Part shown: one piece after another, positions 1-64,000 of the stretch
Position numbering within the stretch: position 1 is the first letter of the stretch
Layout of the letters: each line of letters begins with the position of its first letter
From: Limosilactobacillus reuteri
GTDB taxonomy: Bacteria > Bacillota > Bacilli > Lactobacillales > Lactobacillaceae
Length of the DNA stretch: 64,000 nt
Direction of reading: 5' to 3'
Assembly (NCBI RefSeq): GCF_013694365.1
Contig: NZ_CP059275.1
Coordinates: 1,178,001 to 1,242,000 of the forward strand
Program-made: the position numbers and the translations under genes
Notes under the pieces: generated by a model
Databases searched by the model: none
Seen by the model: the letters and a program-made list of their open reading frames with translations, nothing else
Told to the model about the DNA's origin: nothing

Positions 1-1
1 T

Positions 2-550
2 ACAGATGCAAAGTTACTTCGCGAAATTCAAAAAGACGTTAAACAAGAAATTTTTGATTTTACAGGCACTGGAACTACTAAAACTTCTGGTGAAACCTTC
101 CAAAAAGCTTTATCAAAGGGTTTAGGTCAACTGGCAGTAAAATGGGAAGATGATGATATCCAATCTGTTGCTTTCGTTAACCCAATCGACCTCTATGATT
201 ATTTAGCAGAATCACCAATTACTTTGCAAAGTACGTTTGGATTACAATATATTCAAAATTTCATGGGTGTTAATACAATTATTGCATCTAATGCTGTAAA
301 GCAAGGGACGATTAATTTAACCGCTAGTCAAAATATTAATTATGCTTATGCGAATATTAGTGGTGCTTTAAGTCAGGCTTTTAATTTGGTTCCAGATGAG
401 ACAGGATTGATTGGGGTTACTCACGAACCTGTTAACAATAGTCTTTCTTATGAAACAGTAATTCTTTTAGCTGGAAAGCTTTACGCTGAACGTTTAGATG
501 GAATCATTACTTCAAAAATTGGTACTACTACCACTGCTGACAATAAGTAG
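2..550 (+). CDS. Phage major capsid protein (3' part)
   Basis: The reading frame is already open at the left edge, so only the C-terminal 182 residues are visible and the true start lies outside. The protein would form the icosahedral head shell. The text has capsid-like features: a stretch ending FVNPIDLYDYLAES followed by a region on recognition of the head surface rather than any enzymatic motif, and a Thr-rich tail. I call it mainly from its place next to a DUF4355 scaffold, MuF protein and portal, which is the standard head module of lactobacillus siphoviruses. An internal TTG at 224 is in frame but is not a credible start, because the frame continues upstream without a stop. Confidence 0.75.
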   Translation, partial: TDAKLLREIQKDVKQEIFDFTGTGTTKTSGETFQKALSKGLGQLAVKWEDDDIQSVAFVNPIDLYDYLAESPITLQSTFGLQYIQNFMGVNTIIASNAVKQGTINLTASQNINYAYANISGALSQAFNLVPDETGLIGVTHEPVNNSLSYETVILLAGKLYAERLDGIITSKIGTTTTADNK

Positions 551-628
551 TTGGACTTTTTACTTGTTGCAGTCATTAAAGAACAACCCGGATATTACAG
601 TCCACCGGACTATAAACGAGGTGTATTT

Positions 629-1243
629 ATGTTTGAAAAATTACCAATGCGTTTACAATTTTTTGCTGAAGATCCAACGCCAGCTCCAGATAATGATGGT
701 GCACCTGAAGGAACTGATGGGGATAATAACGGCAAAAGTGAAAAGACATTTACTCAAGCTGAATTAAACGACATTGTAAAAGCCCGAGTCAATCGAGCCT
801 TGAAAAATAAGCAAGAGGAAATTGACCAGGCAAAGAGTGAAGCTACTAAGCTTGCCAAGATGAATAAGGGTCAAAAGCAAGAATACAAGCTTCAACAAAC
901 TGAAAAGCGTGCCCAAGATGCTGAAGCGGAATTGGCTCGTTATAAAATGCGTGATACAGCTAAGCAACAATTAATTGACGGCGGGTATGATAACCCAACC
1001 GATGAAGATATCGATTTAATTGTTACTGATAAAGCAGAAACAACCAAAGAACGTGGTGAAGCATTTCTTAATGCTTATAACCGGATTAAAGAAAATGTTC
1101 GTCAAGAACTATTGAAGGGAAAGTCACCACGAATTAATGGTGCTCCTGCTACTACAATGACTAAGGAACAAATTGCAAAGATCAAGGATCCAATTAAACG
1201 GCAAAAAGCCATCAAAAATAATATGGATCTTTATAAATTTTAA
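629..1243 (+). CDS. Phage scaffolding protein, DUF4355 family
   Basis: Assists capsid assembly and is lost from mature heads (family knowledge). The start at ATG 629 gives an N-terminus MFEKLPMRLQFFAEDP, typical of these proteins, and has a Shine-Dalgarno-like AACGAGG just upstream. The frame stays open upstream to a TTG at 551, but those 26 residues look like leader sequence rather than protein. The product is about 204 residues: an acidic Pro-rich start, then a long Lys/Glu/Gln-rich helical section (roughly residues 40-150) suited to coiled-coil, and a basic C-terminus ending KNNMDLYKF. It sits beside the capsid gene as expected. Confidence 0.8.
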   Translation: MFEKLPMRLQFFAEDPTPAPDNDGAPEGTDGDNNGKSEKTFTQAELNDIVKARVNRALKNKQEEIDQAKSEATKLAKMNKGQKQEYKLQQTEKRAQDAEAELARYKMRDTAKQQLIDGGYDNPTDEDIDLIVTDKAETTKERGEAFLNAYNRIKENVRQELLKGKSPRINGAPATTMTKEQIAKIKDPIKRQKAIKNNMDLYKF

Positions 1244-1474
1244 ATGGCTAAAGCAACAAATAATTTGATTGGATTTGAAGAAGAACTAAATAAGGCAATT
1301 GATAATTATAATGCCAAATTTGGTGATGGTGCTTATTTTAAAATTGAGCCATTAGTTGACCCTTTACGACCTGATGGGCCAACTTCTTTACAAGCTATTA
1401 AAACGTTAAATAATGCGGTTATGAGTGGTAAGCCACTTCCTAATTCTAAGGCACCAAAAGATATCTTTTATTAA
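1244..1474 (+). CDS. Small phage head-region protein, function unknown
   Basis: A 76-residue protein without a recognised domain, no membrane segment and no cysteines. It lies between the MuF minor head gene and the scaffold gene, so a structural or assembly role is likely by position only. It begins MAKATNNLIGFEEELNKAI, which suggests a short amphipathic helix. Confidence 0.6.
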   Translation: MAKATNNLIGFEEELNKAIDNYNAKFGDGAYFKIEPLVDPLRPDGPTSLQAIKTLNNAVMSGKPLPNSKAPKDIFY

Positions 1475-3328
1475 GTGAATCCGATGACGAAGAAGAATGA
1501 TTATTGGGCTGATCGTATTGCTCGGGAACGTAAATGGCAAGAAGAGCAATTAAGTAAAGATGCTCAATTTAATCAGCGCCTTCAACAGTATTATGATCAA
1601 GCAATTGTCCAGATTAATAAAGACATTGAAGATCAGATAAATTCTTTAGCTGTCCGGAATAAAGTTTCTTATGCTGAAGCTCAAAAAGAAGTGTCCACTA
1701 CCGATATTGCTGATTATGAAACAGAAGCTAAGAAGGTAGTTCAGGAAGCTAATCTTTTAAGAGCACAAGGGAAGCATGTTACTTACAACGATTTCTCTGA
1801 TGAAGTTAATGAACGATTGAGGAATTATAATACGGCAATGCGATATAACCGATTAAATTTATTGAAATCTAAAATTGGTTTATCGATGGTTGAAGCCGGA
1901 ATGAATATTGACGCTGATATGCAAGCTAAAATTGGTAAAGATTATACTGATGAGCTAAAACGTCAGTCTGGTATTCTAGATCATTCTACCGAAAATGCTT
2001 CGTTTTGGACTTCTAAAGATGTTGCAAAACAAGTAATGAAACAAATTAATGGAGCAACTTTTAGTCAACGAATTTGGGCTAATCAAGATGCTTTGAAAGC
2101 TCAACTTGATACGGTTATCACCAACGGGATTTTAACTGGTAAGAATCCGCGAGTTGTAGCAAGACAATTAAGAGATAAAGTAAAAACCACTGTTAAGAAT
2201 CACAGTTATGTTACTGAACGTATTGCCAGGACAGAATCAGCACGGGTTCAATATTCTGCTCAAATTGAATCAATCAAAAAGAATGGTTATCAATTTGTCC
2301 AATGGATTGCGGAGCCAAGAGCCTGTGATGAGTGTCGAAAGATTGCGACGCAAGATAATGGCTTTGGTGATGGTATTTATCGAATTAATAAAGTTCCTAA
2401 AATACCAGACGATACTCATCCTAATTGTCGTTGTTCAATTAGTGAGACGTGGGTTGACGATAAGGATGATAATTTAATTTCTGCTAACAAAACAAAAAGT
2501 TTTGACGAATTAATGAAAGCTAATCTGAAATCACTTCACGAGCAAGAAATTATTCAATTAGGTTCAAAAATTTATGAAACACTAGCTAAAAGTGGTAAGG
2601 AGTTATCTTCACAAATAAATGTATTGCAAAAGAATTTTCAAAGCATTAACAAATCATATGATGCTGGGAAATTTAAGTCATACGATGATTATTTAGAAAA
2701 CTGGCAGCTAAATGCTGATGCTATTAAACTACTTAGTAATCAATATGCGGATAACGTCACTCAAGAAATACAAAAATATCGTAAAGTTGGTGGAACTAAA
2801 ATTAAGTTCCAGTCACGTTCGTCTGTACCGCTTAAAAAAATGATTCAAACGGCGTATGACCACTATCCAACGGATTGGGCCAGAAATGCTGAAAGCCGTA
2901 ATACATTAAAAGTATTAAACGTAAAACGTGGATATTACTCAGACTCTCAAGCAATTATTGCAGCTAATAAAGATGACTATAATGCTCAAAGCACCATGTA
3001 CCATGAGCTAGGACATCGTGCTGAACATTCCAATCCAGAAATTATGCGATTAGAGCAAGAGTTTTATGAGCGTAGAACAAAAGACGAGAAGCTTCAACCA
3101 TTGAGTAAGTTAACCGGAAATAAAGCTTATGATAAATCAATGGAAAAAGCTCGACCTGATGATTTTAATAATCCTTACATGGGGAAAGAATATGTTGATT
3201 CCTATGGAAAACATTATGGTTATGAATTGTTAAGTATGGGCGTTGAAGGAATTTATCAAGGCCGTTATAATTTATATGAAGACGAAGATATGGCTAAGTT
3301 TATTTTGGGGCTTTTGTTAAAGGGGTGA
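1475..3328 (+). CDS. Minor head protein, phage Mu gpF (MuF) domain with C-terminal zincin motif
   Basis: A 617-residue protein. Residues about 200-330 hold the MuF/SPP1 gp7-like domain, which associates with the portal: a T-E-R-I-A-R-T-E-S segment, a CDECRKIA cysteine pair and the diagnostic HPNCRC. The remaining ~285 residues are longer than a plain minor head protein needs. They contain HELGHRAEH at residues 510-518, an HExxH zinc-metallopeptidase signature, followed about 70 residues later by YELLSMGVE, a possible third-ligand glutamate. The C-terminal part may be an effector delivered with the virion, as known for MuF-linked toxins (inference). The GTG start is supported because the first 26 bases recur exactly at the end of the portal gene, meaning portal natively precedes and overlaps it. 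Confidence 0.85.
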   Translation: MNPMTKKNDYWADRIARERKWQEEQLSKDAQFNQRLQQYYDQAIVQINKDIEDQINSLAVRNKVSYAEAQKEVSTTDIADYETEAKKVVQEANLLRAQGKHVTYNDFSDEVNERLRNYNTAMRYNRLNLLKSKIGLSMVEAGMNIDADMQAKIGKDYTDELKRQSGILDHSTENASFWTSKDVAKQVMKQINGATFSQRIWANQDALKAQLDTVITNGILTGKNPRVVARQLRDKVKTTVKNHSYVTERIARTESARVQYSAQIESIKKNGYQFVQWIAEPRACDECRKIATQDNGFGDGIYRINKVPKIPDDTHPNCRCSISETWVDDKDDNLISANKTKSFDELMKANLKSLHEQEIIQLGSKIYETLAKSGKELSSQINVLQKNFQSINKSYDAGKFKSYDDYLENWQLNADAIKLLSNQYADNVTQEIQKYRKVGGTKIKFQSRSSVPLKKMIQTAYDHYPTDWARNAESRNTLKVLNVKRGYYSDSQAIIAANKDDYNAQSTMYHELGHRAEHSNPEIMRLEQEFYERRTKDEKLQPLSKLTGNKAYDKSMEKARPDDFNNPYMGKEYVDSYGKHYGYELLSMGVEGIYQGRYNLYEDEDMAKFILGLLLKG

Positions 3329-4765
3329 ATGGAAACAGTAAACGGTAAAGGACAAATTTTAGATGGCCATATTTTTATCTATCCAGCTGATGAAAAAGAA
3401 CTTGATCCGCATGATTTACTGTCGTTCATGAGAAGGAATATTCAGTATGCTAAGGATTACAAGCATAATATGCAAATGTATCTAGGTAATCACGATATCT
3501 TGGATCAACAGCGGCGGATGTATGGACCAGATAATCGGCTAGTAGCAAATTTACCGCATTATATTGTTGATACTTATAATGGATTCTTTACTGGAATCCC
3601 ACCTAAGATTACTTTAGATGATAAGAATGAGAACGAAGCATTACAGCAATGGAATGACACTAATTCGTTCCAGGACAAATTGAGTGAAATTAGTAAGCAA
3701 ACGGATATCTACGGACGTTCGTTTGCTTTTATTTATCAAGATGAGAACGCAGACACTTGTATTGCTTATGCTTCTCCTACAGATGCCTTCATGGTTTACG
3801 ATGATACGGTTGCTAGAAAACCTTTTGCTTTTGTTCGTTACTGGAAAGATACTGAAAGCGGCTTATGGACCGGAATGGTTTATTACGCTAATAAAATTAA
3901 AACCTTCAAAGGTAGTGTTGTTGAAGATTCAGATCAAAACAATATGTATAATTTAGTGCCAGCAGTTGAATTTTATGGAAATGAGGAGCGGCAAGGTGTT
4001 TTTGATAATGTTAAAACATTAATCGATGAATTAGACCGAGTATTATCACAGAAAGCTAACCAAGTGGAATATTTTGATAATGCTTACCTTAAAATTCTTG
4101 GTCTTGATTTAGATGAGGATAGTGATGGTAGACCGGATGCTAATTTAATTGGTAATCAAATGATTTATTCGCCTAATGCTGATGCTGCTAATGCCGATGT
4201 CGAATTCATTTCAAAACCAGATGGTGATAATATGCAAGAACATATTATTGACCGGCTTATTTCAATGATTTACCAGGTAAGTATGGTTGCTAACCTTAAT
4301 GATGAAGCGTTTGCTGGTAATAGTTCTGGGGTGGCTTTGCAATATAAGTTACTTCCAATGCGAAATATGGCAGCTAATAAAGAGCGTAAATTTACTCAGG
4401 CACTCCGGAAGTTATATCGAATAGTGTTTAGTGCTGATCAAGTAGTCAAAGATAAGGATGCCTGGCAAGACTTGCTCTTTGATTTCAAACAAAACTTACC
4501 GATTGATGTTTCTGAAGAAGCTGATACTTTACAAAAACTATCAGGGGTTGTGTCAAAAGAAACTGCATTCCGAAATAGCCGTTTAATTGATGATCCTAAA
4601 AAGGAAGTTGAGCGTATGCAAAAAGAGAAGCAGGAAGAAATGAATCAAGCACTTCAACATTCTGCTTCTGCTACAGATCAAATGCTAATGGATGATCAAA
4701 AAGAAAACGATAAAGAAGTAGTTGGTTTCCGGAAGAACGGTGAATCCGATGACGAAGAAGAATGA
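3329..4765 (+). CDS. Phage portal protein, SPP1 gp6-like
   Basis: A 478-residue portal subunit. Portals form the dodecameric ring through which DNA enters the head and bind the terminase. Recognisable are the N-terminal segment with YLGNHDI and NRLVANLPHYIVDTYNGFF, typical of Gram-positive siphovirus portals, and an acidic C-terminus. It is flanked by terminase and MuF genes. Its last 26 bases (4740-4765) are identical to the first 26 of the MuF gene at 1475, so the native order is portal then MuF with an out-of-frame overlap. Confidence 0.9.
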   Translation: METVNGKGQILDGHIFIYPADEKELDPHDLLSFMRRNIQYAKDYKHNMQMYLGNHDILDQQRRMYGPDNRLVANLPHYIVDTYNGFFTGIPPKITLDDKNENEALQQWNDTNSFQDKLSEISKQTDIYGRSFAFIYQDENADTCIAYASPTDAFMVYDDTVARKPFAFVRYWKDTESGLWTGMVYYANKIKTFKGSVVEDSDQNNMYNLVPAVEFYGNEERQGVFDNVKTLIDELDRVLSQKANQVEYFDNAYLKILGLDLDEDSDGRPDANLIGNQMIYSPNADAANADVEFISKPDGDNMQEHIIDRLISMIYQVSMVANLNDEAFAGNSSGVALQYKLLPMRNMAANKERKFTQALRKLYRIVFSADQVVKDKDAWQDLLFDFKQNLPIDVSEEADTLQKLSGVVSKETAFRNSRLIDDPKKEVERMQKEKQEEMNQALQHSASATDQMLMDDQKENDKEVVGFRKNGESDDEEE

Positions 4766-5950
4766 TTGGTACTGACTTATGGCGGTGCATCTTCTGGTAA
4801 ATCTCATGGTGTGGTACAGAAAGTTGTACTTAAATCACTCCAACACTGGAAACATCCACGTAAAGTGCTATGGCTTCGGAAAGTTGATCGAACAATTCAA
4901 GAATCAATCTTTGCAGATGTAATTGATTGTCTATCTAATTGGCAACTTCTACCTCTGTGTAGAGTAAATAAATCAAACCGTACTATTCATTTACCGAATG
5001 GTGCGGTTTTCTTGTTTAAAGGGATGGATGATCCAGAAAAAATTAAGTCGATTAAAGGATTGTCTGATGTGGTGATGGAAGAAGCATCTGAGTTTAATCA
5101 AGATGATTTTACGCAGCTTACTCTTCGTCTACGTGAACCTAAACATAAGAAACGACAATTGTTCTGTATGTTTAATCCAGTTAGCAAGTTGAACTGGACA
5201 TATAAGCAATGGTTTGATCCGAAAGCAAGGGTTGATTCGGAACGAGTATCAATTCACCAATCAACTTACAAGGATAATCACTTTTTGGACGCTGATAACA
5301 TTGCAACGATTGAGAACTTAAAACAAACCAACCCGGCCTATTATAAAATCTATACGCTAGGTGAATTTGCCACATTGGATAAGTTGGTCTTTCCTACCTT
5401 TACTAAACGTCGATTATACCCAGAAGAACCACAGTTGCGTGACTTGCCTGATTTGTTTGGCTTGGACTTTGGGTACAGCAACGATCCTTCTGCTTTTACT
5501 CATTCCAAGATTGATATGAAAAATAAACGTTTCTATGTTCTTGAAGAATACGTCAAAAAGGGAATGCTCAATAACGAAATAGCCAATGTAATTAAACAAA
5601 TGGGTTATACCAAAGAAGTTATCACGGCCGATGCTGCAGAACCAAAGTCAATTGCTGAATTAAAGCGTGATGGGATATATCGTATTCGACCCGCAAAGAA
5701 AGGGCCGGACTCAATTATTCAGGGTATTCAGTTCTTACAGCAGTTTGAATGGATTGTTGATGATCGTTGTGTCAAAACAATTGAAGAATTGGAAAACTAT
5801 ACATACAAGAAAGACCGAAAGACTGGTGAATATATCAATGAACCTGTTGATGCTTACAACCACTGCATCGATAGTTTGAGATATGGAAGTTCTGAATATA
5901 ACGGAATGGCTAGTCCAAAGGCAACTGTAATGAAAAATATTTATATTTAG
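4766..5950 (+). CDS. terL: Phage terminase large subunit, main fragment (5' end lost by frameshift)
   Basis: ATPase and nuclease motor that packages DNA into the prohead. The TTG-started product of 394 residues has a Walker A motif right at its N-terminus (GGASSGKSHGV), a Walker B DVVMEEASEF near residue 105, and nuclease residues in LFGLDFGYSNDPSAF and TADAAEP. Terminases carry about 30 residues before Walker A, and these are found in the separate piece at 5951-6055. The last 10 bases of that piece equal the first 10 here, so the native gene is one reading frame broken by an indel just before Walker A. Either the prophage packaging motor is dead or this is a sequencing error. Confidence 0.9.
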   Translation: MVLTYGGASSGKSHGVVQKVVLKSLQHWKHPRKVLWLRKVDRTIQESIFADVIDCLSNWQLLPLCRVNKSNRTIHLPNGAVFLFKGMDDPEKIKSIKGLSDVVMEEASEFNQDDFTQLTLRLREPKHKKRQLFCMFNPVSKLNWTYKQWFDPKARVDSERVSIHQSTYKDNHFLDADNIATIENLKQTNPAYYKIYTLGEFATLDKLVFPTFTKRRLYPEEPQLRDLPDLFGLDFGYSNDPSAFTHSKIDMKNKRFYVLEEYVKKGMLNNEIANVIKQMGYTKEVITADAAEPKSIAELKRDGIYRIRPAKKGPDSIIQGIQFLQQFEWIVDDRCVKTIEELENYTYKKDRKTGEYINEPVDAYNHCIDSLRYGSSEYNGMASPKATVMKNIYI

Positions 5951-6055
5951 ATGCCAAACATCAAACTAAATTTTCCTAAACCATACAACGTTTTCAATAA
6001 ACAAATTTTTGATAACTTGTTTGATTACAGTCATTTCGTTGAGATTTGGTACTGA
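5951..6055 (+). pseudogene. terL: Terminase large subunit, N-terminal fragment
   Basis: A 34-residue piece, beginning MPNIKLNFPKPYN and containing NKQIFDNLFDY, that matches the usual start of Gram-positive phage large terminases, then stops at TAC TGA. Its final bases 6046-6055 (ttggtactga) are repeated as the first bases of the fragment at 4766. Joining the two with one base shift restores a continuous terminase. It is too short to act alone. Confidence 0.75.
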
Positions 6056-6481
6056 TTGAGTGAAAAACTATCTAAGAAACAACAAGCGTGGTTAGATTTT
6101 TATTGTAGTGTTAGTAAAATGAACGCCACTGATGCTGCACGAAGAGCTGGTTATAAAGATCCGTATAAAAGCGGATTTGAAAACTCTAAAAAACTCCAAC
6201 AACAGATATCTCAGCGAATGAAAGAACTTCAAGAAAAATCAGGTGCTTCAATTATGAGCCAACAGGAGCTTGCAGAGTTCTTTTCTAATGTGACGATGGG
6301 GAAAGAAACTGAAAAGGTTGTTACAAATACTGGTAAGGTCGTTGAGGTTCCTGTATCGATGAAAGATCGCATCAAAACGGCAGAGTTGCTAGGCAAATCC
6401 TATGGTATGTTCGTTGATAAGAAAGAGGTCAGTGGTAACTTAGATATCGAAATTGGAATGGGCGAGTATGATGATGAATAG
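6056..6481 (+). CDS. terS: Phage terminase small subunit
   Basis: A 141-residue protein that recognises the packaging site and stimulates the large subunit. The N-terminal helix-turn-helix has the family pattern LSKKQQAWLDFY ... NATDAARRAGYKDP; the middle has MSQQELAEFFSNV, the oligomerisation region, and the C-terminus is acidic. TTG start: its first eight bases (ttgagtga) are identical to the last eight of the HNH gene at 7065-7072, so natively the HNH gene precedes it with a short overlap, which supports this start. Confidence 0.85.
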   Translation: MSEKLSKKQQAWLDFYCSVSKMNATDAARRAGYKDPYKSGFENSKKLQQQISQRMKELQEKSGASIMSQQELAEFFSNVTMGKETEKVVTNTGKVVEVPVSMKDRIKTAELLGKSYGMFVDKKEVSGNLDIEIGMGEYDDE

Positions 6482-7072
6482 GTGAGTAGTATTACTAAAA
6501 AATTAACACAGAAGCAACAACGATTTGTTGATGAGTACATTATTTCGGGTAATGCTACTCAGGCGGCAATCAAGGCGATTGGTAAATCGATTGTTGATCC
6601 GAACATGAGACGATTGTGGGCTTTGAAGGAATTGGCAAAAAGATATACGATGAATTATTCTTCACGGGTTAGACCGATAAACTGGAACCGATGTGTAGAT
6701 GCATTGGCTGTTATAATTTCAAAAGGTGCTAATAAATACCAAAAGATAGCTGCACGCGAGATTTTGTTTATCTATTTAGGCAAGAAGGCCACATATGATT
6801 TGATTGAAAACGATGCTGTAGTAACTAGTCGTAATGACGAATTAGTAACCCGTTGGAAAAATAAATGTTTGAAGCGTGATTCATACACTTGTCAAGTTTG
6901 CGGCAGTAAAAGACATCTATGTGTACATCACGTCTCATACTGGTCTGTTGACCCAATTAATCGGATAAATACGGATAACGGAATTACGTTATGTAATGAA
7001 TGTCATGCTAAGCAACACGCTGGTGAACCTGTTTATAAACTCATTATGTCAGGCGGTGATAGTTTTGAGTGA
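6482..7072 (+). CDS. TerS-like N-terminus joined to HNH endonuclease
   Basis: A 196-residue, GTG-started protein with two parts. Residues 1-100 read like a second small terminase: LTQKQQRFVDEYIISGNATQAAIKA, the usual TerS DNA-binding start, then a KYQKIAAREIL helix. Residues 110-190 form an HNH nuclease: CQVCG, HVHH-type centre (LCVHHVSYW), LCNECHAKQH with paired zinc cysteines. HNH proteins next to terminases are needed for cos cutting in several phages (known). The fusion to a TerS-like domain, beside a separate terS, is unusual. Alternatively it is a homing-type HNH that captured a terS 5' end. Confidence 0.75.
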   Translation: MSSITKKLTQKQQRFVDEYIISGNATQAAIKAIGKSIVDPNMRRLWALKELAKRYTMNYSSRVRPINWNRCVDALAVIISKGANKYQKIAAREILFIYLGKKATYDLIENDAVVTSRNDELVTRWKNKCLKRDSYTCQVCGSKRHLCVHHVSYWSVDPINRINTDNGITLCNECHAKQHAGEPVYKLIMSGGDSFE

Positions 7073-7621
7073 ATGATTGTTTTAGAAACTATACATCATA
7101 TAAACGTTACTTATAATTTAGGAAACTTAGCTGATTGGTTGAGTGCCATTGCAACTCTTGCGGCTGTATTTGTCTCACTCTACCTTGCCAATAGGAAACC
7201 AAAACCTTTTTTAGTAATAAAATCAGCTTATTTTCCAGAAGAGAAAGATAAAAAAATGCCAGACGGGGTTGTTTTTAAAGGAGTAAAAGAGCACATTGTC
7301 GTTTTGATAGAAAATGATAATGACTATCCTGTAGCAATGGTCCCTCAAAATCATCACAAGATACTTAAACCGGTTTTTGGCATTAATGAAAATACATTAT
7401 ACATAGCAGGTGGAAATGCAAAAAGAAAAACTAGATCTATGGAAATTGAAGCTTTAGACAATTTGATTTGGAAACAATTCAAGATTCGTGATATTTACTC
7501 TAATGCTGTGTACAGATTTAGATTTATAAAAAAAGACGATGAATGGATAATACTATATCCATTAAGATTGAAAAACTATATAGAAGTGATTCGGTGTATA
7601 GTAAGTAAAATTAAAAACTAA
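7073..7621 (+). CDS. Membrane-anchored phage protein, function unknown
   Basis: A 182-residue protein with one clear N-terminal membrane segment (around residues 22-42, WLSAIATLAAVFVSLYLAN) and a soluble domain rich in beta-prone and charged residues. No catalytic motif is recognised. It lies between the ArpU regulator and the HNH/terminase genes and has lower GC than the structural genes, a position where phages often carry accessory cargo. Possible roles in superinfection exclusion or host interaction are speculation. Confidence 0.55.
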   Translation: MIVLETIHHINVTYNLGNLADWLSAIATLAAVFVSLYLANRKPKPFLVIKSAYFPEEKDKKMPDGVVFKGVKEHIVVLIENDNDYPVAMVPQNHHKILKPVFGINENTLYIAGGNAKRKTRSMEIEALDNLIWKQFKIRDIYSNAVYRFRFIKKDDEWIILYPLRLKNYIEVIRCIVSKIKN

Positions 7622-8080
7622 ATGCAAACAGATTTGAACTTAGATATAGATTGTTTGAAAACTGCACGGAAGGTTACTGAGTTTCTTGAAAAGAAGCTGG
7701 ATCGCTATCTAGCTTTATCCGGGAAACAACGATTTGATTTGAAGTCACCAGGAATGGACGGAATGCCTAAAGCGCCTAGTCATGGCAATGGAAGTGAAAG
7801 TCGAATGCTAAATATTTGGTTGGCAGAAGAAGTAGTCGATTGTGTGGGTTGTTCAATGCGAAACATGACAAAGGAATCGCAACGGATATTGTTAAGTCGT
7901 TATTCAGACCAAATGTTGACGTACAACATTGCCAGGGAATTAAGTATTAGTTCATCAACATATAGTCGAAAACAAGAGAAAGCATTGTGTGAATTTGCTG
8001 ATCGATTTGAATTTCAATTAGTTAAGCATGGTATTCACACTGAAATAGAGGACTTACATGTTTATCCAGATGAGGAATGA
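7622..8080 (+). CDS. ArpU-family phage late transcription regulator
   Basis: A 152-residue protein resembling the ArpU/RinA type regulators that switch on late structural genes. The C-terminal half has the sigma-like helix-turn-helix pattern: SQRILLSRYSD then YNIARELSISSSTYSRKQEKAL. It occupies the standard position between the early small genes and the terminase module. The N-terminal half (residues 1-60) is charged and helical. Confidence 0.8.
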   Translation: MQTDLNLDIDCLKTARKVTEFLEKKLDRYLALSGKQRFDLKSPGMDGMPKAPSHGNGSESRMLNIWLAEEVVDCVGCSMRNMTKESQRILLSRYSDQMLTYNIARELSISSSTYSRKQEKALCEFADRFEFQLVKHGIHTEIEDLHVYPDEE

Positions 8081-8257
8081 ATGACATTTGAAGAAGCATT
8101 AAAGCACGAAGAAAATAATGAACCTGTTATTTACAACAACCGAAAATATTATGTGGTTGGTTATAATAAATCGGCCGATATGTTTACTATTCGGGAAGTT
8201 AGTGGTGATCCACTATTTACAGTACCGATTGATGCTAAAGTGGAGGAACTATCATGA
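8081..8257 (+). CDS. Small phage protein, unknown
   Basis: A 58-residue protein starting MTFEEALKHEENNEPVIY. Soluble, acidic, with alternating short strands. Its last bases contain a strong Shine-Dalgarno GGAGG followed by ATGA, suggesting that a gene natively starts at the overlap. No family recognised. Confidence 0.5.
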   Translation: MTFEEALKHEENNEPVIYNNRKYYVVGYNKSADMFTIREVSGDPLFTVPIDAKVEELS

Positions 8258-8482
8258 ATGAAAAAAGGTTACAGAGAATTAAGCCATAAGGAATTATTAT
8301 CTATCCAAATTGGGTTAGATACTGGAGAAAAAGATTTTATTGAGGAAGACGATGACGGACTAGAATGGTTTCCGGTATTTATACGCGATCGTAAGGAAGG
8401 CGGAGTAAAAGCCCAATTCCTTACTGACGTAGATACAGATATCGATCATCCATTCAGAATCAAATATGAGGAGAAAGATTAA
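8258..8482 (+). CDS. Small acidic phage protein, unknown
   Basis: A 74-residue protein starting MKKGYRELSHKELLSIQIG with a strongly acidic centre (EEDDDGLEW). No membrane segment or cysteine motif. It ends in GAGGAGAAAGATTAA, which could serve as a Shine-Dalgarno for the next native gene. Confidence 0.5.
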   Translation: MKKGYRELSHKELLSIQIGLDTGEKDFIEEDDDGLEWFPVFIRDRKEGGVKAQFLTDVDTDIDHPFRIKYEEKD

Positions 8483-8785
8483 ATGCTAAAAAATGAATTA
8501 CAAGAGAAACTTACTAAATTAGATTCACATTTAAGCTGTGAAATTATTACAAAAGACAATACAAAGGCCAAATTAAATGGTGACTTTGTGCAATTACAGC
8601 AACAATCTGCCGGTGATGTCATAGTTAAATATGATGGTGAACCTGTGCTATCTATGATTGAAGTTGATGGGACCCCTGCAATTAAATTAGAAGTTGGTTA
8701 CGTAGATAAGCCTAATTCAAAGATGTTCGCTAACTTAATTGAGCTATGTGGAAGTTATCTTCCTGATAATGAGGAGGAAGAGTAA
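8483..8785 (+). CDS. Phage protein, unknown
   Basis: A 100-residue acidic protein, beginning MLKNELQEKLTKLDSHLS and ending in NEEEE. Contains repeated beta-prone segments (KLNGDFVQLQQQ, VIVKYDGEPVLSMI). No recognised family. The 3' end carries GAGGAGGAAGAG, a Shine-Dalgarno-like run suited to translational coupling with a following early gene. Confidence 0.5.
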   Translation: MLKNELQEKLTKLDSHLSCEIITKDNTKAKLNGDFVQLQQQSAGDVIVKYDGEPVLSMIEVDGTPAIKLEVGYVDKPNSKMFANLIELCGSYLPDNEEEE

Positions 8786-8902
8786 ATGAAACCCTGTTTG
8801 AAGATCTTTTTTGATGGTGGGTGCATCATGGAGCTTCACCAGTTGGCTGATGAGGCTTTAGCTTTAGCCTCAGGGCAAATTCTTAATGAAGGTGATATCT
8901 AA
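8786..8902 (+). CDS. Very small phage protein, unknown
   Basis: A 38-residue protein (MKPCLKIFFDGGC...) filling the space exactly between two other genes. Its first four bases ATGA equal the last four of the gene ending at 9385, consistent with a native ATGA start/stop overlap with that gene upstream. No domain can be assigned to something this short. Confidence 0.4.
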   Translation: MKPCLKIFFDGGCIMELHQLADEALALASGQILNEGDI

Positions 8903-9385
8903 ATGAAAATTAAAGAATTTATCGAAAAAGTAAACGAAAATGAACGTATGGAAGCGGAAGAGGTAGATGGTGTAATCGCCATTTACAATGATAGCGATCT
9001 TGCAGTAGTCGAGATTCCTTGCGACGCAACAAACTTGTTAGAAATTAAGTTTGTTGAGAACTATTACCTTTACAGCTTTGGCAAACCAAGTCGCGAGTAT
9101 CTATCAGCACTGATTGAAGAGTTCCTGCATACGTCAATTAAGGAACGTTTTCCTGAAAAGAAATATGTTTTATCTGCAATGCGATGTGCTGAGGGACCAG
9201 TGCCTGTTAAGCAATATGTTGATGCAATGAATATAAGCGCTAATAATGTTGAGTTCCATTTTGGATTTGCTAATGAAAAAGCTGATGCTATGGAATTTAC
9301 GCAAAAGAAACTAGATAGTCTTTCAGATTTCTTTCCTAAAGCTGCAATTGACGCGATGAAGGAACCTATGGAGGACATTAAATGA
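8903..9385 (+). CDS. Phage protein, unknown
   Basis: A 160-residue soluble protein starting MKIKEFIEKVNENERMEAE. The layout (short N-terminal helix, beta section, then helices with EFLHTSIKERFPEKKY and a C-terminal amphipathic helix) resembles other hypothetical proteins of lactobacillus phages, but I cannot name a family. It ends ATGA, shared with the start of the 38-residue gene at 8786. Confidence 0.5.
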   Translation: MKIKEFIEKVNENERMEAEEVDGVIAIYNDSDLAVVEIPCDATNLLEIKFVENYYLYSFGKPSREYLSALIEEFLHTSIKERFPEKKYVLSAMRCAEGPVPVKQYVDAMNISANNVEFHFGFANEKADAMEFTQKKLDSLSDFFPKAAIDAMKEPMEDIK

Positions 9386-9622
9386 GTGGGTAGTGATCGT
9401 CCACATTATCCACTTTTTGATGGATATTCGATTAATAATGTAACTGGTAAAAAAATGGAAATTACTGTTCTTAAAGACCCTGAATTACCAATTTTTGTAC
9501 CATGCTTAGAGGATACTAACTACGAAACAGAATACGACAATTCGACACCAGTAATGAATTATTGCCCAATGTGCGGTCGGCCACTGAGCAATAAAGCAGA
9601 GCCATCTACGAAACGGGGGTAA
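9386..9622 (+). CDS. Small zinc-ribbon phage protein
   Basis: A 78-residue GTG-started protein. The C-terminus has CPMCGRPLS, half of a rubredoxin-type zinc knuckle; another lone cysteine (VPCLED) precedes it by about 20 residues. Such small proteins are common in the early region of siphoviruses. Function unknown. Confidence 0.5.
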   Translation: MGSDRPHYPLFDGYSINNVTGKKMEITVLKDPELPIFVPCLEDTNYETEYDNSTPVMNYCPMCGRPLSNKAEPSTKRG

Positions 9623-9961
9623 ATGACTAGTGAACACAAAATCCAAAACGATATTCGGGTAGCCTTGTCAAAGCACCAATGCACAGTGTTCCGAGTAAAT
9701 GTTGGTTCAGTCAAGACACCGGACGGAAGATTTTTCTCAGCTGGTGTACCAAGTGGCCACCCGGACTTATACGGATTTCGTTGGTCAGATCATCAAGTGT
9801 TTTACATTGAAGTGAAGAATGAAAAAGGCAAGCCGAGAGCGGATCAAATTAGATTTCATGAAATGCTAACTAAGCGAGAAATTATTCATGGAATCGCTAG
9901 GTCTGCTGGGGATGCAGTAAAAATTGTTGAGGAAGGATTGATTGGTTATGGGTTTAACTGA
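9623..9961 (+). CDS. VRR-NUC domain nuclease
   Basis: A 112-residue protein that is nearly all VRR-NUC fold, a PD-(D/E)XK-type nuclease common in phage replication modules. Motifs: GHPDLYGF (catalytic Asp), FYIEVKNEKGK (E-x-K) and a following helix ADQIRFHEML. Its role is probably in DNA junction processing during replication or recombination (family inference). The first eight bases (atgactag) recur at 10155-10162, the end of the 66-residue gene, showing native overlap with that gene upstream. Confidence 0.85.
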   Translation: MTSEHKIQNDIRVALSKHQCTVFRVNVGSVKTPDGRFFSAGVPSGHPDLYGFRWSDHQVFYIEVKNEKGKPRADQIRFHEMLTKREIIHGIARSAGDAVKIVEEGLIGYGFN

Positions 9962-10162
9962 ATGATAAAGATAAGAACAATTAACGGTCACTTTTACAAA
10001 GTGAATTCAGATTTTGGTGAAATTGATGACGAATTAAGACGCAGAAATTTAAACGGTATGTCGATTTCTATTAATGGAAAAAGAGATATACATACAAAAA
10101 AATGTCGATTTATTATTCCGTTTTCAGCAATTGAAAGTATTGAGGATATTAGTGATGACTAG
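9962..10162 (+). CDS. Small phage protein, unknown
   Basis: A 66-residue basic protein starting MIKIRTINGHFYKV, predicted as a small beta-rich domain. No motif recognised. Its last eight bases are the start of the VRR-NUC gene, so the two are natively translationally coupled. Confidence 0.45.
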   Translation: MIKIRTINGHFYKVNSDFGEIDDELRRRNLNGMSISINGKRDIHTKKCRFIIPFSAIESIEDISDD

Positions 10163-10507
10163 ATGATTTCAAAAGACATAGATAAGCGAATTCAAAAGTT
10201 TATTAACTCTAATTCAAATAGAGATGCTCGTTTTATGCGAGCGTTATTAGTGGCAACTATTATTAACCAAGTAAGGCCAAAAAGCTATGCAATTCAGCAC
10301 GTTCGATTATCAAATGACTATGAACAATATATAGTTTCAGAAGATGAGCCAGCAGACTTGTGGAGAAATCAAGAATTAAATTATGCTTTGCAGGCATTGA
10401 TTTTTAATTGGTTTAGAAAAAAAGAAAATATTCTTCATTCATATGTGGACGATGGAAATTATGCAATTTTTACTCTAACAAAAAGAATAAAGATTGGAGA
10501 AATTTAA
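10163..10507 (+). CDS. Phage protein, unknown
   Basis: A 114-residue protein starting MISKDIDKRIQKFINS, mostly helical, with no recognised domain. It lies between VapE and the VRR-NUC genes in the replication block. Lower GC than its helicase neighbours. Confidence 0.45.
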   Translation: MISKDIDKRIQKFINSNSNRDARFMRALLVATIINQVRPKSYAIQHVRLSNDYEQYIVSEDEPADLWRNQELNYALQALIFNWFRKKENILHSYVDDGNYAIFTLTKRIKIGEI

Positions 10508-11725
10508 GTGATTCGCAAACCGATTGAATTTGAATTAAATGCACAAGGTAATCCCAAAACGAACAGCCTTAAAAACGTTGGCTTAATTCTTAACGGTGAT
10601 CCATTGTTGCATGGCACCTTTCGATACAACGAATTTGCCTATTCAATCGATGTGGTAAAAGATATCCCACAACTTTTTATCGAGAAAGGCCAACTTGATG
10701 ATAGCTACATGGCAATCATGCTTCGTTACATTGAAGATGAATATGCGGTAATGTTTCAAGAAAAATTACTGAATATGGCAATCACAGTTGAGGCAAGGCA
10801 GCACCCATATAATCCAGTAAAAGAATATATGGAGAAATGTTACAAGAATTGGGATCATAAAGAACGAATTAAAGATTTCCTACCAGTCTATTTAGGAGTG
10901 CCCAGCGGTGAAGTAACAACACTGCAGACAAAATTATTTTTAGTTGGAGCGGTGATGAAAGTCTATAAACCGGAAAGTAAATTTGATTGGGTGTTTGATT
11001 TAGTCGGTGGCCAAGGTGTAGGAAAAACCACACTCTTGAAAAAGTTAGCGCATGGTTGGTATACAGACCAATTTACTGATTTCAAAGATAAAGATAACTT
11101 TGCTAACATGCTCCGGGCTTTAATTGTTAACGATGATGAAATGACCGCTACTAATAATTCTGACTTTGAGAATTTGAAGAAATTTATTTCAGCCGAAGAA
11201 TTAGAGTTCCGGCCACCATATGGACGACATACAATCCGCCGGCCAAAGAATTTTGTCATGGCCCGGACAACCAACGAATCGACCTATCTAAAAGATAAAA
11301 CTGGTGAACGACGATTCTTACCCAACATGGCTGATAAGTCCCGAGCGATGGCTAATCCGGTAACTGATCTTGATGATACGATGGTCAATCACATTTGGGG
11401 TGAAGCTGTTGGCCTCTACAAAGAAGGCTTTTCTTTCATATTGACGAAGGAGCAGCAGAAGCTCATTGAAGATAATCGAAAGACGTTTATGTATATTGAT
11501 GAAACTGAAAATCAGATTGAGCGGGTTCTTTCTACTTGGGATGATGATTGGATTGAGAGTTCAGAAATTGCTCATCAATTAGGCGAAGACAATCTAGTTA
11601 AGAATCGGTCATTAGCTAAGAAGATTAAGTATGTAATGGATAACCGCAGTGATTGGAAGGCGGGGTATAAGAAGATGAAAGGCGTTGTTCATCGTGGGTA
11701 TAGAAAAGTGGAAGGTTTACAGTAG
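10508..11725 (+). CDS. Phage VapE-family DNA helicase/primase-associated ATPase
   Basis: A 405-residue protein of the virulence-associated E (VapE) family, a superfamily 3-like replicative helicase. Walker A GGQGVGKTTLLKK (around residue 166) and Walker B IVNDDEM (about residue 205) are plain, followed by an arginine-containing sensor region ARTTNESTYLKDKTGERRF. With the primase-polymerase gene next to it, it forms the phage replication core. GTG start; the neighbouring primase gene ends in GTGGCGGATAA, so a longer native start is possible. Confidence 0.85.
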   Translation: MIRKPIEFELNAQGNPKTNSLKNVGLILNGDPLLHGTFRYNEFAYSIDVVKDIPQLFIEKGQLDDSYMAIMLRYIEDEYAVMFQEKLLNMAITVEARQHPYNPVKEYMEKCYKNWDHKERIKDFLPVYLGVPSGEVTTLQTKLFLVGAVMKVYKPESKFDWVFDLVGGQGVGKTTLLKKLAHGWYTDQFTDFKDKDNFANMLRALIVNDDEMTATNNSDFENLKKFISAEELEFRPPYGRHTIRRPKNFVMARTTNESTYLKDKTGERRFLPNMADKSRAMANPVTDLDDTMVNHIWGEAVGLYKEGFSFILTKEQQKLIEDNRKTFMYIDETENQIERVLSTWDDDWIESSEIAHQLGEDNLVKNRSLAKKIKYVMDNRSDWKAGYKKMKGVVHRGYRKVEGLQ

Positions 11726-12517
11726 ATGAAAAATTTAGTTAATTATGCCTTGGCTTATCAAGCTAAAGGATTAAGTGTCCTCCCAATTGCTGGTAAGCAA
11801 CCACTGATAAAATTTGCTGATAAACCAGCTTTAACTGCAGAACAAATCAAAGCTGTATGGAAAAAACATCCCTATGCTCAGATTGCTTTAAGAACGGATA
11901 AATTCTTCGTAGTTGATATTGATCGCAACCATGCTGATAACATTGATGGTTTTGAATCAATTAAGCAATTACCAGCGGAATATTTTCCGGAAACTTTAAC
12001 TCAAACTACCAAGCATGGTGGCCGACAATTATTTTATCTGAAACGGTCAGATATGCGGGTTAATCAATTAATTGGTTATCAACCAGGTGTCGACATTAAG
12101 GCTCATCAGAATAATTATGTTGTCGTTGCTCCTTCAGAAGGTTACCAATGGTTAAATAAGGATCCGATCGTTACTGCTCCTAAATCTTTAGTTGTAAATA
12201 TTAATCAGATGCGAGCAAGCAATCGGCGTAACACTCCAAACGATTTTGTAATTAAGCCTCGTGAACGGAATTCGACTACTGATTTGCTAGAAACAATTGC
12301 TAATGGTTTAGGTGATAAAGGAATGCGAAATAAAACTTTGGCCGGCATGATTGGCGCACTACTATTTCGGGGTGTTAATCCTAAAGCAGCTTATCAATTA
12401 GCGATGATTTGTAATGATAATACGCCCGATCCACTACCAGAAGAAGAAGTGAACCGGACATTTCAATCAATGCTAAGACGTGATTTGAGAAACGGGGGTG
12501 AAATACGTGGCGGATAA
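11726..12517 (+). CDS. Bifunctional DNA primase/polymerase (prim-pol)
   Basis: A 263-residue protein. The N-terminal prim-pol domain shows YQAKGLSVLPIAGKQPL, then the metal-binding FVVDIDRNHAD, and TTKHGGRQLFYL further on, with GVDIKAHQNNYVVVAPS, all family hallmarks. The C-terminal ~80 residues are helical (a primase C-terminal type region with RNKTLAGMIGALLFRG). It makes primers for phage DNA replication and pairs with the adjacent VapE helicase. Confidence 0.9.
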   Translation: MKNLVNYALAYQAKGLSVLPIAGKQPLIKFADKPALTAEQIKAVWKKHPYAQIALRTDKFFVVDIDRNHADNIDGFESIKQLPAEYFPETLTQTTKHGGRQLFYLKRSDMRVNQLIGYQPGVDIKAHQNNYVVVAPSEGYQWLNKDPIVTAPKSLVVNINQMRASNRRNTPNDFVIKPRERNSTTDLLETIANGLGDKGMRNKTLAGMIGALLFRGVNPKAAYQLAMICNDNTPDPLPEEEVNRTFQSMLRRDLRNGGEIRGG

Positions 12518-13033
12518 ATGAGTTTACGAGATGCAATGAATAAAGCTACTGAAGGTTTTGATCCAAAGAATGATTCAGTTAATAAGTTTAAGGGACTGGA
12601 AAGTGGTAAGTATACCGTTGTAGTTGCAAAAGTAGAAAACCATGAAACTCCCTGGAATGCTGAACAGCTTAACTTTGAGTTAGAAGTTGTCGATGGAGAA
12701 TCAGCCGGTCAAAAAGAATTCTTACAAATTGGATTAGATGAATTAACTTCTAAGGGTAATCCCAATCCAATGCTAGAAACTAATTTACGATTGGTTTCTA
12801 AGTTAGCAGCAATTCTAGGTGTTGAAATTCCTGATGAAGTTTGGGATGACGATACTTTAATCTACGAGAACTTGGCTAAAGCATTTGCGCCAGCAGTAGG
12901 AAAGACCATGATCATGGATTTGAAGGTTCGACCAAACAAGAAGAACCCCCAATATCCATACCGCAATTATGACTTTGATGAAGCGGAACAACCGGAAACG
13001 CCAGAAGTTACAGATGATGAAATGCCCTTTTAA
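12518..13033 (+). CDS. DUF669 phage replication protein
   Basis: A 171-residue protein of the DUF669 family: start MSLRDAMNKATEGFDP, SGKYTVVVAKVE, NFELEVVDGESAGQ, and C-terminal YPYRNYDFD and an acidic tail. The tail and beta-rich body are like single-stranded-DNA-binding proteins, a role suggested for the family. Located between prim-pol and the RecA-like ATPase in the replication block. Confidence 0.8.
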   Translation: MSLRDAMNKATEGFDPKNDSVNKFKGLESGKYTVVVAKVENHETPWNAEQLNFELEVVDGESAGQKEFLQIGLDELTSKGNPNPMLETNLRLVSKLAAILGVEIPDEVWDDDTLIYENLAKAFAPAVGKTMIMDLKVRPNKKNPQYPYRNYDFDEAEQPETPEVTDDEMPF

Positions 13034-13798
13034 ATGAGTATTTTGCCACCAAATAAACCACAGAAAGCACGGCGAGTACCACGGAATTATTTCATCTACG
13101 GAGACACGATGTCTGGAAAATCATATCTAGCAGAACGGTTTCCAAGTCCATTATTCCTTAATACGGATGGTAACAGTGAGATGAACACTGCACCAAGTAT
13201 CCAATTAAAGAATGTTCGAAAGAGCGATGGAAGCTTGAAAGAGTCAGTGATTGATCAACTAGACAAGATTATTCTTGCTCTTGGTACTGAAAATCATGGT
13301 TACAAAACAGTAGTCATTGATGTGATTGATGATGTTGTCACATTAATCGAACAAGCCATCTGTTATGACAATGGAGTAGAAACGCTGGGGGATGTTCCTT
13401 ATGGAAAAGGTTATGCACAATTTAATACCGTCTTTCAAGCATTTGTTACTGAACTAAAAGCCTTGCCGCTTAATACGGTTTATATTAGCCGGTTAATGAT
13501 GCTAACTGATGAATCTTCTGGCCACACCGAAGACCGACCATCACTAAAGCAGAAATATTACAACGTGGTTAACGGTAATTGTGACTTAGTGATTGAAACT
13601 AAGCGCTATGGTGACCGTTATATCCGGATGGTTAAAGATCGACGAATTCATTATGTCAAAGATGATATTACTGATCCGGCAATCTTACGGGTACTGGAAC
13701 ATGTAAATGGCGTCTTTGACAAACCAAAGCAGACCACTACAAAAGAACAGAATGAAATTGTTAACAAAATTAAAAAGCAAAATGTAAAGGAAGGTTAA
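13034..13798 (+). CDS. Phage RecA-like nucleotide-binding ATPase
   Basis: A 254-residue AAA/RecA-fold protein (phage nucleotide-binding family). Walker A YGDTMSGKSYLAERF lies near residue 23-37, NTDGN follows, and a Walker B-like KTVVIDVIDDV near residue 95. It likely acts in phage replication or recombination, as its position beside Gp157 and a helicase suggests. Ends AAGGAAGGTTAA, a Shine-Dalgarno-like end. Confidence 0.8.
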   Translation: MSILPPNKPQKARRVPRNYFIYGDTMSGKSYLAERFPSPLFLNTDGNSEMNTAPSIQLKNVRKSDGSLKESVIDQLDKIILALGTENHGYKTVVIDVIDDVVTLIEQAICYDNGVETLGDVPYGKGYAQFNTVFQAFVTELKALPLNTVYISRLMMLTDESSGHTEDRPSLKQKYYNVVNGNCDLVIETKRYGDRYIRMVKDRRIHYVKDDITDPAILRVLEHVNGVFDKPKQTTTKEQNEIVNKIKKQNVKEG

Positions 13799-15169
13799 AT
13801 GTTTGAACTCCGTGATTATCAGCAAGAAACGATTGATAACATCATAAAATCAATTGCTGCTGGTCACCGTTCTATCATGGTTCAACAACCGCCACGAACG
13901 GGGAAGACAGTTATCATGGCCGAGATTGCTAGACGAGCAACGGCAAAGGGTAGCCGTATCTTGTTCGTGGTTCATCGGCAAGAAATTGTCCAGCAGGTTA
14001 TCAAAACGTTCAAAGCTAATGATGTAAATATGGATTTAGCTAAAATCGGTATGGTTCAAACGATTACTCGACACGTTAATAATCTAGACCCACCGGCGAT
14101 AATCTTTGTTGATGAGGCCCATCATGTTCTGGCTAAATCATATCGAAGGATTCTTGATGCTTTTCCAAAGGCCTATAAGTTATTGTTTACTGCCACACCA
14201 TATCGGTTAGGTGGTCAAGGCTTTACTGATGTGGCTGATGATTTAATCGTTGGGAAATCAGTCCCCTGGTTAATTGACCATCACTTTTTAGCTCCAGTTG
14301 ATTATTACGCTCCTTCTTATATTGATACTGCCAAGTTAAAAGTAAAACGAACTGGTGAATATGACACTGATTCAATTAAAGAAGCAATGAAGCCTAAAAT
14401 CTACGGGAATGCGGTTAAGCACTATTTGAAACTTGCTAAGGGAATGCAAGCAATTGCCTATACCTATAACGTTGATAGTGCAATTAAGTTAGCTAATGCA
14501 TTTAATGGCTATGGGATAACTGCAAGGGCCGTCTCCGGAAAAACACCCAAAGAAGAACGGAATAAAATCATTGAGGAATATCGGCAAGGGAAAATCCAAA
14601 TTGTAACTAATGCAGAATTATTTACTGAAGGACTTGATTTACCTAACGTTGATTGCGTCATTATGTTACGGCCAACCCAATCATTATCGTTGTATCTACA
14701 ATTTGCAATGCGTTCCATGAATCCACGGAAAGGTAAAACTGCAATAATTATTGATCACGTGGGGAATGTTGAACGATTCGGATTGCCTACTGATGAACGG
14801 CAATGGACATTAGAAGGTAGCTGCAAAAATAAGCAACAATCAGGAACAACGATTAAACCTGTATCGGTGTGTCCGACATGTTTTGCATCGTTCTACCGTA
14901 CAAGTGATATTTGCCCTTATTGCGGGGCTGCATTAGGAGAAGAAAAAGAAATTGAAGTCATTGATGATGTTCAACTTAAAAAAGTTACCAAGTCACGACT
15001 AGCGATTATTAAGAAAATTCAATCGTCAGCAATTATGAATAATGTTGCTGGCAAGCGTCCAAACGAGTTGAAAAATCTGAAAGAAATACAGGCCTACGCC
15101 AAATTAAAAGGTTACAAATCAGGCTGGGCTTACCACTACGCTAAACAGCGTGGATTTATTAAGAAGTGA
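13799..15169 (+). CDS. Phage DEAD/DEAH-box helicase
   Basis: A 456-residue superfamily 2 helicase. Visible motifs: Q-motif region LRDYQQETIDNI, motif I QPPRTGKTVIMAE, motif II FVDEAHH, motif III LLFTATPYRLGG, and motif VI area YLQFAMRSMNPRKGK. The C-terminal part carries a zinc-ribbon CPTCFASFYRTSDICPYCG (around residues 360-380) and a helical tail. It unwinds DNA in phage replication. Confidence 0.9.
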   Translation: MFELRDYQQETIDNIIKSIAAGHRSIMVQQPPRTGKTVIMAEIARRATAKGSRILFVVHRQEIVQQVIKTFKANDVNMDLAKIGMVQTITRHVNNLDPPAIIFVDEAHHVLAKSYRRILDAFPKAYKLLFTATPYRLGGQGFTDVADDLIVGKSVPWLIDHHFLAPVDYYAPSYIDTAKLKVKRTGEYDTDSIKEAMKPKIYGNAVKHYLKLAKGMQAIAYTYNVDSAIKLANAFNGYGITARAVSGKTPKEERNKIIEEYRQGKIQIVTNAELFTEGLDLPNVDCVIMLRPTQSLSLYLQFAMRSMNPRKGKTAIIIDHVGNVERFGLPTDERQWTLEGSCKNKQQSGTTIKPVSVCPTCFASFYRTSDICPYCGAALGEEKEIEVIDDVQLKKVTKSRLAIIKKIQSSAIMNNVAGKRPNELKNLKEIQAYAKLKGYKSGWAYHYAKQRGFIKK

Positions 15170-15649
15170 ATGAATTTATTTGAACTTAACGATAATTATA
15201 AAACACTAGCTAATCGTGATGACCTTGACCCGACAATTTTAAAAGACACTCTTGATGCAATTAAGGATGACCGTAGAAATAAACTAGATAATTTAGCAAC
15301 ATGGGCTGATTATTTGAAGTCTGAAATTGACTTCATGGAAGACAAGCAACGCTCTTGGAAAGATGAGATTACTTACCGCAAAAATAAGCTTGATTGGATT
15401 AAAAAGTATATTACTGATGTCCTTGATGATGCCGGCATTAAGAAAATAACTACTGAAAATCACTTACTTAGTGCCCGGAACTTTAAGGCCTCAACCATTA
15501 TTGATAGTGATAAGAAGCTTCCGGATAAGTTCAAAATTACTGAGACGACTACTAAGCCAGATAAGCAGGCCATTTACCAAGCACTCAAAGCTGGAGAAGA
15601 AGTACCAGGAGCACATTTAAAAGCTAACCGTAACACGGTGATTAAATAA
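15170..15649 (+). CDS. Siphovirus Gp157-family protein
   Basis: A 159-residue protein matching the Gp157 family: MNLFELNDNYKTL start, a long central helical region, YRKNKLDWIKKYI, and a C-terminus with DKLPDKFKI-like and KPDKQAIYQALKAGEEVPGA. Gp157 proteins occur in replication operons of streptococcal and lactobacillus phages; one has been linked to resistance of hosts to phage infection, but the mechanism is unclear. Confidence 0.85.
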   Translation: MNLFELNDNYKTLANRDDLDPTILKDTLDAIKDDRRNKLDNLATWADYLKSEIDFMEDKQRSWKDEITYRKNKLDWIKKYITDVLDDAGIKKITTENHLLSARNFKASTIIDSDKKLPDKFKITETTTKPDKQAIYQALKAGEEVPGAHLKANRNTVIK

Positions 15650-15922
15650 ATGACTAACGAAGAAAAGATTAAGGCAATTAAACAAATTCTTGGACCAGAA
15701 TACGAGGAAGTAGCCATTTTTGCTGCTAAAAAATCAGAAATTCGTGACGAACGTACTAATTCATTAGTTGATGCGGATCCCGGAACGGTAGCAGCCATGA
15801 TTATGAATTGGCTACATACTAATCCAGTAGCAGCTTCAATTGTCAAAGCAACTATTGATACTTTGGAAACTGATCCAACTGCTGATATTCTTGGACAATT
15901 ATTACTTGGAGGTACGGACTAA
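15650..15922 (+). CDS. Small phage protein, unknown
   Basis: A 90-residue acidic, mainly helical protein (MTNEEKIKAIKQILGPEYEE). No family recognised. The start is well supported: its first eight bases atgactaa also end the gene finishing at 16138, where GGAGGTAAGAACA precedes them as a strong Shine-Dalgarno, so the two genes natively overlap. Confidence 0.55.
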   Translation: MTNEEKIKAIKQILGPEYEEVAIFAAKKSEIRDERTNSLVDADPGTVAAMIMNWLHTNPVAASIVKATIDTLETDPTADILGQLLLGGTD

Positions 15923-16138
15923 ATGAATGAGTTCAATTTATCAAAATTAAATGCCAAAGTTGGCGATAATTGTGTATTTGTATCGAATTTGGCAGTTCGC
16001 TATCAAAGTGCTGCTACTCCTGAAGAACGAATGGCAATGGCTATTAAATTAGAAAACGCTGCTACGATGTTACGAATTTCAGCAGAACGTTTAGCTACGG
16101 AAACTAAAGATGTTTATGGAGGTAAGAACAATGACTAA
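15923..16138 (+). CDS. Small phage protein, unknown
   Basis: A 71-residue helical protein (MNEFNLSKLNAKVGDN). Its 3' end holds GGAGG and ATGACTAA, the ribosome site and start of the 90-residue neighbour at 15650, which shows that it natively lies just upstream of that gene. Function unknown. Confidence 0.5.
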   Translation: MNEFNLSKLNAKVGDNCVFVSNLAVRYQSAATPEERMAMAIKLENAATMLRISAERLATETKDVYGGKNND

Positions 16139-16306
16139 ATGAGTAAGTTAATTGCGCTAATCGTTGGTGCTTGGATCATGTATTGTTCAATGATTGGCTC
16201 TTATGATGGAGCGATGGCGATCCTAGCAGTTTATCTTCTGCTAGTGGTTCTTGATCCACTAAACAAAAAAGGTACGACCGCCGCAAACAGTCGTACCCAA
16301 AAATAA
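16139..16306 (+). CDS. Small phage membrane protein
   Basis: A 55-residue protein with two short hydrophobic helices (residues 3-20 and 24-42). The C-terminal codons contain an 8-bp perfect inverted repeat (16271-16278 with 16290-16297). No family recognised; small membrane proteins are common in phage early regions. Confidence 0.5.
   Translation: MSKLIALIVGAWIMYCSMIGSYDGAMAILAVYLLLVVLDPLNKKGTTAANSRTQK
16271..16297. repeat. Inverted repeat (terminator-like on the minus strand)
   Basis: GGTACGAC pairs perfectly with GTCGTACC around an 11-base loop. On the minus strand the hairpin is followed by a T-rich run (complement of 16261-16270), the pattern of an intrinsic terminator. It overlaps the last codons of the 55-residue protein gene. 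Confidence 0.55.
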
Positions 16307-16522
16307 ATGAGCATTCAGTTTGATAATCCTTATACCGGTGATGTCGAATACTTTAACGATATGACAAAAGTCAAAGCCTATTTAACTAATGGGAAAGTTC
16401 AGACATATATTCTTGGGGAAGAATTAGTGATTGATAATCCATCAGTTAAAATGTTTGAAGTTTATTCAGAATCACGCGGCATTGTGCGATTAAACCGCAA
16501 TTGGATGCCATCTGGCGTCTAG
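16307..16522 (+). CDS. Small phage protein, unknown
   Basis: A 71-residue protein (MSIQFDNPYTGDVEYF) with beta-rich character and no cysteines. Its ATGA start matches the ATGA that ends the 51-residue neighbour at 16678, so the two probably overlap natively. No family recognised. Confidence 0.5.
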   Translation: MSIQFDNPYTGDVEYFNDMTKVKAYLTNGKVQTYILGEELVIDNPSVKMFEVYSESRGIVRLNRNWMPSGV

Positions 16523-16678
16523 ATGCAAGTTGGATTCAACGGTGCAGATGAGATTGGAATTTATTTAGCAGGGACTTTGATAGCACGCATTGGGCCAAAC
16601 GAAGAATTAGTAAAACCAGGTGTTTCAATTCAATACTTATCGCATGCAGAAGCATTAAAAAAGGATCATCAACAATGA
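16523..16678 (+). CDS. Small phage protein, unknown
   Basis: A 51-residue protein (MQVGFNGADEIGIYLAG) ending KKDHQQ. Fits exactly between its neighbours. The closing ATGA equals the start of the gene at 16307, indicating a native four-base overlap with that gene downstream. Confidence 0.45.
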   Translation: MQVGFNGADEIGIYLAGTLIARIGPNEELVKPGVSIQYLSHAEALKKDHQQ

Positions 16679-16807
16679 ATGGCATTGTTAATTGGATTAC
16701 CAATATTAATTATTGCAATGTGCTTATTGTGTGCATTGGTGTATAGCTTACTTTATGAACGGAATAAACCACTGTTATTAAAGCCAAAGTATCGGAAGAA
16801 GCATTGA
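16679..16807 (+). CDS. Very small phage membrane protein
   Basis: A 42-residue protein: one hydrophobic segment at residues 2-22, then a basic tail ending KPKYRKKH, which predicts N-out/C-in topology. No family recognised. Confidence 0.45.
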   Translation: MALLIGLPILIIAMCLLCALVYSLLYERNKPLLLKPKYRKKH

Positions 16808-17134
16808 ATGCAAGCATCATTAGATGAACAAGATTACCAAGTAATTACTAATGAGGTTCTCAGGCGTATTAAGGAATGTTACAACTTAGTACCCAAACAA
16901 ACTTCTCAAGTTGATGATTGGACTGGAATTCAACAATTTACTGATCAACTTCCAATTAAAAAGGATAAGGAGTGGGTACGAATGTTTCTCCTTACACTTC
17001 CAGTCTTTAAGAACTGGGTTATCAATTTGAATGCAGGTCAAGGTCATCGAACTAAGGTAAATGTGACCAAGGCATTACCTTGGATTATGTCTCATCAAGC
17101 TGATATTGATTGGAACCAATCTTTGCCACGCTAG
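16808..17134 (+). CDS. Excisionase-like (DUF771-type) phage protein
   Basis: A 108-residue protein with MPWTGIQQFTD-type region (here VDDWTGIQQFTDQL), then KEWVRMFLLT and WIMSHQADIDW. This resembles DUF771-type winged-helix proteins found beside phage repressors. It may assist integrase in excision or control early genes. The family call is by eye and moderate. Confidence 0.55.
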   Translation: MQASLDEQDYQVITNEVLRRIKECYNLVPKQTSQVDDWTGIQQFTDQLPIKKDKEWVRMFLLTLPVFKNWVINLNAGQGHRTKVNVTKALPWIMSHQADIDWNQSLPR

Positions 17135-17350
17135 ATGCAATCAAGATTATATGATTTGCGGAAACATGTTAAGGGTATGACTCAGCAACAAATGGCTGAT
17201 TATTTGAATATTAGTACCAAAGCTTATCGTGATAAGGAAAATGGTAAGAATCAATTTACTCAAGATGAAATGTTTGCCATTAGTGAGTTATTTAACCTAA
17301 ATATCGACACTATTTTTTTACCTCGTAAGTTCCAAATTGGAACAAAATGA
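17135..17350 (+). CDS. Cro-like helix-turn-helix regulator
   Basis: A 71-residue XRE-type DNA-binding protein: LRKHVKGMTQQQMADYLNI is helix-turn-helix, YRDKENGKNQFTQDEMFAI follows. Standing beside the CI-like gene it is the likely Cro of the lysis-lysogeny switch. Natively it is probably divergent from the repressor gene, but the operator region between them is not present here. Confidence 0.8.
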   Translation: MQSRLYDLRKHVKGMTQQQMADYLNISTKAYRDKENGKNQFTQDEMFAISELFNLNIDTIFLPRKFQIGTK

Positions 17351-17992
17351 ATGGAACTAAGTAAATTTATTGGACAAAAAATCAGAAATTTCCGTGAACA
17401 ACGAGGCCTTTCTGTAGAACAACTCGCAGACAAGCTCAATACAACAAGAGCAACTGTAACTAGATATGAATTAGGTTCTAGAAAAGCAAATCAAGATATT
17501 TTATTTAAATTAGCTGAAATCTTCAATGTAAATGTCGATGACTTTTTTCCTGCTAGAGAAAAAAAGCCTTCTAACATTATTTACCCTAAAGAAGGATTAG
17601 AAGTTATATCGATTCCAATTATTGGTGAAATAGCATGTGGAGATCCTATTACGGCAGACGAAAATATTGAAGGATATACCGATGAAATTTTCGAAAAACC
17701 TGTTCCAAGCGGAAATCTTTTTGGGCTCCGTTGTAAAGGGGATAGTATGGAGCCTACTATTCCTAATGGTGCGTTAGCTGTAATTAGAGAGCAACCAGAA
17801 GTTGAAGACGGAGAGATTGCGGCTGTATTAGTTGATGATGATAATGAAGCAACATTAAAACGTGTAAAACACCAAGGAAATCTAGTAATGCTTATGCCTG
17901 ATAACAAAAAATATGATCCAATTATTCTTGACGAAGATCATCCTGGTCGTATTGTTGGAAAGTTAGTTAAATATTCTGTAACCGTAGAGTAA
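17351..17992 (+). CDS. CI-like repressor with LexA/S24 autocleavage domain
   Basis: A 213-residue lysogeny repressor. Residues 1-65 are an XRE helix-turn-helix. Residues 85-213 form the S24 peptidase domain: likely cleavage site at Cys96-Gly97 in EIACGDPI, catalytic Ser132 in GDSMEP and Lys170 in ATLKRV. All catalytic residues are intact, so SOS (RecA)-induced self-cleavage and prophage induction should work. Its Cro-like partner lies just before it in the window. Confidence 0.92.
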   Translation: MELSKFIGQKIRNFREQRGLSVEQLADKLNTTRATVTRYELGSRKANQDILFKLAEIFNVNVDDFFPAREKKPSNIIYPKEGLEVISIPIIGEIACGDPITADENIEGYTDEIFEKPVPSGNLFGLRCKGDSMEPTIPNGALAVIREQPEVEDGEIAAVLVDDDNEATLKRVKHQGNLVMLMPDNKKYDPIILDEDHPGRIVGKLVKYSVTVE

Positions 17993-18577
17993 ATGACTAA
18001 AGGACAAATCATTACTTTAACTTTTATTACTATTTTGTTTGGAGTTGCAAATCTTCAAGATGGAATAGGTCAAGGAATATTCGGCGCTATATTAGGCTTT
18101 GCCATTACATATGGAATTATTTACTGGATAAATAAAAGAAAAGCAATTACTCCAGAAGAAAGAGAAAAAAGACAAACTGAAAAGGCTAAAAAAATACAGC
18201 AAAAGCAACAGCTTAAGCAGAAGAAAGCTCAAGCTAAACTTGAACTGCAAAAGACTAAGCTTAAAGAAAAAGAAATTAAACAGCAGAGGATAGTTGCCGA
18301 GAAAAAAGTTAAGGAAGAGAAGTCTAAAATTAGAGAACGTTCAATTCCAGCTCCTGCTCCAGCGACCTCTTCTTCTGAGCAAAAATTAATGTGTCCTTCT
18401 TGCGGTAGTACAAATATTCAACCTCTAGGACAACACAAGAAGGGATTTTCAGTCGGAAAAGCAGTAGGTGGAGTTGTTCTTACTGGTGGAGTTGGTGCAT
18501 TAGCCGGTTTTGCTGGGAAGAAGACAAAGCAAACCGATTTTGTTTGTATGAATTGTGGTAAACAATTTAAGAAATAA
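17993..18577 (+). CDS. Membrane protein with coiled coil and C-terminal zinc ribbon
   Basis: A 194-residue protein: two hydrophobic segments near residues 5-50, a long Lys/Gln/Glu coiled coil (about 55-115), then CPSCGS, a Gly-rich hydrophobic stretch GGVVLTGGVGALAGFAG and a second CMNCGKQF. The cysteine pairs form a zinc ribbon interrupted by the Gly-rich segment. It lies between repressor and integrase, the usual slot for lysogenic-conversion genes. Function unknown. Confidence 0.65.
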   Translation: MTKGQIITLTFITILFGVANLQDGIGQGIFGAILGFAITYGIIYWINKRKAITPEEREKRQTEKAKKIQQKQQLKQKKAQAKLELQKTKLKEKEIKQQRIVAEKKVKEEKSKIRERSIPAPAPATSSSEQKLMCPSCGSTNIQPLGQHKKGFSVGKAVGGVVLTGGVGALAGFAGKKTKQTDFVCMNCGKQFKK

Positions 18578-19447
18578 ATGAATAAGGCATTCACTATTGG
18601 GGCTGCTATTATGATGTCCTTATCATTAGCAGCATGTGGAAGTAATTCTACAAGTAAAAAATCTAGCACTTCTGAAAGTACATCTTCTGTAAAGCCATCT
18701 GATAAAGCTTCTAATCGTACTTGGACCTATAAAAACAATGTATTTGATGCAGGTGTTGAAACTTATAAGTTCACTAAATCTGAGGTAAGGAATTCTGCTG
18801 AAAGCGGCAAAAAAGTACTCGTTTTGTACTGCGACGTTACCAATAATTCAAAGAAGGAACAAGATCCTTCCAACGCATACATGGTTATCCATGCATACCA
18901 AAAAACAAATACTTCTGATGTCAAATTAGATCCAGGAGCTGGCGTTGAACGTAACGAAAACGGTGATGACCCTCTGCAGCAACTAGAAGACAATTTGAAT
19001 AATAAGTTGCTCCCCGGGAAAACTGTTCATGCTGTTATGATGTTTACACTTAAAAACAGCAATCCGGTTAAGGTAACTTTTGAAAATGCCAATTTTGACA
19101 CTATCGGTTCTAAAACTTATAAGATAAAGAAATTCAATAGTCAAAGTCAAACAAGTGATTCAAACAGCCAACAGCAATTTAGTCAAAGTCAACAACAAAA
19201 TAATACTCAAGGCCAACAGCCTAGCAATAGCCAATCGCAAACTGCTCAATCACAGGCAGGCTCTTCCAGCAATGGTGATGTAAACATTGCTGGGCATAGC
19301 TTTCACCATGAGGACTTTTATGGCACTGATATTTTAGTTGGTAACAATGGCGAAGGTGAAGCTGGCGAATGGGCCGCAAATGATCCTTCTGTTCAAGGAA
19401 ATCCAGATGTTAAAGCTCAACTAAATTCTGCATACGATAACAACTAA
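18578..19447 (+). CDS. DUF5067 lipoprotein, possible lysogenic conversion gene
   Basis: A 289-residue secreted lipoprotein. The signal peptide ends in the lipobox LAACG, so cysteine 20 is predicted to be lipidated. A Ser/Thr/Lys linker precedes a DUF5067-type beta domain (residues about 48-190: WTYKNNVFDAG, VLVLYCDVTNNS), then a Ser/Gln repeat tail. Being expressed from the lysogeny module, it may alter the host surface, for example by superinfection exclusion as known for other prophage lipoproteins (inference). Confidence 0.75.
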   Translation: MNKAFTIGAAIMMSLSLAACGSNSTSKKSSTSESTSSVKPSDKASNRTWTYKNNVFDAGVETYKFTKSEVRNSAESGKKVLVLYCDVTNNSKKEQDPSNAYMVIHAYQKTNTSDVKLDPGAGVERNENGDDPLQQLEDNLNNKLLPGKTVHAVMMFTLKNSNPVKVTFENANFDTIGSKTYKIKKFNSQSQTSDSNSQQQFSQSQQQNNTQGQQPSNSQSQTAQSQAGSSSNGDVNIAGHSFHHEDFYGTDILVGNNGEGEAGEWAANDPSVQGNPDVKAQLNSAYDNN

Positions 19448-20572
19448 ATGGCTCAAATATATAAAAGAAGCGGAAAATGGTCTGTAAGAATTCAGTGGAA
19501 AGATACTGAAGGAAAACGTTTTTCAAAGTCCAAAGCTGGTTTTGCAACAAAAGCACTAGCTAAAAAGTGGGCAGCTGAAATGGAAACTAATCTTAATCGC
19601 GGAATACACATTGAGAAAAAAATTGCTTTTAGTGATTATTACGAAGAATGGGTTAATACTTATAAGCAACCTAAAATCTCAAGTGTAACTCTGAATCGTT
19701 ATATTATAATCGGTAATCTAATTAATGATTATTTCAAAGAAGCTTCTATTAAAGAAATTAACCGTTCTAAATATCAAGAATTTATTAATAAGTATGGAGC
19801 AACTCATGCTATAGCAAGTGTAAAGAAGCTTAATTCAATAATACGGTCTTGTGTACAATCTGCTATCCTTGATGATTATCTGCTTAAAGATTTTACCAAA
19901 GGTGTTACTTTAGCTGCCAATACTAGTAAAACAATGAAGGTAGAATACCCTAATGTAACTGAAATAAGGAAATTATTAACTACTACAATCAATGGAATTA
20001 CTAATAGAAGATACACAAGCCGTTATATGATAGTCACTGCAATATATACTGGAATGAGAAAAGAAGAAATTCAAGCTCTTACCTGGAATGATATTGATTT
20101 TATTCATCATACCATTAATATTGATAAAGCATGGAGAGAAGTAAAAGGAAAAGACGAAACAGACGAACATTTTAATACACATCGCTTTAAACCCACCAAG
20201 AACGAATCATCTACACGTAAAATAAAAGTTAATGAAAAACTACTATTACTACTTAAACAATTGCGCAATAATTCATCAAGTAACCTTGTTTTTATGGATC
20301 AATTTAATACTATCCCTACTAGTACAGCATTAAATAAAACGCTTCGACAAATTATGAGTGATGCAAAATTATCAAAGAAGAATTTTCATTTCCATAGTTT
20401 ACGTCATAGTCACGTTGCTTTACTGTTAAGCAACGGAATAGATATTTATGCAATTAGCAAAAGACTTGGACATAATGATATCACAACCACAATGAACACA
20501 TACGCCTACTTGATTGATGAATATAAAAGTAAAACTGATGACAAAATCGTCCAGGTACTTAGTCAATTTTAA
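19448..20572 (+). CDS. int: Phage tyrosine integrase
   Basis: A 374-residue site-specific recombinase. The N-terminal AP2-like arm-binding domain (MAQIYKRSGKWSVRIQW...), a SAM-like core-binding region, and the catalytic domain carry the conserved set: Arg in GMRKEEIQ, His-x-x-Arg in HSLRHSH, a later GHND, and the nucleophile Tyr in NTYAYL. It is directly next to a tRNA cluster in the window, consistent with tRNA-gene integration. Confidence 0.93.
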   Translation: MAQIYKRSGKWSVRIQWKDTEGKRFSKSKAGFATKALAKKWAAEMETNLNRGIHIEKKIAFSDYYEEWVNTYKQPKISSVTLNRYIIIGNLINDYFKEASIKEINRSKYQEFINKYGATHAIASVKKLNSIIRSCVQSAILDDYLLKDFTKGVTLAANTSKTMKVEYPNVTEIRKLLTTTINGITNRRYTSRYMIVTAIYTGMRKEEIQALTWNDIDFIHHTINIDKAWREVKGKDETDEHFNTHRFKPTKNESSTRKIKVNEKLLLLLKQLRNNSSSNLVFMDQFNTIPTSTALNKTLRQIMSDAKLSKKNFHFHSLRHSHVALLLSNGIDIYAISKRLGHNDITTTMNTYAYLIDEYKSKTDDKIVQVLSQF

Positions 20573-20657
20573 GCCTCTGTGGCGGAATTGGCAGACGCGC
20601 TGGACTCAAAATCCAGTTCCCGTTGAGGGAGTGTGGGTTCGACCCCCACCGGAGGCA
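20573..20657 (+). tRNA. tRNA-Leu (CAA)
   Basis: Cloverleaf with GCCTCTG/CGGAGGC acceptor stem, loop CTCAAAA giving anticodon CAA, a long variable arm, TTCGA T-loop and discriminator A. No CCA encoded. Directly after the integrase gene, so it is the closest candidate for the phage attachment site. Confidence 0.93.
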
Positions 20658-20728
<71 letters not shown>

Positions 20729-20803
20729 GCGGTATTGGTGAAGTTTGGTTAACACACCGGTTTGTGGGTCCGGCACGCGTGGGTTCGAATCCCACATACC
20801 GCC
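20729..20803 (+). tRNA. tRNA-His (GTG)
   Basis: Acceptor GCGGTAT/ATACCGC with discriminator C, which is typical of bacterial tRNA-His; anticodon GTG in TTGTGGG. The usual encoded G(-1) opposite C73 is not in the sequence here, where T of the preceding tRNA comes first. Confidence 0.9.
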
Positions 20804-20874
20804 AGGGATATAGTTAAACGGTATAACTACGGTCTCCAAAACCGTCATTGTGGGTTCGATTCCTACTATCCCTG
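20804..20874 (+). tRNA. tRNA-Trp (CCA)
   Basis: Acceptor AGGGATA/TATCCCT with discriminator G, anticodon loop CTCCAAA (CCA). 71 bases. Confidence 0.93.
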
Positions 20875-20957
20875 GGGGGAGTAGCGAAGTCTGGCTAAAC
20901 GCGACGGTCTGTAAAACCGTTCCTTCGGGTTCGGTGGTTCGAATCCACTCTCCCCCA
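20875..20957 (+). tRNA. tRNA-Tyr (GTA)
   Basis: Acceptor GGGGGAG/CTCCCCC with discriminator A, anticodon loop CTGTAAA (GTA), and a long variable arm as expected for bacterial tRNA-Tyr. Confidence 0.93.
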
Positions 20958-21030
20958 GGCTCGGTAGCTCAGTTGGTAGAGCAACGGATTGAAGCTCCGT
21001 GTGTCGGCGGTTCGATTCCGTCCCGCGCCA
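20958..21030 (+). tRNA. tRNA-Phe (GAA)
   Basis: Anticodon loop TTGAAGC (GAA), T-loop TTCGATT, discriminator A. The acceptor stem GGCTCGG/CCGCGCC has a T-C mismatch at pair 4-69; the rest pairs. 73 bases. Confidence 0.88.
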
Positions 21031-21032
21031 AA

Positions 21033-21105
21033 TGGAGGATACAGGGCTCGAACCTGTGACCCCCTGCTTGTAAGGCAGATGCTCTCCCAACTGAGCTAAT
21101 CCTCC
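21033..21105 (-). tRNA. tRNA-Val (TAC), minus-strand copy
   Basis: Exact reverse complement of the tRNA-Val at 21190-21262. Acceptor GGAGGAT/ATCCTCC and anticodon TAC on the minus strand. Confidence 0.85.
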
Positions 21106-21110
21106 AAAAG

Positions 21111-21182
21111 TGACCCGTGCGGGATTTGAACCCACGATACCAGCGTGAAAGGCTGGTGTCTTAACCACTTGACTAACGGGTC
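21111..21182 (-). tRNA. tRNA-Glu (TTC), minus-strand copy
   Basis: Exact reverse complement of the tRNA-Glu at 21263-21334, separated from the minus tRNA-Val by five bases. On the minus strand the order is Glu, then Val. Confidence 0.85.
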
Positions 21183-21189
21183 ATATTAA

Positions 21190-21262
21190 GGAGGATTAGC
21201 TCAGTTGGGAGAGCATCTGCCTTACAAGCAGGGGGTCACAGGTTCGAGCCCTGTATCCTCCA
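21190..21262 (+). tRNA. tRNA-Val (TAC)
   Basis: Acceptor GGAGGAT/ATCCTCC, anticodon loop CTTACAA (TAC), discriminator A. Duplicates the minus-strand copy at 21033. 73 bases. Confidence 0.92.
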
Positions 21263-21334
21263 GACCCGTTAGTCAAGTGGTTAAGACACCAGCCTTTCAC
21301 GCTGGTATCGTGGGTTCAAATCCCGCACGGGTCA
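21263..21334 (+). tRNA. tRNA-Glu (TTC)
   Basis: Acceptor GACCCGT/ACGGGTC, anticodon loop CTTTCAC (TTC), discriminator A. Duplicates the minus-strand copy at 21111. Confidence 0.92.
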
Positions 21335-21426
21335 GGAGAGTTGTCCGAGCTGGCCGAAGGAGCATCATTGGAAATGATGTATACGGGTTAAAGCCTGTAT
21401 CAAGGGTTCGAATCCCTTACTCTCCG
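21335..21426 (+). tRNA. tRNA-Ser (GGA)
   Basis: Acceptor GGAGAGT/ACTCTCC with discriminator G, anticodon loop TTGGAAA (GGA), and the long variable arm of class II tRNAs. 92 bases. Confidence 0.93.
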
Positions 21427-21546
21427 AGTGTGGTGATGATGGCTTGAAGGATACACCTGTACCCATGCCGAACACAGAAGTTAAGCTTCAACACGCCGAA
21501 AGTAGTTGGGGGATCGCTCCCTGCGAGGATAGGACGTTGCCACGCA
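21427..21546 (+). rRNA. rrf: 5S rRNA
   Basis: Begins (A)GTGTGGTGATGATGGC, contains CACCTGTACCCATGCCGAACACAG and ends TTGCCACGC that pairs with the 5' end, all standard for Firmicutes 5S rRNA (about 117 bases core). Followed one base later by its own inverse copy. Confidence 0.93.
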
Positions 21547-21547
21547 A

Positions 21548-21667
21548 TGCGTGGCAACGTCCTATCCTCGCAGGGAGCGATCCCCCAACTACTTTCGGCG
21601 TGTTGAAGCTTAACTTCTGTGTTCGGCATGGGTACAGGTGTATCCTTCAAGCCATCATCACCACACT
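21548..21667 (-). rRNA. rrf: 5S rRNA, inverse copy
   Basis: Reverse complement of 21427-21546 over its full 120 bases with one base between the copies. On the minus strand the 5S is preceded by the 23S-5S spacer and 23S 3' end, the normal rRNA operon order, so this copy is in its natural context. Confidence 0.9.
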
Positions 21668-21745
21668 CTTTGTCCCTTCGGACGAGAGCTTGTGCTCTCA
21701 AAACTAAATCCTATCTATTCTCTTCCAATAAACCTTACCGCTCCT
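21668..21745 (-). other. 23S-5S rRNA spacer
   Basis: Minus-strand spacer between 23S and 5S rRNA; contains the inverted repeat GAGAGCACAAGCTCTC. No gene. It belongs to the rRNA operon transcript. Confidence 0.7.
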
Positions 21746-21796
21746 TGGTTAAGTCCTCGACCGATTAGTAATGGTCCGCTCCATGCCTCACGGCAC
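21746..21796 (-). rRNA. rrl: 23S rRNA, 3' end fragment
   Basis: On the minus strand reads GTGCCGTGAGGCATGGAGCG ... ACTAATCGGTCGAGGACTTAACCA, the conserved 23S terminus. Only about 50 bases are present; at 21796/21797 the sequence changes abruptly into group II intron maturase coding sequence, so the rRNA is cut off by a junction. Confidence 0.8.
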
Positions 21797-22381
21797 ATCT
21801 ATCTAAATGAGTTGGACAAAGAGTTGACTAGACGTGGTCATCACTTTGTGCGCTATGCGGATGATTGTAACATCTATGTTAAAAGTCAACGAGCCGGAGA
21901 ACGAGTAATGCGAAGCATTACCCAGTTTCTAGAAAAGCGCCTGAAAGTTAAAGTGAACCCAGCTAAACAATCGCAACAACGAGTAAAGAAAGCGCTGAAG
22001 TTATTAACTAAACGTAATCGTTGAATATCTCTGACAAGAATATTTGAAGAAATTCATCGAAAAATGCGTGGGTGGCTTCAGTACTACTCAATTGGGAAAC
22101 TAACTAACTTTATTCAACGCCTCGACAAGTGGTTGAGGGTTCGAATAAGGCAGTATATCTGGAAGCAATGGAAAAAGTTTAAAACTAAGGTAACTAACTT
22201 ACAGAAGTTGGGGCTGTCCCAGCGTGATGCATATGTCCTCGATGTCTTCGCTAGTACCCGCAAGGGCTACTGGCGAACTGCACATAGTAAGACCTTGAGC
22301 TATTCTCTAACTAATAGAAAACTGGAACAACTTGGACTTATGAATGTGTCCAAGACGCTCCAGTCAATTCAATGTGATTAA
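21797..22381 (+). pseudogene. Group II intron reverse transcriptase/maturase remnant, copy A
   Basis: Encodes the last part of an LtrA-like protein: palm segment with the catalytic YADD (residues HFVRYADDCNIYVKS), thumb region, then after an in-frame TGA at 22022-22024 and 39 further in-frame bases the maturase domain (GWLQYYSIGKLTNFIQRL). There is no start or finger domain, because the frame begins abruptly at the 23S junction. The TGA falls in NR-x-ISLTRIF where homologues often have Gly, so a nonsense mutation is likely. The element cannot be active. Confidence 0.85.
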
Positions 22382-22467
22382 GTTGTCGAACCGCCGTATA
22401 CGGAACCGTACATACGGTGGTGTGAGAGGTCGATAATTGAACTAATCAATTATCTCCTACTCGATTG
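22382..22467 (+). ncRNA. Group II intron 3' end, domains V and VI
   Basis: Just after the maturase stop, ACCGCCGTA and TACGGTGGT pair as the domain V helix (about 22390-22421), followed by GTGTGAGAGG and a domain VI-like hairpin GATAATTGA/TCAATTATC, with the intron presumably ending near CTCGATT. The domain V cap is shorter than a normal GNRA hairpin, so the ribozyme may be decayed too. Confidence 0.65.
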
Positions 22468-22475
22468 TCTTTAAT

Positions 22476-22703
22476 ATCTATCTAAATGAGTTGGACAAAG
22501 AGTTGACTAGACGTGGTCATCACTTTGTGCGCTATGCGGATGATTGTAACATCTATGTTAAAAGTCAACGAGCCGGAGAACGAGTAATGCGAAGCATTAC
22601 CCAGTTTCTAGAAAAGCGCCTGAAAGTTAAAGTGAACCCAGCTAAACAATCGCAACAACGAGTAAAGAAAGCGCTGAAGTTATTAACTAAACGTAATCGT
22701 TGA
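22476..22703 (+). pseudogene. Group II intron reverse transcriptase fragment, copy B
   Basis: Identical to 21797-22024: palm domain with YADD, ending at the same TGA. A TTG at 22491 could start a 70-residue product. Lacks fingers and the N-terminal half, so not functional. Confidence 0.8.
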
Positions 22704-23021
22704 ATGCGTGGGTGGCTTCAGTACTACTCAATTGGGAAACTAACTAACTTTATTCAACGCCTCGACAAGTGGTTGAGGGTTCGAATAAGGCAGTATATCT
22801 GGAAGCAATGGAAAAAGTTTAAAACTAAGGTAACTAACTTACAGAAGTTGGGGCTGTCCCAGCGTGATGCATATGTCCTCGATGTCTTCGCTAGTACCCG
22901 CAAGGGCTACTGGCGAACTGCACATAGTAAGACCTTGAGCTATTCTCTAACTAATAGAAAACTGGAACAACTTGGACTTATGAATGTGTCCAAGACGCTC
23001 CAGTCAATTCAATGTGATTAA
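22704..23021 (+). pseudogene. Group II intron maturase-domain fragment, copy B
   Basis: 105-residue piece identical to 22064-22381, starting MRGWLQYYSIGKLTNF and ending SIQCD. Compared with copy A the 39 bases between the TGA and this ATG are missing, as expected if the two open frames were cut out separately and joined. Confidence 0.8.
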
Positions 23022-23630
23022 ATGGATGGTAGTATTTCTGGTGAAACGGCATATAATACTGATCCTTATACATCGGGAAAAATGGGAGTTAGTTTGACTT
23101 CAGTGGAAAAGCTTAAGCGAGCAGTAAAGATGGCGCGTGATAATAAGCTTCAACTAGCTGTGCATGCGATGGGCGATAAAGCAATTCAAACAGTGATTGA
23201 TGTAACAAAAGAGATGGCGCCATGGCTAACAACGATGCCATCAGTAAGAATTAAGCATGCCTCCTTAATGACTGATCAAATGTTTACAGAGATTGCTAAT
23301 AGTAAAATGAACTATGCGTTAGTCACACAACCAATCTTTTTCTTTGCGGAAGATGAATCCTATCGTCATTATCTTTCACCAGCCCAGTTTAAATTAGCTT
23401 ACCGCGTTAAAACAATGTTGAATTCTCAAGCAATGTTAGGCTTGAGTTCGGATGCCCCATGTACGCCATGGGCAGAACCTGATAGCCCGTTTTATAGTAT
23501 TTATGCGGCTGTAACAAGAAAGGCCGCGGACTTTGTTATCTTAAATGATGATATCTTTACAGTTGCTCATAGTAAACTTAAAAATATCCACGTGAATGAA
23601 ACTTGGATGGCAGGGAAGAGAGTTATGTAG
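23022..23630 (+). pseudogene. Amidohydrolase (YtcJ-like), truncated
   Basis: 202 residues of a metal-dependent amidohydrolase that is normally over 500 residues. The start MDGSISGETA is an internal family motif (normally preceded by VKLF), and HAMGDKA and GLSSDAPCTPW are further active-site region motifs. After SIYAAVTR the text jumps to KAADFVILNDDIF, skipping the helical section and the APGK-type strand that normally lie between, so there is an internal deletion of several tens of residues. Both N-terminal metal ligands are missing. Not functional. Confidence 0.8.
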
Positions 23631-25052
23631 ATGCCCATTAATGATTTCTCCCACTACCAACTTACCTGGTACCCCGACAAAAATAAGCTGACGCGACCAA
23701 TTTATAAAAGCTTGCTTGACCAACTAAAGTCAGCGATTGAGCGTGGAATTCTTACACCCGGAACGAAACTGCCCCCGCAACGCGAACTCGCCGATTATCT
23801 CGACATTAATTTCACCACCGTTACTCGTACTTACAAATTAAGTGCGCAACTTGGTTTAACTTATGGAATTCATGGTAAAGGAACCTTTGTTAACTCAAAT
23901 GGTATCGATCCGTTAACTGCCAATTCTCCTTTGACCCGTACCATTGATCTTGGCTTTGTTGCTTCCTTTGAACAGACAAACCACCTCCTTGACAATATTC
24001 TTAGCAACACTGTCAAGCAAGGCGCCTCGCAACTTCTAACCTATGACTCACCAACCGGGCGTCCGATTGATAAGGAGGCTTTTCAGCATTATCTTGACTG
24101 GCTTGGCGTGAGATTAACTCCTACTCAGCATATCCTTATTACAGCGGGAGGAGAAAACTCACTTACATTACTGTTAATGACCTTATTTTCAAGTGGCGAT
24201 AAGATTGCTGTCGACGAATTTACCTATGCCAACCTGATTGCAACCGCGCAACTAAATAATCTCCATTTAGTTGCGATAAAAAATGATCAAGGCGGGATGA
24301 ATATTGAAGCATTAAAACACGCTTGTCAAAACAACAATCTAGCTGGCCTGTATCTCATGCCGGAATATAGTAACCCGACTGGCACTGTTCTCTCGATGGC
24401 TCGCCGGAAAGAAATCGCAACGATTGCACAAGAATATGGGCTAAAAATAATTGAAGATGACTACCTAAGTTTTCTTAGTAAACTCAATCCAGAACAGCCA
24501 CCCAAAATAATGGAGTTATTACCAGACCAGACTTGTTACGTTTGCAGCATGTCAAAAGTTCTTGCATCAGGACTCCGTGTTGGTTATCTAGTTTTCCCAG
24601 CACAGCTAGCCCAGCAAATTAAAAATGGCTTCTTCAACACAACAGTCAAAACTTCAACTCTCAATACAGCAATTGCATCCACGGCAATAAAAGAGCATGT
24701 CGTCCAACAAATAATTCAAAATAAAGTCAACCTTGCCAAACAAGCTAATATCCTTTTTGAACAATATTTCCCGACTGCTCCTACAAACCAATTAACCGAC
24801 TATGCCTTTTTTCGTCGATTACCGCTTAAAAGTATTCAAAATACAGCCAAGATCGAACAAGCCCTTGCTAATATAAATATCCGTTGTTTTGGCTCTGATC
24901 GTTTTCAAATTAACGCTTCTTCAAATGACCATTTTCTCCGTGTTTCATTGTCCGCAAATAAGTCACTTGATGAGTTAGAAACAGGCCTAAAAAGATTACG
25001 CGAGTTTTTACAGAAAGCTAATTTAAAAAGTGATGTTAAGAATTTTTCCTAG
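23631..25052 (+). CDS. MocR-family GntR regulator with aminotransferase domain
   Basis: A 473-residue PLP-dependent transcription factor. N-terminal GntR winged helix: IYKSLLDQLKSAIERGIL, LPPQRELADYLDINFTTVTRTY. C-terminal class I aminotransferase fold: EYSNPTGTVLS, IIEDDYLSFL, and the PLP-binding lysine in CSMSKVLASGLRVGY. MocR proteins sense PLP or amino compounds and usually control a neighbour. Here the neighbour is azlCD, a branched-chain amino acid exporter, so it may regulate amino acid efflux (inference). Confidence 0.88.
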   Translation: MPINDFSHYQLTWYPDKNKLTRPIYKSLLDQLKSAIERGILTPGTKLPPQRELADYLDINFTTVTRTYKLSAQLGLTYGIHGKGTFVNSNGIDPLTANSPLTRTIDLGFVASFEQTNHLLDNILSNTVKQGASQLLTYDSPTGRPIDKEAFQHYLDWLGVRLTPTQHILITAGGENSLTLLLMTLFSSGDKIAVDEFTYANLIATAQLNNLHLVAIKNDQGGMNIEALKHACQNNNLAGLYLMPEYSNPTGTVLSMARRKEIATIAQEYGLKIIEDDYLSFLSKLNPEQPPKIMELLPDQTCYVCSMSKVLASGLRVGYLVFPAQLAQQIKNGFFNTTVKTSTLNTAIASTAIKEHVVQQIIQNKVNLAKQANILFEQYFPTAPTNQLTDYAFFRRLPLKSIQNTAKIEQALANINIRCFGSDRFQINASSNDHFLRVSLSANKSLDELETGLKRLREFLQKANLKSDVKNFS

Positions 25053-25745
25053 ATGAGAAAGGAAGTACGTTACGCTTTTCAAAAAACTAGTCCGGTAATG
25101 CTTGGCTTTCTATTTTTAGGCGCCGGCTATGGAATCTATATGCATAAACTGGGCTTTAATTTTTTATATCCATTATTAATGGCCGCTACCATTTTTGCTG
25201 GATCAGTCGAATTTGTAATTGGTAATCTTTTAGTTCAAAGTTTTCAGCCGTTGACCGTTCTTGTACTAACTGCCCTTGTTAATTCACGACATATTTTTTA
25301 TGGCATTACGATGTTAAAAAAATATTCCAATACGGGAAAGTTAAAGCCGATTCTTATTTTTGGAATGTGTGATGAGTCTTTTTCCTTAAATGCAACGTTA
25401 AAAGTACCAGATAGCCTTGATCGCTCATATGTTTATTTTTACATAACCGCATTCAACTATTTTAGTTGGGTAGCTGGGGCAGGTTTAGGTGGACTCCTTG
25501 GGAGGGTGATTAACTTAAACTTAGCAGGCTTAGATTTTGTAATGACGGCACTTTTTATTGTGTTGTTTACAGAACAGTTGAAAAATGCCCGAACTCAGCG
25601 TGATGCTCTGATTGGTTTAGCATTTGCAATTATTTGTTTACTATTTTGCAACAAGAATGTTTTTCTATTAGTGACATTAGTAACACTTGTCGCGCTGTTT
25701 TCATTAAATTACTTAATCACGAGGAGAAAAAATGACATTAACTGA
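25053..25745 (+). CDS. azlC: AzlC branched-chain amino acid export protein
   Basis: A 230-residue membrane protein, large subunit of the AzlCD exporter for branched-chain amino acids and analogues. About seven hydrophobic segments; family hallmarks GFLFLGAGYGIYM, AGSVEFVIGNLL, and LVNSRHIFYGITML near residue 80. It ends with a Shine-Dalgarno (GAGGAG at 25721) and the 14 bases that start azlD, proving native order azlC then azlD with a 14-base overlap. Confidence 0.92.
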   Translation: MRKEVRYAFQKTSPVMLGFLFLGAGYGIYMHKLGFNFLYPLLMAATIFAGSVEFVIGNLLVQSFQPLTVLVLTALVNSRHIFYGITMLKKYSNTGKLKPILIFGMCDESFSLNATLKVPDSLDRSYVYFYITAFNYFSWVAGAGLGGLLGRVINLNLAGLDFVMTALFIVLFTEQLKNARTQRDALIGLAFAIICLLFCNKNVFLLVTLVTLVALFSLNYLITRRKNDIN

Positions 25746-26069
25746 ATGACATTAACTGAACAAATTATTTCAATTTTAATCGCAGCAGTTGTAACTATGG
25801 CAACCCGCTTTATCCCATTCCTGATTTTTGATCAGTCAAAAGAATTATCACCTTACCTGGAAGAACTGGGGAAATTCCTTCCGGCAGCAATCATGGGAGT
25901 ATTAGTAATCTATTGTTATCGGAATATTTCTTTTGCTGAGCCTAGTAAGGCATTATTAGAAATCGTTGCCGGCTTAGTAACATTATTTATTCACCTTTGG
26001 AAAAGAAATATGCCACTATCGATCTTGGTCGGAACTGGCTTTTATATGGTGATGCTGAATTTGTTTTAA
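25746..26069 (+). CDS. azlD: AzlD branched-chain amino acid export protein
   Basis: A 107-residue membrane protein with four hydrophobic helices, small subunit of AzlCD. VVTMATRFIPFLIF at residues 15-28 and YLEELGKFLPAAIMG are family motifs. Its first 14 bases are the same as the last 14 of azlC (25732-25745). Confidence 0.92.
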   Translation: MTLTEQIISILIAAVVTMATRFIPFLIFDQSKELSPYLEELGKFLPAAIMGVLVIYCYRNISFAEPSKALLEIVAGLVTLFIHLWKRNMPLSILVGTGFYMVMLNLF

Positions 26070-26747
26070 ATGACAGCATTAACTGAAAGTATGTTTGTAA
26101 TCTTTGACCAGCCAGAATTTTCCTTTAAGAAGATTAAGGAAAATCATTCACCAGAAGAAGTTGCAGACCTAAAAGAGAAGTTTAAAGCCGTTTGGCAAGT
26201 GTGGAAGAAGGTAAATCAAACTGTCGCTAGTCAACTACCAACGGGCGAATTCGCGAAGGTTCACGTTGAGAGTTGGACGAACGGCTGGAACCTGCGTGAT
26301 CATTACTGGGCCTCTTATCGTTTAGCATCGTTAGCAGACTATAATTCCTGTATTGGGGTGATGCTTGATAAAAAGCGGTTACAGGTCTACCTAATGTTTC
26401 AACATTATAAGAGTGAGCAACGACAAGGGACGCCGGATGAATACAATCAATTACTGGATAAAATACCGGAATGGGCTAATGATATTGATACTACACGCTG
26501 GTATCTTTGGGATAAGGATGAGATGGAATTTTCTGATCATATGTCACTGACTAAATACATCAATAGTCGGGATGCTCAGCAGCAATTTAATTCTGATGCA
26601 CGAAAGACTAGCTTTTTGCTTGGCAAATTTGCATTTCGTGGAAAAGACAGTGTCAATGATATGGAAAAATATATCGGTTCAGTTATTAGGCAACTTACCC
26701 CACTATATGAAGAATTGAAGTGGAAATATAACAGGGATGTTAAGTAG
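26070..26747 (+). CDS. Conserved hypothetical protein, HI_0552-like
   Basis: A 225-residue soluble protein beginning MTALTESMFVIFDQPEFSF with a central aromatic block HYWASYRLASLADYN. The pattern recalls the HI_0552 family of uncharacterised proteins, but this match is from memory and tentative. No catalytic motif is visible. Confidence 0.5.
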   Translation: MTALTESMFVIFDQPEFSFKKIKENHSPEEVADLKEKFKAVWQVWKKVNQTVASQLPTGEFAKVHVESWTNGWNLRDHYWASYRLASLADYNSCIGVMLDKKRLQVYLMFQHYKSEQRQGTPDEYNQLLDKIPEWANDIDTTRWYLWDKDEMEFSDHMSLTKYINSRDAQQQFNSDARKTSFLLGKFAFRGKDSVNDMEKYIGSVIRQLTPLYEELKWKYNRDVK

Positions 26748-26894
26748 ATGAAAGAGAATTCCCAACAATTACAACAAGATATTAAACATGATCGTCAAAT
26801 GATTGAAGCATCATTTGATAGCAATAAGTTGTTTACGTCTAAAGAGATGAAAGAACAATTTGGAAAATTCGGCTGGGGAAAACATGAAGATTAA
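26748..26894 (+). CDS. Small charged protein, unknown
   Basis: A 48-residue, strongly charged helical protein (MKENSQQLQQDIKHDRQ). Fits exactly between two genes. No family. Confidence 0.4.
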   Translation: MKENSQQLQQDIKHDRQMIEASFDSNKLFTSKEMKEQFGKFGWGKHED

Positions 26895-27092
26895 GTGCAA
26901 GCACTTCATATCGGGTCATACGATGATGAACCGGCAACGATCGAGAAAATACATAAATTTATTGAGAAACAGGGTTTACAAGTAGATATTAACGATGATC
27001 GGCATCACCATGAAATTTATTTGTTAGATCCCCGGCGGACGAAGGTTGAAAATCTAAAAACAGTATTACGAATTCCGGTAAAAAACAATTAA
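26895..27092 (+). pseudogene. GyrI-like protein, C-terminal fragment
   Basis: 65 residues, GTG start, with LHIGSYDDEPATI and HHEIYLLDPRRTKVENLKTV, the C-terminal end of a GyrI-like small-molecule-binding protein. The N-terminal half is the next piece in the window (27093-27347), so the fragments are in reverse order; the central section is not present. Confidence 0.8.
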
Positions 27093-27347
27093 ATGGCTTA
27101 TAATTTCAGAAAAGAGCAGAAAGAATTGTATGTCCCCGGAAAGAATCCCAGCCTAATCAATGTACCAATGATGAAGTATCTTGCTGTGCGGGGACATGGG
27201 GATCCTAATCAAGAAAATAGTGAGTATAAAAAAGCAATTGAAAAGCTCTATGCTGTTACTTATACCATTAAAATGAGCAAAAAAGGCACCTACCAAATTC
27301 CAGATTATTTTGATTTTGTTGTTCCCCCACTAGAAGGACTATGGTGA
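27093..27347 (+). pseudogene. GyrI-like protein, N-terminal fragment
   Basis: 84 residues beginning MAYNFRKEQKELYVP, including MMKYLAVRGHGDPN and ending FDFVVPPLEGLW before TGA. Homologues continue ...LWW, so the stop probably replaces a second tryptophan (TGG to TGA). Belongs with the fragment at 26895. About half the family length. Confidence 0.8.
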
Positions 27348-27938
27348 ATGGCTGGAATTCGGACCCATGCCTTAATTGCGGTGGGGGCGGCAATGGTCAT
27401 GATCATTTCAAAATACGGATTTTTCGATTTAATGAAAATCACCCATAGCAATTGGAACGTTGACCCATCACGGATTGCCGCTCAAGTTGTTAGCGGGATT
27501 AGTTTTTTAGGCGCTGGGACAATCATTAATCGTCACGATGAAATAATCGATGGTTTAACTATGGCAGCTAGAATTTGGGTTATCGGCGCAATCGGTCTTG
27601 CCTATGGTAGTGGTTTATACAGTATTGGGATTATTGGTACTTGTTGCGTTCTTTTAGCAGAAGTTATTGGAAAATATCTAGATCAGTTTGCACTTAGACA
27701 AGGTAAAGGATTCTCCTGCTTTATTCAATTAGAAGGAAATACTGATGATTTGCATGCACTTATTAATCAGTTAAACAAAAAATATTTTGAAGTTCCGCTC
27801 AAATACTCGATCTATGATTACGGAGACGGAAAAATCTCCTGTCAACTTTATGGTGAATTAAGATCTGGCTTCAAATCAGAAAACGTCTTTACTGACCTTA
27901 CTGAGCTAGGCAACATTAAAAAAGTTGAGCTAGAATAA
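27348..27938 (+). CDS. MgtC/SapB family membrane protein, N-terminally short
   Basis: A 196-residue protein: MAGIRTHALIAVGAAMVMI, then SRIAAQVVSGISFLGAGTII, the conserved MgtC core, and a soluble C-terminal ACT-like domain after residue 125. MgtC proteins usually start about 35 residues earlier with a first helix and a GLERE motif. Either the start is placed at an internal Met or the 5' end is lost. Role: membrane protein linked to magnesium or acid adaptation in the family. Confidence 0.8.
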   Translation: MAGIRTHALIAVGAAMVMIISKYGFFDLMKITHSNWNVDPSRIAAQVVSGISFLGAGTIINRHDEIIDGLTMAARIWVIGAIGLAYGSGLYSIGIIGTCCVLLAEVIGKYLDQFALRQGKGFSCFIQLEGNTDDLHALINQLNKKYFEVPLKYSIYDYGDGKISCQLYGELRSGFKSENVFTDLTELGNIKKVELE

Positions 27939-28475
27939 ATGAATAACGACGTCGAAAAAGTTTTATATACTCAAGATCAAGTCAATCAACGCTTAGATGA
28001 ACTTGCCAATACACTTACTGAAAAATATCAAGATGAATTTCCAGTTTTAGTTTCCGTAATGACAGGGGCAATGATTTTCACTAGCGAAATGATGAAGCGC
28101 CTTAATTTCAAGTTAAACGTTGATTATGTCGACGTCTCTAGTTACGAAGAAAGTTCAGAATCCACTGGAAAAGTTAAATTAATTCAAGATCTTTCCCACG
28201 ATATTAAGGGTCGACCAGTTATTATTATGGAAGACATTATTGATACTGGTCATACATTAAAGTATCTTACTGGTCTTTTCGCTGATCGTGGCGCGAAGAG
28301 TATTGAGATTTGTTCCTTACTCGATAAACCGGACCGTCGTGAAGTTAATGTTGAAGCTGATTACGTTGGTTTTAAAGTTCCAAACGAATTTATTGTCGGA
28401 TATGGCCTAGACTTTAATGGCCTTTACCGAAACCTGCCATTTGTCGGTGTGTTAAAGCGTTCCGTATATGAATAA
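27939..28475 (+). CDS. hpt: Hypoxanthine phosphoribosyltransferase
   Basis: A 178-residue purine salvage enzyme that joins hypoxanthine or guanine to PRPP. The PRPP-binding loop VIIMEDIIDTGHT is at residues about 92-104, and the N-terminal VSVMTGAMIF and C-terminal EFIVGYGLDFNGLYR are family signatures. Full length for a bacterial HPRT. This is a cytosolic enzyme; chromosomal neighbours suggest no operon. Confidence 0.9.
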   Translation: MNNDVEKVLYTQDQVNQRLDELANTLTEKYQDEFPVLVSVMTGAMIFTSEMMKRLNFKLNVDYVDVSSYEESSESTGKVKLIQDLSHDIKGRPVIIMEDIIDTGHTLKYLTGLFADRGAKSIEICSLLDKPDRREVNVEADYVGFKVPNEFIVGYGLDFNGLYRNLPFVGVLKRSVYE

Positions 28476-28871
28476 ATGGGCAAGGAAAATGGTAATAACT
28501 TCCCTCACCTAATTATTACAAGTGAACAAGTTACGAAAGATTGCCTTGATTACCTCAACAGCCAAAACATTTCATGGATCGCAGCTGGGAAAAATCAAAT
28601 TGATCTAGCCAAGGCAATGGAAATTCTTGCTGATGAATTCAATATTGACCGTTTAGCAATTGTGGGCGGCGGAAAAATCAATGGTGGTTTTCTAGAAGCG
28701 GGATCAGTTGATGAAATCAGTATTTTAATTGGGGCTGGTGTCGATGGGCGAACCGGTCAACCAAGTTTTTTTGATAATCGTACAGAAAGCAGTCGTCCAA
28801 TCGCTCTGCAATTAAAAGATGTTGAAAGCTATGAAGATGGCGCCGTCTGGTTACGGTATTTGGTTAAGTAA
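28476..28871 (+). pseudogene. Dihydrofolate reductase/RibD-like protein, C-terminal fragment
   Basis: 131 residues with ISWIAAGKNQIDLAKAM and LAIVGGGKINGGFL, the C-terminal nucleotide-binding half of the RibD C-terminal/DHFR-like fold. The N-terminal half is the next piece at 28872. Its first 37 bases are identical to the last 37 of that piece (29153-29189), where the two frames overlap. Confidence 0.85.
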
Positions 28872-29189
28872 ATGAACAAACCATATATTATCGTTCATAT
28901 GATGACATCAGTTGATGAACGAATTGATTGTGAAATGACGATCCAATTAGCCGGTGAACCCGAATACTATTCTACATTGGACAGTTTAAATGTTCCTACA
29001 AGGATTAGTGGACGTGTTACTGCAGAAGCCGAATTGACGCGTGGTGGTAAATTTAATTCGCAAAACAAAGAAATCCTTGGTAAAACTGACTTTGCTAAAA
29101 ATGCAACTGCTGATAGTTATAATATCGTTGTCGATACTAAAGGAACTTTACAATGGGCAAGGAAAATGGTAATAACTTCCCTCACCTAA
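28872..29189 (+). pseudogene. Dihydrofolate reductase/RibD-like protein, N-terminal fragment
   Basis: 105 residues, MNKPYIIVHMMTSVDERID, the typical N-terminus of RibD C-terminal-domain proteins, then frame is lost near ...TLQW. The native sequence reads CAATGGGCAAGG; one more G would restore LQWGKENGNNF into the frame of the fragment at 28476. A single base deletion in a G run explains both pieces. Confidence 0.85.
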
Positions 29190-29852
29190 TTGTTAGTCGA
29201 AGACGAAGAAAGTCTTGCTAGTTTCTTGATAACCGAGCTAGAACTTGAAGGTTATGAGGTCATCTGGGCAAAGGATGGACGCGAGGCCCTAGCAATATTC
29301 AAAGAAAAAGAAATAACCTTGATTTTATTAGATTGGATGCTCCCCGTTTACGATGGGCTAACTGTTCTCCGGCGAATTCGTCAATCAAGCAATGTGTCGA
29401 TTATTATGATTACCGCCCGTAGCCAAACTTCTGATATTAGCATGGCACTTGACCAAGGATTAGATGATTATATTACTAAACCATTTGAAATAGAGGAACT
29501 CTTAGCTCGAATTAGGGTTGCTTTACGACGGCTAGGTCAAGAAAAAGTAGACAAGCTTGACTACCATTTTGGACCATTTGAAATAAACTTACTGAAACAT
29601 CAATTTATGGTGGATGGGAAACAGGTGCATTTAACCCCGAAAGAATTTCCCCTCATGGCGACCCTCATTAAAGAACCCGGAGTAGTCCAAACCCGTGATG
29701 ACCTTCTTAACGAAATATGGGGTTATGATTTTGACGGCCAGACCAATACGGTCGATGTCTATATCCGGGCTTTACGCAATAAGTTAGGGAAATATCGTGA
29801 CTCAATTAGAACTGTGCGGGGGATTGGGTATGTATTAGGTGATGAACAATGA
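29190..29852 (+). CDS. OmpR/PhoB-type response regulator
   Basis: A 220-residue regulator. Receiver domain (acidic pocket VEDEES, phosphorylation Asp48 in ILLDWMLP, Thr in MITARS, Lys in DYITKPF) and a C-terminal winged helix (LTPKEFPLMATL, RTVRGIGYVLG). TTG start gives LLVEDEES without the usual 3-5 residues before it, so the first strand is clipped. Natively it ends ATGA into the kinase gene at 29853. Confidence 0.9.
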   Translation: MLVEDEESLASFLITELELEGYEVIWAKDGREALAIFKEKEITLILLDWMLPVYDGLTVLRRIRQSSNVSIIMITARSQTSDISMALDQGLDDYITKPFEIEELLARIRVALRRLGQEKVDKLDYHFGPFEINLLKHQFMVDGKQVHLTPKEFPLMATLIKEPGVVQTRDDLLNEIWGYDFDGQTNTVDVYIRALRNKLGKYRDSIRTVRGIGYVLGDEQ

Positions 29853-31184
29853 ATGAAAACCACACGAGCAGTAACTGCATCTCGACAATTAACCCGCCTT
29901 TTTCTAATGCTATTTGCAATTATTTTGGTAGTTATTAATCTGCTCTTTGTGGTTACAGCTACTAACCTAATCTATCGTTATGCTGATGATCAGGCAGAAG
30001 AAGTAATTGAGACCATTGAAAAAGACTGGCCCGAAAATCAAAATCGGGAAACTTTTTTGAATGCGTATGTTGCGCGGCAAGATGATGATGCAATCGAGAT
30101 TACTGATGGAGAACGGAGATATACCTCGCCCAAAGCGCGTAAAATTTTTAAGCGCATTGACCACCGCAAGTTAGCCCTTAAAAATCTACAGTTAACCTGT
30201 CATGGGGTCTATTATCTACGGCAGGAAAAGGTCCATCATCATCGCACCGTGAAAGTAGCAATTAATGTTGATGATTTAATCAAATTAACGGGTTGGTTGC
30301 TGATAGTGATCCTGTTAATCAACCTGGTAATAAGCATCGTGGCTCTCCCCATCATTCGTCGCTTGGCACACCGGTGGACCCAGCCCCTGACAAATTTGAG
30401 CGCTGAGATCGATGCAATCACGCCTCAAAGTGATCGATTGCAGACTTTGACGGTCCCTAAACAGCCGTTAGAGGTACACAAAGTTGCGCAGTCCTTTAAT
30501 CAATTATTAGGCCGGCAGTATCAGGTAATGCAACGAGAAAAAGAATTTATTGCGAATGCCTCTCATGAGTTAAAGACCCCCCTTGCCGGAATTCTGGGAC
30601 ATGTAAATTTAATCAGAAGGCACGGGGATAAACATCCAGAATTAATTGCTAAGTCATTAAGGTATATTGACCAAGAAGCGCAACGAATGAGTCAATTAAT
30701 AAATGAGCTGTTGATCTTAGAAGGACATCAAACGAAAAAGTTAACCGAAATCAACTTATCACAAGTTGTTCTCGCAGAAGTTAAATCCCTTCAAGGGGCA
30801 TATCACCAAAAGATTATTACCGATTTAGACCCAGAGCTATCTTATCGGATAACCACCGGAGATTTTCAAAGTCTTGTTCATAATCTCTTAGAAAACGCGG
30901 CCAAATATTCACCTCCTGATTCAACGATTAATGTCCAATTAACGGCGGATGATCACCAAATAATATTAAGCGTCGCCGATCAAGGGCAGGGAATTGCTAG
31001 GGAAAATCGGGAAAAAGTTTTCGAAAGATTTTACCGTGAAGATGAATCACACTCTAATAAGGTTGCTGGTTCAGGGATTGGCCTGGCGATTGTCAAAATG
31101 ATTATCGAAAAATACCACGGAAAAATCACGATACGCGATAATGAACCAAGTGGGACCATTTTTACGATTTACCTTCCAAAATAA
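29853..31184 (+). CDS. Sensor histidine kinase
   Basis: A 443-residue membrane kinase, partner of the response regulator before it. Two membrane helices (residues ~12-37 and ~147-170) enclose an extracellular sensor. A HAMP-type linker, then the H box NASHELKTPLAGI (His near residue 238), N box LLENAAKYSP, G1 DQGQGI, F box ERFYR and G2 GSGIGLAIVKMI are all intact. Overlap of start and stop (ATGA) with the regulator confirms a pair. Confidence 0.92.
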   Translation: MKTTRAVTASRQLTRLFLMLFAIILVVINLLFVVTATNLIYRYADDQAEEVIETIEKDWPENQNRETFLNAYVARQDDDAIEITDGERRYTSPKARKIFKRIDHRKLALKNLQLTCHGVYYLRQEKVHHHRTVKVAINVDDLIKLTGWLLIVILLINLVISIVALPIIRRLAHRWTQPLTNLSAEIDAITPQSDRLQTLTVPKQPLEVHKVAQSFNQLLGRQYQVMQREKEFIANASHELKTPLAGILGHVNLIRRHGDKHPELIAKSLRYIDQEAQRMSQLINELLILEGHQTKKLTEINLSQVVLAEVKSLQGAYHQKIITDLDPELSYRITTGDFQSLVHNLLENAAKYSPPDSTINVQLTADDHQIILSVADQGQGIARENREKVFERFYREDESHSNKVAGSGIGLAIVKMIIEKYHGKITIRDNEPSGTIFTIYLPK

Positions 31185-31835
31185 ATGACTGAAAAAATTG
31201 AAAAAAGACAAGACCAACAACCAAAGCCAGACAAGAAGAAAGCAAGGAAGTTCCCAAAGATGACTAAAAAAGTTCTGATTACCGCCTGTGTTTGTGGAGG
31301 ACTTGCGTTAGGAGCTGGAGGCATTGCTGGTGTCGCCGCAATGGATGGTTATCATGCTCAAATCGAAGCCGCGGTGAAACATGAAAAGTTAGCTAATAAG
31401 AGCGGCATCAAGATTGACCAACAGGCTGCAATTGATCAGTTTAACAAGAAGTACCCAGATAAGCACCTCAATGAAGTAGAGCTGGAAAGTGACAAGGGAA
31501 AATATGTGTACAAGGTAAAGGGCTTTGACAATACCAACGAATACAAGGTTAAAGTCAATGCCAAGGATGGCAAACTAATCTCTAACAAGTCTGAAAAGCT
31601 TGACCAAAATGAGAAGGAATATGCCTTAGATCCAGGTAAGGCAATTAGCCGTGATGAAGCGAGCCAAATTGCGGAAAAGGCAGCTAAAAAGGGTAACAGT
31701 ATTGAATGGAAATTAGAACAAGAAAAGGAAAATCAAGCTGTTTGGGAAGTTAAAGTAAAAGATGGCCGGACAGTTAAAGAAGTTAAGATTGATACCGGTT
31801 CGAAAAAAGTATTAGCCGTGGGAAACGACCATTAA
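31185..31835 (+). CDS. Membrane-anchored PepSY-domain protein
   Basis: A 216-residue protein: basic cytosolic N-terminus, one membrane segment (residues ~30-52), then an extracellular region with two PepSY-like units, seen in AAIDQFNKKYPDKHLNEVEL and ISRDEASQIAEKAAKKGN. PepSY proteins often inhibit peptidases or partner sensor kinases. It directly follows a two-component pair, so it may report on the envelope to that kinase (inference). Confidence 0.8.
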   Translation: MTEKIEKRQDQQPKPDKKKARKFPKMTKKVLITACVCGGLALGAGGIAGVAAMDGYHAQIEAAVKHEKLANKSGIKIDQQAAIDQFNKKYPDKHLNEVELESDKGKYVYKVKGFDNTNEYKVKVNAKDGKLISNKSEKLDQNEKEYALDPGKAISRDEASQIAEKAAKKGNSIEWKLEQEKENQAVWEVKVKDGRTVKEVKIDTGSKKVLAVGNDH

Positions 31836-32024
31836 ATGTTAAAGAAACACCCTTTAGCCTTATATATTACGTGGATAGTTGCTTTAGCAGTTATTCCATT
31901 ACCGTTTATCTTGACAAATAGTCAATTAACGACTGATTATGAAGATCTTTTTGCTTATGATGTGGGGATATTGGCCTATGTTTGGTGGTTGGTTATCATT
32001 TTCCTCTCAACTCGTCCAAGATGA
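31836..32024 (+). pseudogene. Ferric-reductase-like membrane protein, N-terminal fragment
   Basis: 62 residues with two membrane helices (about 10-27 and 43-58), ending STRPR before TGA. The family would continue with W or a loop into the helix that begins the next piece ([13 protein letters not shown] at 32025), so a W to TGA nonsense mutation is likely. Not functional alone. Confidence 0.65.
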
Positions 32025-32714
32025 ATGTATTTTTTGCATGCTTCGTTAGGCGTTGCAGTGCTGATTGCTGCGACTGCTCACAAATTTTTAAGTCCCGGCG
32101 CTGATCACCTTGTTGAAACGACGGGAGATATTGCTTGGTACTTGGCAATTGTCGGTATAATTTACGCGATTGTCTTTATGTCGGGATGGTTAGTTGACCG
32201 CTTTAAGCTGCTTCGCCACGTCCTTAATGATGTAACTGGTCAAAAAATAGATGACTCTGTTGAAATTCGCTTGCCGATCCGTAGTGATTACGGAGCTAAC
32301 CTAAAAATTGGGAAACAAGTATTTATCAACAGTGGTGCAATGTTTACTGATCTTGGCAGAATTGAATTAGAAGATAAAGTGTTAGTCGGACCCAATGTCA
32401 CAATTATTTCGGTAAATCATCCCCTGGATCCAGAAAAGCGCCATGGTATTGAATTGAAGGCAGTCCTTATTAAGGAAAATGCATGGCTTGGCGCAAACGC
32501 TACAATCTTACCAGGCGTTACGGTTGGAGAGAATGCTGTTGTTGCAGCGGGGGCAGTTGTTAGTAAAGATGTTCCTGCCAATACTGTTGTTGCAGGCGTT
32601 CCTGCTAAAGTAATTAAAAAATTGGAGGAGAATAATATGTCATTTGGATACATTACACCATTATCAGCAAACGTAGAACGGCAAAGGATTACTTTAAAAA
32701 TCGTTAGGGCTTAA
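32025..32714 (+). CDS. Fusion of ferric-reductase-like membrane part to maltose O-acetyltransferase-like domain
   Basis: 229 residues. Residues 1-65 hold membrane helices with histidines ([14 protein letters not shown]), like haem-binding ferric reductase membrane domains, continuing from 31836. From about residue 70 the text is a maltose/galactoside O-acetyltransferase: [20 protein letters not shown], then left-handed hexapeptide repeats ([20 protein letters not shown]). The catalytic His is in SVNHP. The acetyltransferase N-terminal maltose-binding helices are absent. After KKLEENN an in-frame ATG with a strong upstream GGAGGAG begins a 25-residue tail that looks like the start of another gene. 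Confidence 0.7.
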
Positions 32715-33539
32715 ATGAAAAAGTATTATCAGTTATTATTAGGACTTAGTGCCATTTTTGTTGGTTTATTAGGAATAAGTTCGCGCGTTCGTACGGTGAC
32801 CCACTATGTGCAATCCGCGACCCCGACGATTTTTGTGCATGGCTGGGGGAGCAGTTCTCATGCCGAAGAAAAAATGGCTAATGCGGCCCGTGATGCCGGT
32901 GTAATCAAGACAATTGTGCGGGCGAATGTTGACAAAAAAGGGAAGGTAACTTTTAACCGCCCAATTCCCGCAAATGCCGTTAATCCTATTGTGGAAGTCA
33001 ACCTTGAAGATAATAAATTAAGTGCATATCGAGATAATTACACGCAGGGCTATCATCATGGTGGTGAATATGTAAAAAATGTGGTATTAGCTTTAGAAAA
33101 ACAACACCATTATAAGCAAATTAACCTTGTGGGCCATTCAATGGGAAACTTGGAAATTATCAATTATATTAATGACAATGTAAATGATAAAAGCCTTCCG
33201 CAAGTAGCCCACTTAGTAGCGATTGCTGGACACTATAATGGACTGGTAGGGCAAAGTGAGACGCAAAATGCTAAGATAAATCCAAAGACCGGCGAACTAG
33301 AGAAAATGGACTCTGCCTACCGCGAATTACTTGGTTTACGGCAGACCTTTCCGAAAAATACAGCCGTGTTAAATATTTATGGGGATGTTGGGGATGGTAG
33401 TCACTCGGACGAAGATGTACCGGTAAATTCTGCTAAATCATTAAAGTATTTAGTCAGTGATCGTGCAAATCATATCGCGAAGTTGAAATTCATGGAAAGA
33501 ATGCCCAGCACAGTAAGCTCCACAATAACAGTCAAGTAA
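32715..33539 (+). CDS. Alpha/beta hydrolase, DUF915 family, secreted
   Basis: A 274-residue protein with an N-terminal membrane/signal segment (residues 4-22). The alpha/beta fold shows oxyanion FVHGWGSS, nucleophile NLVGHSMGN (Ser), and likely acid-His near GDVGDGSHSDEDV and NHIAKL. DUF915 proteins are predicted cell-surface hydrolases of lactobacilli; substrate unknown. Confidence 0.88.
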   Translation: MKKYYQLLLGLSAIFVGLLGISSRVRTVTHYVQSATPTIFVHGWGSSSHAEEKMANAARDAGVIKTIVRANVDKKGKVTFNRPIPANAVNPIVEVNLEDNKLSAYRDNYTQGYHHGGEYVKNVVLALEKQHHYKQINLVGHSMGNLEIINYINDNVNDKSLPQVAHLVAIAGHYNGLVGQSETQNAKINPKTGELEKMDSAYRELLGLRQTFPKNTAVLNIYGDVGDGSHSDEDVPVNSAKSLKYLVSDRANHIAKLKFMERMPSTVSSTITVK

Positions 33540-34352
33540 ATGACTGCAAATAAAAACGTTACCTTAAATGAAGAACAAGAAGCTTTTGCTCAAGAACTTT
33601 TCCAAGCTTATCAAAGCAAGAAACCACTGGTAATGGATGAATGGGCAGAGGTCGTTAGCGATGATAATACAGCTTATGCCCTTCAAGATCGTTTCGTTGA
33701 ATTAAAGGGACTCCCAACTGGCGGGTATAAAGTTTCCTTAACTAGTAAGAAAACCCAGGACATGTTTGATTCTGATAGTCCGCTCTATGGACAACAAGTT
33801 GATGCCCACTTCTTACCATCACCTGCCGTTCTCTCTCTCAAAGAACAAACGATGGCTCCGTTAGTGGAAGTTGAACTCGGCTTCCGTGCTAAAACTGACT
33901 TGCACGCCAGTGATTCGATGGAAGATTTATTACATAAGACTACTGTCTGCGGCACGCTGGAAGTACCTGATAGTCGTTTTGCTGACTGGTTCCCAGATCT
34001 AAATAAATTCAGTGTCATGAGTGATTGTGCTGTTGGTGGGTATGTAGTATATGGTCAAGAACGACCAACCGATGAGGTGTTTAAGACTGTTGATGATGCA
34101 GCAAATGTAAACGTTACCCTTTACCACGATGGCAAAGAAGTGGATAGTGGGGCGTCAAGTGAAGTGCTTGGCAACCCATTAAAGTCATTGCAATGGCTAG
34201 TCAGAAAGCTTGAAGAACAAGGGAAGACATTCCGCGCAGGGCAGCTAGTATCATCAGGTACTTTCCTCTTACCACCACATTTAACTGCCGGCAAGTGGGA
34301 AGCCAAATTTGATAATGGCTTCGGCACTGTGAGTGTGGACGTAACCGACTAG
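33540..34352 (+). CDS. 2-keto-4-pentenoate hydratase-like protein (fumarylacetoacetase family)
   Basis: A 270-residue protein similar to MhpD-type hydratases: GGYKVSLTSK, LVEVELGFR with metal-binding acidic residues, ALEVPDSRFADW (here LEVPDSRFADW), and C-terminal LVSSGTF. Predicted to hydrate or decarboxylate a 2-oxo acid. With HicDH and aminotransferase next to it, this may be a 2-oxo-acid disposal module. Confidence 0.75.
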   Translation: MTANKNVTLNEEQEAFAQELFQAYQSKKPLVMDEWAEVVSDDNTAYALQDRFVELKGLPTGGYKVSLTSKKTQDMFDSDSPLYGQQVDAHFLPSPAVLSLKEQTMAPLVEVELGFRAKTDLHASDSMEDLLHKTTVCGTLEVPDSRFADWFPDLNKFSVMSDCAVGGYVVYGQERPTDEVFKTVDDAANVNVTLYHDGKEVDSGASSEVLGNPLKSLQWLVRKLEEQGKTFRAGQLVSSGTFLLPPHLTAGKWEAKFDNGFGTVSVDVTD

Positions 34353-35303
34353 ATGACGAGAAAAGTAGCAGTAGTTGGAATGGGTCACGTTGGGGCAACG
34401 GTAGCGCACTATTTAGTTGCTGGTGGCTTTGTCGATGACCTCGCATTATTTGATACTAATGAAGCTAAGGTGCAAGCGGATGCTTTGGACTTACGAGATG
34501 CAATGGCCAATTTGCCTTACCATACTAACCTGACTGTTAATGATGAAAGCCAATTGCGTGATTGTGATGTGGTCGTGTCAGCCCTAGGGAAGTCAAAGTT
34601 GGTTGATACGCCAGATCATGATCGCTTTGCTGAATTTAAGTTTACGCGGACCCAAGTGCCCTTGGTAGCAAAGATGTTAGTAGACAATGGATTTCACGGT
34701 AAGTTAGTTGATGTTACTAACCCTTGTGATGTGATTACCTCAATGTACCAAAAATTAACGGGATTACCAAAAGAACACGTGATGGGGACGGGAACCTTAC
34801 TCGACTCTGCACGGATGCGGGCCCGGGTTGGTGAAGCTTTGAAAGTTGATTCACGCTCTGTTGTTGGTTTTAATCTTGGGGAACATGGCAATTCGCAATT
34901 TACGGCATGGTCGACAGTCCGCGTCCTGGGGAAACCGGTCACTGAACTAGCAAAAGAACGGGGATTAAAGCTTTCTGAGCTAGAAGAACGTGCTCGTCAA
35001 GGAGGCTACCTCGTATATCAAGGGAAGAAATACACTAATTATGGTGTTGCCACGGCAGCAGTCCGGTTAACCAACGCATTATTGAATGATGCGCGAACTG
35101 AAATGCCAGTTTCTAATTATCGTGAAGAATACGGCACGTACCTTTCATATCCAGCTGTCGTTGGCCGTGACGGGGTAGTGGAGCAGCTGCATCTGGACTT
35201 GACGCCGGAAGAAGAATCAAAACTAGCAACATCCGCAACATACATCAAAGAACGATTGAAAAAAGAAGAAGAGCGAGCAAACCAGCTAGCTCAGGCAGAA
35301 TAG
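34353..35303 (+). CDS. hicD: L-2-hydroxyisocaproate dehydrogenase
   Basis: A 316-residue NAD-dependent LDH/MDH-family protein. Rossmann motif VVGMGHVGATVAHYL, DTNEAKVQADALDL, VTNPCDVIT, the catalytic histidine in NLGEHGNSQ, and GTGTLLDSAR. The set matches L-HicDH, which reduces branched-chain 2-oxo acids to hydroxy acids and regenerates NAD+. The aminotransferase beside it would supply the 2-oxo acid. Confidence 0.88.
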   Translation: MTRKVAVVGMGHVGATVAHYLVAGGFVDDLALFDTNEAKVQADALDLRDAMANLPYHTNLTVNDESQLRDCDVVVSALGKSKLVDTPDHDRFAEFKFTRTQVPLVAKMLVDNGFHGKLVDVTNPCDVITSMYQKLTGLPKEHVMGTGTLLDSARMRARVGEALKVDSRSVVGFNLGEHGNSQFTAWSTVRVLGKPVTELAKERGLKLSELEERARQGGYLVYQGKKYTNYGVATAAVRLTNALLNDARTEMPVSNYREEYGTYLSYPAVVGRDGVVEQLHLDLTPEEESKLATSATYIKERLKKEEERANQLAQAE

Positions 35304-36497
35304 ATGACCAAGTTTAATTTTTCCAAACGCGTGCCAGCAGATGGAACAGATGCAGTCGGTGTAATCTTAAAAGCAGCGGCGGATCCAAAGATTATTTCTT
35401 TTGCTGGAGGATTGCCGGCGCCTGAGCTTTTCCCTGTCAAAGCGATGAAAGAAGCTGTTGACCAGGTGTTTGCTGAACGTGGTCAAGAAGTAATGCAGTA
35501 TGGAGCCGCTAAAGGGGTGACAGCCCTCCGTGAATTGGTTCTCCAACGTGTCAAAGAAAAAGAAAACGTGACCGGACAGCTAGACAATGTGTTGATGACG
35601 ACAGGTTCAGAACAAGCTCTTGACTTAGTCGGGAAGGCCTTTGTTAATCCTGGTGATACCGTACTGGTCGAACAGCCAACTTATCTTTGTGCTCTTGATG
35701 TCTTTAAATCATATGGTGCCAACTTTGTGGGGGTAGAAATGGATGAAGCGGGGATGAAGATGGATGCCCTAGAAGAAGCATTAAAGGCTCATCCGGAAGC
35801 TAAGTTGGTTTACACCGTGCCAAACTTTCAAAATCCAACTGGCCGAACCATGGCACTAAAGCGACGGGAAAAGCTGGCCGAACTAGCCGCTAAATATGAT
35901 GTTTATGTGTTAGAGGATAATCCTTATGGTGAAATTCGTTTTAAGGGGCAGCATGTGCCAGCAGTTAAGTCGTTTGACAAAACCGGACACGTTTTCTATA
36001 TGGGGACTTTCTCCAAGACGCTTGCTCCTGGTTTCCGTTTAGGATGGGTGGTAGCCGATGAAGCTGTTGTTAATAAGCTGACGGTACTAAAACAGTCTGC
36101 AGACTTGCATACAGATAACTTAGCCCAGTATGCCGTAGTAGAATTTCTGAAGCATAACGACCTTGATGCACATGTCAAGCAAATTAGTGACCTGTATGGG
36201 CAACGCAAAGCACTAATGACAGAGGGGCTAGAGAAATACTTCCCCCAAGGTGTTAAATATACTGATCCAGAAGGCGGAATGTTCCTATGGGTTGAAGTAC
36301 CCGGAGTAGAAGATACTGTTGAGCTTTTTAAGCAATGTCTGGAACATAACGTGGCCTTTGTACCAGGTGACCCATTTTATGCAGGTGACCCACAGCCCGG
36401 TGCCTTCCGGTTGAACTACTCCAATGCTCAGGAAGACCAGATCAAGGCAGGAATGAAGCAACTCGGTGAAGCTCTGCAAGACGAGGGAGAGAATTAA
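35304..36497 (+). CDS. PLP-dependent aminotransferase (2-aminoadipate-type), paralog 1
   Basis: A 397-residue class I/II aminotransferase: FAGGLPAPELFP, QYGAAKGVTALR, NFQNPTGRTM, LEDNPYGEIRF, and the PLP lysine in TFSKTLAPGFRLGW, ending in PEGGMFLWVEVPG. The fold resembles the KAT/AAT-type enzymes of Firmicutes that act on aromatic or branched-chain amino acids. A very close paralog of the same length lies at 57009. Neighbour HicDH suggests amino acid catabolism. Confidence 0.92.
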   Translation: MTKFNFSKRVPADGTDAVGVILKAAADPKIISFAGGLPAPELFPVKAMKEAVDQVFAERGQEVMQYGAAKGVTALRELVLQRVKEKENVTGQLDNVLMTTGSEQALDLVGKAFVNPGDTVLVEQPTYLCALDVFKSYGANFVGVEMDEAGMKMDALEEALKAHPEAKLVYTVPNFQNPTGRTMALKRREKLAELAAKYDVYVLEDNPYGEIRFKGQHVPAVKSFDKTGHVFYMGTFSKTLAPGFRLGWVVADEAVVNKLTVLKQSADLHTDNLAQYAVVEFLKHNDLDAHVKQISDLYGQRKALMTEGLEKYFPQGVKYTDPEGGMFLWVEVPGVEDTVELFKQCLEHNVAFVPGDPFYAGDPQPGAFRLNYSNAQEDQIKAGMKQLGEALQDEGEN

Positions 36498-37499
36498 GTG
36501 CGCTCAAATAAGTTAACCAAAATCATTATTACTTCGACTCTTGCACTATCTTTATTAGCAGTGCCAGTTAGCCAGGCCACAGTTTTGGCGGCTGAAACAA
36601 CTAGTGAAAGTACGAGTAGCAGTTCAACTACCCAGACTCATACGTTAAATAAATCATATGTTGTATATGGAGCAGGGGCTGCCGAGAAGAATGAATTAAA
36701 TAATGTGCTAGCAGTCGATGATAATTTTACAACGTTAACCGCTACTGCCAGTGATTATCAGAAGTATATCAATCCGAATGGTTCGACAACTAACGCCGCC
36801 ATGGTTAGTTCGGTAGCAATTGTCCCTACCGATCCAGGTTCGGGGATTAAAGTTAATGTAAAAAAGTTTAATGGTGAGGATAATATTACTAAAGTAACCG
36901 CTCAACAATACGCCATGGTTGCGCAAATGGCGGGGGTTACGGATGTTACTATCACCGTTAGCGCTAACCGGGCCGTTTCTGGGGAGTCAGCTCTAACCGG
37001 AGTCTATAAAGCAATTGCGGCAGATGGAGTTAGTTTAAATGAGCAAAATACTCAATCTGCTAACCAAATGTTGACCGCAACAAATGGGGCAATTGAAGCC
37101 AATAAGGATGATAGTAAATATCCTGGTAAGTTGATGGCTGCGGTTGGTGATACCACTAAGGAAATTAACCAACAAAAGAAACAAGGAACTACCCCAACGC
37201 AAAATCAAATTCAAGTAATCTTTAATCAGAAACTTGAAGAGCGAAACATTTACAATGAAACAAAGAATCATGAACAACCAATTATCAATGCGCTTGTTCG
37301 GTTTAATAATGCTCCAATTAGTTCAAGTAAAGACTATAGCTCGCACGTAACTGATACGATTAATAATGTAAAGAATTCATCAGGAGATATGATGAATAAG
37401 GCGAAAAAATTCTTGAATTCTCAAGACGGGCAGGCAGTTAAGCAACAAGCTCAGTCTTGGTGGACCCGGTTTGTTAACTGGATCCGTAGCTGGTTTTAA
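36498..37499 (+). CDS. Secreted DUF1002 protein
   Basis: A 333-residue protein with an N-terminal signal peptide (basic start, hydrophobic residues 8-30), likely cleaved at TVLAAETT. The DUF1002 body begins YVVYGAGAAEKNELNNVL; a C-terminal Trp-rich amphipathic segment (SWWTRFVNWIRSWF) may bind the membrane. DUF1002 proteins are exported and uncharacterised. GTG start chosen; signal peptide follows immediately. Confidence 0.85.
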   Translation: MRSNKLTKIIITSTLALSLLAVPVSQATVLAAETTSESTSSSSTTQTHTLNKSYVVYGAGAAEKNELNNVLAVDDNFTTLTATASDYQKYINPNGSTTNAAMVSSVAIVPTDPGSGIKVNVKKFNGEDNITKVTAQQYAMVAQMAGVTDVTITVSANRAVSGESALTGVYKAIAADGVSLNEQNTQSANQMLTATNGAIEANKDDSKYPGKLMAAVGDTTKEINQQKKQGTTPTQNQIQVIFNQKLEERNIYNETKNHEQPIINALVRFNNAPISSSKDYSSHVTDTINNVKNSSGDMMNKAKKFLNSQDGQAVKQQAQSWWTRFVNWIRSWF

Positions 37500-38489
37500 A
37501 TGACGAAAAAATTATTACTCCTTTCAACCGGTGGAACTATTGCCTCGGTTGTCTCTGATGAAGGACTAGCTCCAGGCGAATCTGGTGAAGAATTAATCAA
37601 AATGCTTGGTCGGCTGGAATATGACATTACTGTTCGTGATATTCTCGAATTAGATTCATCCAATATTCAACCAGAAGAATGGAAAATTATTGCCGAAACG
37701 ATCTATGACCATCGTAATGAATATGATGGGATAGTCGTTTCACATGGGACAGATACGATGGCTTATACTGCTTCAATGCTGACTTTCATGCTTCAACATA
37801 TAAATATTCCGGTTGTGCTAACTGGAAGCCAAGTTCCTATGAATGTGATTCTTAGTGATGCCCCTGATAACTTACGACTTGCCTTTGCAGCCGCTGCTAA
37901 CTGCGAGCCAGGAGTCTATATTGCTTTTAATCGTAAAGTAATGCGTGGTTGTCGGAGTGTTAAAGTACGGACAACCGCCTTCGATGCCTTCGAAAGTGTG
38001 AATGTCCCACCAGTAGGAGAAGTTACTTCAGACGGTTTTTCCATTAGGGATCACCAGCATCCCCAACCTGGTAAAAGTCAATTAAATACTAAGATCGATA
38101 CTCATGTTTCACTGGTAAAGCTCTTCCCAGGATTTGATCCTGCCTTGCTCCATGCAATGGCTAAAAATGGCTGTCACGGAATTGTGATTGAAGCGTATGG
38201 TCTCGGAGGAATGACCTCGATTCGGCGAAATATGGTCGCTGCGGTTGGTGAATTAATCCGCAATGGCATTCCAATTATTACTTCCAGTCAGTGTCTTTAC
38301 GAACGAAGCGACTTGACAAAATACGAGGTCGGACGACTTGCACTACTAGAAGGAGCAATCAGCGCCCGCGATATGACTTCCGAAAGTGCCATCACTAAAT
38401 TAATGTGGGGTCTTGGTCAAGGGATGGATGTTAAAGAAATTGCAGACTTCTTCAATACTGATGTTGCTGGTGAAGTAACTTTAGATTAA
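37500..38489 (+). CDS. ansA: L-asparaginase
   Basis: A 329-residue type I asparaginase that hydrolyses L-asparagine to aspartate and ammonia. Both active-site threonine signatures are visible: STGGTIASV near residue 10 and VSHGTDTMAYTASML near residue 84. No signal peptide, so cytosolic. The length is normal for the AnsA type. Confidence 0.9.
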   Translation: MTKKLLLLSTGGTIASVVSDEGLAPGESGEELIKMLGRLEYDITVRDILELDSSNIQPEEWKIIAETIYDHRNEYDGIVVSHGTDTMAYTASMLTFMLQHINIPVVLTGSQVPMNVILSDAPDNLRLAFAAAANCEPGVYIAFNRKVMRGCRSVKVRTTAFDAFESVNVPPVGEVTSDGFSIRDHQHPQPGKSQLNTKIDTHVSLVKLFPGFDPALLHAMAKNGCHGIVIEAYGLGGMTSIRRNMVAAVGELIRNGIPIITSSQCLYERSDLTKYEVGRLALLEGAISARDMTSESAITKLMWGLGQGMDVKEIADFFNTDVAGEVTLD

Positions 38490-39362
38490 ATGATTGATAA
38501 TTACTTGCTTGAAGAATTAGTGACCTTCGCCAGTGAAAAAACACTTGCTAAAACCGCTGAAAAACTTAGCGTTACCCAGCCGACAGTTACCCGGGGGATG
38601 CAAAAATTAGAAGACGAGCTTGGGATTCAATTATTTGACCGCCAGCCCAACCGGATCGTCCTCACTGATACCGGAAAATTAGCTGCTGAAAAAGCTACTG
38701 AAGTTCTCGCCGTCAACCGTAATTTTGTTCAACAACTTCAAAATTATGCTGCTCGACAATCAGTAATTAAAATCGCATCAATTGCTCCGGGTCCATTAAT
38801 TCTGCTTCGCGTAAAAAGTGCATCTTTTTCTACACAAATTTCGATTGACAAGAAGTTTATTACTCATGACCAAATCACCACTTCACTTTTAAATAATGAA
38901 GATTCAATAATTATCAGCGACCAAGAGATTCAGACTGATCAAATTGAATCGCGTTATTTAGGGACCGAAAATCTCTATGTTAATCTTGATAAATTTATGT
39001 ACCTTGCTAATTCCCAACAGGTTTCTTTTAAGGACTTAGCCGGATTAAGTTTTGTCGTTTTGAACGATATCGGACCGTGGAAAGAAATTATCAAAAAATA
39101 TATTCCAAATGCTAAATTTTTATATCAAGAAGAATGGGCCGCGCTTACTGAAATCACAAAATATTCTAGTTTTCCATACTTTAGTACTAATATAACAACA
39201 GTTAATCCACAACAACGTACGTCAAACGACGATCGAGTCCGACTCCCGATTACCGATGAAGTTGCGACAATGACGTTTTATGCTAATTACCTTAAGAAAC
39301 AAAGAAAATCCTTAATGCCCTTACTTAATGAAATTAGCCAAAGCTGGCCTAATTTAAGTTAA
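38490..39362 (+). CDS. LysR-family transcriptional regulator
   Basis: A 290-residue regulator. N-terminal LysR helix-turn-helix: LVTFASEKTLAKTAEKLSVTQPTVTRGMQKLE, followed by the QLFDRQPNRIVLTDTG signature. The C-terminal half is a periplasmic-binding-like effector domain. Target unknown; neighbours include aldo/keto reductase and NmrA-like genes, which could be controlled by it. Confidence 0.9.
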   Translation: MIDNYLLEELVTFASEKTLAKTAEKLSVTQPTVTRGMQKLEDELGIQLFDRQPNRIVLTDTGKLAAEKATEVLAVNRNFVQQLQNYAARQSVIKIASIAPGPLILLRVKSASFSTQISIDKKFITHDQITTSLLNNEDSIIISDQEIQTDQIESRYLGTENLYVNLDKFMYLANSQQVSFKDLAGLSFVVLNDIGPWKEIIKKYIPNAKFLYQEEWAALTEITKYSSFPYFSTNITTVNPQQRTSNDDRVRLPITDEVATMTFYANYLKKQRKSLMPLLNEISQSWPNLS

Positions 39363-40241
39363 ATGACAAATGTACCAACAGTAAAATTAAATAACGGAGT
39401 AGAAATGCCAACCCTTGGATTTGGAGTATTCCAAGTTCCAGACTTAAGTCAAGCTGAACAAGCAGTTACCGATGCTCTTGAAGTCGGCTATCGTTTAATT
39501 GATACTGCTGCTGTTTACCAAAATGAAGAAGCAGTTGGCAAGGCAATTAAGAATAGTAGTGTAAACCGTGAAGATGTCTTTGTAACTTCTAAGTTATGGG
39601 TGTCTGATTTTAACTATAAGCGGGCTAAAGCAGGGATTGACGCTTCACTGCAAAAGCTTGGCCTTGATTACATGGATCTTTACCTTCTTCATCAACCATA
39701 TGGCGATACAATGGGTGCTTGGCGAACATTACAAGAAGCACAAAAGGAAGGTAAGATTCGCGCAATCGGTGTATCGAACTTCTACGCTGATCAACTAAAG
39801 GATCTTGAATTAACAATGCCTGTTAAGCCAGCGGTCAACCAAATTGAAGTTAACCCTTGGTACCAACAAGACCAAGAAGTTAAGTTTGCGCAAAGTGAAG
39901 ATATTCGTGTTGAAGCATGGGCACCATTTGCGGAAGGTAGGCATGATATCTTTACCAACGAAACAATTGCGGAGACTGCTGCTAAATATGGCAAGAGCAA
40001 TGGTCAAGTAATTCTTCGCTGGCTTTTACAACGGGGCATTACTGTCATTCCAAAGTCAGTCCACAAGAACCGGATGGAAGAAAACATCGATGTTTTTGAT
40101 TTTGAACTTTCCGATGATGATATGAAAAAAATGGCTAGTCTTAACAAGAACGAAAGTCAATTCTTTGACCACCGTGACCCGGTTACGATTGAACAGATCT
40201 TTGGCTCCAGCTTAAAGATGGTTCAAGATGATGAAAAATAA
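39363..40241 (+). CDS. Aldo/keto reductase
   Basis: A 292-residue NADPH-dependent reductase of the AKR5 type. Catalytic set: Asp and Tyr in IDTAAVYQNEEAVG, Lys in VFVTSKLW, His in YLLHQPYG. C-terminal IPKSVHKNRMEENIDVFDF is the cofactor signature. Reduces aldehydes or ketones; substrate not predictable from sequence. Confidence 0.92.
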   Translation: MTNVPTVKLNNGVEMPTLGFGVFQVPDLSQAEQAVTDALEVGYRLIDTAAVYQNEEAVGKAIKNSSVNREDVFVTSKLWVSDFNYKRAKAGIDASLQKLGLDYMDLYLLHQPYGDTMGAWRTLQEAQKEGKIRAIGVSNFYADQLKDLELTMPVKPAVNQIEVNPWYQQDQEVKFAQSEDIRVEAWAPFAEGRHDIFTNETIAETAAKYGKSNGQVILRWLLQRGITVIPKSVHKNRMEENIDVFDFELSDDDMKKMASLNKNESQFFDHRDPVTIEQIFGSSLKMVQDDEK

Positions 40242-41093
40242 ATGAAATATGCTGTAACTGCTGCTACTGGTAACTTAGGACAAGCTGCTGTTAAAGAATT
40301 AAACAAGTTAGCTGGTGCAGAAAATGTTATTGCTATTGCCCGGAACACTGATAAGGCTGCTAAGCTCTTTCCTAATAATGAAGTTCGTCAAGGAGATTAC
40401 GAAGATAAGTCATCAATGATCAATACTTTTAATGGAATCGATCACGTTCTCTTTATTTCATCTCAACCAGGTGGTAAGGTTGATCGTGCTACTGCTCATG
40501 CTAATGTAGTTGATGCATTAAAGGAAAACAATATTAAATTTGTTGCCTATACTAGTTTTCCCGACGCACAAAATTCTACTGCTGCCCTTGCAACTGACCA
40601 CCGCCTTACAGAAAATGCAATTAAAGAAGCAGGCATTGATCACTCATTCCTTCGTAACAACTGGTATCTTGAAAACGAAATTGGTTTCCTTCAAAGTGGA
40701 GCTGCTAGTTGCGATGCATTGTACTGGGCTAACAACAAAGCTGGTTGGGCACTTGAACTTGATTACGCAGAAGGGGCTGCAAAAGTTATTACCAGTGAAG
40801 ATCCTCGTGAAGTTTACGAATTTGCTGGTAAAACCCGTACTTATGATGAATTAGGAAAAGCTCTCCAAGAAGCTACTGGCAATGATTTTACTATCAAGCA
40901 GATTTCCCATGATGATTATGTAAAATCATTAGAAAAAGCTGGCTTAGATACTCCAACAGCTGAACTTTTCGCATCATTCCAAGACCCAATCAACTCTGGA
41001 AATCTTAATAAAGAAAGTAACGATTTAGAAGAAGTTCTTGGACACCCCGTTACTCCACTTGTTGATGCTATCAAAGAAGTCCTTGCACGGTAA
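40242..41093 (+). CDS. NmrA-like NAD(P)H-binding protein (QOR2-type)
   Basis: A 283-residue atypical short-chain dehydrogenase: NAD(P) motif VTAATGNLGQAAVKELNKL, then IAIARNTDKAAKL, HVLFISSQPGG and a C-terminal substrate lobe. Similar to quinone oxidoreductase 2 (QOR2) of enterobacteria. It may be co-regulated with the aldo/keto reductase before it. Confidence 0.85.
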   Translation: MKYAVTAATGNLGQAAVKELNKLAGAENVIAIARNTDKAAKLFPNNEVRQGDYEDKSSMINTFNGIDHVLFISSQPGGKVDRATAHANVVDALKENNIKFVAYTSFPDAQNSTAALATDHRLTENAIKEAGIDHSFLRNNWYLENEIGFLQSGAASCDALYWANNKAGWALELDYAEGAAKVITSEDPREVYEFAGKTRTYDELGKALQEATGNDFTIKQISHDDYVKSLEKAGLDTPTAELFASFQDPINSGNLNKESNDLEEVLGHPVTPLVDAIKEVLAR

Positions 41094-41456
41094 GTGCAAT
41101 TAATTATTACTGATGCTGCTAGCAAGTGGTTCCAACAAAAATTTAACCTCGCTAGTGGAAATGGAGTAAAATTTTATGGTAAAACAATTCAACCACACAA
41201 TGTTAAACATGGTCCTAAGCAAGGGTATAAACCAGAATCGACGCTCGATGAGGCAACAATCGTCATAAAAAAAGATGGTATTAATTACCATGTTAACTTT
41301 GCGGATGCTTGGTTCTTCTCAGGACTAGTTGTTACTGTTGATTATCAGCAAGAGGCAGAAGAGCCAGTTTTTATTTTTCGCCGTGAAGATAATGGTGGAA
41401 CAGATGTTGATGCTGCAACTGGGGCATCACGAAAGTATGAAGAATATTGGGAATAA
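41094..41456 (+). CDS. HesB/YneR-type protein lacking Fe-S cysteines
   Basis: A 120-residue protein with the HesB/IscA-type beta fold (ITDAASKWFQQKFNLASGNGVKFYG...). True IscA proteins have three conserved cysteines; none occurs in this sequence, so it is unlikely to carry an iron-sulfur cluster. This resembles the YneR-type branch known in bacilli. GTG start, in-frame; function unknown. Confidence 0.75.
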   Translation: MQLIITDAASKWFQQKFNLASGNGVKFYGKTIQPHNVKHGPKQGYKPESTLDEATIVIKKDGINYHVNFADAWFFSGLVVTVDYQQEAEEPVFIFRREDNGGTDVDAATGASRKYEEYWE

Positions 41457-42128
41457 ATGAGAATCAATGTTTTGCAACACACGCCAAATGAAGGACCAGG
41501 AACAATTCAAGAATGGTCACAGGATCGCGGACATGAGATGTACGTTTATCATCCCTATCAGTTTGGTAATTTGCCGACTGCTGATGAGACTGATATGTTG
41601 ATTATTCTTGGCGGTCCCATGAGCCCTAATGACGACTTAACGTGGATCAAGCAAGAGCGAGTTTTAATTCAGCGACTATTGGATGCTCATAAGCCAATTT
41701 TTGGCGCGTGTTATGGGGCTCAACAGATCGCTAAGACACTCGGTTATGCCGTAAAGAAGGCACCACATAAAGAAGTTGGTTGGGCGCCGGTGTATCTAAA
41801 AAGCGATCTTATTTCCGATATTCCCCAAAAATTAACTGCTCTGCATTGGCACGAAGAGATGTTTGAAGTTCCAGCTCAAGCAGACTTATTATTTAGTAGT
41901 GACTTAGTTAAAAATCAAGGCTTTGTTATGAACGGTAATGTTATTGGACTTCAGTTCCACTTTGAGCCGACAGCAGATAATGTTCGCGAGATTGCTGTAA
42001 ATGATGATCAGTATCCATTAGACCATAATGATCTTCACCAAAATGGAAAAGAAATTATTCAGCATGGCGTTCCGGCTGAAAATAAGCGAGTTATGTATCG
42101 GTTATTGGATTTTATCGCAAATAGCTAA
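41457..42128 (+). CDS. Class I glutamine amidotransferase-like protein
   Basis: A 223-residue protein of the GATase1 fold: nucleophile Cys in FGACYGAQQIAKTLG, oxyanion ILGGPMSPND, and His in GLQFHFEPT. Full triad residues are present, so it is likely active. It resembles GMP synthase-type amidotransferases without the synthase part, possibly gamma-glutamyl hydrolase-like. Substrate unknown. Confidence 0.85.
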   Translation: MRINVLQHTPNEGPGTIQEWSQDRGHEMYVYHPYQFGNLPTADETDMLIILGGPMSPNDDLTWIKQERVLIQRLLDAHKPIFGACYGAQQIAKTLGYAVKKAPHKEVGWAPVYLKSDLISDIPQKLTALHWHEEMFEVPAQADLLFSSDLVKNQGFVMNGNVIGLQFHFEPTADNVREIAVNDDQYPLDHNDLHQNGKEIIQHGVPAENKRVMYRLLDFIANS

Positions 42129-42929
42129 ATGATGGCAAATTTTGAAAATTTTCTTTGGTGGATATTCATTATCTTTACCCTAACTTGTGGCGGCTTTTGT
42201 ATTGAGGCTCACTATCGATATAAAAATAAAGACGGGATTGATAATGAGCACAAATTTTCAAATAAATATAAGTATTTTGGCCAACCTGTTTATGACAAAC
42301 AGAATAAAATTCATGGTTATGAACTTTTATTACGGGAATACAATCATCATACTAATAAATGGCAATTACCACGAAACGTTGTGGACTTCCCCCTCAGTAA
42401 AATTGTTTCTACAATCCAAGAAATCAATCCACAGTTAAAAGATATCGCAAACTTATCGTTAAATATGACCGTCAGCCAAATTACCGATTTTCGCGCTGAG
42501 TATTTCTTTACTTGGGTCTTAGGAACGACAAATATTAAGCAACTAGTCATTGAATTAGATGCTAATGATATTAGACGTGCCAATATTTTTAAACGTAAAG
42601 AAATATTATATATACTAAGAAAAATCAAACGACTTCAAATTAAAGTTACTATTGAAAATATTGATTCTTCTAAAAAAACATACAATTTGTTACAGCAGTA
42701 TTTGCCAGATATTGCCTATTTAAAATTTAATATTCATTCTTTTAATAAGTCAGCAAATCACTGGATAGATGTTACACTCGCACAGTGGCAACGAAGAAGC
42801 GCCATTTTTAACATTGAAATGATTGTCGGTAAAATTGAAGATGCTAACCATATTGCATTAGTAAATCAACTAAATATCCCTTTCCGTCAAGGTTATGCTT
42901 ACGGTCATCCAGAAAATTTAAAAAAATAA
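42129..42929 (+). CDS. Membrane-anchored degenerate EAL protein
   Basis: A 266-residue protein: one N-terminal membrane segment (residues 9-25) and an EAL-like domain. The catalytic motif reads YELLLRE, but the later ligands are changed: IELDAND where E-x-T-E is expected, ENIDSS for DDFG, LKFN for KID, MIVGKIED for AEGVE. QGYAYGHP is kept. It is likely a c-di-GMP sensor or structural part, not an enzyme. Its first 17 bases recur at 44245-44261, the end of the GT2 gene, so natively it follows that gene. Confidence 0.8.
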   Translation: MMANFENFLWWIFIIFTLTCGGFCIEAHYRYKNKDGIDNEHKFSNKYKYFGQPVYDKQNKIHGYELLLREYNHHTNKWQLPRNVVDFPLSKIVSTIQEINPQLKDIANLSLNMTVSQITDFRAEYFFTWVLGTTNIKQLVIELDANDIRRANIFKRKEILYILRKIKRLQIKVTIENIDSSKKTYNLLQQYLPDIAYLKFNIHSFNKSANHWIDVTLAQWQRRSAIFNIEMIVGKIEDANHIALVNQLNIPFRQGYAYGHPENLKK

Positions 42930-44261
42930 ATGGTTTCTAACATTTTCTATGAAGCATTTCAAACTAACTCCCCATGGATGATCTCTCTTATAATAATCAA
43001 TTTAATTTTATGTATATATCCTATTTTAGGAGCGATGTTCTGGTTCTTTGGTGCAATATCATATGTTCTATTTCGCCAAAAAGAAGAATTACCACCAAAA
43101 GCTGAAATTACCACCGAACCTTTTGTCACGATTATGATTCCAGCTCATAACGAAGAAATAGTAATAAAAAGCACTTTAGAGTATTTATTAACCCAATTGA
43201 ATTACCATAATTATGAAGTGCTGGTAATGGATGACGGAAGCGATGATCGCACCCCTGAGATTCTTCGCTCAATGCAAGCAAAACATTCTCGTCTCAGAGT
43301 TATTAGAATCGAACAAAATCAAGGAAAGGCCCATGCATTTAATATTGGGCTTTTCTTTGCTAAGGGTGAATATATTTTGAGCAATGATGCTGATACTATC
43401 CCTGAAACTGATGCACTGATAAAGTATATGCAATATTTTACAAGTACTAACGGGATTAACTATGCTGCTATTACTGCTAATATGGACGTTTATAATCGTT
43501 CCTCATTATGGGGTAAATCTCAAACGGTTGAATTTTCCAGTATTGTTGGCATAATCAAACGAAGTCAAACTGCCATTAATAACACGATGTATGCATACAG
43601 CGGTGCAAATACCATGTATCGACGCGATTTTCTTATTAACGTTGGTGGTTTCCGCCAAGATCGGGCGACTGAGGATATTAGCATTGCCTGGGACCATACC
43701 TTTATTAATGCTACTCCGAAGTTTGCTCCAGATATCGTTTTCCATATGAATGTTCCTGAAACGTTTCACGATTTATATCGGCAACGTAAGCGATGGGCCC
43801 AAGGTGGGACAGAAGTTTGGCTTTCTAATTTTCTGAAGGTTTTTCGCCATCCGTGGCAATATCGGTTTGTCATCCCCATGCTAACAGACACAACCTTATC
43901 GATTATTTGGTCTTTCTTTTTTTGGATAACAAGTATCATTTTCATTATTACAATGTTGTATTTTGCAATAATTGGTAACTACGAACGGATTTGGCACGGC
44001 ATTGTTATGAGTATGATCTTTGTCAACTTTCAATTAATAGCCGGTCTTTTTCAAGTACTGGCGGCATTGATTCTTGATTTTAATGGATCTAAGTTACGCT
44101 ATTTAATGTTTTCGCCACTTTATCTCTTATTTACCTGGATCGTTAATCCTTTAACAATCGTTACTACATTTCATAAAGCGATAAAAACTGTTACCGGCCA
44201 TGGAAGTGGTAAATGGGTTAGTCCTGAAAGAAAGGTAGTTGACAATGATGGCAAATTTTGA
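42930..44261 (+). CDS. GT2 membrane glycosyltransferase (poly-hexosamine/cellulose synthase type)
   Basis: A 443-residue processive glycosyltransferase. Two N-terminal membrane helices, cytosolic GT-A domain with MIPAHNEE, MDDGSDDRT, SNDADT, TED, and QRKRWAQGG (Q-x-x-R-W), then three or four C-terminal membrane helices. This matches IcaA/PgaC-type exopolysaccharide synthases, which are often activated by c-di-GMP. Overlaps: its start equals the last 11 bases of the next gene (44749-44759); its end equals the first 17 of the degenerate EAL gene. Confidence 0.9.
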   Translation: MVSNIFYEAFQTNSPWMISLIIINLILCIYPILGAMFWFFGAISYVLFRQKEELPPKAEITTEPFVTIMIPAHNEEIVIKSTLEYLLTQLNYHNYEVLVMDDGSDDRTPEILRSMQAKHSRLRVIRIEQNQGKAHAFNIGLFFAKGEYILSNDADTIPETDALIKYMQYFTSTNGINYAAITANMDVYNRSSLWGKSQTVEFSSIVGIIKRSQTAINNTMYAYSGANTMYRRDFLINVGGFRQDRATEDISIAWDHTFINATPKFAPDIVFHMNVPETFHDLYRQRKRWAQGGTEVWLSNFLKVFRHPWQYRFVIPMLTDTTLSIIWSFFFWITSIIFIITMLYFAIIGNYERIWHGIVMSMIFVNFQLIAGLFQVLAALILDFNGSKLRYLMFSPLYLLFTWIVNPLTIVTTFHKAIKTVTGHGSGKWVSPERKVVDNDGKF

Positions 44262-44759
44262 ATGAAAAATAATTACCATGATATGTATTTTGAGCACCAC
44301 CACTGGCTCTTAAAAATTCGACAAACACTAATTATGTTCCTTAGCTGGTGCATTTTACTTATCCCCATTATTATCACTACTTCAACCTATGTGGCTTACC
44401 GGACAAATGGTCATCGCGGGCATTTTTTCTGGGATTATGCTCAAGGATTTCGTGAACTTAATTTTTTAGTAATCATTTTGCTATTTGCTTTAGGAATGAT
44501 TGGGGTATTCTGCATTACAATGGGATATATCCAAGCTCAAAGGACTCGTGGACTAACTACAAAATGGCCCATGTTCGACATTAACAAAAGTCATTTACAA
44601 CGCCAACGAGCTGAATCATTCATGACTAAGCAGTTTGGTGATTTTGAGATGCGAATAAATACGCGCAATTTTGCTGTTAAGCCTGAACAAAATCTAGCCA
44701 AGAATAAACTGCGCGATATTATTAACAAGCCCATAGGAGATGATAAAGATGGTTTCTAA
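44262..44759 (+). CDS. Small two-helix membrane protein of the exopolysaccharide locus (PgaD-like)
   Basis: A 165-residue protein with two membrane helices (about 21-43 and 65-90) and a cytosolic tail rich in charged residues. In Pga-type systems a small partner with two helices (PgaD) binds c-di-GMP with the synthase; this one occupies the same position, but I see no strong sequence match. Natively it lies directly upstream of the GT2 gene and overlaps it by 11 bases. Confidence 0.65.
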   Translation: MKNNYHDMYFEHHHWLLKIRQTLIMFLSWCILLIPIIITTSTYVAYRTNGHRGHFFWDYAQGFRELNFLVIILLFALGMIGVFCITMGYIQAQRTRGLTTKWPMFDINKSHLQRQRAESFMTKQFGDFEMRINTRNFAVKPEQNLAKNKLRDIINKPIGDDKDGF

Positions 44760-45923
44760 TTGGCGCTTAAACTTTTTTACGCGATACTCTATTTACCAAT
44801 CATCGTTATTTGTATGATTATCAGTCAAATTTATTTTGAACGGTATTGGGTTTCGTATAAGAATTCACGGTTAACTAGTTGGGGGCTAGGAGCCGTTATT
44901 ATAATTACTTACTTTATTCAGGAATTTTGTTTGTTTCAGTTGTCCTTATTTAATATCGGGCAAGTTGTTTTCATGCAAGTTGTTTCTGTCACAATGCTTT
45001 TTCGCGATAAAGTATATAAAATATGGTGGGTATTATTAGCTCTAACCCCGTTATTTGTGAATGTCGTGGAATACTTAATGGGGATTTTACCGCTAAAGGA
45101 CTGGTGGTATTGGATCATTGAATCGATTGTTTTTACGACAATTTGTTTGGTTTTAACGCGGTGGCGCAGCATTTCTAAAAGAATTAGTTATTTTTATGCC
45201 ATTGCATCGCTAGGAATAGTTGAGTTAGTATCGCTGGGGATTAACCATAGCTTTTCACCTGTAAGTGTTGCCGCAGCCACGTTAGGATTATTCGTTATTG
45301 CGATGTTTGAAGAGCAACGTTTTTATAGTGAGAAGAAAAATGAGCAAAAAATAAAACTTCTTGAAAAAGAAAGTGAACGTGACTATTTGACAGGGTTACT
45401 TAACTACCGAGCGCTTAGTCAAGAAATTAATCGATTAGATAATAATAGTGAAATCCATAATATCGTAATCGGGGCATTAGATATTGATCACTTTAAGAAG
45501 ATAAATGATACATACGGTCACTTTGCTGGTAATGAAGTGTTAAATTATTTTTCAACAGTTTTTCGCGAACAAATTCATTCCGCATTTTCCAAGCATGGTT
45601 ATGTATATCGCTTCGGGGGTGAAGAATTCACTATTGTAGTTTCTAACCATTCACTAGAAGAGGTTTATCAATTACTACAGTCAATTGAAAAATTCTTTAA
45701 TAATAAATTGATTGTTACCAAGGAGGGAATGAAATTAACAATTAGCTTTTCATGCAGTTTAACTGATCATTTGAATGATGAATTACTTGACACGACCCTG
45801 AAGCGAGCTGATAATATGTTATATGGTGTAAAGAACAATGGCCGGGGATGGATTGTTACTGATCAGCATCACCAACGTCCTCGAAAGACTAGTTCAGAAC
45901 GTAAAATAAATAGCAATTATTAA
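44760..45923 (+). CDS. Diguanylate cyclase, GGDEF domain
   Basis: A 387-residue protein: about six membrane helices in residues 1-190 and a cytosolic GGDEF domain that makes c-di-GMP. The active-site loop is RFGGEEFTIVV, a valid GG(D/E)EF; DIDHFKKINDTYGHF is the metal-binding region. I see no RxxD inhibitory site just before the loop (HGYVYRFGG), so feedback control may be absent. TTG start; the ATG-free beginning MALKLFYAILYLPI would be a membrane helix. Confidence 0.92.
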   Translation: MALKLFYAILYLPIIVICMIISQIYFERYWVSYKNSRLTSWGLGAVIIITYFIQEFCLFQLSLFNIGQVVFMQVVSVTMLFRDKVYKIWWVLLALTPLFVNVVEYLMGILPLKDWWYWIIESIVFTTICLVLTRWRSISKRISYFYAIASLGIVELVSLGINHSFSPVSVAAATLGLFVIAMFEEQRFYSEKKNEQKIKLLEKESERDYLTGLLNYRALSQEINRLDNNSEIHNIVIGALDIDHFKKINDTYGHFAGNEVLNYFSTVFREQIHSAFSKHGYVYRFGGEEFTIVVSNHSLEEVYQLLQSIEKFFNNKLIVTKEGMKLTISFSCSLTDHLNDELLDTTLKRADNMLYGVKNNGRGWIVTDQHHQRPRKTSSERKINSNY

Positions 45924-46616
45924 ATGTACAATATATTTCAGCCAATCCTTAGTGTTGATCAAGCGATGAATGCTGAAATTGACACTTATGAAATGCTTAT
46001 TCGAAATAATAATGGCGAATTTCCAGGAATTAATTTCTTGCACAGTCTCACAACACAAGAGGGTAACGATGCATGGATTAAGGTAAGCCGTAAATCATTA
46101 AAAAATGCTTTAAACGAGCAACAAAATCGCAAAATATATATTAATTTAGAACCATGTCAAATGAAATTTGAAAGTATTTGGCAATTTTTAGCAGAGATTC
46201 GCGAAGCATATCACGATCACGTGGCCATTGAGATTACGGAACGCCGCGAAACGATTCATAGTCTTGATTACTTAGATAGAGAAATCCAACGTCTCAAGGA
46301 AATGGGCTTTGAATTGGCGATTGATGATGTGTGTGCGGGTAGTAATAGCTATGCATTCATTAAGAGACAGCTAAAGGTTGTTAGTCGAATCAAATTATCG
46401 CTATTACTTTTTAAGGATGAAGATTATGAACTGATGATAAGCTTTGTTAATGCGTGGTTAGCTTTTGCAAAAAAACATCATCTTACCTTTGTTATTGAAG
46501 GAATTTCAAATCGGCAATTAGCTAAAAAATTTGCTGGGAATCCAGTTATTTTACAACAAGGATTTTACTGGGGAAAAGGAACAGCTCATTTTAATAGTAA
46601 AGAAAAAGTAAATTGA
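45924..46616 (+). CDS. EAL-domain c-di-GMP phosphodiesterase
   Basis: A 230-residue cytosolic EAL domain without other parts. YEMLIR (E-x-L), NLEP, IEITERRE, IDDVCAG, RIKLSL, FVIEGI and QGFYWGK cover the usual catalytic positions, so it probably hydrolyses c-di-GMP. It lies next to the GGDEF cyclase and forms, with the synthase genes, a complete control loop. Confidence 0.88.
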   Translation: MYNIFQPILSVDQAMNAEIDTYEMLIRNNNGEFPGINFLHSLTTQEGNDAWIKVSRKSLKNALNEQQNRKIYINLEPCQMKFESIWQFLAEIREAYHDHVAIEITERRETIHSLDYLDREIQRLKEMGFELAIDDVCAGSNSYAFIKRQLKVVSRIKLSLLLFKDEDYELMISFVNAWLAFAKKHHLTFVIEGISNRQLAKKFAGNPVILQQGFYWGKGTAHFNSKEKVN

Positions 46617-47915
46617 GTGGAAACTATTACAATTAGTGAAGCACCAAAGCATGTTGGGGAAACAGTTAAAATTGGTGTTTGGTTAACTGATAAGCGTTCA
46701 AGCGGTAAGATTGCATTCTTGCAACTCCGTGACGGAACTGGATTTTTCCAAGGAATCATCCGTAAAAATGATGTTTCTGAAGAAAAATTTAATTCTGCTA
46801 AGCATGATTTACACCAAGAAACCAGTTTTTGGGTAACCGGTGAAATCGCTGAAGACAAGCGTTCAAAGTTTGGTTATGAAATTCACATCAAAGACTTTGA
46901 CATTGTTGGCGAAAGTGAAGATTACCCGATCGGTAACAAGGAACACGGAATTGATTTTTTGCTTGATAACCGTCATTTATGGTTACGTTCTCGCAAGCCG
47001 TGGGCATTAATGCGGATTCGAAGTCGTGTTAAGCTTGCGACAATGGAATTCTTCGAAAAGCATGGATTTACTCAATTTGATGCTCCAGAACTAACTGGAA
47101 GTGCTCCTGAAGGGACAACAGAATTATTTGAAACTGACTACTTTGATCGTTCTGCTTTCCTTTCACAATCTGGTCAATTATATGCAGAAGCTGGCGCCAT
47201 GGCATTAGGCCGCGTCTATACGATGGGTCCTACTTTCCGTGCTGAAAAGTCAAAGACTCGTCGTCACTTAATGGAATTCTGGATGATCGAACCAGAAATG
47301 GCTTGGATGCACCAAGATGAAAGTCTTAAGATTCAAGAACAATACATTGCTTACTTGGTTCAAGACTTAATTGACCACTGTGCACGCGAACTTGAAATGG
47401 TAGGGCGTAGTGTAGAAAGTTTGAAGCCGTTCACTGAATTACCATATCCACGAATCACTTATAAGGAAGCCATTGAAATGCTTCAAAAGGGTGGCTTTGA
47501 TGTAGAATACGGTGCGGACTTTGGTTCACCAGAAGAAACCTACTTAGCCGACCAATTCCAAAAGCCAGTCTTTATCTTGAACTACCCTAAAGAAATCAAG
47601 GCTTTCTACATGCCTGAAGATCCTGAAGATTCTCGCCAAGTTATCTGTGCGGACTTGCTTGCTCCAGAAGGCTACGGTGAAATCATTGGTGGTTCTGAAC
47701 GTTCCTACGACTACGAATACATCACAAACAAGCTTGAAGAAAACGGCTTAAGTAAAGAAGATTACGGTTGGTACGACGATTTACGGAAGTACGGTTCAAT
47801 TCCACACTCTGGATTTGGAATGGGACTTGAACGATTCCTTGCCTGGATTACTCTCCAAGACCACATTCGTGAAAACATTCCATTCCCACGGATGCTTAAC
47901 CGTTTGAACCCTTAA
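46617..47915 (+). CDS. asnS: Asparaginyl-tRNA synthetase
   Basis: A 432-residue class II synthetase. N-terminal OB-fold anticodon domain ([25 protein letters not shown]), then motif 2 region [21 protein letters not shown], and motif 3 [16 protein letters not shown] start; length standard. In the native genome asnA normally precedes asnS; in the window they are in the opposite order. Confidence 0.95.
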
Positions 47916-48926
47916 ATGGACTTAACTATTCCAAAGGATTACGATCCACGTCTTTCAATTAGAGAAACTGAAGCTGCTATTCGTTATATTCGTGAAACTT
48001 TCCAAGACGAATTTGGTAAAGAGTTAAACCTTCAACGGATGTCTGCACCAATGTTTGTTGAAAAGAGTACTGGATTAAACGATAACTTAAACGGTGTTGA
48101 ACAACCAGTATCGTTTGAAATGAAGGATATGCCAAGCGAAACTGTTGAAGTTGTCCATTCTCTCGCTAAGTGGAAACGTCTTGCTCTTAAGCGGTACGGT
48201 TTTGGTATGCATGAAGGTCTCTACACCAACATGAACGCCATTCGTAAGGAAGAAGACCTCGATAACTTCCACTCAATTTATGTTGACCAGTGGGACTGGG
48301 AAAAGATTATTAGCAAGGATGAACGAACAGAAGAAACCTTAAAGGATACAGTTCGTGATATTTTCAAAGTGATTAAGCATATGGAACACGAAGTTTGGTA
48401 CAAGTTCCCTCAAGCTGTTTACCATTTACCAGATGAGATTCACTTTGTTACAACGCAAGAGCTTGAAGATCGGTGGCCAGACCTCACCCCACTTGAACGG
48501 GAAGACAAAATCGCTAAAGAGCTTGGTGCTGTTTTTGTAATGAAGATCGGTGACAAGTTGCAACGCAGTGGTAAGCCTCACGATGGTCGAGCACCTGACT
48601 ACGATGACTGGAGCTTAAACGGTGATATTATTTTCTGGTATGAACCTCTTCAACGCCGGATCGAAATTTCAAGTATGGGAATTCGGGTTAGTCCAGAATC
48701 AATGAAATACCAACTTGAACAAGCCGATGCAACTGATCGTGAAAAATTACCATTCCATAAAATGTTGCTCAATGGCGAATTACCATATACAATTGGTGGA
48801 GGAATTGGTCAATCTCGCCTTTGTATGCTCCTTCTTGGCAAAGCTCATATTGGAGAAGTACAGGCAAGTATTTGGCCAGAAGATATGATTAAGAAGTGTG
48901 AAGAGAACCACATTCAAATTCTATAA
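47916..48926 (+). CDS. asnA: Aspartate-ammonia ligase
   Basis: A 336-residue class II synthetase-like enzyme that makes asparagine from aspartate, ammonia and ATP. The start [19 protein letters not shown] and motifs [32 protein letters not shown] and [16 protein letters not shown] are AsnA signatures. It pairs with asnS for asparagine supply to protein synthesis. Confidence 0.95.
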
Positions 48927-49052
48927 ATGGCTCTCCTCTTCATTCGTTTGCCAAAAGAGTTGATTACCTGGCCGATTGAAACCTTGCTTGTACTAGTTAT
49001 CCTGCGGCAATTATCACGATTAAATTTAATTGCAAAAAAGAGCGAAAAATAA
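48927..49052 (+). pseudogene. folT: Folate ECF transporter S component, C-terminal fragment
   Basis: 41 residues with one hydrophobic stretch (ALLFIRLPKELITWPIETLLVLVIL), matching the C-terminus of FolT-type membrane proteins. The N-terminal half is the following piece; the middle section is missing here. Confidence 0.7.
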
Positions 49053-49319
49053 ATGTCTACGTTATCATTTGCCGGACCGCGTTTTACTACAAAGAATTTG
49101 ACTTTAGCTGCTATGCTGGTCGCACTGCAGGTAATCTTAAATAAACTTTCAATTGGAGATCCAGCGGTTTTAAAATTTAGTTTTGGTTTTATTGCCACTG
49201 CACTTATTGGTTACTGTATTGGACCATGGATTGGTGGATGGCCAATAGTCGTATCTGATATCATAAGTAATACTATTTTAAATTCAGGAAGCTTATTCTT
49301 TCCTGGCTTTACCTTATGA
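49053..49319 (+). pseudogene. folT: Folate ECF transporter S component, N-terminal fragment
   Basis: 88 residues starting MSTLSFAGPRFTTKNL with three membrane helices and the family segment DIISNTILNSGSLFFPGFTL before TGA. FolT continues ...FTLSAFL; TCA (Ser) to TGA would create the stop. It binds folate for the ECF transporter; a broken gene makes uptake unlikely. Confidence 0.75.
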
Positions 49320-49772
49320 ATGAAATATTCATATAAACTAAGTGATGCTGTTCACTTATTAAGCTATTTGCACATTTATCAGGATGGTGACTTATCTAGT
49401 AAAGCGATTGCTGATAGTATTGAGTCGAATCCGAGTGTTGTTCGTCAATTAATGTCAGATTTGAGGACTGCTGGTTTGATCGTAACTAGAAAGGGGGCTG
49501 CTGAACCGCGGTTAGCTAAAAAGCCACGAGAGATTAACCTGTTTGATATCTACCAGGCAATAAATATGGATCATGATTTACTTCATGTTGATCCAAAAAC
49601 TAATTTGAAGTGTATTGTTGGTGGAAATATTCAGGCGTCATTAGAAAAGTATTATGATCAGATTCAAGCAGCAGCTTTTAATGAGATGAAGCAAATTTCA
49701 TTAGCAGATGTAATCGACGATATTCTACAACGCCAAAGTACAAAGTTAGATTTATTAAAGAAGCAGATTTAA
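49320..49772 (+). CDS. Rrf2-family transcriptional regulator
   Basis: A 150-residue winged-helix regulator: KLSDAVHLLSYLHIY, SSKAIADSIESNPSVVRQLMSDLRTAGLIVTRKG. The cysteine cluster that binds iron-sulfur in IscR/NsrR is absent; only one cysteine (NLKCIVG) is seen. It may therefore respond to another signal, like the YwnA-type lactobacillus members. The SDR gene at 52305 could be a target. Confidence 0.9.
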   Translation: MKYSYKLSDAVHLLSYLHIYQDGDLSSKAIADSIESNPSVVRQLMSDLRTAGLIVTRKGAAEPRLAKKPREINLFDIYQAINMDHDLLHVDPKTNLKCIVGGNIQASLEKYYDQIQAAAFNEMKQISLADVIDDILQRQSTKLDLLKKQI

Positions 49773-52304
49773 ATGGCAAAACTCGAACGCTTTTATAATA
49801 CTTTCCAACCTGACCATTATGATGTTTTTATCGATATTAATCGAGCAAAGAAAACTATTAATGGAAAAACAACTATCACTGGTAACGCGACTGATCCTCA
49901 AATTGCAATTAATCAAAAAAATTTGCAGGTCACTGGTGTTCAAGCAGACGGTCAAGAATTAGACTTTAATATTGATAATGATGCCGAGGCAGTTAGGATT
50001 ACCCTTCCGCAAACTGGTAAAGTAACTTTTACTGTAACTTATAATACTAAGTTAACTGATTCGATGATGGGAATTTATCCATCATACTATGAGGTTGACG
50101 GGGAGAAAAAGCAAATTATCGGGACTCAATTTGAAACAACTTTTGCTCGGCAAGCTTTTCCCTGTGTCGATGAACCAGAGGCTAAGGCTACCTTCAGTCT
50201 AGCAATTAAATTTGATGAGCATTCTGGTGAAACCATTATCGCTAATATGCCAGAAGATCACGTTGAAAATGGCATCCACTACTTTGAACCCACTGTGCGA
50301 ATGTCCACTTATCTTGTTGCCTTTGCATTTGGAGAACTCCAAAGTAAAATTACTGAAACAAAGGGTGGCGTTAAAGTAGGTGTATTCGCAACGAAAGCGC
50401 ACCAACCAAAAGAACTTGATTTTGCATTAGATATTGCTAAGCGGGCAATCGAATTTTATGAGGATTTCTATCAAACTCCGTACCCTCTTCCCCATTCATG
50501 GCAGTTAGCTTTACCTGATTTCTCTGCCGGTGCAATGGAAAATTGGGGATTGGTAACCTACCGGGAAGCTTACTTATTACTCGATCCAGACAACACTTCC
50601 CTTGAAATGAAACAATTAGTTGCAACTGTCATCACACACGAACTAGCTCACCAGTGGTTTGGTGATCTTGTGACAATGAAGTGGTGGGATGACTTATGGC
50701 TTAATGAAAGTTTTGCTAATATGATGGAATATGTTGCCGTCGATGCTCTCCAGCCTGACTGGCACATTTGGGAACTTTTCCAAACTTCAGAAGCTCCAAT
50801 GGCATTACAACGAGATGCAACTGATGGTGTTCAATCCGTTCATGTTGATGTTAACAATCCGGCCGAAATTGATGCCTTATTCGATGGTGCGATTGTTTAT
50901 GCCAAAGGATCGCGAATGTTAGTAATGGTCCGGGCTCTTTTAGGTGACAAAGCGTTACGAGAAGGTCTTAAGAATTATTTTGCTGCTCACAAATACAGTA
51001 ATGCAACCGGAGCTGACTTATGGAAAGCCCTTGGCGACGCATCGGGACTTAACATTGGAAAAATCATGAATTCATGGCTTGAACAACCAGGCTATCCTGT
51101 TGTAACAGCAAAAATTAATGATGATGGCGATTTAGTATTGTCACAAAAGCAATTTTTCATTGGTGATGGTAAAGATGTTGATCGTCAATGGCAAATCCCA
51201 CTTAATAGCAACTATGATGAAGCTCCACAAATTATGGCGGAACAAGAACTCAACCTTGGAAATTATCAAGCATTGCACGATAAGAATGGTCAACCATTCC
51301 GTCTAAACCTCGGCAATAATTCACATTTCATCGTAAAATATGATGATACGCTACTAAACGATATTTTAAATCACACTGATGAATTAGACCCGATTACCCA
51401 GCGTCAACTTCTTCAGGATCTGCGGTTACTTGCCCAAGGACAACAAATATCTTATGCGTCATTAATCCCATTATTAAAGCAATTTAAAGATAGTCCTTCA
51501 GCAATTGTTAATGCCGAACTATACCAAATAGCTAATAGCCTTAAAATGTTTGCTAAACCTGATTCTCCTGCTGAACAAGAACTACGACAATTCTTTGATC
51601 TATTAAGTAAGGATCAAGTAAAGCGGCTTGGTTGGTTACCTAAAGATGATGAAAGCAACGATGACCAATTGACGCGCCCTTATATCCTTAGCGCTTCACT
51701 ATTTGCACACAATAATGATTCAATTACTCAAGCTCACCAAATCTTTACTGAAAATCAGGATAAATTAGAGTCTCTTTCGGCGGATATTCGTGGTTTAGTT
51801 CTTAAAAATGAAGTTCAAAACTTCGGGAATGCTGAATTATTTGATAAATTAATCAAAGCTTACCAACAAACAGCGGACGCAAGCTTTAAACAGGACTTGC
51901 GAATGGCAATACCAAATACAACTGATCCAGCATTAGTTGCAAAAGTTGTTAGTTACTTTGAAGATGCTGACGTCATTAAGCCACAAGATTTACGAGCATG
52001 GTATCGTGGCCTTCTTGCCAATAAAGCAGGTCAACAAGCTGCCTGGAATTGGCTTCGTGATGAATGGCAATGGTTAAATGACACAGTTGGTGGCGATATG
52101 GAATTTGCTACCTTTATCACTGTCACTGCCGGCGTTTTCCATACTCCTGAACGATTGAACGAATTTAAAGACTTCTTTGAACCTAAACTTAATACACCAG
52201 GTTTAACCCGAGAAATTAAAATGGACATTAGTGTAATTGAAAGCAAAGTCAATTTAATTAACAAAGAGCAAACAGCTGTTAATGATGCAATTGCGCAACA
52301 ATAA
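49773..52304 (+). CDS. pepN: Aminopeptidase N
   Basis: An 843-residue M1 metallopeptidase that removes N-terminal residues from peptides. GAMEN substrate motif in SAGAMENWGL, zinc motif VITHELAHQWFGDLVTMKWWDDLWLNESFA (HExxH-18-E), the C-terminal ERAP1-like helical domain. Cytosolic, no signal peptide. Standard length for lactobacillus PepN, important in casein peptide use. Confidence 0.97.
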   Translation: MAKLERFYNTFQPDHYDVFIDINRAKKTINGKTTITGNATDPQIAINQKNLQVTGVQADGQELDFNIDNDAEAVRITLPQTGKVTFTVTYNTKLTDSMMGIYPSYYEVDGEKKQIIGTQFETTFARQAFPCVDEPEAKATFSLAIKFDEHSGETIIANMPEDHVENGIHYFEPTVRMSTYLVAFAFGELQSKITETKGGVKVGVFATKAHQPKELDFALDIAKRAIEFYEDFYQTPYPLPHSWQLALPDFSAGAMENWGLVTYREAYLLLDPDNTSLEMKQLVATVITHELAHQWFGDLVTMKWWDDLWLNESFANMMEYVAVDALQPDWHIWELFQTSEAPMALQRDATDGVQSVHVDVNNPAEIDALFDGAIVYAKGSRMLVMVRALLGDKALREGLKNYFAAHKYSNATGADLWKALGDASGLNIGKIMNSWLEQPGYPVVTAKINDDGDLVLSQKQFFIGDGKDVDRQWQIPLNSNYDEAPQIMAEQELNLGNYQALHDKNGQPFRLNLGNNSHFIVKYDDTLLNDILNHTDELDPITQRQLLQDLRLLAQGQQISYASLIPLLKQFKDSPSAIVNAELYQIANSLKMFAKPDSPAEQELRQFFDLLSKDQVKRLGWLPKDDESNDDQLTRPYILSASLFAHNNDSITQAHQIFTENQDKLESLSADIRGLVLKNEVQNFGNAELFDKLIKAYQQTADASFKQDLRMAIPNTTDPALVAKVVSYFEDADVIKPQDLRAWYRGLLANKAGQQAAWNWLRDEWQWLNDTVGGDMEFATFITVTAGVFHTPERLNEFKDFFEPKLNTPGLTREIKMDISVIESKVNLINKEQTAVNDAIAQQ

Positions 52305-52946
52305 ATGAAGAAAGTATTTGTTGTCGGTGGTTCAGGCCGTGTTGCTACTGACTTAATTAAAGATTTAGTTGCCACTGGTAATGAAGTTACAGCTGGTGCT
52401 CGCCATCCGGAAAAAGTTATTAAGTTAAACCACGTTACTGCTGTTGAATTGAACCTACATGATAGTGTTGAAAAAATCGCTGAATTAATGAAAGGCATGG
52501 ATGCAATTTACTTTGTTGCCGGATCACGTGGTAAAGATTTACTGGAAACTGATGCGATGGGAGCAGTTAAAACAATGCAAGCTGCTGAAAAAGACGGCAT
52601 TAAACGTTACATTATGTTAAGTTCGCTATATGCTTTACAACCTGAAATGTGGTCAAAAGTTCCATCATTAGCTTCAATTATGGATTATAACATTGCCAAG
52701 TTCTTTGCTGATAATTATCTTATCTCAAATACAAATCTTGACTACACTATCCTTCAACCTGCTAATTTAACTGAAGAACCCGGTACCGGTAAAATCCAAA
52801 TTGGTGAAGGCTCTGCAACTTCTAATCCGATTTCAGACGTTGCCCAGACTTTAGCCGATATTCTACAACACGATAATACAATCGGCCACGTCATCATGAT
52901 GCGGAGTGGAGATACGCCGATTGAAGAAGCACTAGATCAAATTTAA
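52305..52946 (+). CDS. Atypical short-chain dehydrogenase/NAD(P)-binding protein
   Basis: A 213-residue Rossmann protein: VVGGSGRVATDLIKDLVATGNEVTAG (dinucleotide motif), IYFVAGSRGKD, IKRYIMLSSLYAL, YTILQPANLTEEPG. Belongs to the NAD(P)H-binding atypical SDR group (YwnB-like); many members act as redox sensors or reductases, substrate unknown. Confidence 0.85.
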   Translation: MKKVFVVGGSGRVATDLIKDLVATGNEVTAGARHPEKVIKLNHVTAVELNLHDSVEKIAELMKGMDAIYFVAGSRGKDLLETDAMGAVKTMQAAEKDGIKRYIMLSSLYALQPEMWSKVPSLASIMDYNIAKFFADNYLISNTNLDYTILQPANLTEEPGTGKIQIGEGSATSNPISDVAQTLADILQHDNTIGHVIMMRSGDTPIEEALDQI

Positions 52947-54269
52947 GTGACTGAAGAACACGATTTAACCTCAAAAATGGTTGAAAAATTAAAGAAAGAA
53001 TTTCATTCACGTAAAGATGCAGAAATTATTGCCCGGGCAATACAAAAAAATGGGATTAAAGCTGCGAGTGAAGATCCAACGGCAAGCGAACGTCTTCATC
53101 GAGCATTTTCTTATGAAATTAAGACGGGGAAGCCAACCAACCAGCGTCATAGTGGACGTTGCTGGTCTTTTGCAGCATTAAATACATTACGTCATAAGTT
53201 TGCAACAAAATATAAGTTCAAGGACTTTGAATTGTCACAAAATTATCTATTTTTCTGGGATCGAATTGAACGGGCAAATATGTTTTTCCAGAAGATTATT
53301 GCAACTGCTGATAAGCCTTTGCATGATCGAACCGTTGATTTCTACCTTAGTTTTGCATTAAATGATGGTGGGCAATGGGCTAATGCTGCTTCTATTATTG
53401 AGAAATATGGTGTTGTTCCAGAATATGTAATGCCTGACACACATAATACGAAGGATACTTCAGATGTAGCCGAAGTATTTGATAGCTTAATGCGCAAAGA
53501 TGCAATTGAATTACGTGCAATGGTGCAAACTAATGCCAGTGCAACGGAATTACAGGAAGCACAAGAACGAATGATGGGTGACGTTTATAAGATTGCAGCC
53601 TACTCATTTGGTGAACCGCCTGCAAAATTTGATCTTGAATATCGGGATGATGATAAAAAGTTCCACCAAGTTCTTGGCTTAACGCCATTAAAGTTCTATC
53701 ATGAATACTTTGATACAAACTTAAGTGACTATGTTGTAGTTACTAACGCTCCTGATCATGAAATGGATCGGAGTTATTTAATGCCAGCGCAAGATAGTGT
53801 GGTTGATGGTTTGCCAATTAAATTTGTTAATGTTCCTTTTGCAGAATTACAAGAAGGAGCCATCAAACAATTGCAAGCTGGTGAAACAGTTTGGGTTGGG
53901 AATGATGTTCTCCAACAAATGGACCGTAAGCGAGGCTTGATGGATGCAAAATTATATCATCGAGAGGAATTGCTTGATGTTGATTTTGTAATGGATAAGA
54001 AGCACCGTTTGGAAACTAAGCAAGCCGTCGTTTCTCATGCAATGACATTAACAGGCTTTGACATGGTAAATGATCAACCTACACGATGGAAGATTGAAAA
54101 CAGTTGGGGTAAAGATAATGGCGATAACGGATACTTTGTAATGACCCAAGATTGGTTTGAAGAGTATACTTATGAGGCTGTTATTAATAAGAAGTACCTT
54201 AGCGATCGAGTAAAGAAAGTAGCTGCCAGTGAACCCGTTACTCTACCAGCTTGGGATTCTTTGCAGTAA
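52947..54269 (+). CDS. pepC: Aminopeptidase C, bleomycin-hydrolase family
   Basis: A 440-residue C1B cysteine peptidase. Catalytic Cys in SGRCWSFAALN, His in VSHAMTLTGFD, Asn in KIENSWGKDNGDNGYF. GTG start. Cytosolic hexameric aminopeptidase of lactic acid bacteria that completes peptide breakdown, with the same physiological role as pepN nearby. Confidence 0.95.
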   Translation: MTEEHDLTSKMVEKLKKEFHSRKDAEIIARAIQKNGIKAASEDPTASERLHRAFSYEIKTGKPTNQRHSGRCWSFAALNTLRHKFATKYKFKDFELSQNYLFFWDRIERANMFFQKIIATADKPLHDRTVDFYLSFALNDGGQWANAASIIEKYGVVPEYVMPDTHNTKDTSDVAEVFDSLMRKDAIELRAMVQTNASATELQEAQERMMGDVYKIAAYSFGEPPAKFDLEYRDDDKKFHQVLGLTPLKFYHEYFDTNLSDYVVVTNAPDHEMDRSYLMPAQDSVVDGLPIKFVNVPFAELQEGAIKQLQAGETVWVGNDVLQQMDRKRGLMDAKLYHREELLDVDFVMDKKHRLETKQAVVSHAMTLTGFDMVNDQPTRWKIENSWGKDNGDNGYFVMTQDWFEEYTYEAVINKKYLSDRVKKVAASEPVTLPAWDSLQ

Positions 54270-55445
54270 ATGGCGAAGGAAAAATCGATTTTTACAAAAG
54301 ATGTTGTGCTCGTAATGGCGGCTTCGTTCTTTTTTATGTTTAGTAATATGTACTGTAACCCATTGATTAACGGTTATGCTCAAGATTTAGGCGCATCAAG
54401 TGCTTTTGCAGGTATAATCGTTGGAATGATGAGTATTGTTTCAATGTTTTTGCGACCAATTGCTGGTAATCTGACTGATCGTTTTTCAAAATATTCATTA
54501 GCTTTTTGGGGTGGAATATTGTGCTTTATTGGGGTTGCAGGTTATGTGTTAACGCCTAATAGCACTTTCTTGTTAATATGCCGTTTGGTTAATGGATTAG
54601 GATTTGTATTATGTACAGTTTGTATGACAACCTGGCTATCATATTTAGTTCCATTTAATCATGTTGGCGAAGCAATGAGCTTTTATGGACTGATGAACGC
54701 TTTGGCAATGGCATGTGCCCCCGCTGTATCAATTAACTTATATCGAATTATTGGTTATCGAGCTGCAATGGTGATTTCAGCATTATCGGCTTTACTGGTT
54801 GTTGTCACAATTCAGTTTGTCAGTAACCGCGCTCAACCGGCAGCACACTCTGTAAAACAAAGTGGCTTTCATATTAAAATCATTCAGCGAGACGCTATCC
54901 CGGTTGCCCTTTTAACAGCTTTATTTGCTATCCCATATTTTGCAACGCAGGCAGATATTGTTGAGTACGCTGAACAACGTCACTTATCTATTGCTGTTGG
55001 TGCTTATTTCTTAATTTATGCTGTAGTTCTTTTACTTAGCCGATTATTCTTACGGACCCAATTTGATACTGTCCGTTTTGAACCATGGTTGATTTTAAGC
55101 ACGGTTGCAACAATCTTTTATCTTATTATGTTAAGTATTATGAAAAATAACATTGAAATGGCACTGGCAGCTGCTGGAATGGCATTTGGCTATGGTATTA
55201 TTTATTCCGTTTGTCAATCAACTGCAATGATGCTAGCTCCAGATAATGAACGAGGGTTAGCAAGTTCGACATTCTTTCTCGGCCTTGATATTGGAATGAC
55301 GCTTGGGCCAATCATCGGGGGGATTATTGATAGTACGTTACCTGTGAAATATTTTTATCCCGTAATGCTATTTATTGTCCCGTTAGTTATTATTATTTTT
55401 CTAGTAAATCGAAAGAAACTGAATAGTGCAATTGACCAGCATTAG
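54270..55445 (+). CDS. MFS transporter
   Basis: A 391-residue membrane protein with about 12 helices. MFS motif A-like LRPIAGNLTDRFSK between helices 2 and 3, and a central loop around residues 185-205. Similar to the drug/metabolite efflux MFS group; substrate cannot be told from sequence. Confidence 0.88.
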   Translation: MAKEKSIFTKDVVLVMAASFFFMFSNMYCNPLINGYAQDLGASSAFAGIIVGMMSIVSMFLRPIAGNLTDRFSKYSLAFWGGILCFIGVAGYVLTPNSTFLLICRLVNGLGFVLCTVCMTTWLSYLVPFNHVGEAMSFYGLMNALAMACAPAVSINLYRIIGYRAAMVISALSALLVVVTIQFVSNRAQPAAHSVKQSGFHIKIIQRDAIPVALLTALFAIPYFATQADIVEYAEQRHLSIAVGAYFLIYAVVLLLSRLFLRTQFDTVRFEPWLILSTVATIFYLIMLSIMKNNIEMALAAAGMAFGYGIIYSVCQSTAMMLAPDNERGLASSTFFLGLDIGMTLGPIIGGIIDSTLPVKYFYPVMLFIVPLVIIIFLVNRKKLNSAIDQH

Positions 55446-56606
55446 ATGAAAAAATTAGAAAAGTTGACTGGTGTCTGTAGTTTATTATTAAATTTAATGC
55501 CTTTTTTGCTGTATATTTCCCTTACTAAAGAACAGTCTGATATCTTTGTTGGTGCCTTGCCCTTCGCTATTTTCTATGCTTTCCGGCATACAATTTTATT
55601 ATTTTGCCGTGATTTAGAATACGATTATCAACGGCTGGCCTGGATTGGTCTTTATAGCGGAATTATTGGTTACTTTTTAGGGATGTTTGGTGGATTTCAA
55701 CCAATCTTCTGGGATTTGTCAGGTGCAGGGGCAGGGATTGCCTCTCGACTATTTCCAACCGCAATAAGTCAGCGGCGGCGATTAATAAAACGAGGACTCT
55801 TACCCCAGCAGGATCATCTTAAGCCGCTTTTTCAAGTTATTATAGTTTTGATTGTGTTTGGGATAATTGTGTGGATAAAGAAGCCAGTAATTAGTTTTGT
55901 TTTAATGTTAATCATTACTTTTGGTGCAATGGGATCAATTTGGAAAACACCCCATGCAATTCGTCCGCTGCCAGTTCGTCTACATTGGGCTAATTACTTA
56001 CTAGCATTAATTTTGCTTGGCGCAATGTTACTGTTGCGATTAGGGAGAAGTTTAGGCTTTGGGAAACCACTTGAATGGGGAACCGCTCTTTTATTAATCT
56101 TCCTCATCACGATGATCCTTACCTTGCTTGTAAACCATCGGCGATTACTTCACTATCCCAATCATTTACGGCAACGAATAATGCTTTATGGTGCTTGTGG
56201 TCAGTATTGGACCTTGTATAGTACCGTTTTTATTGGCATTTTGTATGGCACAAAAATGTATTCTTGGACAATTGTTGCTTACTTATTTGCTTTCGTCTTT
56301 GGAGGATTATTGGTAAAACAAACCCACCATTTATTCCATTTTAAGGATTGTCAAATTAATTTAGTGATGCTAACAATTGGAATTCTCTTAACATTTTGGT
56401 TGCCAACATATTTTATTGGCGTATTTATCATCCGTAGCTTTGCCGGTGCAGAACGTAAAACAGCAATTGATGACTACGAGAAAGCAACCCATAATTATAG
56501 TATTTCTTCGATCGTCAATTATTACTATGCATCAATTGCGGGGATAATTTCCCAATTAGTAATGTGGGGAAGTTTATTTATTTCCCGAAATGTCAATTTA
56601 AGTTAG
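55446..56606 (+). CDS. Multi-pass membrane protein, 3' end altered by IS30
   Basis: A 386-residue membrane protein with about ten hydrophobic helices, not recognised. Its final 11 residues (LFISRNVNLS) are encoded by sequence identical to the start of the IS30 remnant that follows (33-bp repeat 56574-56606 and 56607-56639), so the real C-terminus was probably replaced by insertion-element sequence. Length of the native protein unknown. Confidence 0.65.
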   Translation: MKKLEKLTGVCSLLLNLMPFLLYISLTKEQSDIFVGALPFAIFYAFRHTILLFCRDLEYDYQRLAWIGLYSGIIGYFLGMFGGFQPIFWDLSGAGAGIASRLFPTAISQRRRLIKRGLLPQQDHLKPLFQVIIVLIVFGIIVWIKKPVISFVLMLIITFGAMGSIWKTPHAIRPLPVRLHWANYLLALILLGAMLLLRLGRSLGFGKPLEWGTALLLIFLITMILTLLVNHRRLLHYPNHLRQRIMLYGACGQYWTLYSTVFIGILYGTKMYSWTIVAYLFAFVFGGLLVKQTHHLFHFKDCQINLVMLTIGILLTFWLPTYFIGVFIIRSFAGAERKTAIDDYEKATHNYSISSIVNYYYASIAGIISQLVMWGSLFISRNVNLS

Positions 56607-56639
56607 TTATTTATTTCCCGAAATGTCAATTTAAGTTAG
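56574..56639. repeat. 33-bp tandem direct repeat (IS end)
   Basis: Bases 56574-56606 and 56607-56639 are identical and adjacent. The unit corresponds to the end of an IS30-type element, including the stop region of its transposase on the minus strand. Adjacent copying fits a gene overlap written twice. Confidence 0.8.
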
Positions 56640-56750
56640 AAAAAAAGTAGTTGCTCATCAGTGACATACTTCATGAATACCTCGTAAGGTGTTTGATAGC
56701 CCAATGATTTGCGAGGAATGTTGTTCCGGTAACTCATTATTAAGTGCGTC
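56607..56750 (-). pseudogene. IS30-family transposase, C-terminal remnant
   Basis: Minus-strand frame reads MTHLIMSYRNNIPRKSLGY, then QTPYEVFMKYVTDEQLLF, the C-terminus of IS30-type transposases. A run of T bases has one extra base, turning the expected LLFSNLN end into LLFF and an early stop. Only about 40 residues remain; the DDE catalytic domain is absent. It is a dead IS end next to the membrane protein gene. Confidence 0.75.
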
Positions 56751-56873
56751 ATTTGACGGACATCCTTTCATATAGGTTTGGTTCACTTAATATGATACCT
56801 GATGTCACGCCGAATGGCGTTTTTTATTTACCACCAACTGGGTGGCTAACTTCATTCTATAATCCACCTTTTT
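56751..56873 (+). other. Non-coding stretch with hairpins
   Basis: The only clear non-coding DNA between chromosomal genes. It holds a likely terminator (56807-56825) and then CCACC-AACTG-GGTGG at 56831-56845. I do not recognise a riboswitch; the second hairpin could be part of the 5' leader of the downstream small gene and aminotransferase. Confidence 0.5.
56807..56825 (+). terminator. Intrinsic terminator
   Basis: ACGCC-GAAT-GGCGT stem followed by TTTTT and more T-rich DNA on the + strand. Short stem but a clean U-tract. Confidence 0.65.
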
Positions 56874-57008
56874 ATGATAGATTTCACTAATACAGAAATG
56901 GCAGTAGCCGTTATCTTTACTTTAATAATAATGTTTGTAATATCCTTTGCAGTTAGTTTTTTATTTTGGTTGATTTACCACCAAAATATGAAAAAAGGTG
57001 GATTATAG
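56874..57008 (+). CDS. Small single-pass membrane protein
   Basis: A 44-residue protein, MIDFTNTEMAVAVIFTLII, with a strong membrane helix (residues 9-36) and tail HQNMKKGGL. An alternative start is Met9. It ends AAAAAAGGTGGATTATAG, which doubles as the Shine-Dalgarno for the aminotransferase starting one base later, so the pair is likely co-translated. Unlike other boundaries in the window this one looks native. Confidence 0.6.
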   Translation: MIDFTNTEMAVAVIFTLIIMFVISFAVSFLFWLIYHQNMKKGGL

Positions 57009-58202
57009 ATGACACAATTTAAATATTCAAAGCGTGTTCCAGCAGATGGTACGGATGCGGTTGGTGCAATTTTACAAGCAGCGGCGGATCCTAAGATTAT
57101 TTCATTTGCTGGGGGATTGCCGGCACCCGAATTGTTTCCTGTTAAAGAAATGAAAGCAACTGTTGATAAAGTTTTTGAAGAACACGGTCAAGAAGCCATG
57201 CAGTATGGGGCAGCGAAGGGAGTCACAGCTTTACGTGAGGTTATCCAACAACATGTGAAGGAAAAAGAAAATGTGGATTCCGAATTAGACAATGTTTTAG
57301 TAACAACGGGATCAGAACAAGCCTTAGATTTAGTGGGCAAGGCTTTTGTTGATCCGGGTGATACTGTATTAGTTGAACAGCCAACGTACCTCTGTGCTTT
57401 AGATGTTTTTCGTTCTTACGGTGCTAATTTTGCTAGTGTTGAGATGGACGAAGATGGGATGAAGATGGATGCTTTAGAAGAAGCACTAAAGGCTAATCCA
57501 AATACCAAACTCATCTATACTGTGCCAAATTTCCAAAATCCAACTGGACGGACAATGACTGAAGAACGACGAAAGCAGTTAGCTGAATTAGCAGAAAAAT
57601 ATGATGTATATGTACTAGAAGATAATCCATATGGTGAAATTCGTTTTGCTGGCCAACATGTACCAGCAGTTAAGTCATTTGATAAATCGGGTCATGTCCT
57701 TTACATGAGTACATTTTCAAAGACATTAGCACCAGGATTTCGTTTAGGATGGTTGGTTGCTGATGAAGATGTGGTTAATAAATTAACGGTCCTTAAGCAA
57801 TCAGCTGACCTCCATACAGATAATTTAGCTCAATTCGCGGTTGCCCAATTCTTTGCTGACAACGATGTGGATGCCCACGTTAAAGAAATTAGTGATTTAT
57901 ATGGCAAACGTAAAGATTTAATGCTTGAGGGAATTAAAAAGTACTTCCCAGAAGGAGTTAAATATACGAATCCTGAAGGCGGTATGTTCTTATGGGTAGA
58001 AGTTCCTGGCGTTGACGATACAGTAGAGTTATTTAAGGAATGCCTTGAACATGATGTAGCCTTTGTTCCAGGCGATCCGTTCTTTGCTGGTGAAGCTCAA
58101 CCTGGTGCTTTCCGCTTGAACTATTCAAATATGAAAGAAGACCAGATTGAAGTTGGTTTAAAACGTTTAGGAGCGGCCTTAACAGCTGCAGTTAATAAGT
58201 AA
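57009..58202 (+). CDS. PLP-dependent aminotransferase, paralog 2
   Basis: A 397-residue enzyme nearly the same as the one at 35304: same length, same motif set (FAGGLPAPELFP, NFQNPTGRTM, LEDNPYGEIRF, PLP lysine in TFSKTLAPGFRLGW). Differences are scattered, and codon choice differs, with fewer G/C third bases here, so this is an older duplication or a transfer rather than a recent copy. Likely acts on aromatic or branched-chain amino acids or 2-aminoadipate. Preceded by a good Shine-Dalgarno. Confidence 0.92.
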   Translation: MTQFKYSKRVPADGTDAVGAILQAAADPKIISFAGGLPAPELFPVKEMKATVDKVFEEHGQEAMQYGAAKGVTALREVIQQHVKEKENVDSELDNVLVTTGSEQALDLVGKAFVDPGDTVLVEQPTYLCALDVFRSYGANFASVEMDEDGMKMDALEEALKANPNTKLIYTVPNFQNPTGRTMTEERRKQLAELAEKYDVYVLEDNPYGEIRFAGQHVPAVKSFDKSGHVLYMSTFSKTLAPGFRLGWLVADEDVVNKLTVLKQSADLHTDNLAQFAVAQFFADNDVDAHVKEISDLYGKRKDLMLEGIKKYFPEGVKYTNPEGGMFLWVEVPGVDDTVELFKECLEHDVAFVPGDPFFAGEAQPGAFRLNYSNMKEDQIEVGLKRLGAALTAAVNK

Positions 58203-58895
58203 ATGGCTAAAAAACGTGGTAAGAAGTACCAAGACGCGCTCAAGAAAGTTGACAGCAAGAAAGAATACGCTGTTAAAGACGCTGTCCAATTAGTAAAAGA
58301 TATTGCCTACGCTAACTTCGACTCTACTATCGAAGTAGCATTTAACTTAAACGTTGACACAAAGCAAGCTGACCAACAATTACGTGGTGCCGTTGTTTTA
58401 CCAAATGGTACTGGTAAGGATCAAACAGTTATTGTTTTCGCTAATGGTGAAAATGCTAAGGCTGCTCAAGAAGCTGGTGCTGACTTTGTTGGCGACGATG
58501 ATTTAGTAGAAAAGATTCAAGACGGTTGGCTTGACTTTGATGTTGCAATTGCAACACCAGACATGATGCCTAAAGTAGGTCGTTTAGGACGTGTCCTCGG
58601 ACCTAAGGGCTTAATGCCAAACCCTAAGACTGGTACTGTTACGATGGACGTAGCCAAGGCTGTTTCTGATGCCAAGGCTGGTCAAGTAACTTACCGGACT
58701 GACCGTGATGGTAACGTTGCTGTACCATTCGGTAAGGTTTCATTTGATACTGACAAGTTAGTTGAAAACTTGGCTACTTTAGAAGATATTGTGGCTAAGG
58801 CTCGTCCAGCTTCAGTACGTGGAACATACATCAAGCACGCTTCCATTTCTTCAACATTTGGACCAAGTGTTACGCTTGATTTAACCACATTTTAA
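58203..58895 (+). CDS. rplA: 50S ribosomal protein L1
   Basis: A 230-residue ribosomal protein of the L1 stalk. [17 protein letters not shown] start, [21 protein letters not shown] signature. Normally follows rplK in one operon; here it precedes it. Confidence 0.97.
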
Positions 58896-59321
58896 GTGGC
58901 AAAGAAAGTAGCTAACATTGTCAAGTTGCAAATTCCTGCCGGTGCCGCTACACCAGCTCCACCAGTAGGTCCTGCACTTGGACAAGCAGGTATTAACATT
59001 ATGGGCTTCACTAAGGAATTCAACGCACGGACTGCAGACCAAAAGGGTATGTTGATCCCAGTTGTAATTACTGTATATGAGGACCGTTCATTCGACTTCA
59101 TTACTAAGACGCCACCTGCTGCTGTCTTACTAAAGAAGGCCGCTGGTGTTGAACATGGTTCCGGTGAACCTAACACAAACAAGGTTGCTTCAGTAACGAA
59201 GGACCAAGTTAAGGAAATCGCTGAAACTAAGATGCAAGATCTAAACGCAGCTGACGTAGAAGCAGCTATGCGCATGATTGAAGGTACTGCTCGTAGCATG
59301 GGCTTCACTGTTGAAGACTAA
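58896..59321 (+). CDS. rplK: 50S ribosomal protein L11
   Basis: A 141-residue protein: [22 protein letters not shown] with the thiostrepton-region prolines and [25 protein letters not shown] start. Binds 23S rRNA at the GTPase centre and is needed for the stringent response. Confidence 0.97.
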
Positions 59322-59864
59322 GTGGAATCACATGAAAAACGTTGGTATGTGCTCCATACCTACTCTGGTTATGAAAACCGGGTTAAAAGTAACTTGGAAT
59401 CACGGGCTCAATCAATGGGAATGGAAGACTACATTTTTCGCGTAGTTGTTCCTGAAGAAGAAGTTCGCCAGGTTAAGGACGGTCAAGCAAAAGAAACAAT
59501 TGAAAAGACATTCCCAGGCTATGTTTTGGTTGAAATGGTAATGACTGACCAAGCTTGGTACATTGCTCGTAATACTCCCGGCGTAACTGGTTTCTTAGGA
59601 TCTCACGGTGGTGGTTCCAAACCAACCCCATTGCTTCCTGAAGAAGTTGATCGGATTATGAAACGGATGGGAACCGAAACAACTGTTAGTGACATTGATG
59701 TTAAGGAAGGCGATACTGTAAAAGTTATTGCGGGATCCTTTGCAAATATGACTGCCAAGGTTGTAGAAGTTGATCACGAAAAGCAAAAGATTAAGGCGAC
59801 TGTTGAAATGTTCGGTCGTGAAACGGCTGCTGAATTAGGCTTTGATCAGATTGATACATTTTAG
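59322..59864 (+). CDS. nusG: Transcription termination/antitermination protein NusG
   Basis: A 180-residue elongation factor: NGN domain (RWYVLHTYSGYENRVKSNLE), linker and C-terminal KOW domain (KEGDTVKVIAGSFANMTAKV). GTG start. Binds RNA polymerase and ribosome. Confidence 0.97.
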   Translation: MESHEKRWYVLHTYSGYENRVKSNLESRAQSMGMEDYIFRVVVPEEEVRQVKDGQAKETIEKTFPGYVLVEMVMTDQAWYIARNTPGVTGFLGSHGGGSKPTPLLPEEVDRIMKRMGTETTVSDIDVKEGDTVKVIAGSFANMTAKVVEVDHEKQKIKATVEMFGRETAAELGFDQIDTF

Positions 59865-60041
59865 ATGCACTTAATTCGATTTATTAAGAGTGTTAACCAC
59901 GAAATGAAGCTAGTTGTATGGCCAACAGCTAAAGAGAATCGTCGTGATACGACTATTGTTGTTTCATTGACTCTGTTCTTCGTACTATTCTTTGCTCTGT
60001 TTGATTGGTTAATTCAATTAATGATGAAACTCTTTGTTTAA
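59865..60041 (+). CDS. secE: Preprotein translocase subunit SecE
   Basis: A 58-residue single-helix protein: SVNHEMKLVVWPTAKENRRDTTIVV before the membrane segment is the SecE signature. Part of the SecYEG channel. Classic neighbour of nusG and rpmG. Confidence 0.95.
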   Translation: MHLIRFIKSVNHEMKLVVWPTAKENRRDTTIVVSLTLFFVLFFALFDWLIQLMMKLFV

Positions 60042-60191
60042 ATGTCCCAGAAAAAAGTAGCATTGGAATGTACAAAGTGCGGTGCGCGTAATTATACGAT
60101 TACCGCTAACCCTCAACGACAAGAACGATTAGAATTACGTAAGTTCTGTAAACATTGCGGTGAGTATACTATTCATCGTGAAAGCAGATAG
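60042..60191 (+). CDS. rpmG: 50S ribosomal protein L33
   Basis: A 49-residue L33 with two CxxC pairs ([11 protein letters not shown] and [12 protein letters not shown]), the zinc-binding form. Native partner of secE. Ends at the TAG just before rlmB. Confidence 0.95.
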
Positions 60192-60941
60192 ATGAAAAAT
60201 GAGAATACGGATTTTATTATTGGCCGACATCCAGCTGTGATGGCACTAAAATCTGACCAAGAGATCAATAAAGTTTTTATTCAGTCGGGGTTAAAGGCCG
60301 ATGCTATTTCCCAGATTGTTAAATTAGCGAAGGAACGCCACTTAGTAGTATCGAATGTTCCTAAGAATAAATTGGACTTGATGACTGACCGACAAAATCA
60401 CCAGGGGGTTGTGTTAGCTGTAGCAGCATACCAATATGCAACTATTGATGACCTCTTTGATAACGCGGCTAAGCATGACGAAGATCCATTTTTCCTTATT
60501 CTTGATGAACTAGAGGATCCGCATAATTTAGGTTCAATCATGCGAACTGCTGATGCCGCTGGTGTTCATGGTATTATTATTCCACGCCGGCGAGCAGTAG
60601 GATTAACTTCAGTGGTTGCAAAAACATCTACGGGAGCAATTGAACATGTACCAGTTGTCCGAGTAACAAACCTGGTTCAAACTGCTAAAGAATTGCAAGA
60701 ACGCGGTGTTTGGCTGTTTGGTACTGATATGAAAGGAAAAGATTACCGAACATGGGATGCGCATGGTGCCGTCGCTTTGGTTATCGGCAATGAAGGTAAA
60801 GGAATTTCATCCTTGCTAAAGAAAACTTGTGATGAAATGCTAACAATTCCAATGGTTGGGCATGTTCAAAGTTTAAATGCGAGTGTGGCGGCAAGTTTGT
60901 TGATCTACCAAGGCTTTAACTCTCGTCATCCTTTAAAATAA
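60192..60941 (+). CDS. rlmB: 23S rRNA (guanosine-2'-O-)-methyltransferase
   Basis: A 249-residue SPOUT-fold methylase: N-terminal substrate-binding domain IIGRHPAVMAL, then LDELEDPHNLGSIMRTADA, VIGNEGKGISSL and IPMVGHVQSLNASVAASLLIY (trefoil knot). Its first 11 bases atgaaaaatga also end the mrnC gene (61345-61355), so natively mrnC precedes it with an 11-base overlap. Confidence 0.94.
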   Translation: MKNENTDFIIGRHPAVMALKSDQEINKVFIQSGLKADAISQIVKLAKERHLVVSNVPKNKLDLMTDRQNHQGVVLAVAAYQYATIDDLFDNAAKHDEDPFFLILDELEDPHNLGSIMRTADAAGVHGIIIPRRRAVGLTSVVAKTSTGAIEHVPVVRVTNLVQTAKELQERGVWLFGTDMKGKDYRTWDAHGAVALVIGNEGKGISSLLKKTCDEMLTIPMVGHVQSLNASVAASLLIYQGFNSRHPLK

Positions 60942-61355
60942 ATGGTACAAGCAGACTATCGACAACTTAATGGAATTGCTTTGGCTTATTTAGGGGATGC
61001 AGCTTATGAGGTTTACATTCGTCAGCATCTTTTAAACAAGGGAATTAGTAAGCCAACGAAACTACAACATATTGCTACCCACTATGTTTCGGCAAAAGCA
61101 CAGGCGGCTCTTATTGACTTGATGAAAGAAGACGAGTTACTGTCTGATGAAGAATGGTCGTATTTTAAACGTGGGCGAAATGCTAACAGTCATACTCACG
61201 CTAAGAATACATCAGTTATGACTTATCGGATTTCTACCGGATTTGAAGCAGTAATGGGTTACCTCAAATTAGCTGGTAAAGAAGAGCGATTGGCTGAATT
61301 AGCGCAATGGTGTATCGAACAAGTAGAAGCGGGGCGAACAGCACATGAAAAATGA
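60942..61355 (+). CDS. mrnC: Mini-ribonuclease 3
   Basis: A 137-residue RNase III domain without ds[25 protein letters not shown] contains the catalytic signature (G-D-A-x-x-E). It matures 23S rRNA ends. Standard neighbour of cysS and rlmB. Confidence 0.94.
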
Positions 61356-62768
61356 ATGCTAACAATTTACAATACGTTAACAAGAAAAAAAGAAGAATTT
61401 AAGCCATTGCATCCAGGCGTTGTTAACATGTATGTCTGTGGTCCGACGGTTTATAATTACATTCATATTGGAAATGCGCGCAGTGCGATCGCCTTTGATA
61501 CAGTCCGACGTTACCTTGAATTCAAAGGGTATAAAGTAAATTATGTTTCTAACTTTACAGACGTTGACGATAAAATGATTAAGGCAGCTGCCGAGCAAGG
61601 GATTACCGTTCCACAATTAGCGGAGAAGTATATCAATGCTTTTATGGAAGATACCGCAGCAATTAATATTGAGCCAGCTACTCTTCATCCCCGGGCAACG
61701 GAAAACATTACCGAGATCATTAAGTTCGTGCAAGGATTAGTAGAAAAAGGATATGCCTACCCTAAAGATGGGGATGTTTATTATCGCGCACGAAAGTTTA
61801 ACCACTATGGACAGCTTTCTGGACAATCACTTGATGATCTTGAAGTTGGGGCAAGTGAACATGTTAGTGCAGATGAGGTTAATAAGAAGGAAGATCCACT
61901 TGATTTTGCTTTATGGAAAGCAGCTAAGCCCGGCGAAATTAGTTGGGATTCACCATGGGGAAAAGGTCGTCCAGGATGGCATATCGAATGTTCAGTGATG
62001 TCTACTAAGTACTTGGGCAAGACAATTGATATTCATGCAGGGGGACAAGACCTTGAATTCCCTCACCATGAAAATGAGATTGCTCAAAGTGAAGCAGAAA
62101 CAGGCCAAAAATTTGTTCGTTACTGGATGCATAATGGTTTCGTAACAATTGGAAAAGACAACGAGAAGATGAGTAAGTCTCTCCATAATTTCATTACTGT
62201 TCATGAAATTATCAAGGAAGTAGATCCTCAGGTTTTACGTTTCTTTATGGCGACTACGCAATACCGGCGTCCAATTCAATATAGCCAGGCAAACCTAACT
62301 GATGCGCAAAATAATCTTAATCACATTCAAATAGCCTTTGATAACTTGACTTATCGTGAACAAGATGCCGATGAGGGAGATGTTCAAGAAGTCACTGATC
62401 GGCTTGAGCAATTCCATCACCAATTTATTACAGCAATGGATGATGACATCAATGTTCAAAACGGGATTGCCACAGTCTACGAATTAGTTAAATATGCAAA
62501 TGTTTATGCTCAACAAGATAATGTTAGCTTAGGTGCCATTCAAGCAATCAAAAAAGAGCTTGTTGAATTGATGAGTATTTTTGGCGTTAAGCTTGAAGCA
62601 AGTGACAATCAAATCAATGATGAAAAGATTAAGCAATTGATTGAAGAACGAAATATAGCACGGAAGAATAAAGATTTTGCGCGAAGTGATGAAATTCGAG
62701 ACAATCTTAAAAAACAAGGGATTATTCTTGAAGATACTCCTCAAGGAACGCGTTACAAAAAGGAATAG
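61356..62768 (+). CDS. cysS: Cysteinyl-tRNA synthetase
   Basis: A 470-residue class I synthetase. HIGH-type motif IHIGNARS, zinc/cysteine site CGPTVYNY and [20 protein letters not shown] as [10 protein letters not shown], and the C-terminal helical anticodon part. Length standard. Confidence 0.96.
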
Positions 62769-63917
62769 ATGCGGCGTAGAATGATTACTCTCATTTATAT
62801 TCTAGTTGGCGCGGCAGTGGGATTTTACTATTTGCCATTATTATGGGGGATTTTGAACATCGCTCTTAATCCGGCATTATTAGTATTTATCGACATTATT
62901 ATTGGTGCACTTATTTTCTGGCTATTATCCCTCCCATTGGTTAGCGGCACTGAAAAGTTGATCCAGCGAATCGAAAAAGAACTAACAAAGCGTAGTCCTG
63001 TATACCTTTTCTTTGGGACTTTATTAACGATTATTGGCTTAGTTTTAGCAGTTCTTATTTCGATTCCATTGTGGAGAACGAGGATTCCGGTAATTAATAA
63101 TATTCTGCCGATCCTTCTAATGATTGTCTTTAGTTATTTTGGTTTTCGAATTGGTACGACGCGGTTAGATGATTGGCGTAAAGCATTTACCCATGCCAAA
63201 AGTAGTAAAACCGATGGTGGTAATGTGATTGAACGGCAAGATGATAATTATCACCATTATAAAATCCTAGATACAAATATTCTGATTGATGGACGCATTT
63301 ATGATTTAGTCAAAACGGGTTTTCTAGAGGGAACATTACTGGTTCCTAACTTTGTTTTATATGAATTGCAATATATCGCTGATTCTGGCGAAAGTATTAA
63401 GCGTGTTCGTGGGCGCCGTGGCCTTGATATTTTAAACAAGTTACGGAAAGAAAAAATTGTTCCAATCGAAATGTATGATGGAGACTTTGAAGATATTCCA
63501 GAGGTTGATAGTAAATTAATTGCCCTCGCTAAAGAAGTCAATGGGGTAATTGTGACAAATGATTATAACCTTAATAAAGTAATTCAATTCCAAAATGTTC
63601 AAGTATTGAATATTAATAACTTAGCAAAATCATTACGACCACGAGTTATTCCGGGCGAAACGATGACGGTTGTTGTTGTGAAAAAAGGAACTGAACGACA
63701 ACAGGGTGTTGCTTATCTTGACGATGGAACGATGGTGGTTGTTGAAGATGGTCGTTACTTTATGGATAAACAAATTGAAGTTGAAGTAACTAGTGCTCTT
63801 CAAACAGACGCTGGTCGAATGATCTTTGCTCGTCCGCTTCATTCACAACGAGGAATTGACGAGTATACGGATACGGAACATAAAGAAAACCGAAATAATA
63901 AAGATAAGAAAAAATAA
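62769..63917 (+). CDS. PIN/TRAM-domain membrane protein (YacL type)
   Basis: A 382-residue protein: four membrane helices in residues 1-135, then a PIN nuclease domain (YKILDTNILIDGRIYDLV, later ALAKEVNGVIVTNDYNL) and a C-terminal TRAM domain (VIPGETMTVVVVKKGTE). Typical YacL protein, lying between radA and cysS. It is thought to act on RNA at the membrane. Confidence 0.9.
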   Translation: MRRRMITLIYILVGAAVGFYYLPLLWGILNIALNPALLVFIDIIIGALIFWLLSLPLVSGTEKLIQRIEKELTKRSPVYLFFGTLLTIIGLVLAVLISIPLWRTRIPVINNILPILLMIVFSYFGFRIGTTRLDDWRKAFTHAKSSKTDGGNVIERQDDNYHHYKILDTNILIDGRIYDLVKTGFLEGTLLVPNFVLYELQYIADSGESIKRVRGRRGLDILNKLRKEKIVPIEMYDGDFEDIPEVDSKLIALAKEVNGVIVTNDYNLNKVIQFQNVQVLNINNLAKSLRPRVIPGETMTVVVVKKGTERQQGVAYLDDGTMVVVEDGRYFMDKQIEVEVTSALQTDAGRMIFARPLHSQRGIDEYTDTEHKENRNNKDKKK

Positions 63918-64000
63918 ATGGCAAAAATTCGAACACAATATGTTTGCCAAAATTGTGGTTACAACTCACCACGCTACTTAGGCCGGTGTCCAAATTGTGG
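63918..64000 (+). CDS. radA: DNA repair protein RadA, 5' end
   Basis: The first 27 codons: MAKIRTQYVCQNCGYNSPRY, followed by LGRCPNCG, the C4 zinc finger that opens RadA/Sms. The rest (AAA domain and Lon-like domain) is cut by the window edge. RadA helps in recombination and branch migration. Confidence 0.9.
   Translation, partial: MAKIRTQYVCQNCGYNSPRYLGRCPNC

What the first reader, a model, noticed from the sequence alone, without database searches (positions are those of the whole stretch)
1..64000. The window is a strand-flattened, spacer-free compilation of genes, not native DNA
Nearly every gene begins on the base following the previous stop codon, and all protein genes outside the rRNA/IS segments read +. 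Real genomes have spacers, promoters and both strands. Gene-level biology can be read, but spacing, operons, promoters and strand cannot. Any claim about intergenic control or gene order must be made with this in mind.
Basis: seen in the sequence. Interest (0 to 1): 0.8.

Follow-up and report, generated by a model that had tools for sequence, protein, structure and literature searches.

The report
Genome record made of joined genes
This stretch, and the genome record it comes from, is not natural DNA but a list of annotated genes and repeats glued end to end, so anything seen between genes in it is an artefact.

Summary
53 of 57 large + strand ORFs in the window, and 263 of 282 in 20 stretches sampled along the 2,085,667-base single contig, are followed directly by a start codon; in a closed relative it is 6 of 328. 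The record reads as a feature list: each CDS, tRNA and rRNA written 5'->3' without spacers. The strongest proof is internal: where neighbours overlap natively, the shared bases are printed twice (38 matches of 7+ nt in 429 junctions; 38 in about 30,000 random pairs). Three of the ten such overlaps in the window can be compared with relatives and agree in size (14 and 14; 37 and about 36; 11 in 4 of 6 relatives). T-box leaders and RNase P RNA, which lie between genes, are missing although the record is rated 100% complete. The other pieces are mostly tRNAs and repeats; exact-repeat lengths peak at 125-128 nt, suggesting a k=127 draft assembly behind it. Artefact: low biological interest, some data-quality interest.

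The parts
1..550 (+). 3' part of a phage gene whose start lies before the window; perhaps the capsid gene
   Evidence: open frame to a stop at 550; name only by position beside MuF, portal and terminase genes, inferred
551..20572 (+). chain of 37 abutting ORFs; prophage head genes stand in reverse of the usual order (MuF-like head protein 1475-3328, portal 3329-4765, large terminase 4766-5950), all reading +
   Evidence: doubled overlaps of 26, 10 and 8 nt in the '--' sense; usual order recalled
20573..21030 (+). six tRNA genes head to tail without spacers: Leu, Cys, His, Trp, Tyr, Phe
21031..21189 (-). repeat piece holding tRNA-Val and tRNA-Glu on the - strand; the same two tRNAs are printed again in sense at 21190-21334
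   Evidence: whole 159 nt recurs at G000:C1:2023380-2023538, 99%; inverted repeats I2, I3
21190..21546 (+). tRNA-Val, tRNA-Glu, tRNA-Ser and 5S rRNA in sense, no spacers
21547..22475 (.). repeat pieces: 5S rRNA on the - strand (121-nt perfect inverted repeat with the 5S copy before it), then further pieces including group II intron reverse-transcriptase sequence
   Evidence: I1; pieces recur at many places of the record
22476..22703 (+). truncated group II intron reverse-transcriptase piece, a second exact copy of 21797-22026
   Evidence: (D1); label from the YADD motif, recalled
22704..56606 (+). chain of 44 abutting ORFs; those that map in relative G012 lie there on both strands, mostly with spacers
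56607..56873 (.). repeat pieces (about 56607-56741 and 56742-56873), IS-like; the first opens with a second copy of the last 33 nt of the gene before it
   Evidence: read by eye; each recurs at many places
56874..63917 (+). a 44-aa ORF and then 10 abutting ORFs; from 58203, rplA, rplK, nusG, secE, rpmG, rlmB, mrnC, cysS, yacL stand in exact reverse of native order, all reading +
   Evidence: cysS from Pfam, the other gene names recalled from length and order

Best explanation
The sequence is a record artefact. A short-read draft assembly was annotated; the nucleotide sequences of its annotated features (CDS, tRNA, rRNA and repeat regions), in contig and position order, were joined head to tail, each gene in its own 5'->3' sense, and the string was deposited as a one-contig genome. 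Shown: no spacers, one strand, doubled overlaps, local order largely kept, intergenic RNAs missing, record-wide extent by sampling. Inferred: a k=127 de Bruijn assembly (from the 125-128 nt peak of exact repeats) and an annotation that lists repeat regions, as I recall classic RAST does.
For: Abutting ORFs in window and 20 stretches against two native relatives. Overlap bases printed twice: 38 matches of 7+ nt in 429 junctions (33 '--', 5 '++', 0 '+-', 0 '-+') against 38 in about 30,000 random pairs (27 of them '++' or '--'). Sizes where comparable (3 of the 10 in the window): 25745/25746 14 nt, G012 14; 28871/28872 37 nt, G012 about 36; 60941/60942 11 nt, 11 in 4 of 6 relatives; also a 4-nt one at 29852/29853, G012 4. 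In G012 31 of 91 window ORFs map, 18 + and 13 -, and 16 of 19 near pairs have gaps of 11 to 2645 nt. T-box: 1 weak match against 7-32 in each of 14 other genomes, and 1 against 4 or more in each of 120 others. RNase P RNA: 0. Rfam: 0 hits in 120 kb (6 of the 20 stretches) against 6 cis-regulatory hits in 120 kb of G012. GC skew positive in 20 of 20 stretches, 10 of 20 in closed G008. Of 18 true chain breaks in window and 19 stretches, 4 are tRNAs and 11 are other sequence with further copies in the held part of the record.
Against: Program and maker are not shown. 3 of 18 chain breaks are neither a tRNA by ARAGORN nor repeated in the part searched. RNase P RNA is also missed in 2 of 14 relatives and tmRNA over the cut-off in 2 of 14. 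The overlap at 60941/60942 is 8 nt in L. gastricus and about 5 in G008, not 11. Doubled overlaps are lopsided (33 to 5), and 4-6 nt ones are near chance level, which the model does not explain. All six G012 stretches also have positive skew, so skew alone is weak.
Confidence: 0.98

Rival explanations
1. A real, extremely compacted genome in which spacers were lost and genes turned to one strand.
For: One contig, rated 100% complete and 0.96% contaminated; long intact ORFs.
Against: Overlap bases printed twice; two tRNAs, 5S and two of three 16S genes carry inverted copies beside them; no RNase P RNA and almost no T-boxes; relatives are normal.
Confidence: 0.005
2. Same artefact, but made from the feature file of another pipeline, for example Prokka's transcript file, with repeats added otherwise.
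For: Such a file holds CDS, tRNA and rRNA in order (recalled).
Against: Repeat pieces are present; no tmRNA over the cut-off, whereas Prokka lists tmRNA (recalled); but tmRNA is also missed in 2 of 14 relatives.
Confidence: 0.4
3. A transcript (cDNA) assembly rather than annotation features.
For: One strand, gene-sized pieces.
Against: ORF pieces run from start to stop codon without untranslated ends, operons are cut into single genes, and the six tRNAs at 20573-21030 abut end to end.
Confidence: 0.01

Closest known systems
Native Limosilactobacillus chromosomes (G012 and G008, unnamed; L. kribbianus L036, L. avistercoris L037, Ca. L. merdigallinarum L038, L. alvi L039)
   Same: Many of the same genes in the same local order; CysS 76-87% identical in L036-L039
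   Different: Spacers, both strands, single copies of overlap bases; T-boxes present in the whole genomes tested
Multi-FASTA of annotated features joined into one record (recalled kind, no call)
   Same: Start-to-stop pieces, one direction, native order, no spacers, RNA genes included
   Different: Here held as a chromosome, and with repeat / contig-end pieces

Membership tests
Feature-concatenated sequence record (artefact) | a stop codon is followed directly by the next start codon | tested here: met
   53 of 57 and 263 of 282 against 6 of 328 and 0 of 90 in native controls
Feature-concatenated sequence record (artefact) | bases shared by overlapping neighbours are present twice | tested here: met
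   38 matches of 7+ nt in 429 junctions, 38 in about 30,000 random pairs; sizes compared with relatives for 3 of 10 in the window
Feature-concatenated sequence record (artefact) | native - strand genes are turned to +, order kept | tested here: met
   13 of 31 mapped ORFs are - in G012; 19 of 23 mapped neighbour pairs near and in order, 4 not; rplA to yacL in reverse of native order yet reading +
Feature-concatenated sequence record (artefact) | unannotated intergenic RNAs are absent | tested here: met
   T-box, RNase P RNA, Rfam
Feature-concatenated sequence record (artefact) | every piece that is not an ORF is an annotated RNA or repeat | tested here: inconclusive
   15 of 18 chain breaks are a tRNA or repeated sequence; 3 unclassified, with only part of the record searched
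Feature-concatenated sequence record (artefact) | annotation or submitter files show the joining | not testable with these tools
   the record is unnamed, and its own entry may be left out of the collections
Natural ultracompact genome | overlap bases present once; essential RNAs intact | tested here: not met

The most novel reading that the evidence does not exclude
Gene-only records like this pass completeness checks, which look at genes, and so a class of them may sit unnoticed among species-representative genomes and distort surveys of promoters, riboswitches, operons, strand bias and gene loss; the fraction of abutting ORFs plus doubled overlaps would flag them quickly.
Probability: 0.4. 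Interest if true: 0.35.

Novelty: not a real feature. Interest (0 to 1): 0.18.

Why it matters
Claims from this record about spacers, promoters, terminators, riboswitches, hairpins, strand bias, replication skew or missing small RNAs are void, and inverted repeats at its tRNA and rRNA genes are suspect. Protein-level findings stand, and local gene order mostly. It is rated 100% complete, so that check gives no warning. In a sample of 120 other genomes of the family, at least 90% complete, none was as poor in T-boxes (lowest 4), so I saw no second case there by that one sign.

Tried and rejected
Natural compaction was rejected because overlap bases are doubled. Promoter and terminator scans said little: promoter-like sites 42 (shuffles 51.2) in window 23022-43021 and 43 (shuffles 60.7) in native L034; terminator-like 9 (shuffles 16.2) and 18 (shuffles 14.9). 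Phage collection, window 1-20000 only: 3 records, two of them the same phage, at most 2% of the query. Literature: five keyword searches on this kind of artefact, on RAST repeat features and on a matching Limosilactobacillus record (90, 0, 1, 15 and 18 papers, of which 10, 0, 1, 10 and 8 were listed), and one on the record length (121 papers, 5 listed, all unrelated). I saw listings and starts of abstracts only and opened no paper; no listed title describes this artefact. sigH: a sigH-like gene lies between rlmB and rpmG in L036-L039 and in G008; the window has none there, and the record has a homologue elsewhere, 40% identical to that of L036 (G000:C1:88186-88719). Loss from the list, true move and paralogy are not separated.

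Corrections and limits. One search left out the second chain of the window by a wrong start point; one search replaces it. include two stretches (L013, L014) that each overlap the window by 2 kb; one search leaves these two out. The random control skipped pairs fewer than three genes apart, so its n is a little under 30,000. Inverted matches are counted from both sides, so about twice. One search dropped neighbour pairs 3 kb or more apart and left out L. gastricus (L042), run on re-checking, gives these. tblastn gaps are extrapolated to gene ends. Copies of chain-break pieces were sought only in the window and 20 stretches.

Full report
What was claimed. I checked this in the window, in samples of the rest of its record, and against native relatives.

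The observation. Three chains of directly abutting ORFs cover 95.1% of the window (91 ORFs; borders). Of 57 + strand ORFs of 150 aa or more, 53 are followed at once by a start codon; one ORF of that size is on the - strand, antisense over two + genes. The window is G000:C1:1178001-1242000 of a 2,085,667-base, one-contig genome rated 100% complete. In 20 stretches of 20 kb spread over that record, 263 of 282 + ORFs abut and 5 are -; 19 of the 20 have chains, the last (L021) has none. The same script gives 6 of 328 in 20 stretches of the closed relative G008 (173 +, 155 -) and 0 of 90 in six stretches of G012 (61 +, 29 -).

Doubled overlaps. If overlapping genes are cut out one by one and joined, their shared bases must appear twice. 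They do. In 429 junctions (window plus 20 stretches) there are 38 matches of 7 or more nt, 33 '--' and 5 '++'; about 30,000 random gene pairs give 38, of which 27 are of these two kinds. The direction of the match tells the native strand: the end of the portal gene (4765) and the start of the MuF-like gene (1475) share 26 nt, so natively portal precedes MuF, the reverse of the printed order. Of the 10 such overlaps in the window, 3 could be compared with relatives: 14 nt at 25745/25746 and 14 in G012; 37 nt at 28871/28872 and about 36 in G012; 11 nt at 60941/60942 and 11 in L036, L037, L038 and L039, but 8 in L. gastricus (L042) and about 5 in G008. A 4-nt one at 29852/29853 is 4 in G012 too.

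Native order and strand. In 120 kb of G012, 31 of the 91 window ORFs map (18 on +, 13 on -). Of 23 window-neighbour pairs that both map, 19 lie within 3 kb and in the same order, 16 with a gap of 11 to 2645 nt and 3 overlapping; 4 lie 17-31 kb apart. In L. kribbianus, L. avistercoris, Ca. L. merdigallinarum and L. alvi, rplA to yacL run in exact reverse of the window, all on one strand, with spacers in 6 or 7 of 8 pairs. So the window prints a native - strand block in rising coordinates with each gene turned over.

What is missing. T-box leaders: one weak match in the record against 7 to 32 in each of 14 other genomes, and 1 against at least 4 in each of 120 family members, with capped counting. 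RNase P RNA: none, found in 12 of 14 others. tmRNA over the cut-off: none (three weak matches), found in 12 of 14 others. Rfam at gathering score: 0 in 120 kb (6 of the 20 stretches) against 6 cis-regulatory elements in 120 kb of G012; the window has only tRNA and 5S, and four further stretches only tRNA, 5S and group II intron pieces. 16S is present in three full copies, all +, two of them with a partial inverted copy directly behind.

The other pieces. At 20573-22475 tRNA-Val, tRNA-Glu and 5S stand both in sense and inverted, as 73-, 72- and 121-nt perfect inverted repeats. The inverted copies lie in repeats: the 159-nt piece recurs in full at one other place, and other pieces recur many times. 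At 56607 a piece opens with a second copy of the last 33 nt of the gene before it and recurs widely. Of 18 true chain breaks in the window and 19 stretches, 4 are tRNAs, 11 are other sequence with further copies in the part of the record held here, and 3 are unclassified. Exact repeats in the window and 18 stretches peak at 125-128 nt (64 direct matches), the size of overlap that a de Bruijn assembly at k=127 leaves at contig ends. The record begins with a short open frame followed by its inverted copy, as if cut at a contig edge, and the 17.8 of the last 20 kb that I read are short repeat pieces, often in doubled or inverted copies. My reading is a draft assembly whose feature list, repeats included, was joined. 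The program is inferred from recall.

What stays usable. Proteins, and mostly local gene order. Strand can be recovered at overlaps or from relatives. Not usable: spacers, promoters, terminators, leaders, inverted repeats at RNA genes, skew, absence of small RNAs. Absence of a protein is doubtful too, since an uncalled gene leaves no trace; the sigH position is a possible case, not settled.

Left open. '--' overlaps (33) far outnumber '++' (5), and 4-6 nt overlaps ('--' 15, '++' 9) are near the chance level of about 10 each; I have no explanation beyond contig orientation and start calling.

Noticed in passing
window 60191/60192: No gene between rpmG and rlmB, where L036-L039 and G008 have a sigH-like gene; a homologue, 40% identical to that of L036, lies at G000:C1:88186-88719.
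   Followed up: partly
window 8482-8780: About 300 nt are 90% identical to Lactobacillus phage LfeInf (host L. fermentum), on the - strand of its record.
   Followed up: no
window 21797-22026 and 22476-22705: Group II intron reverse-transcriptase piece printed twice; by eye against L021:4680-5020 it lacks an internal stretch.
   Followed up: no
L021 (G000:C1:2065668-2085667): The end of the record is made of short repeat, group II intron, IS-like and 5S pieces, many in doubled or inverted copies.
   Followed up: partly
junctions sampled: Doubled overlaps are lopsided: 33 '--' against 5 '++'; 4-6 nt overlaps are near chance level.
   Followed up: partly
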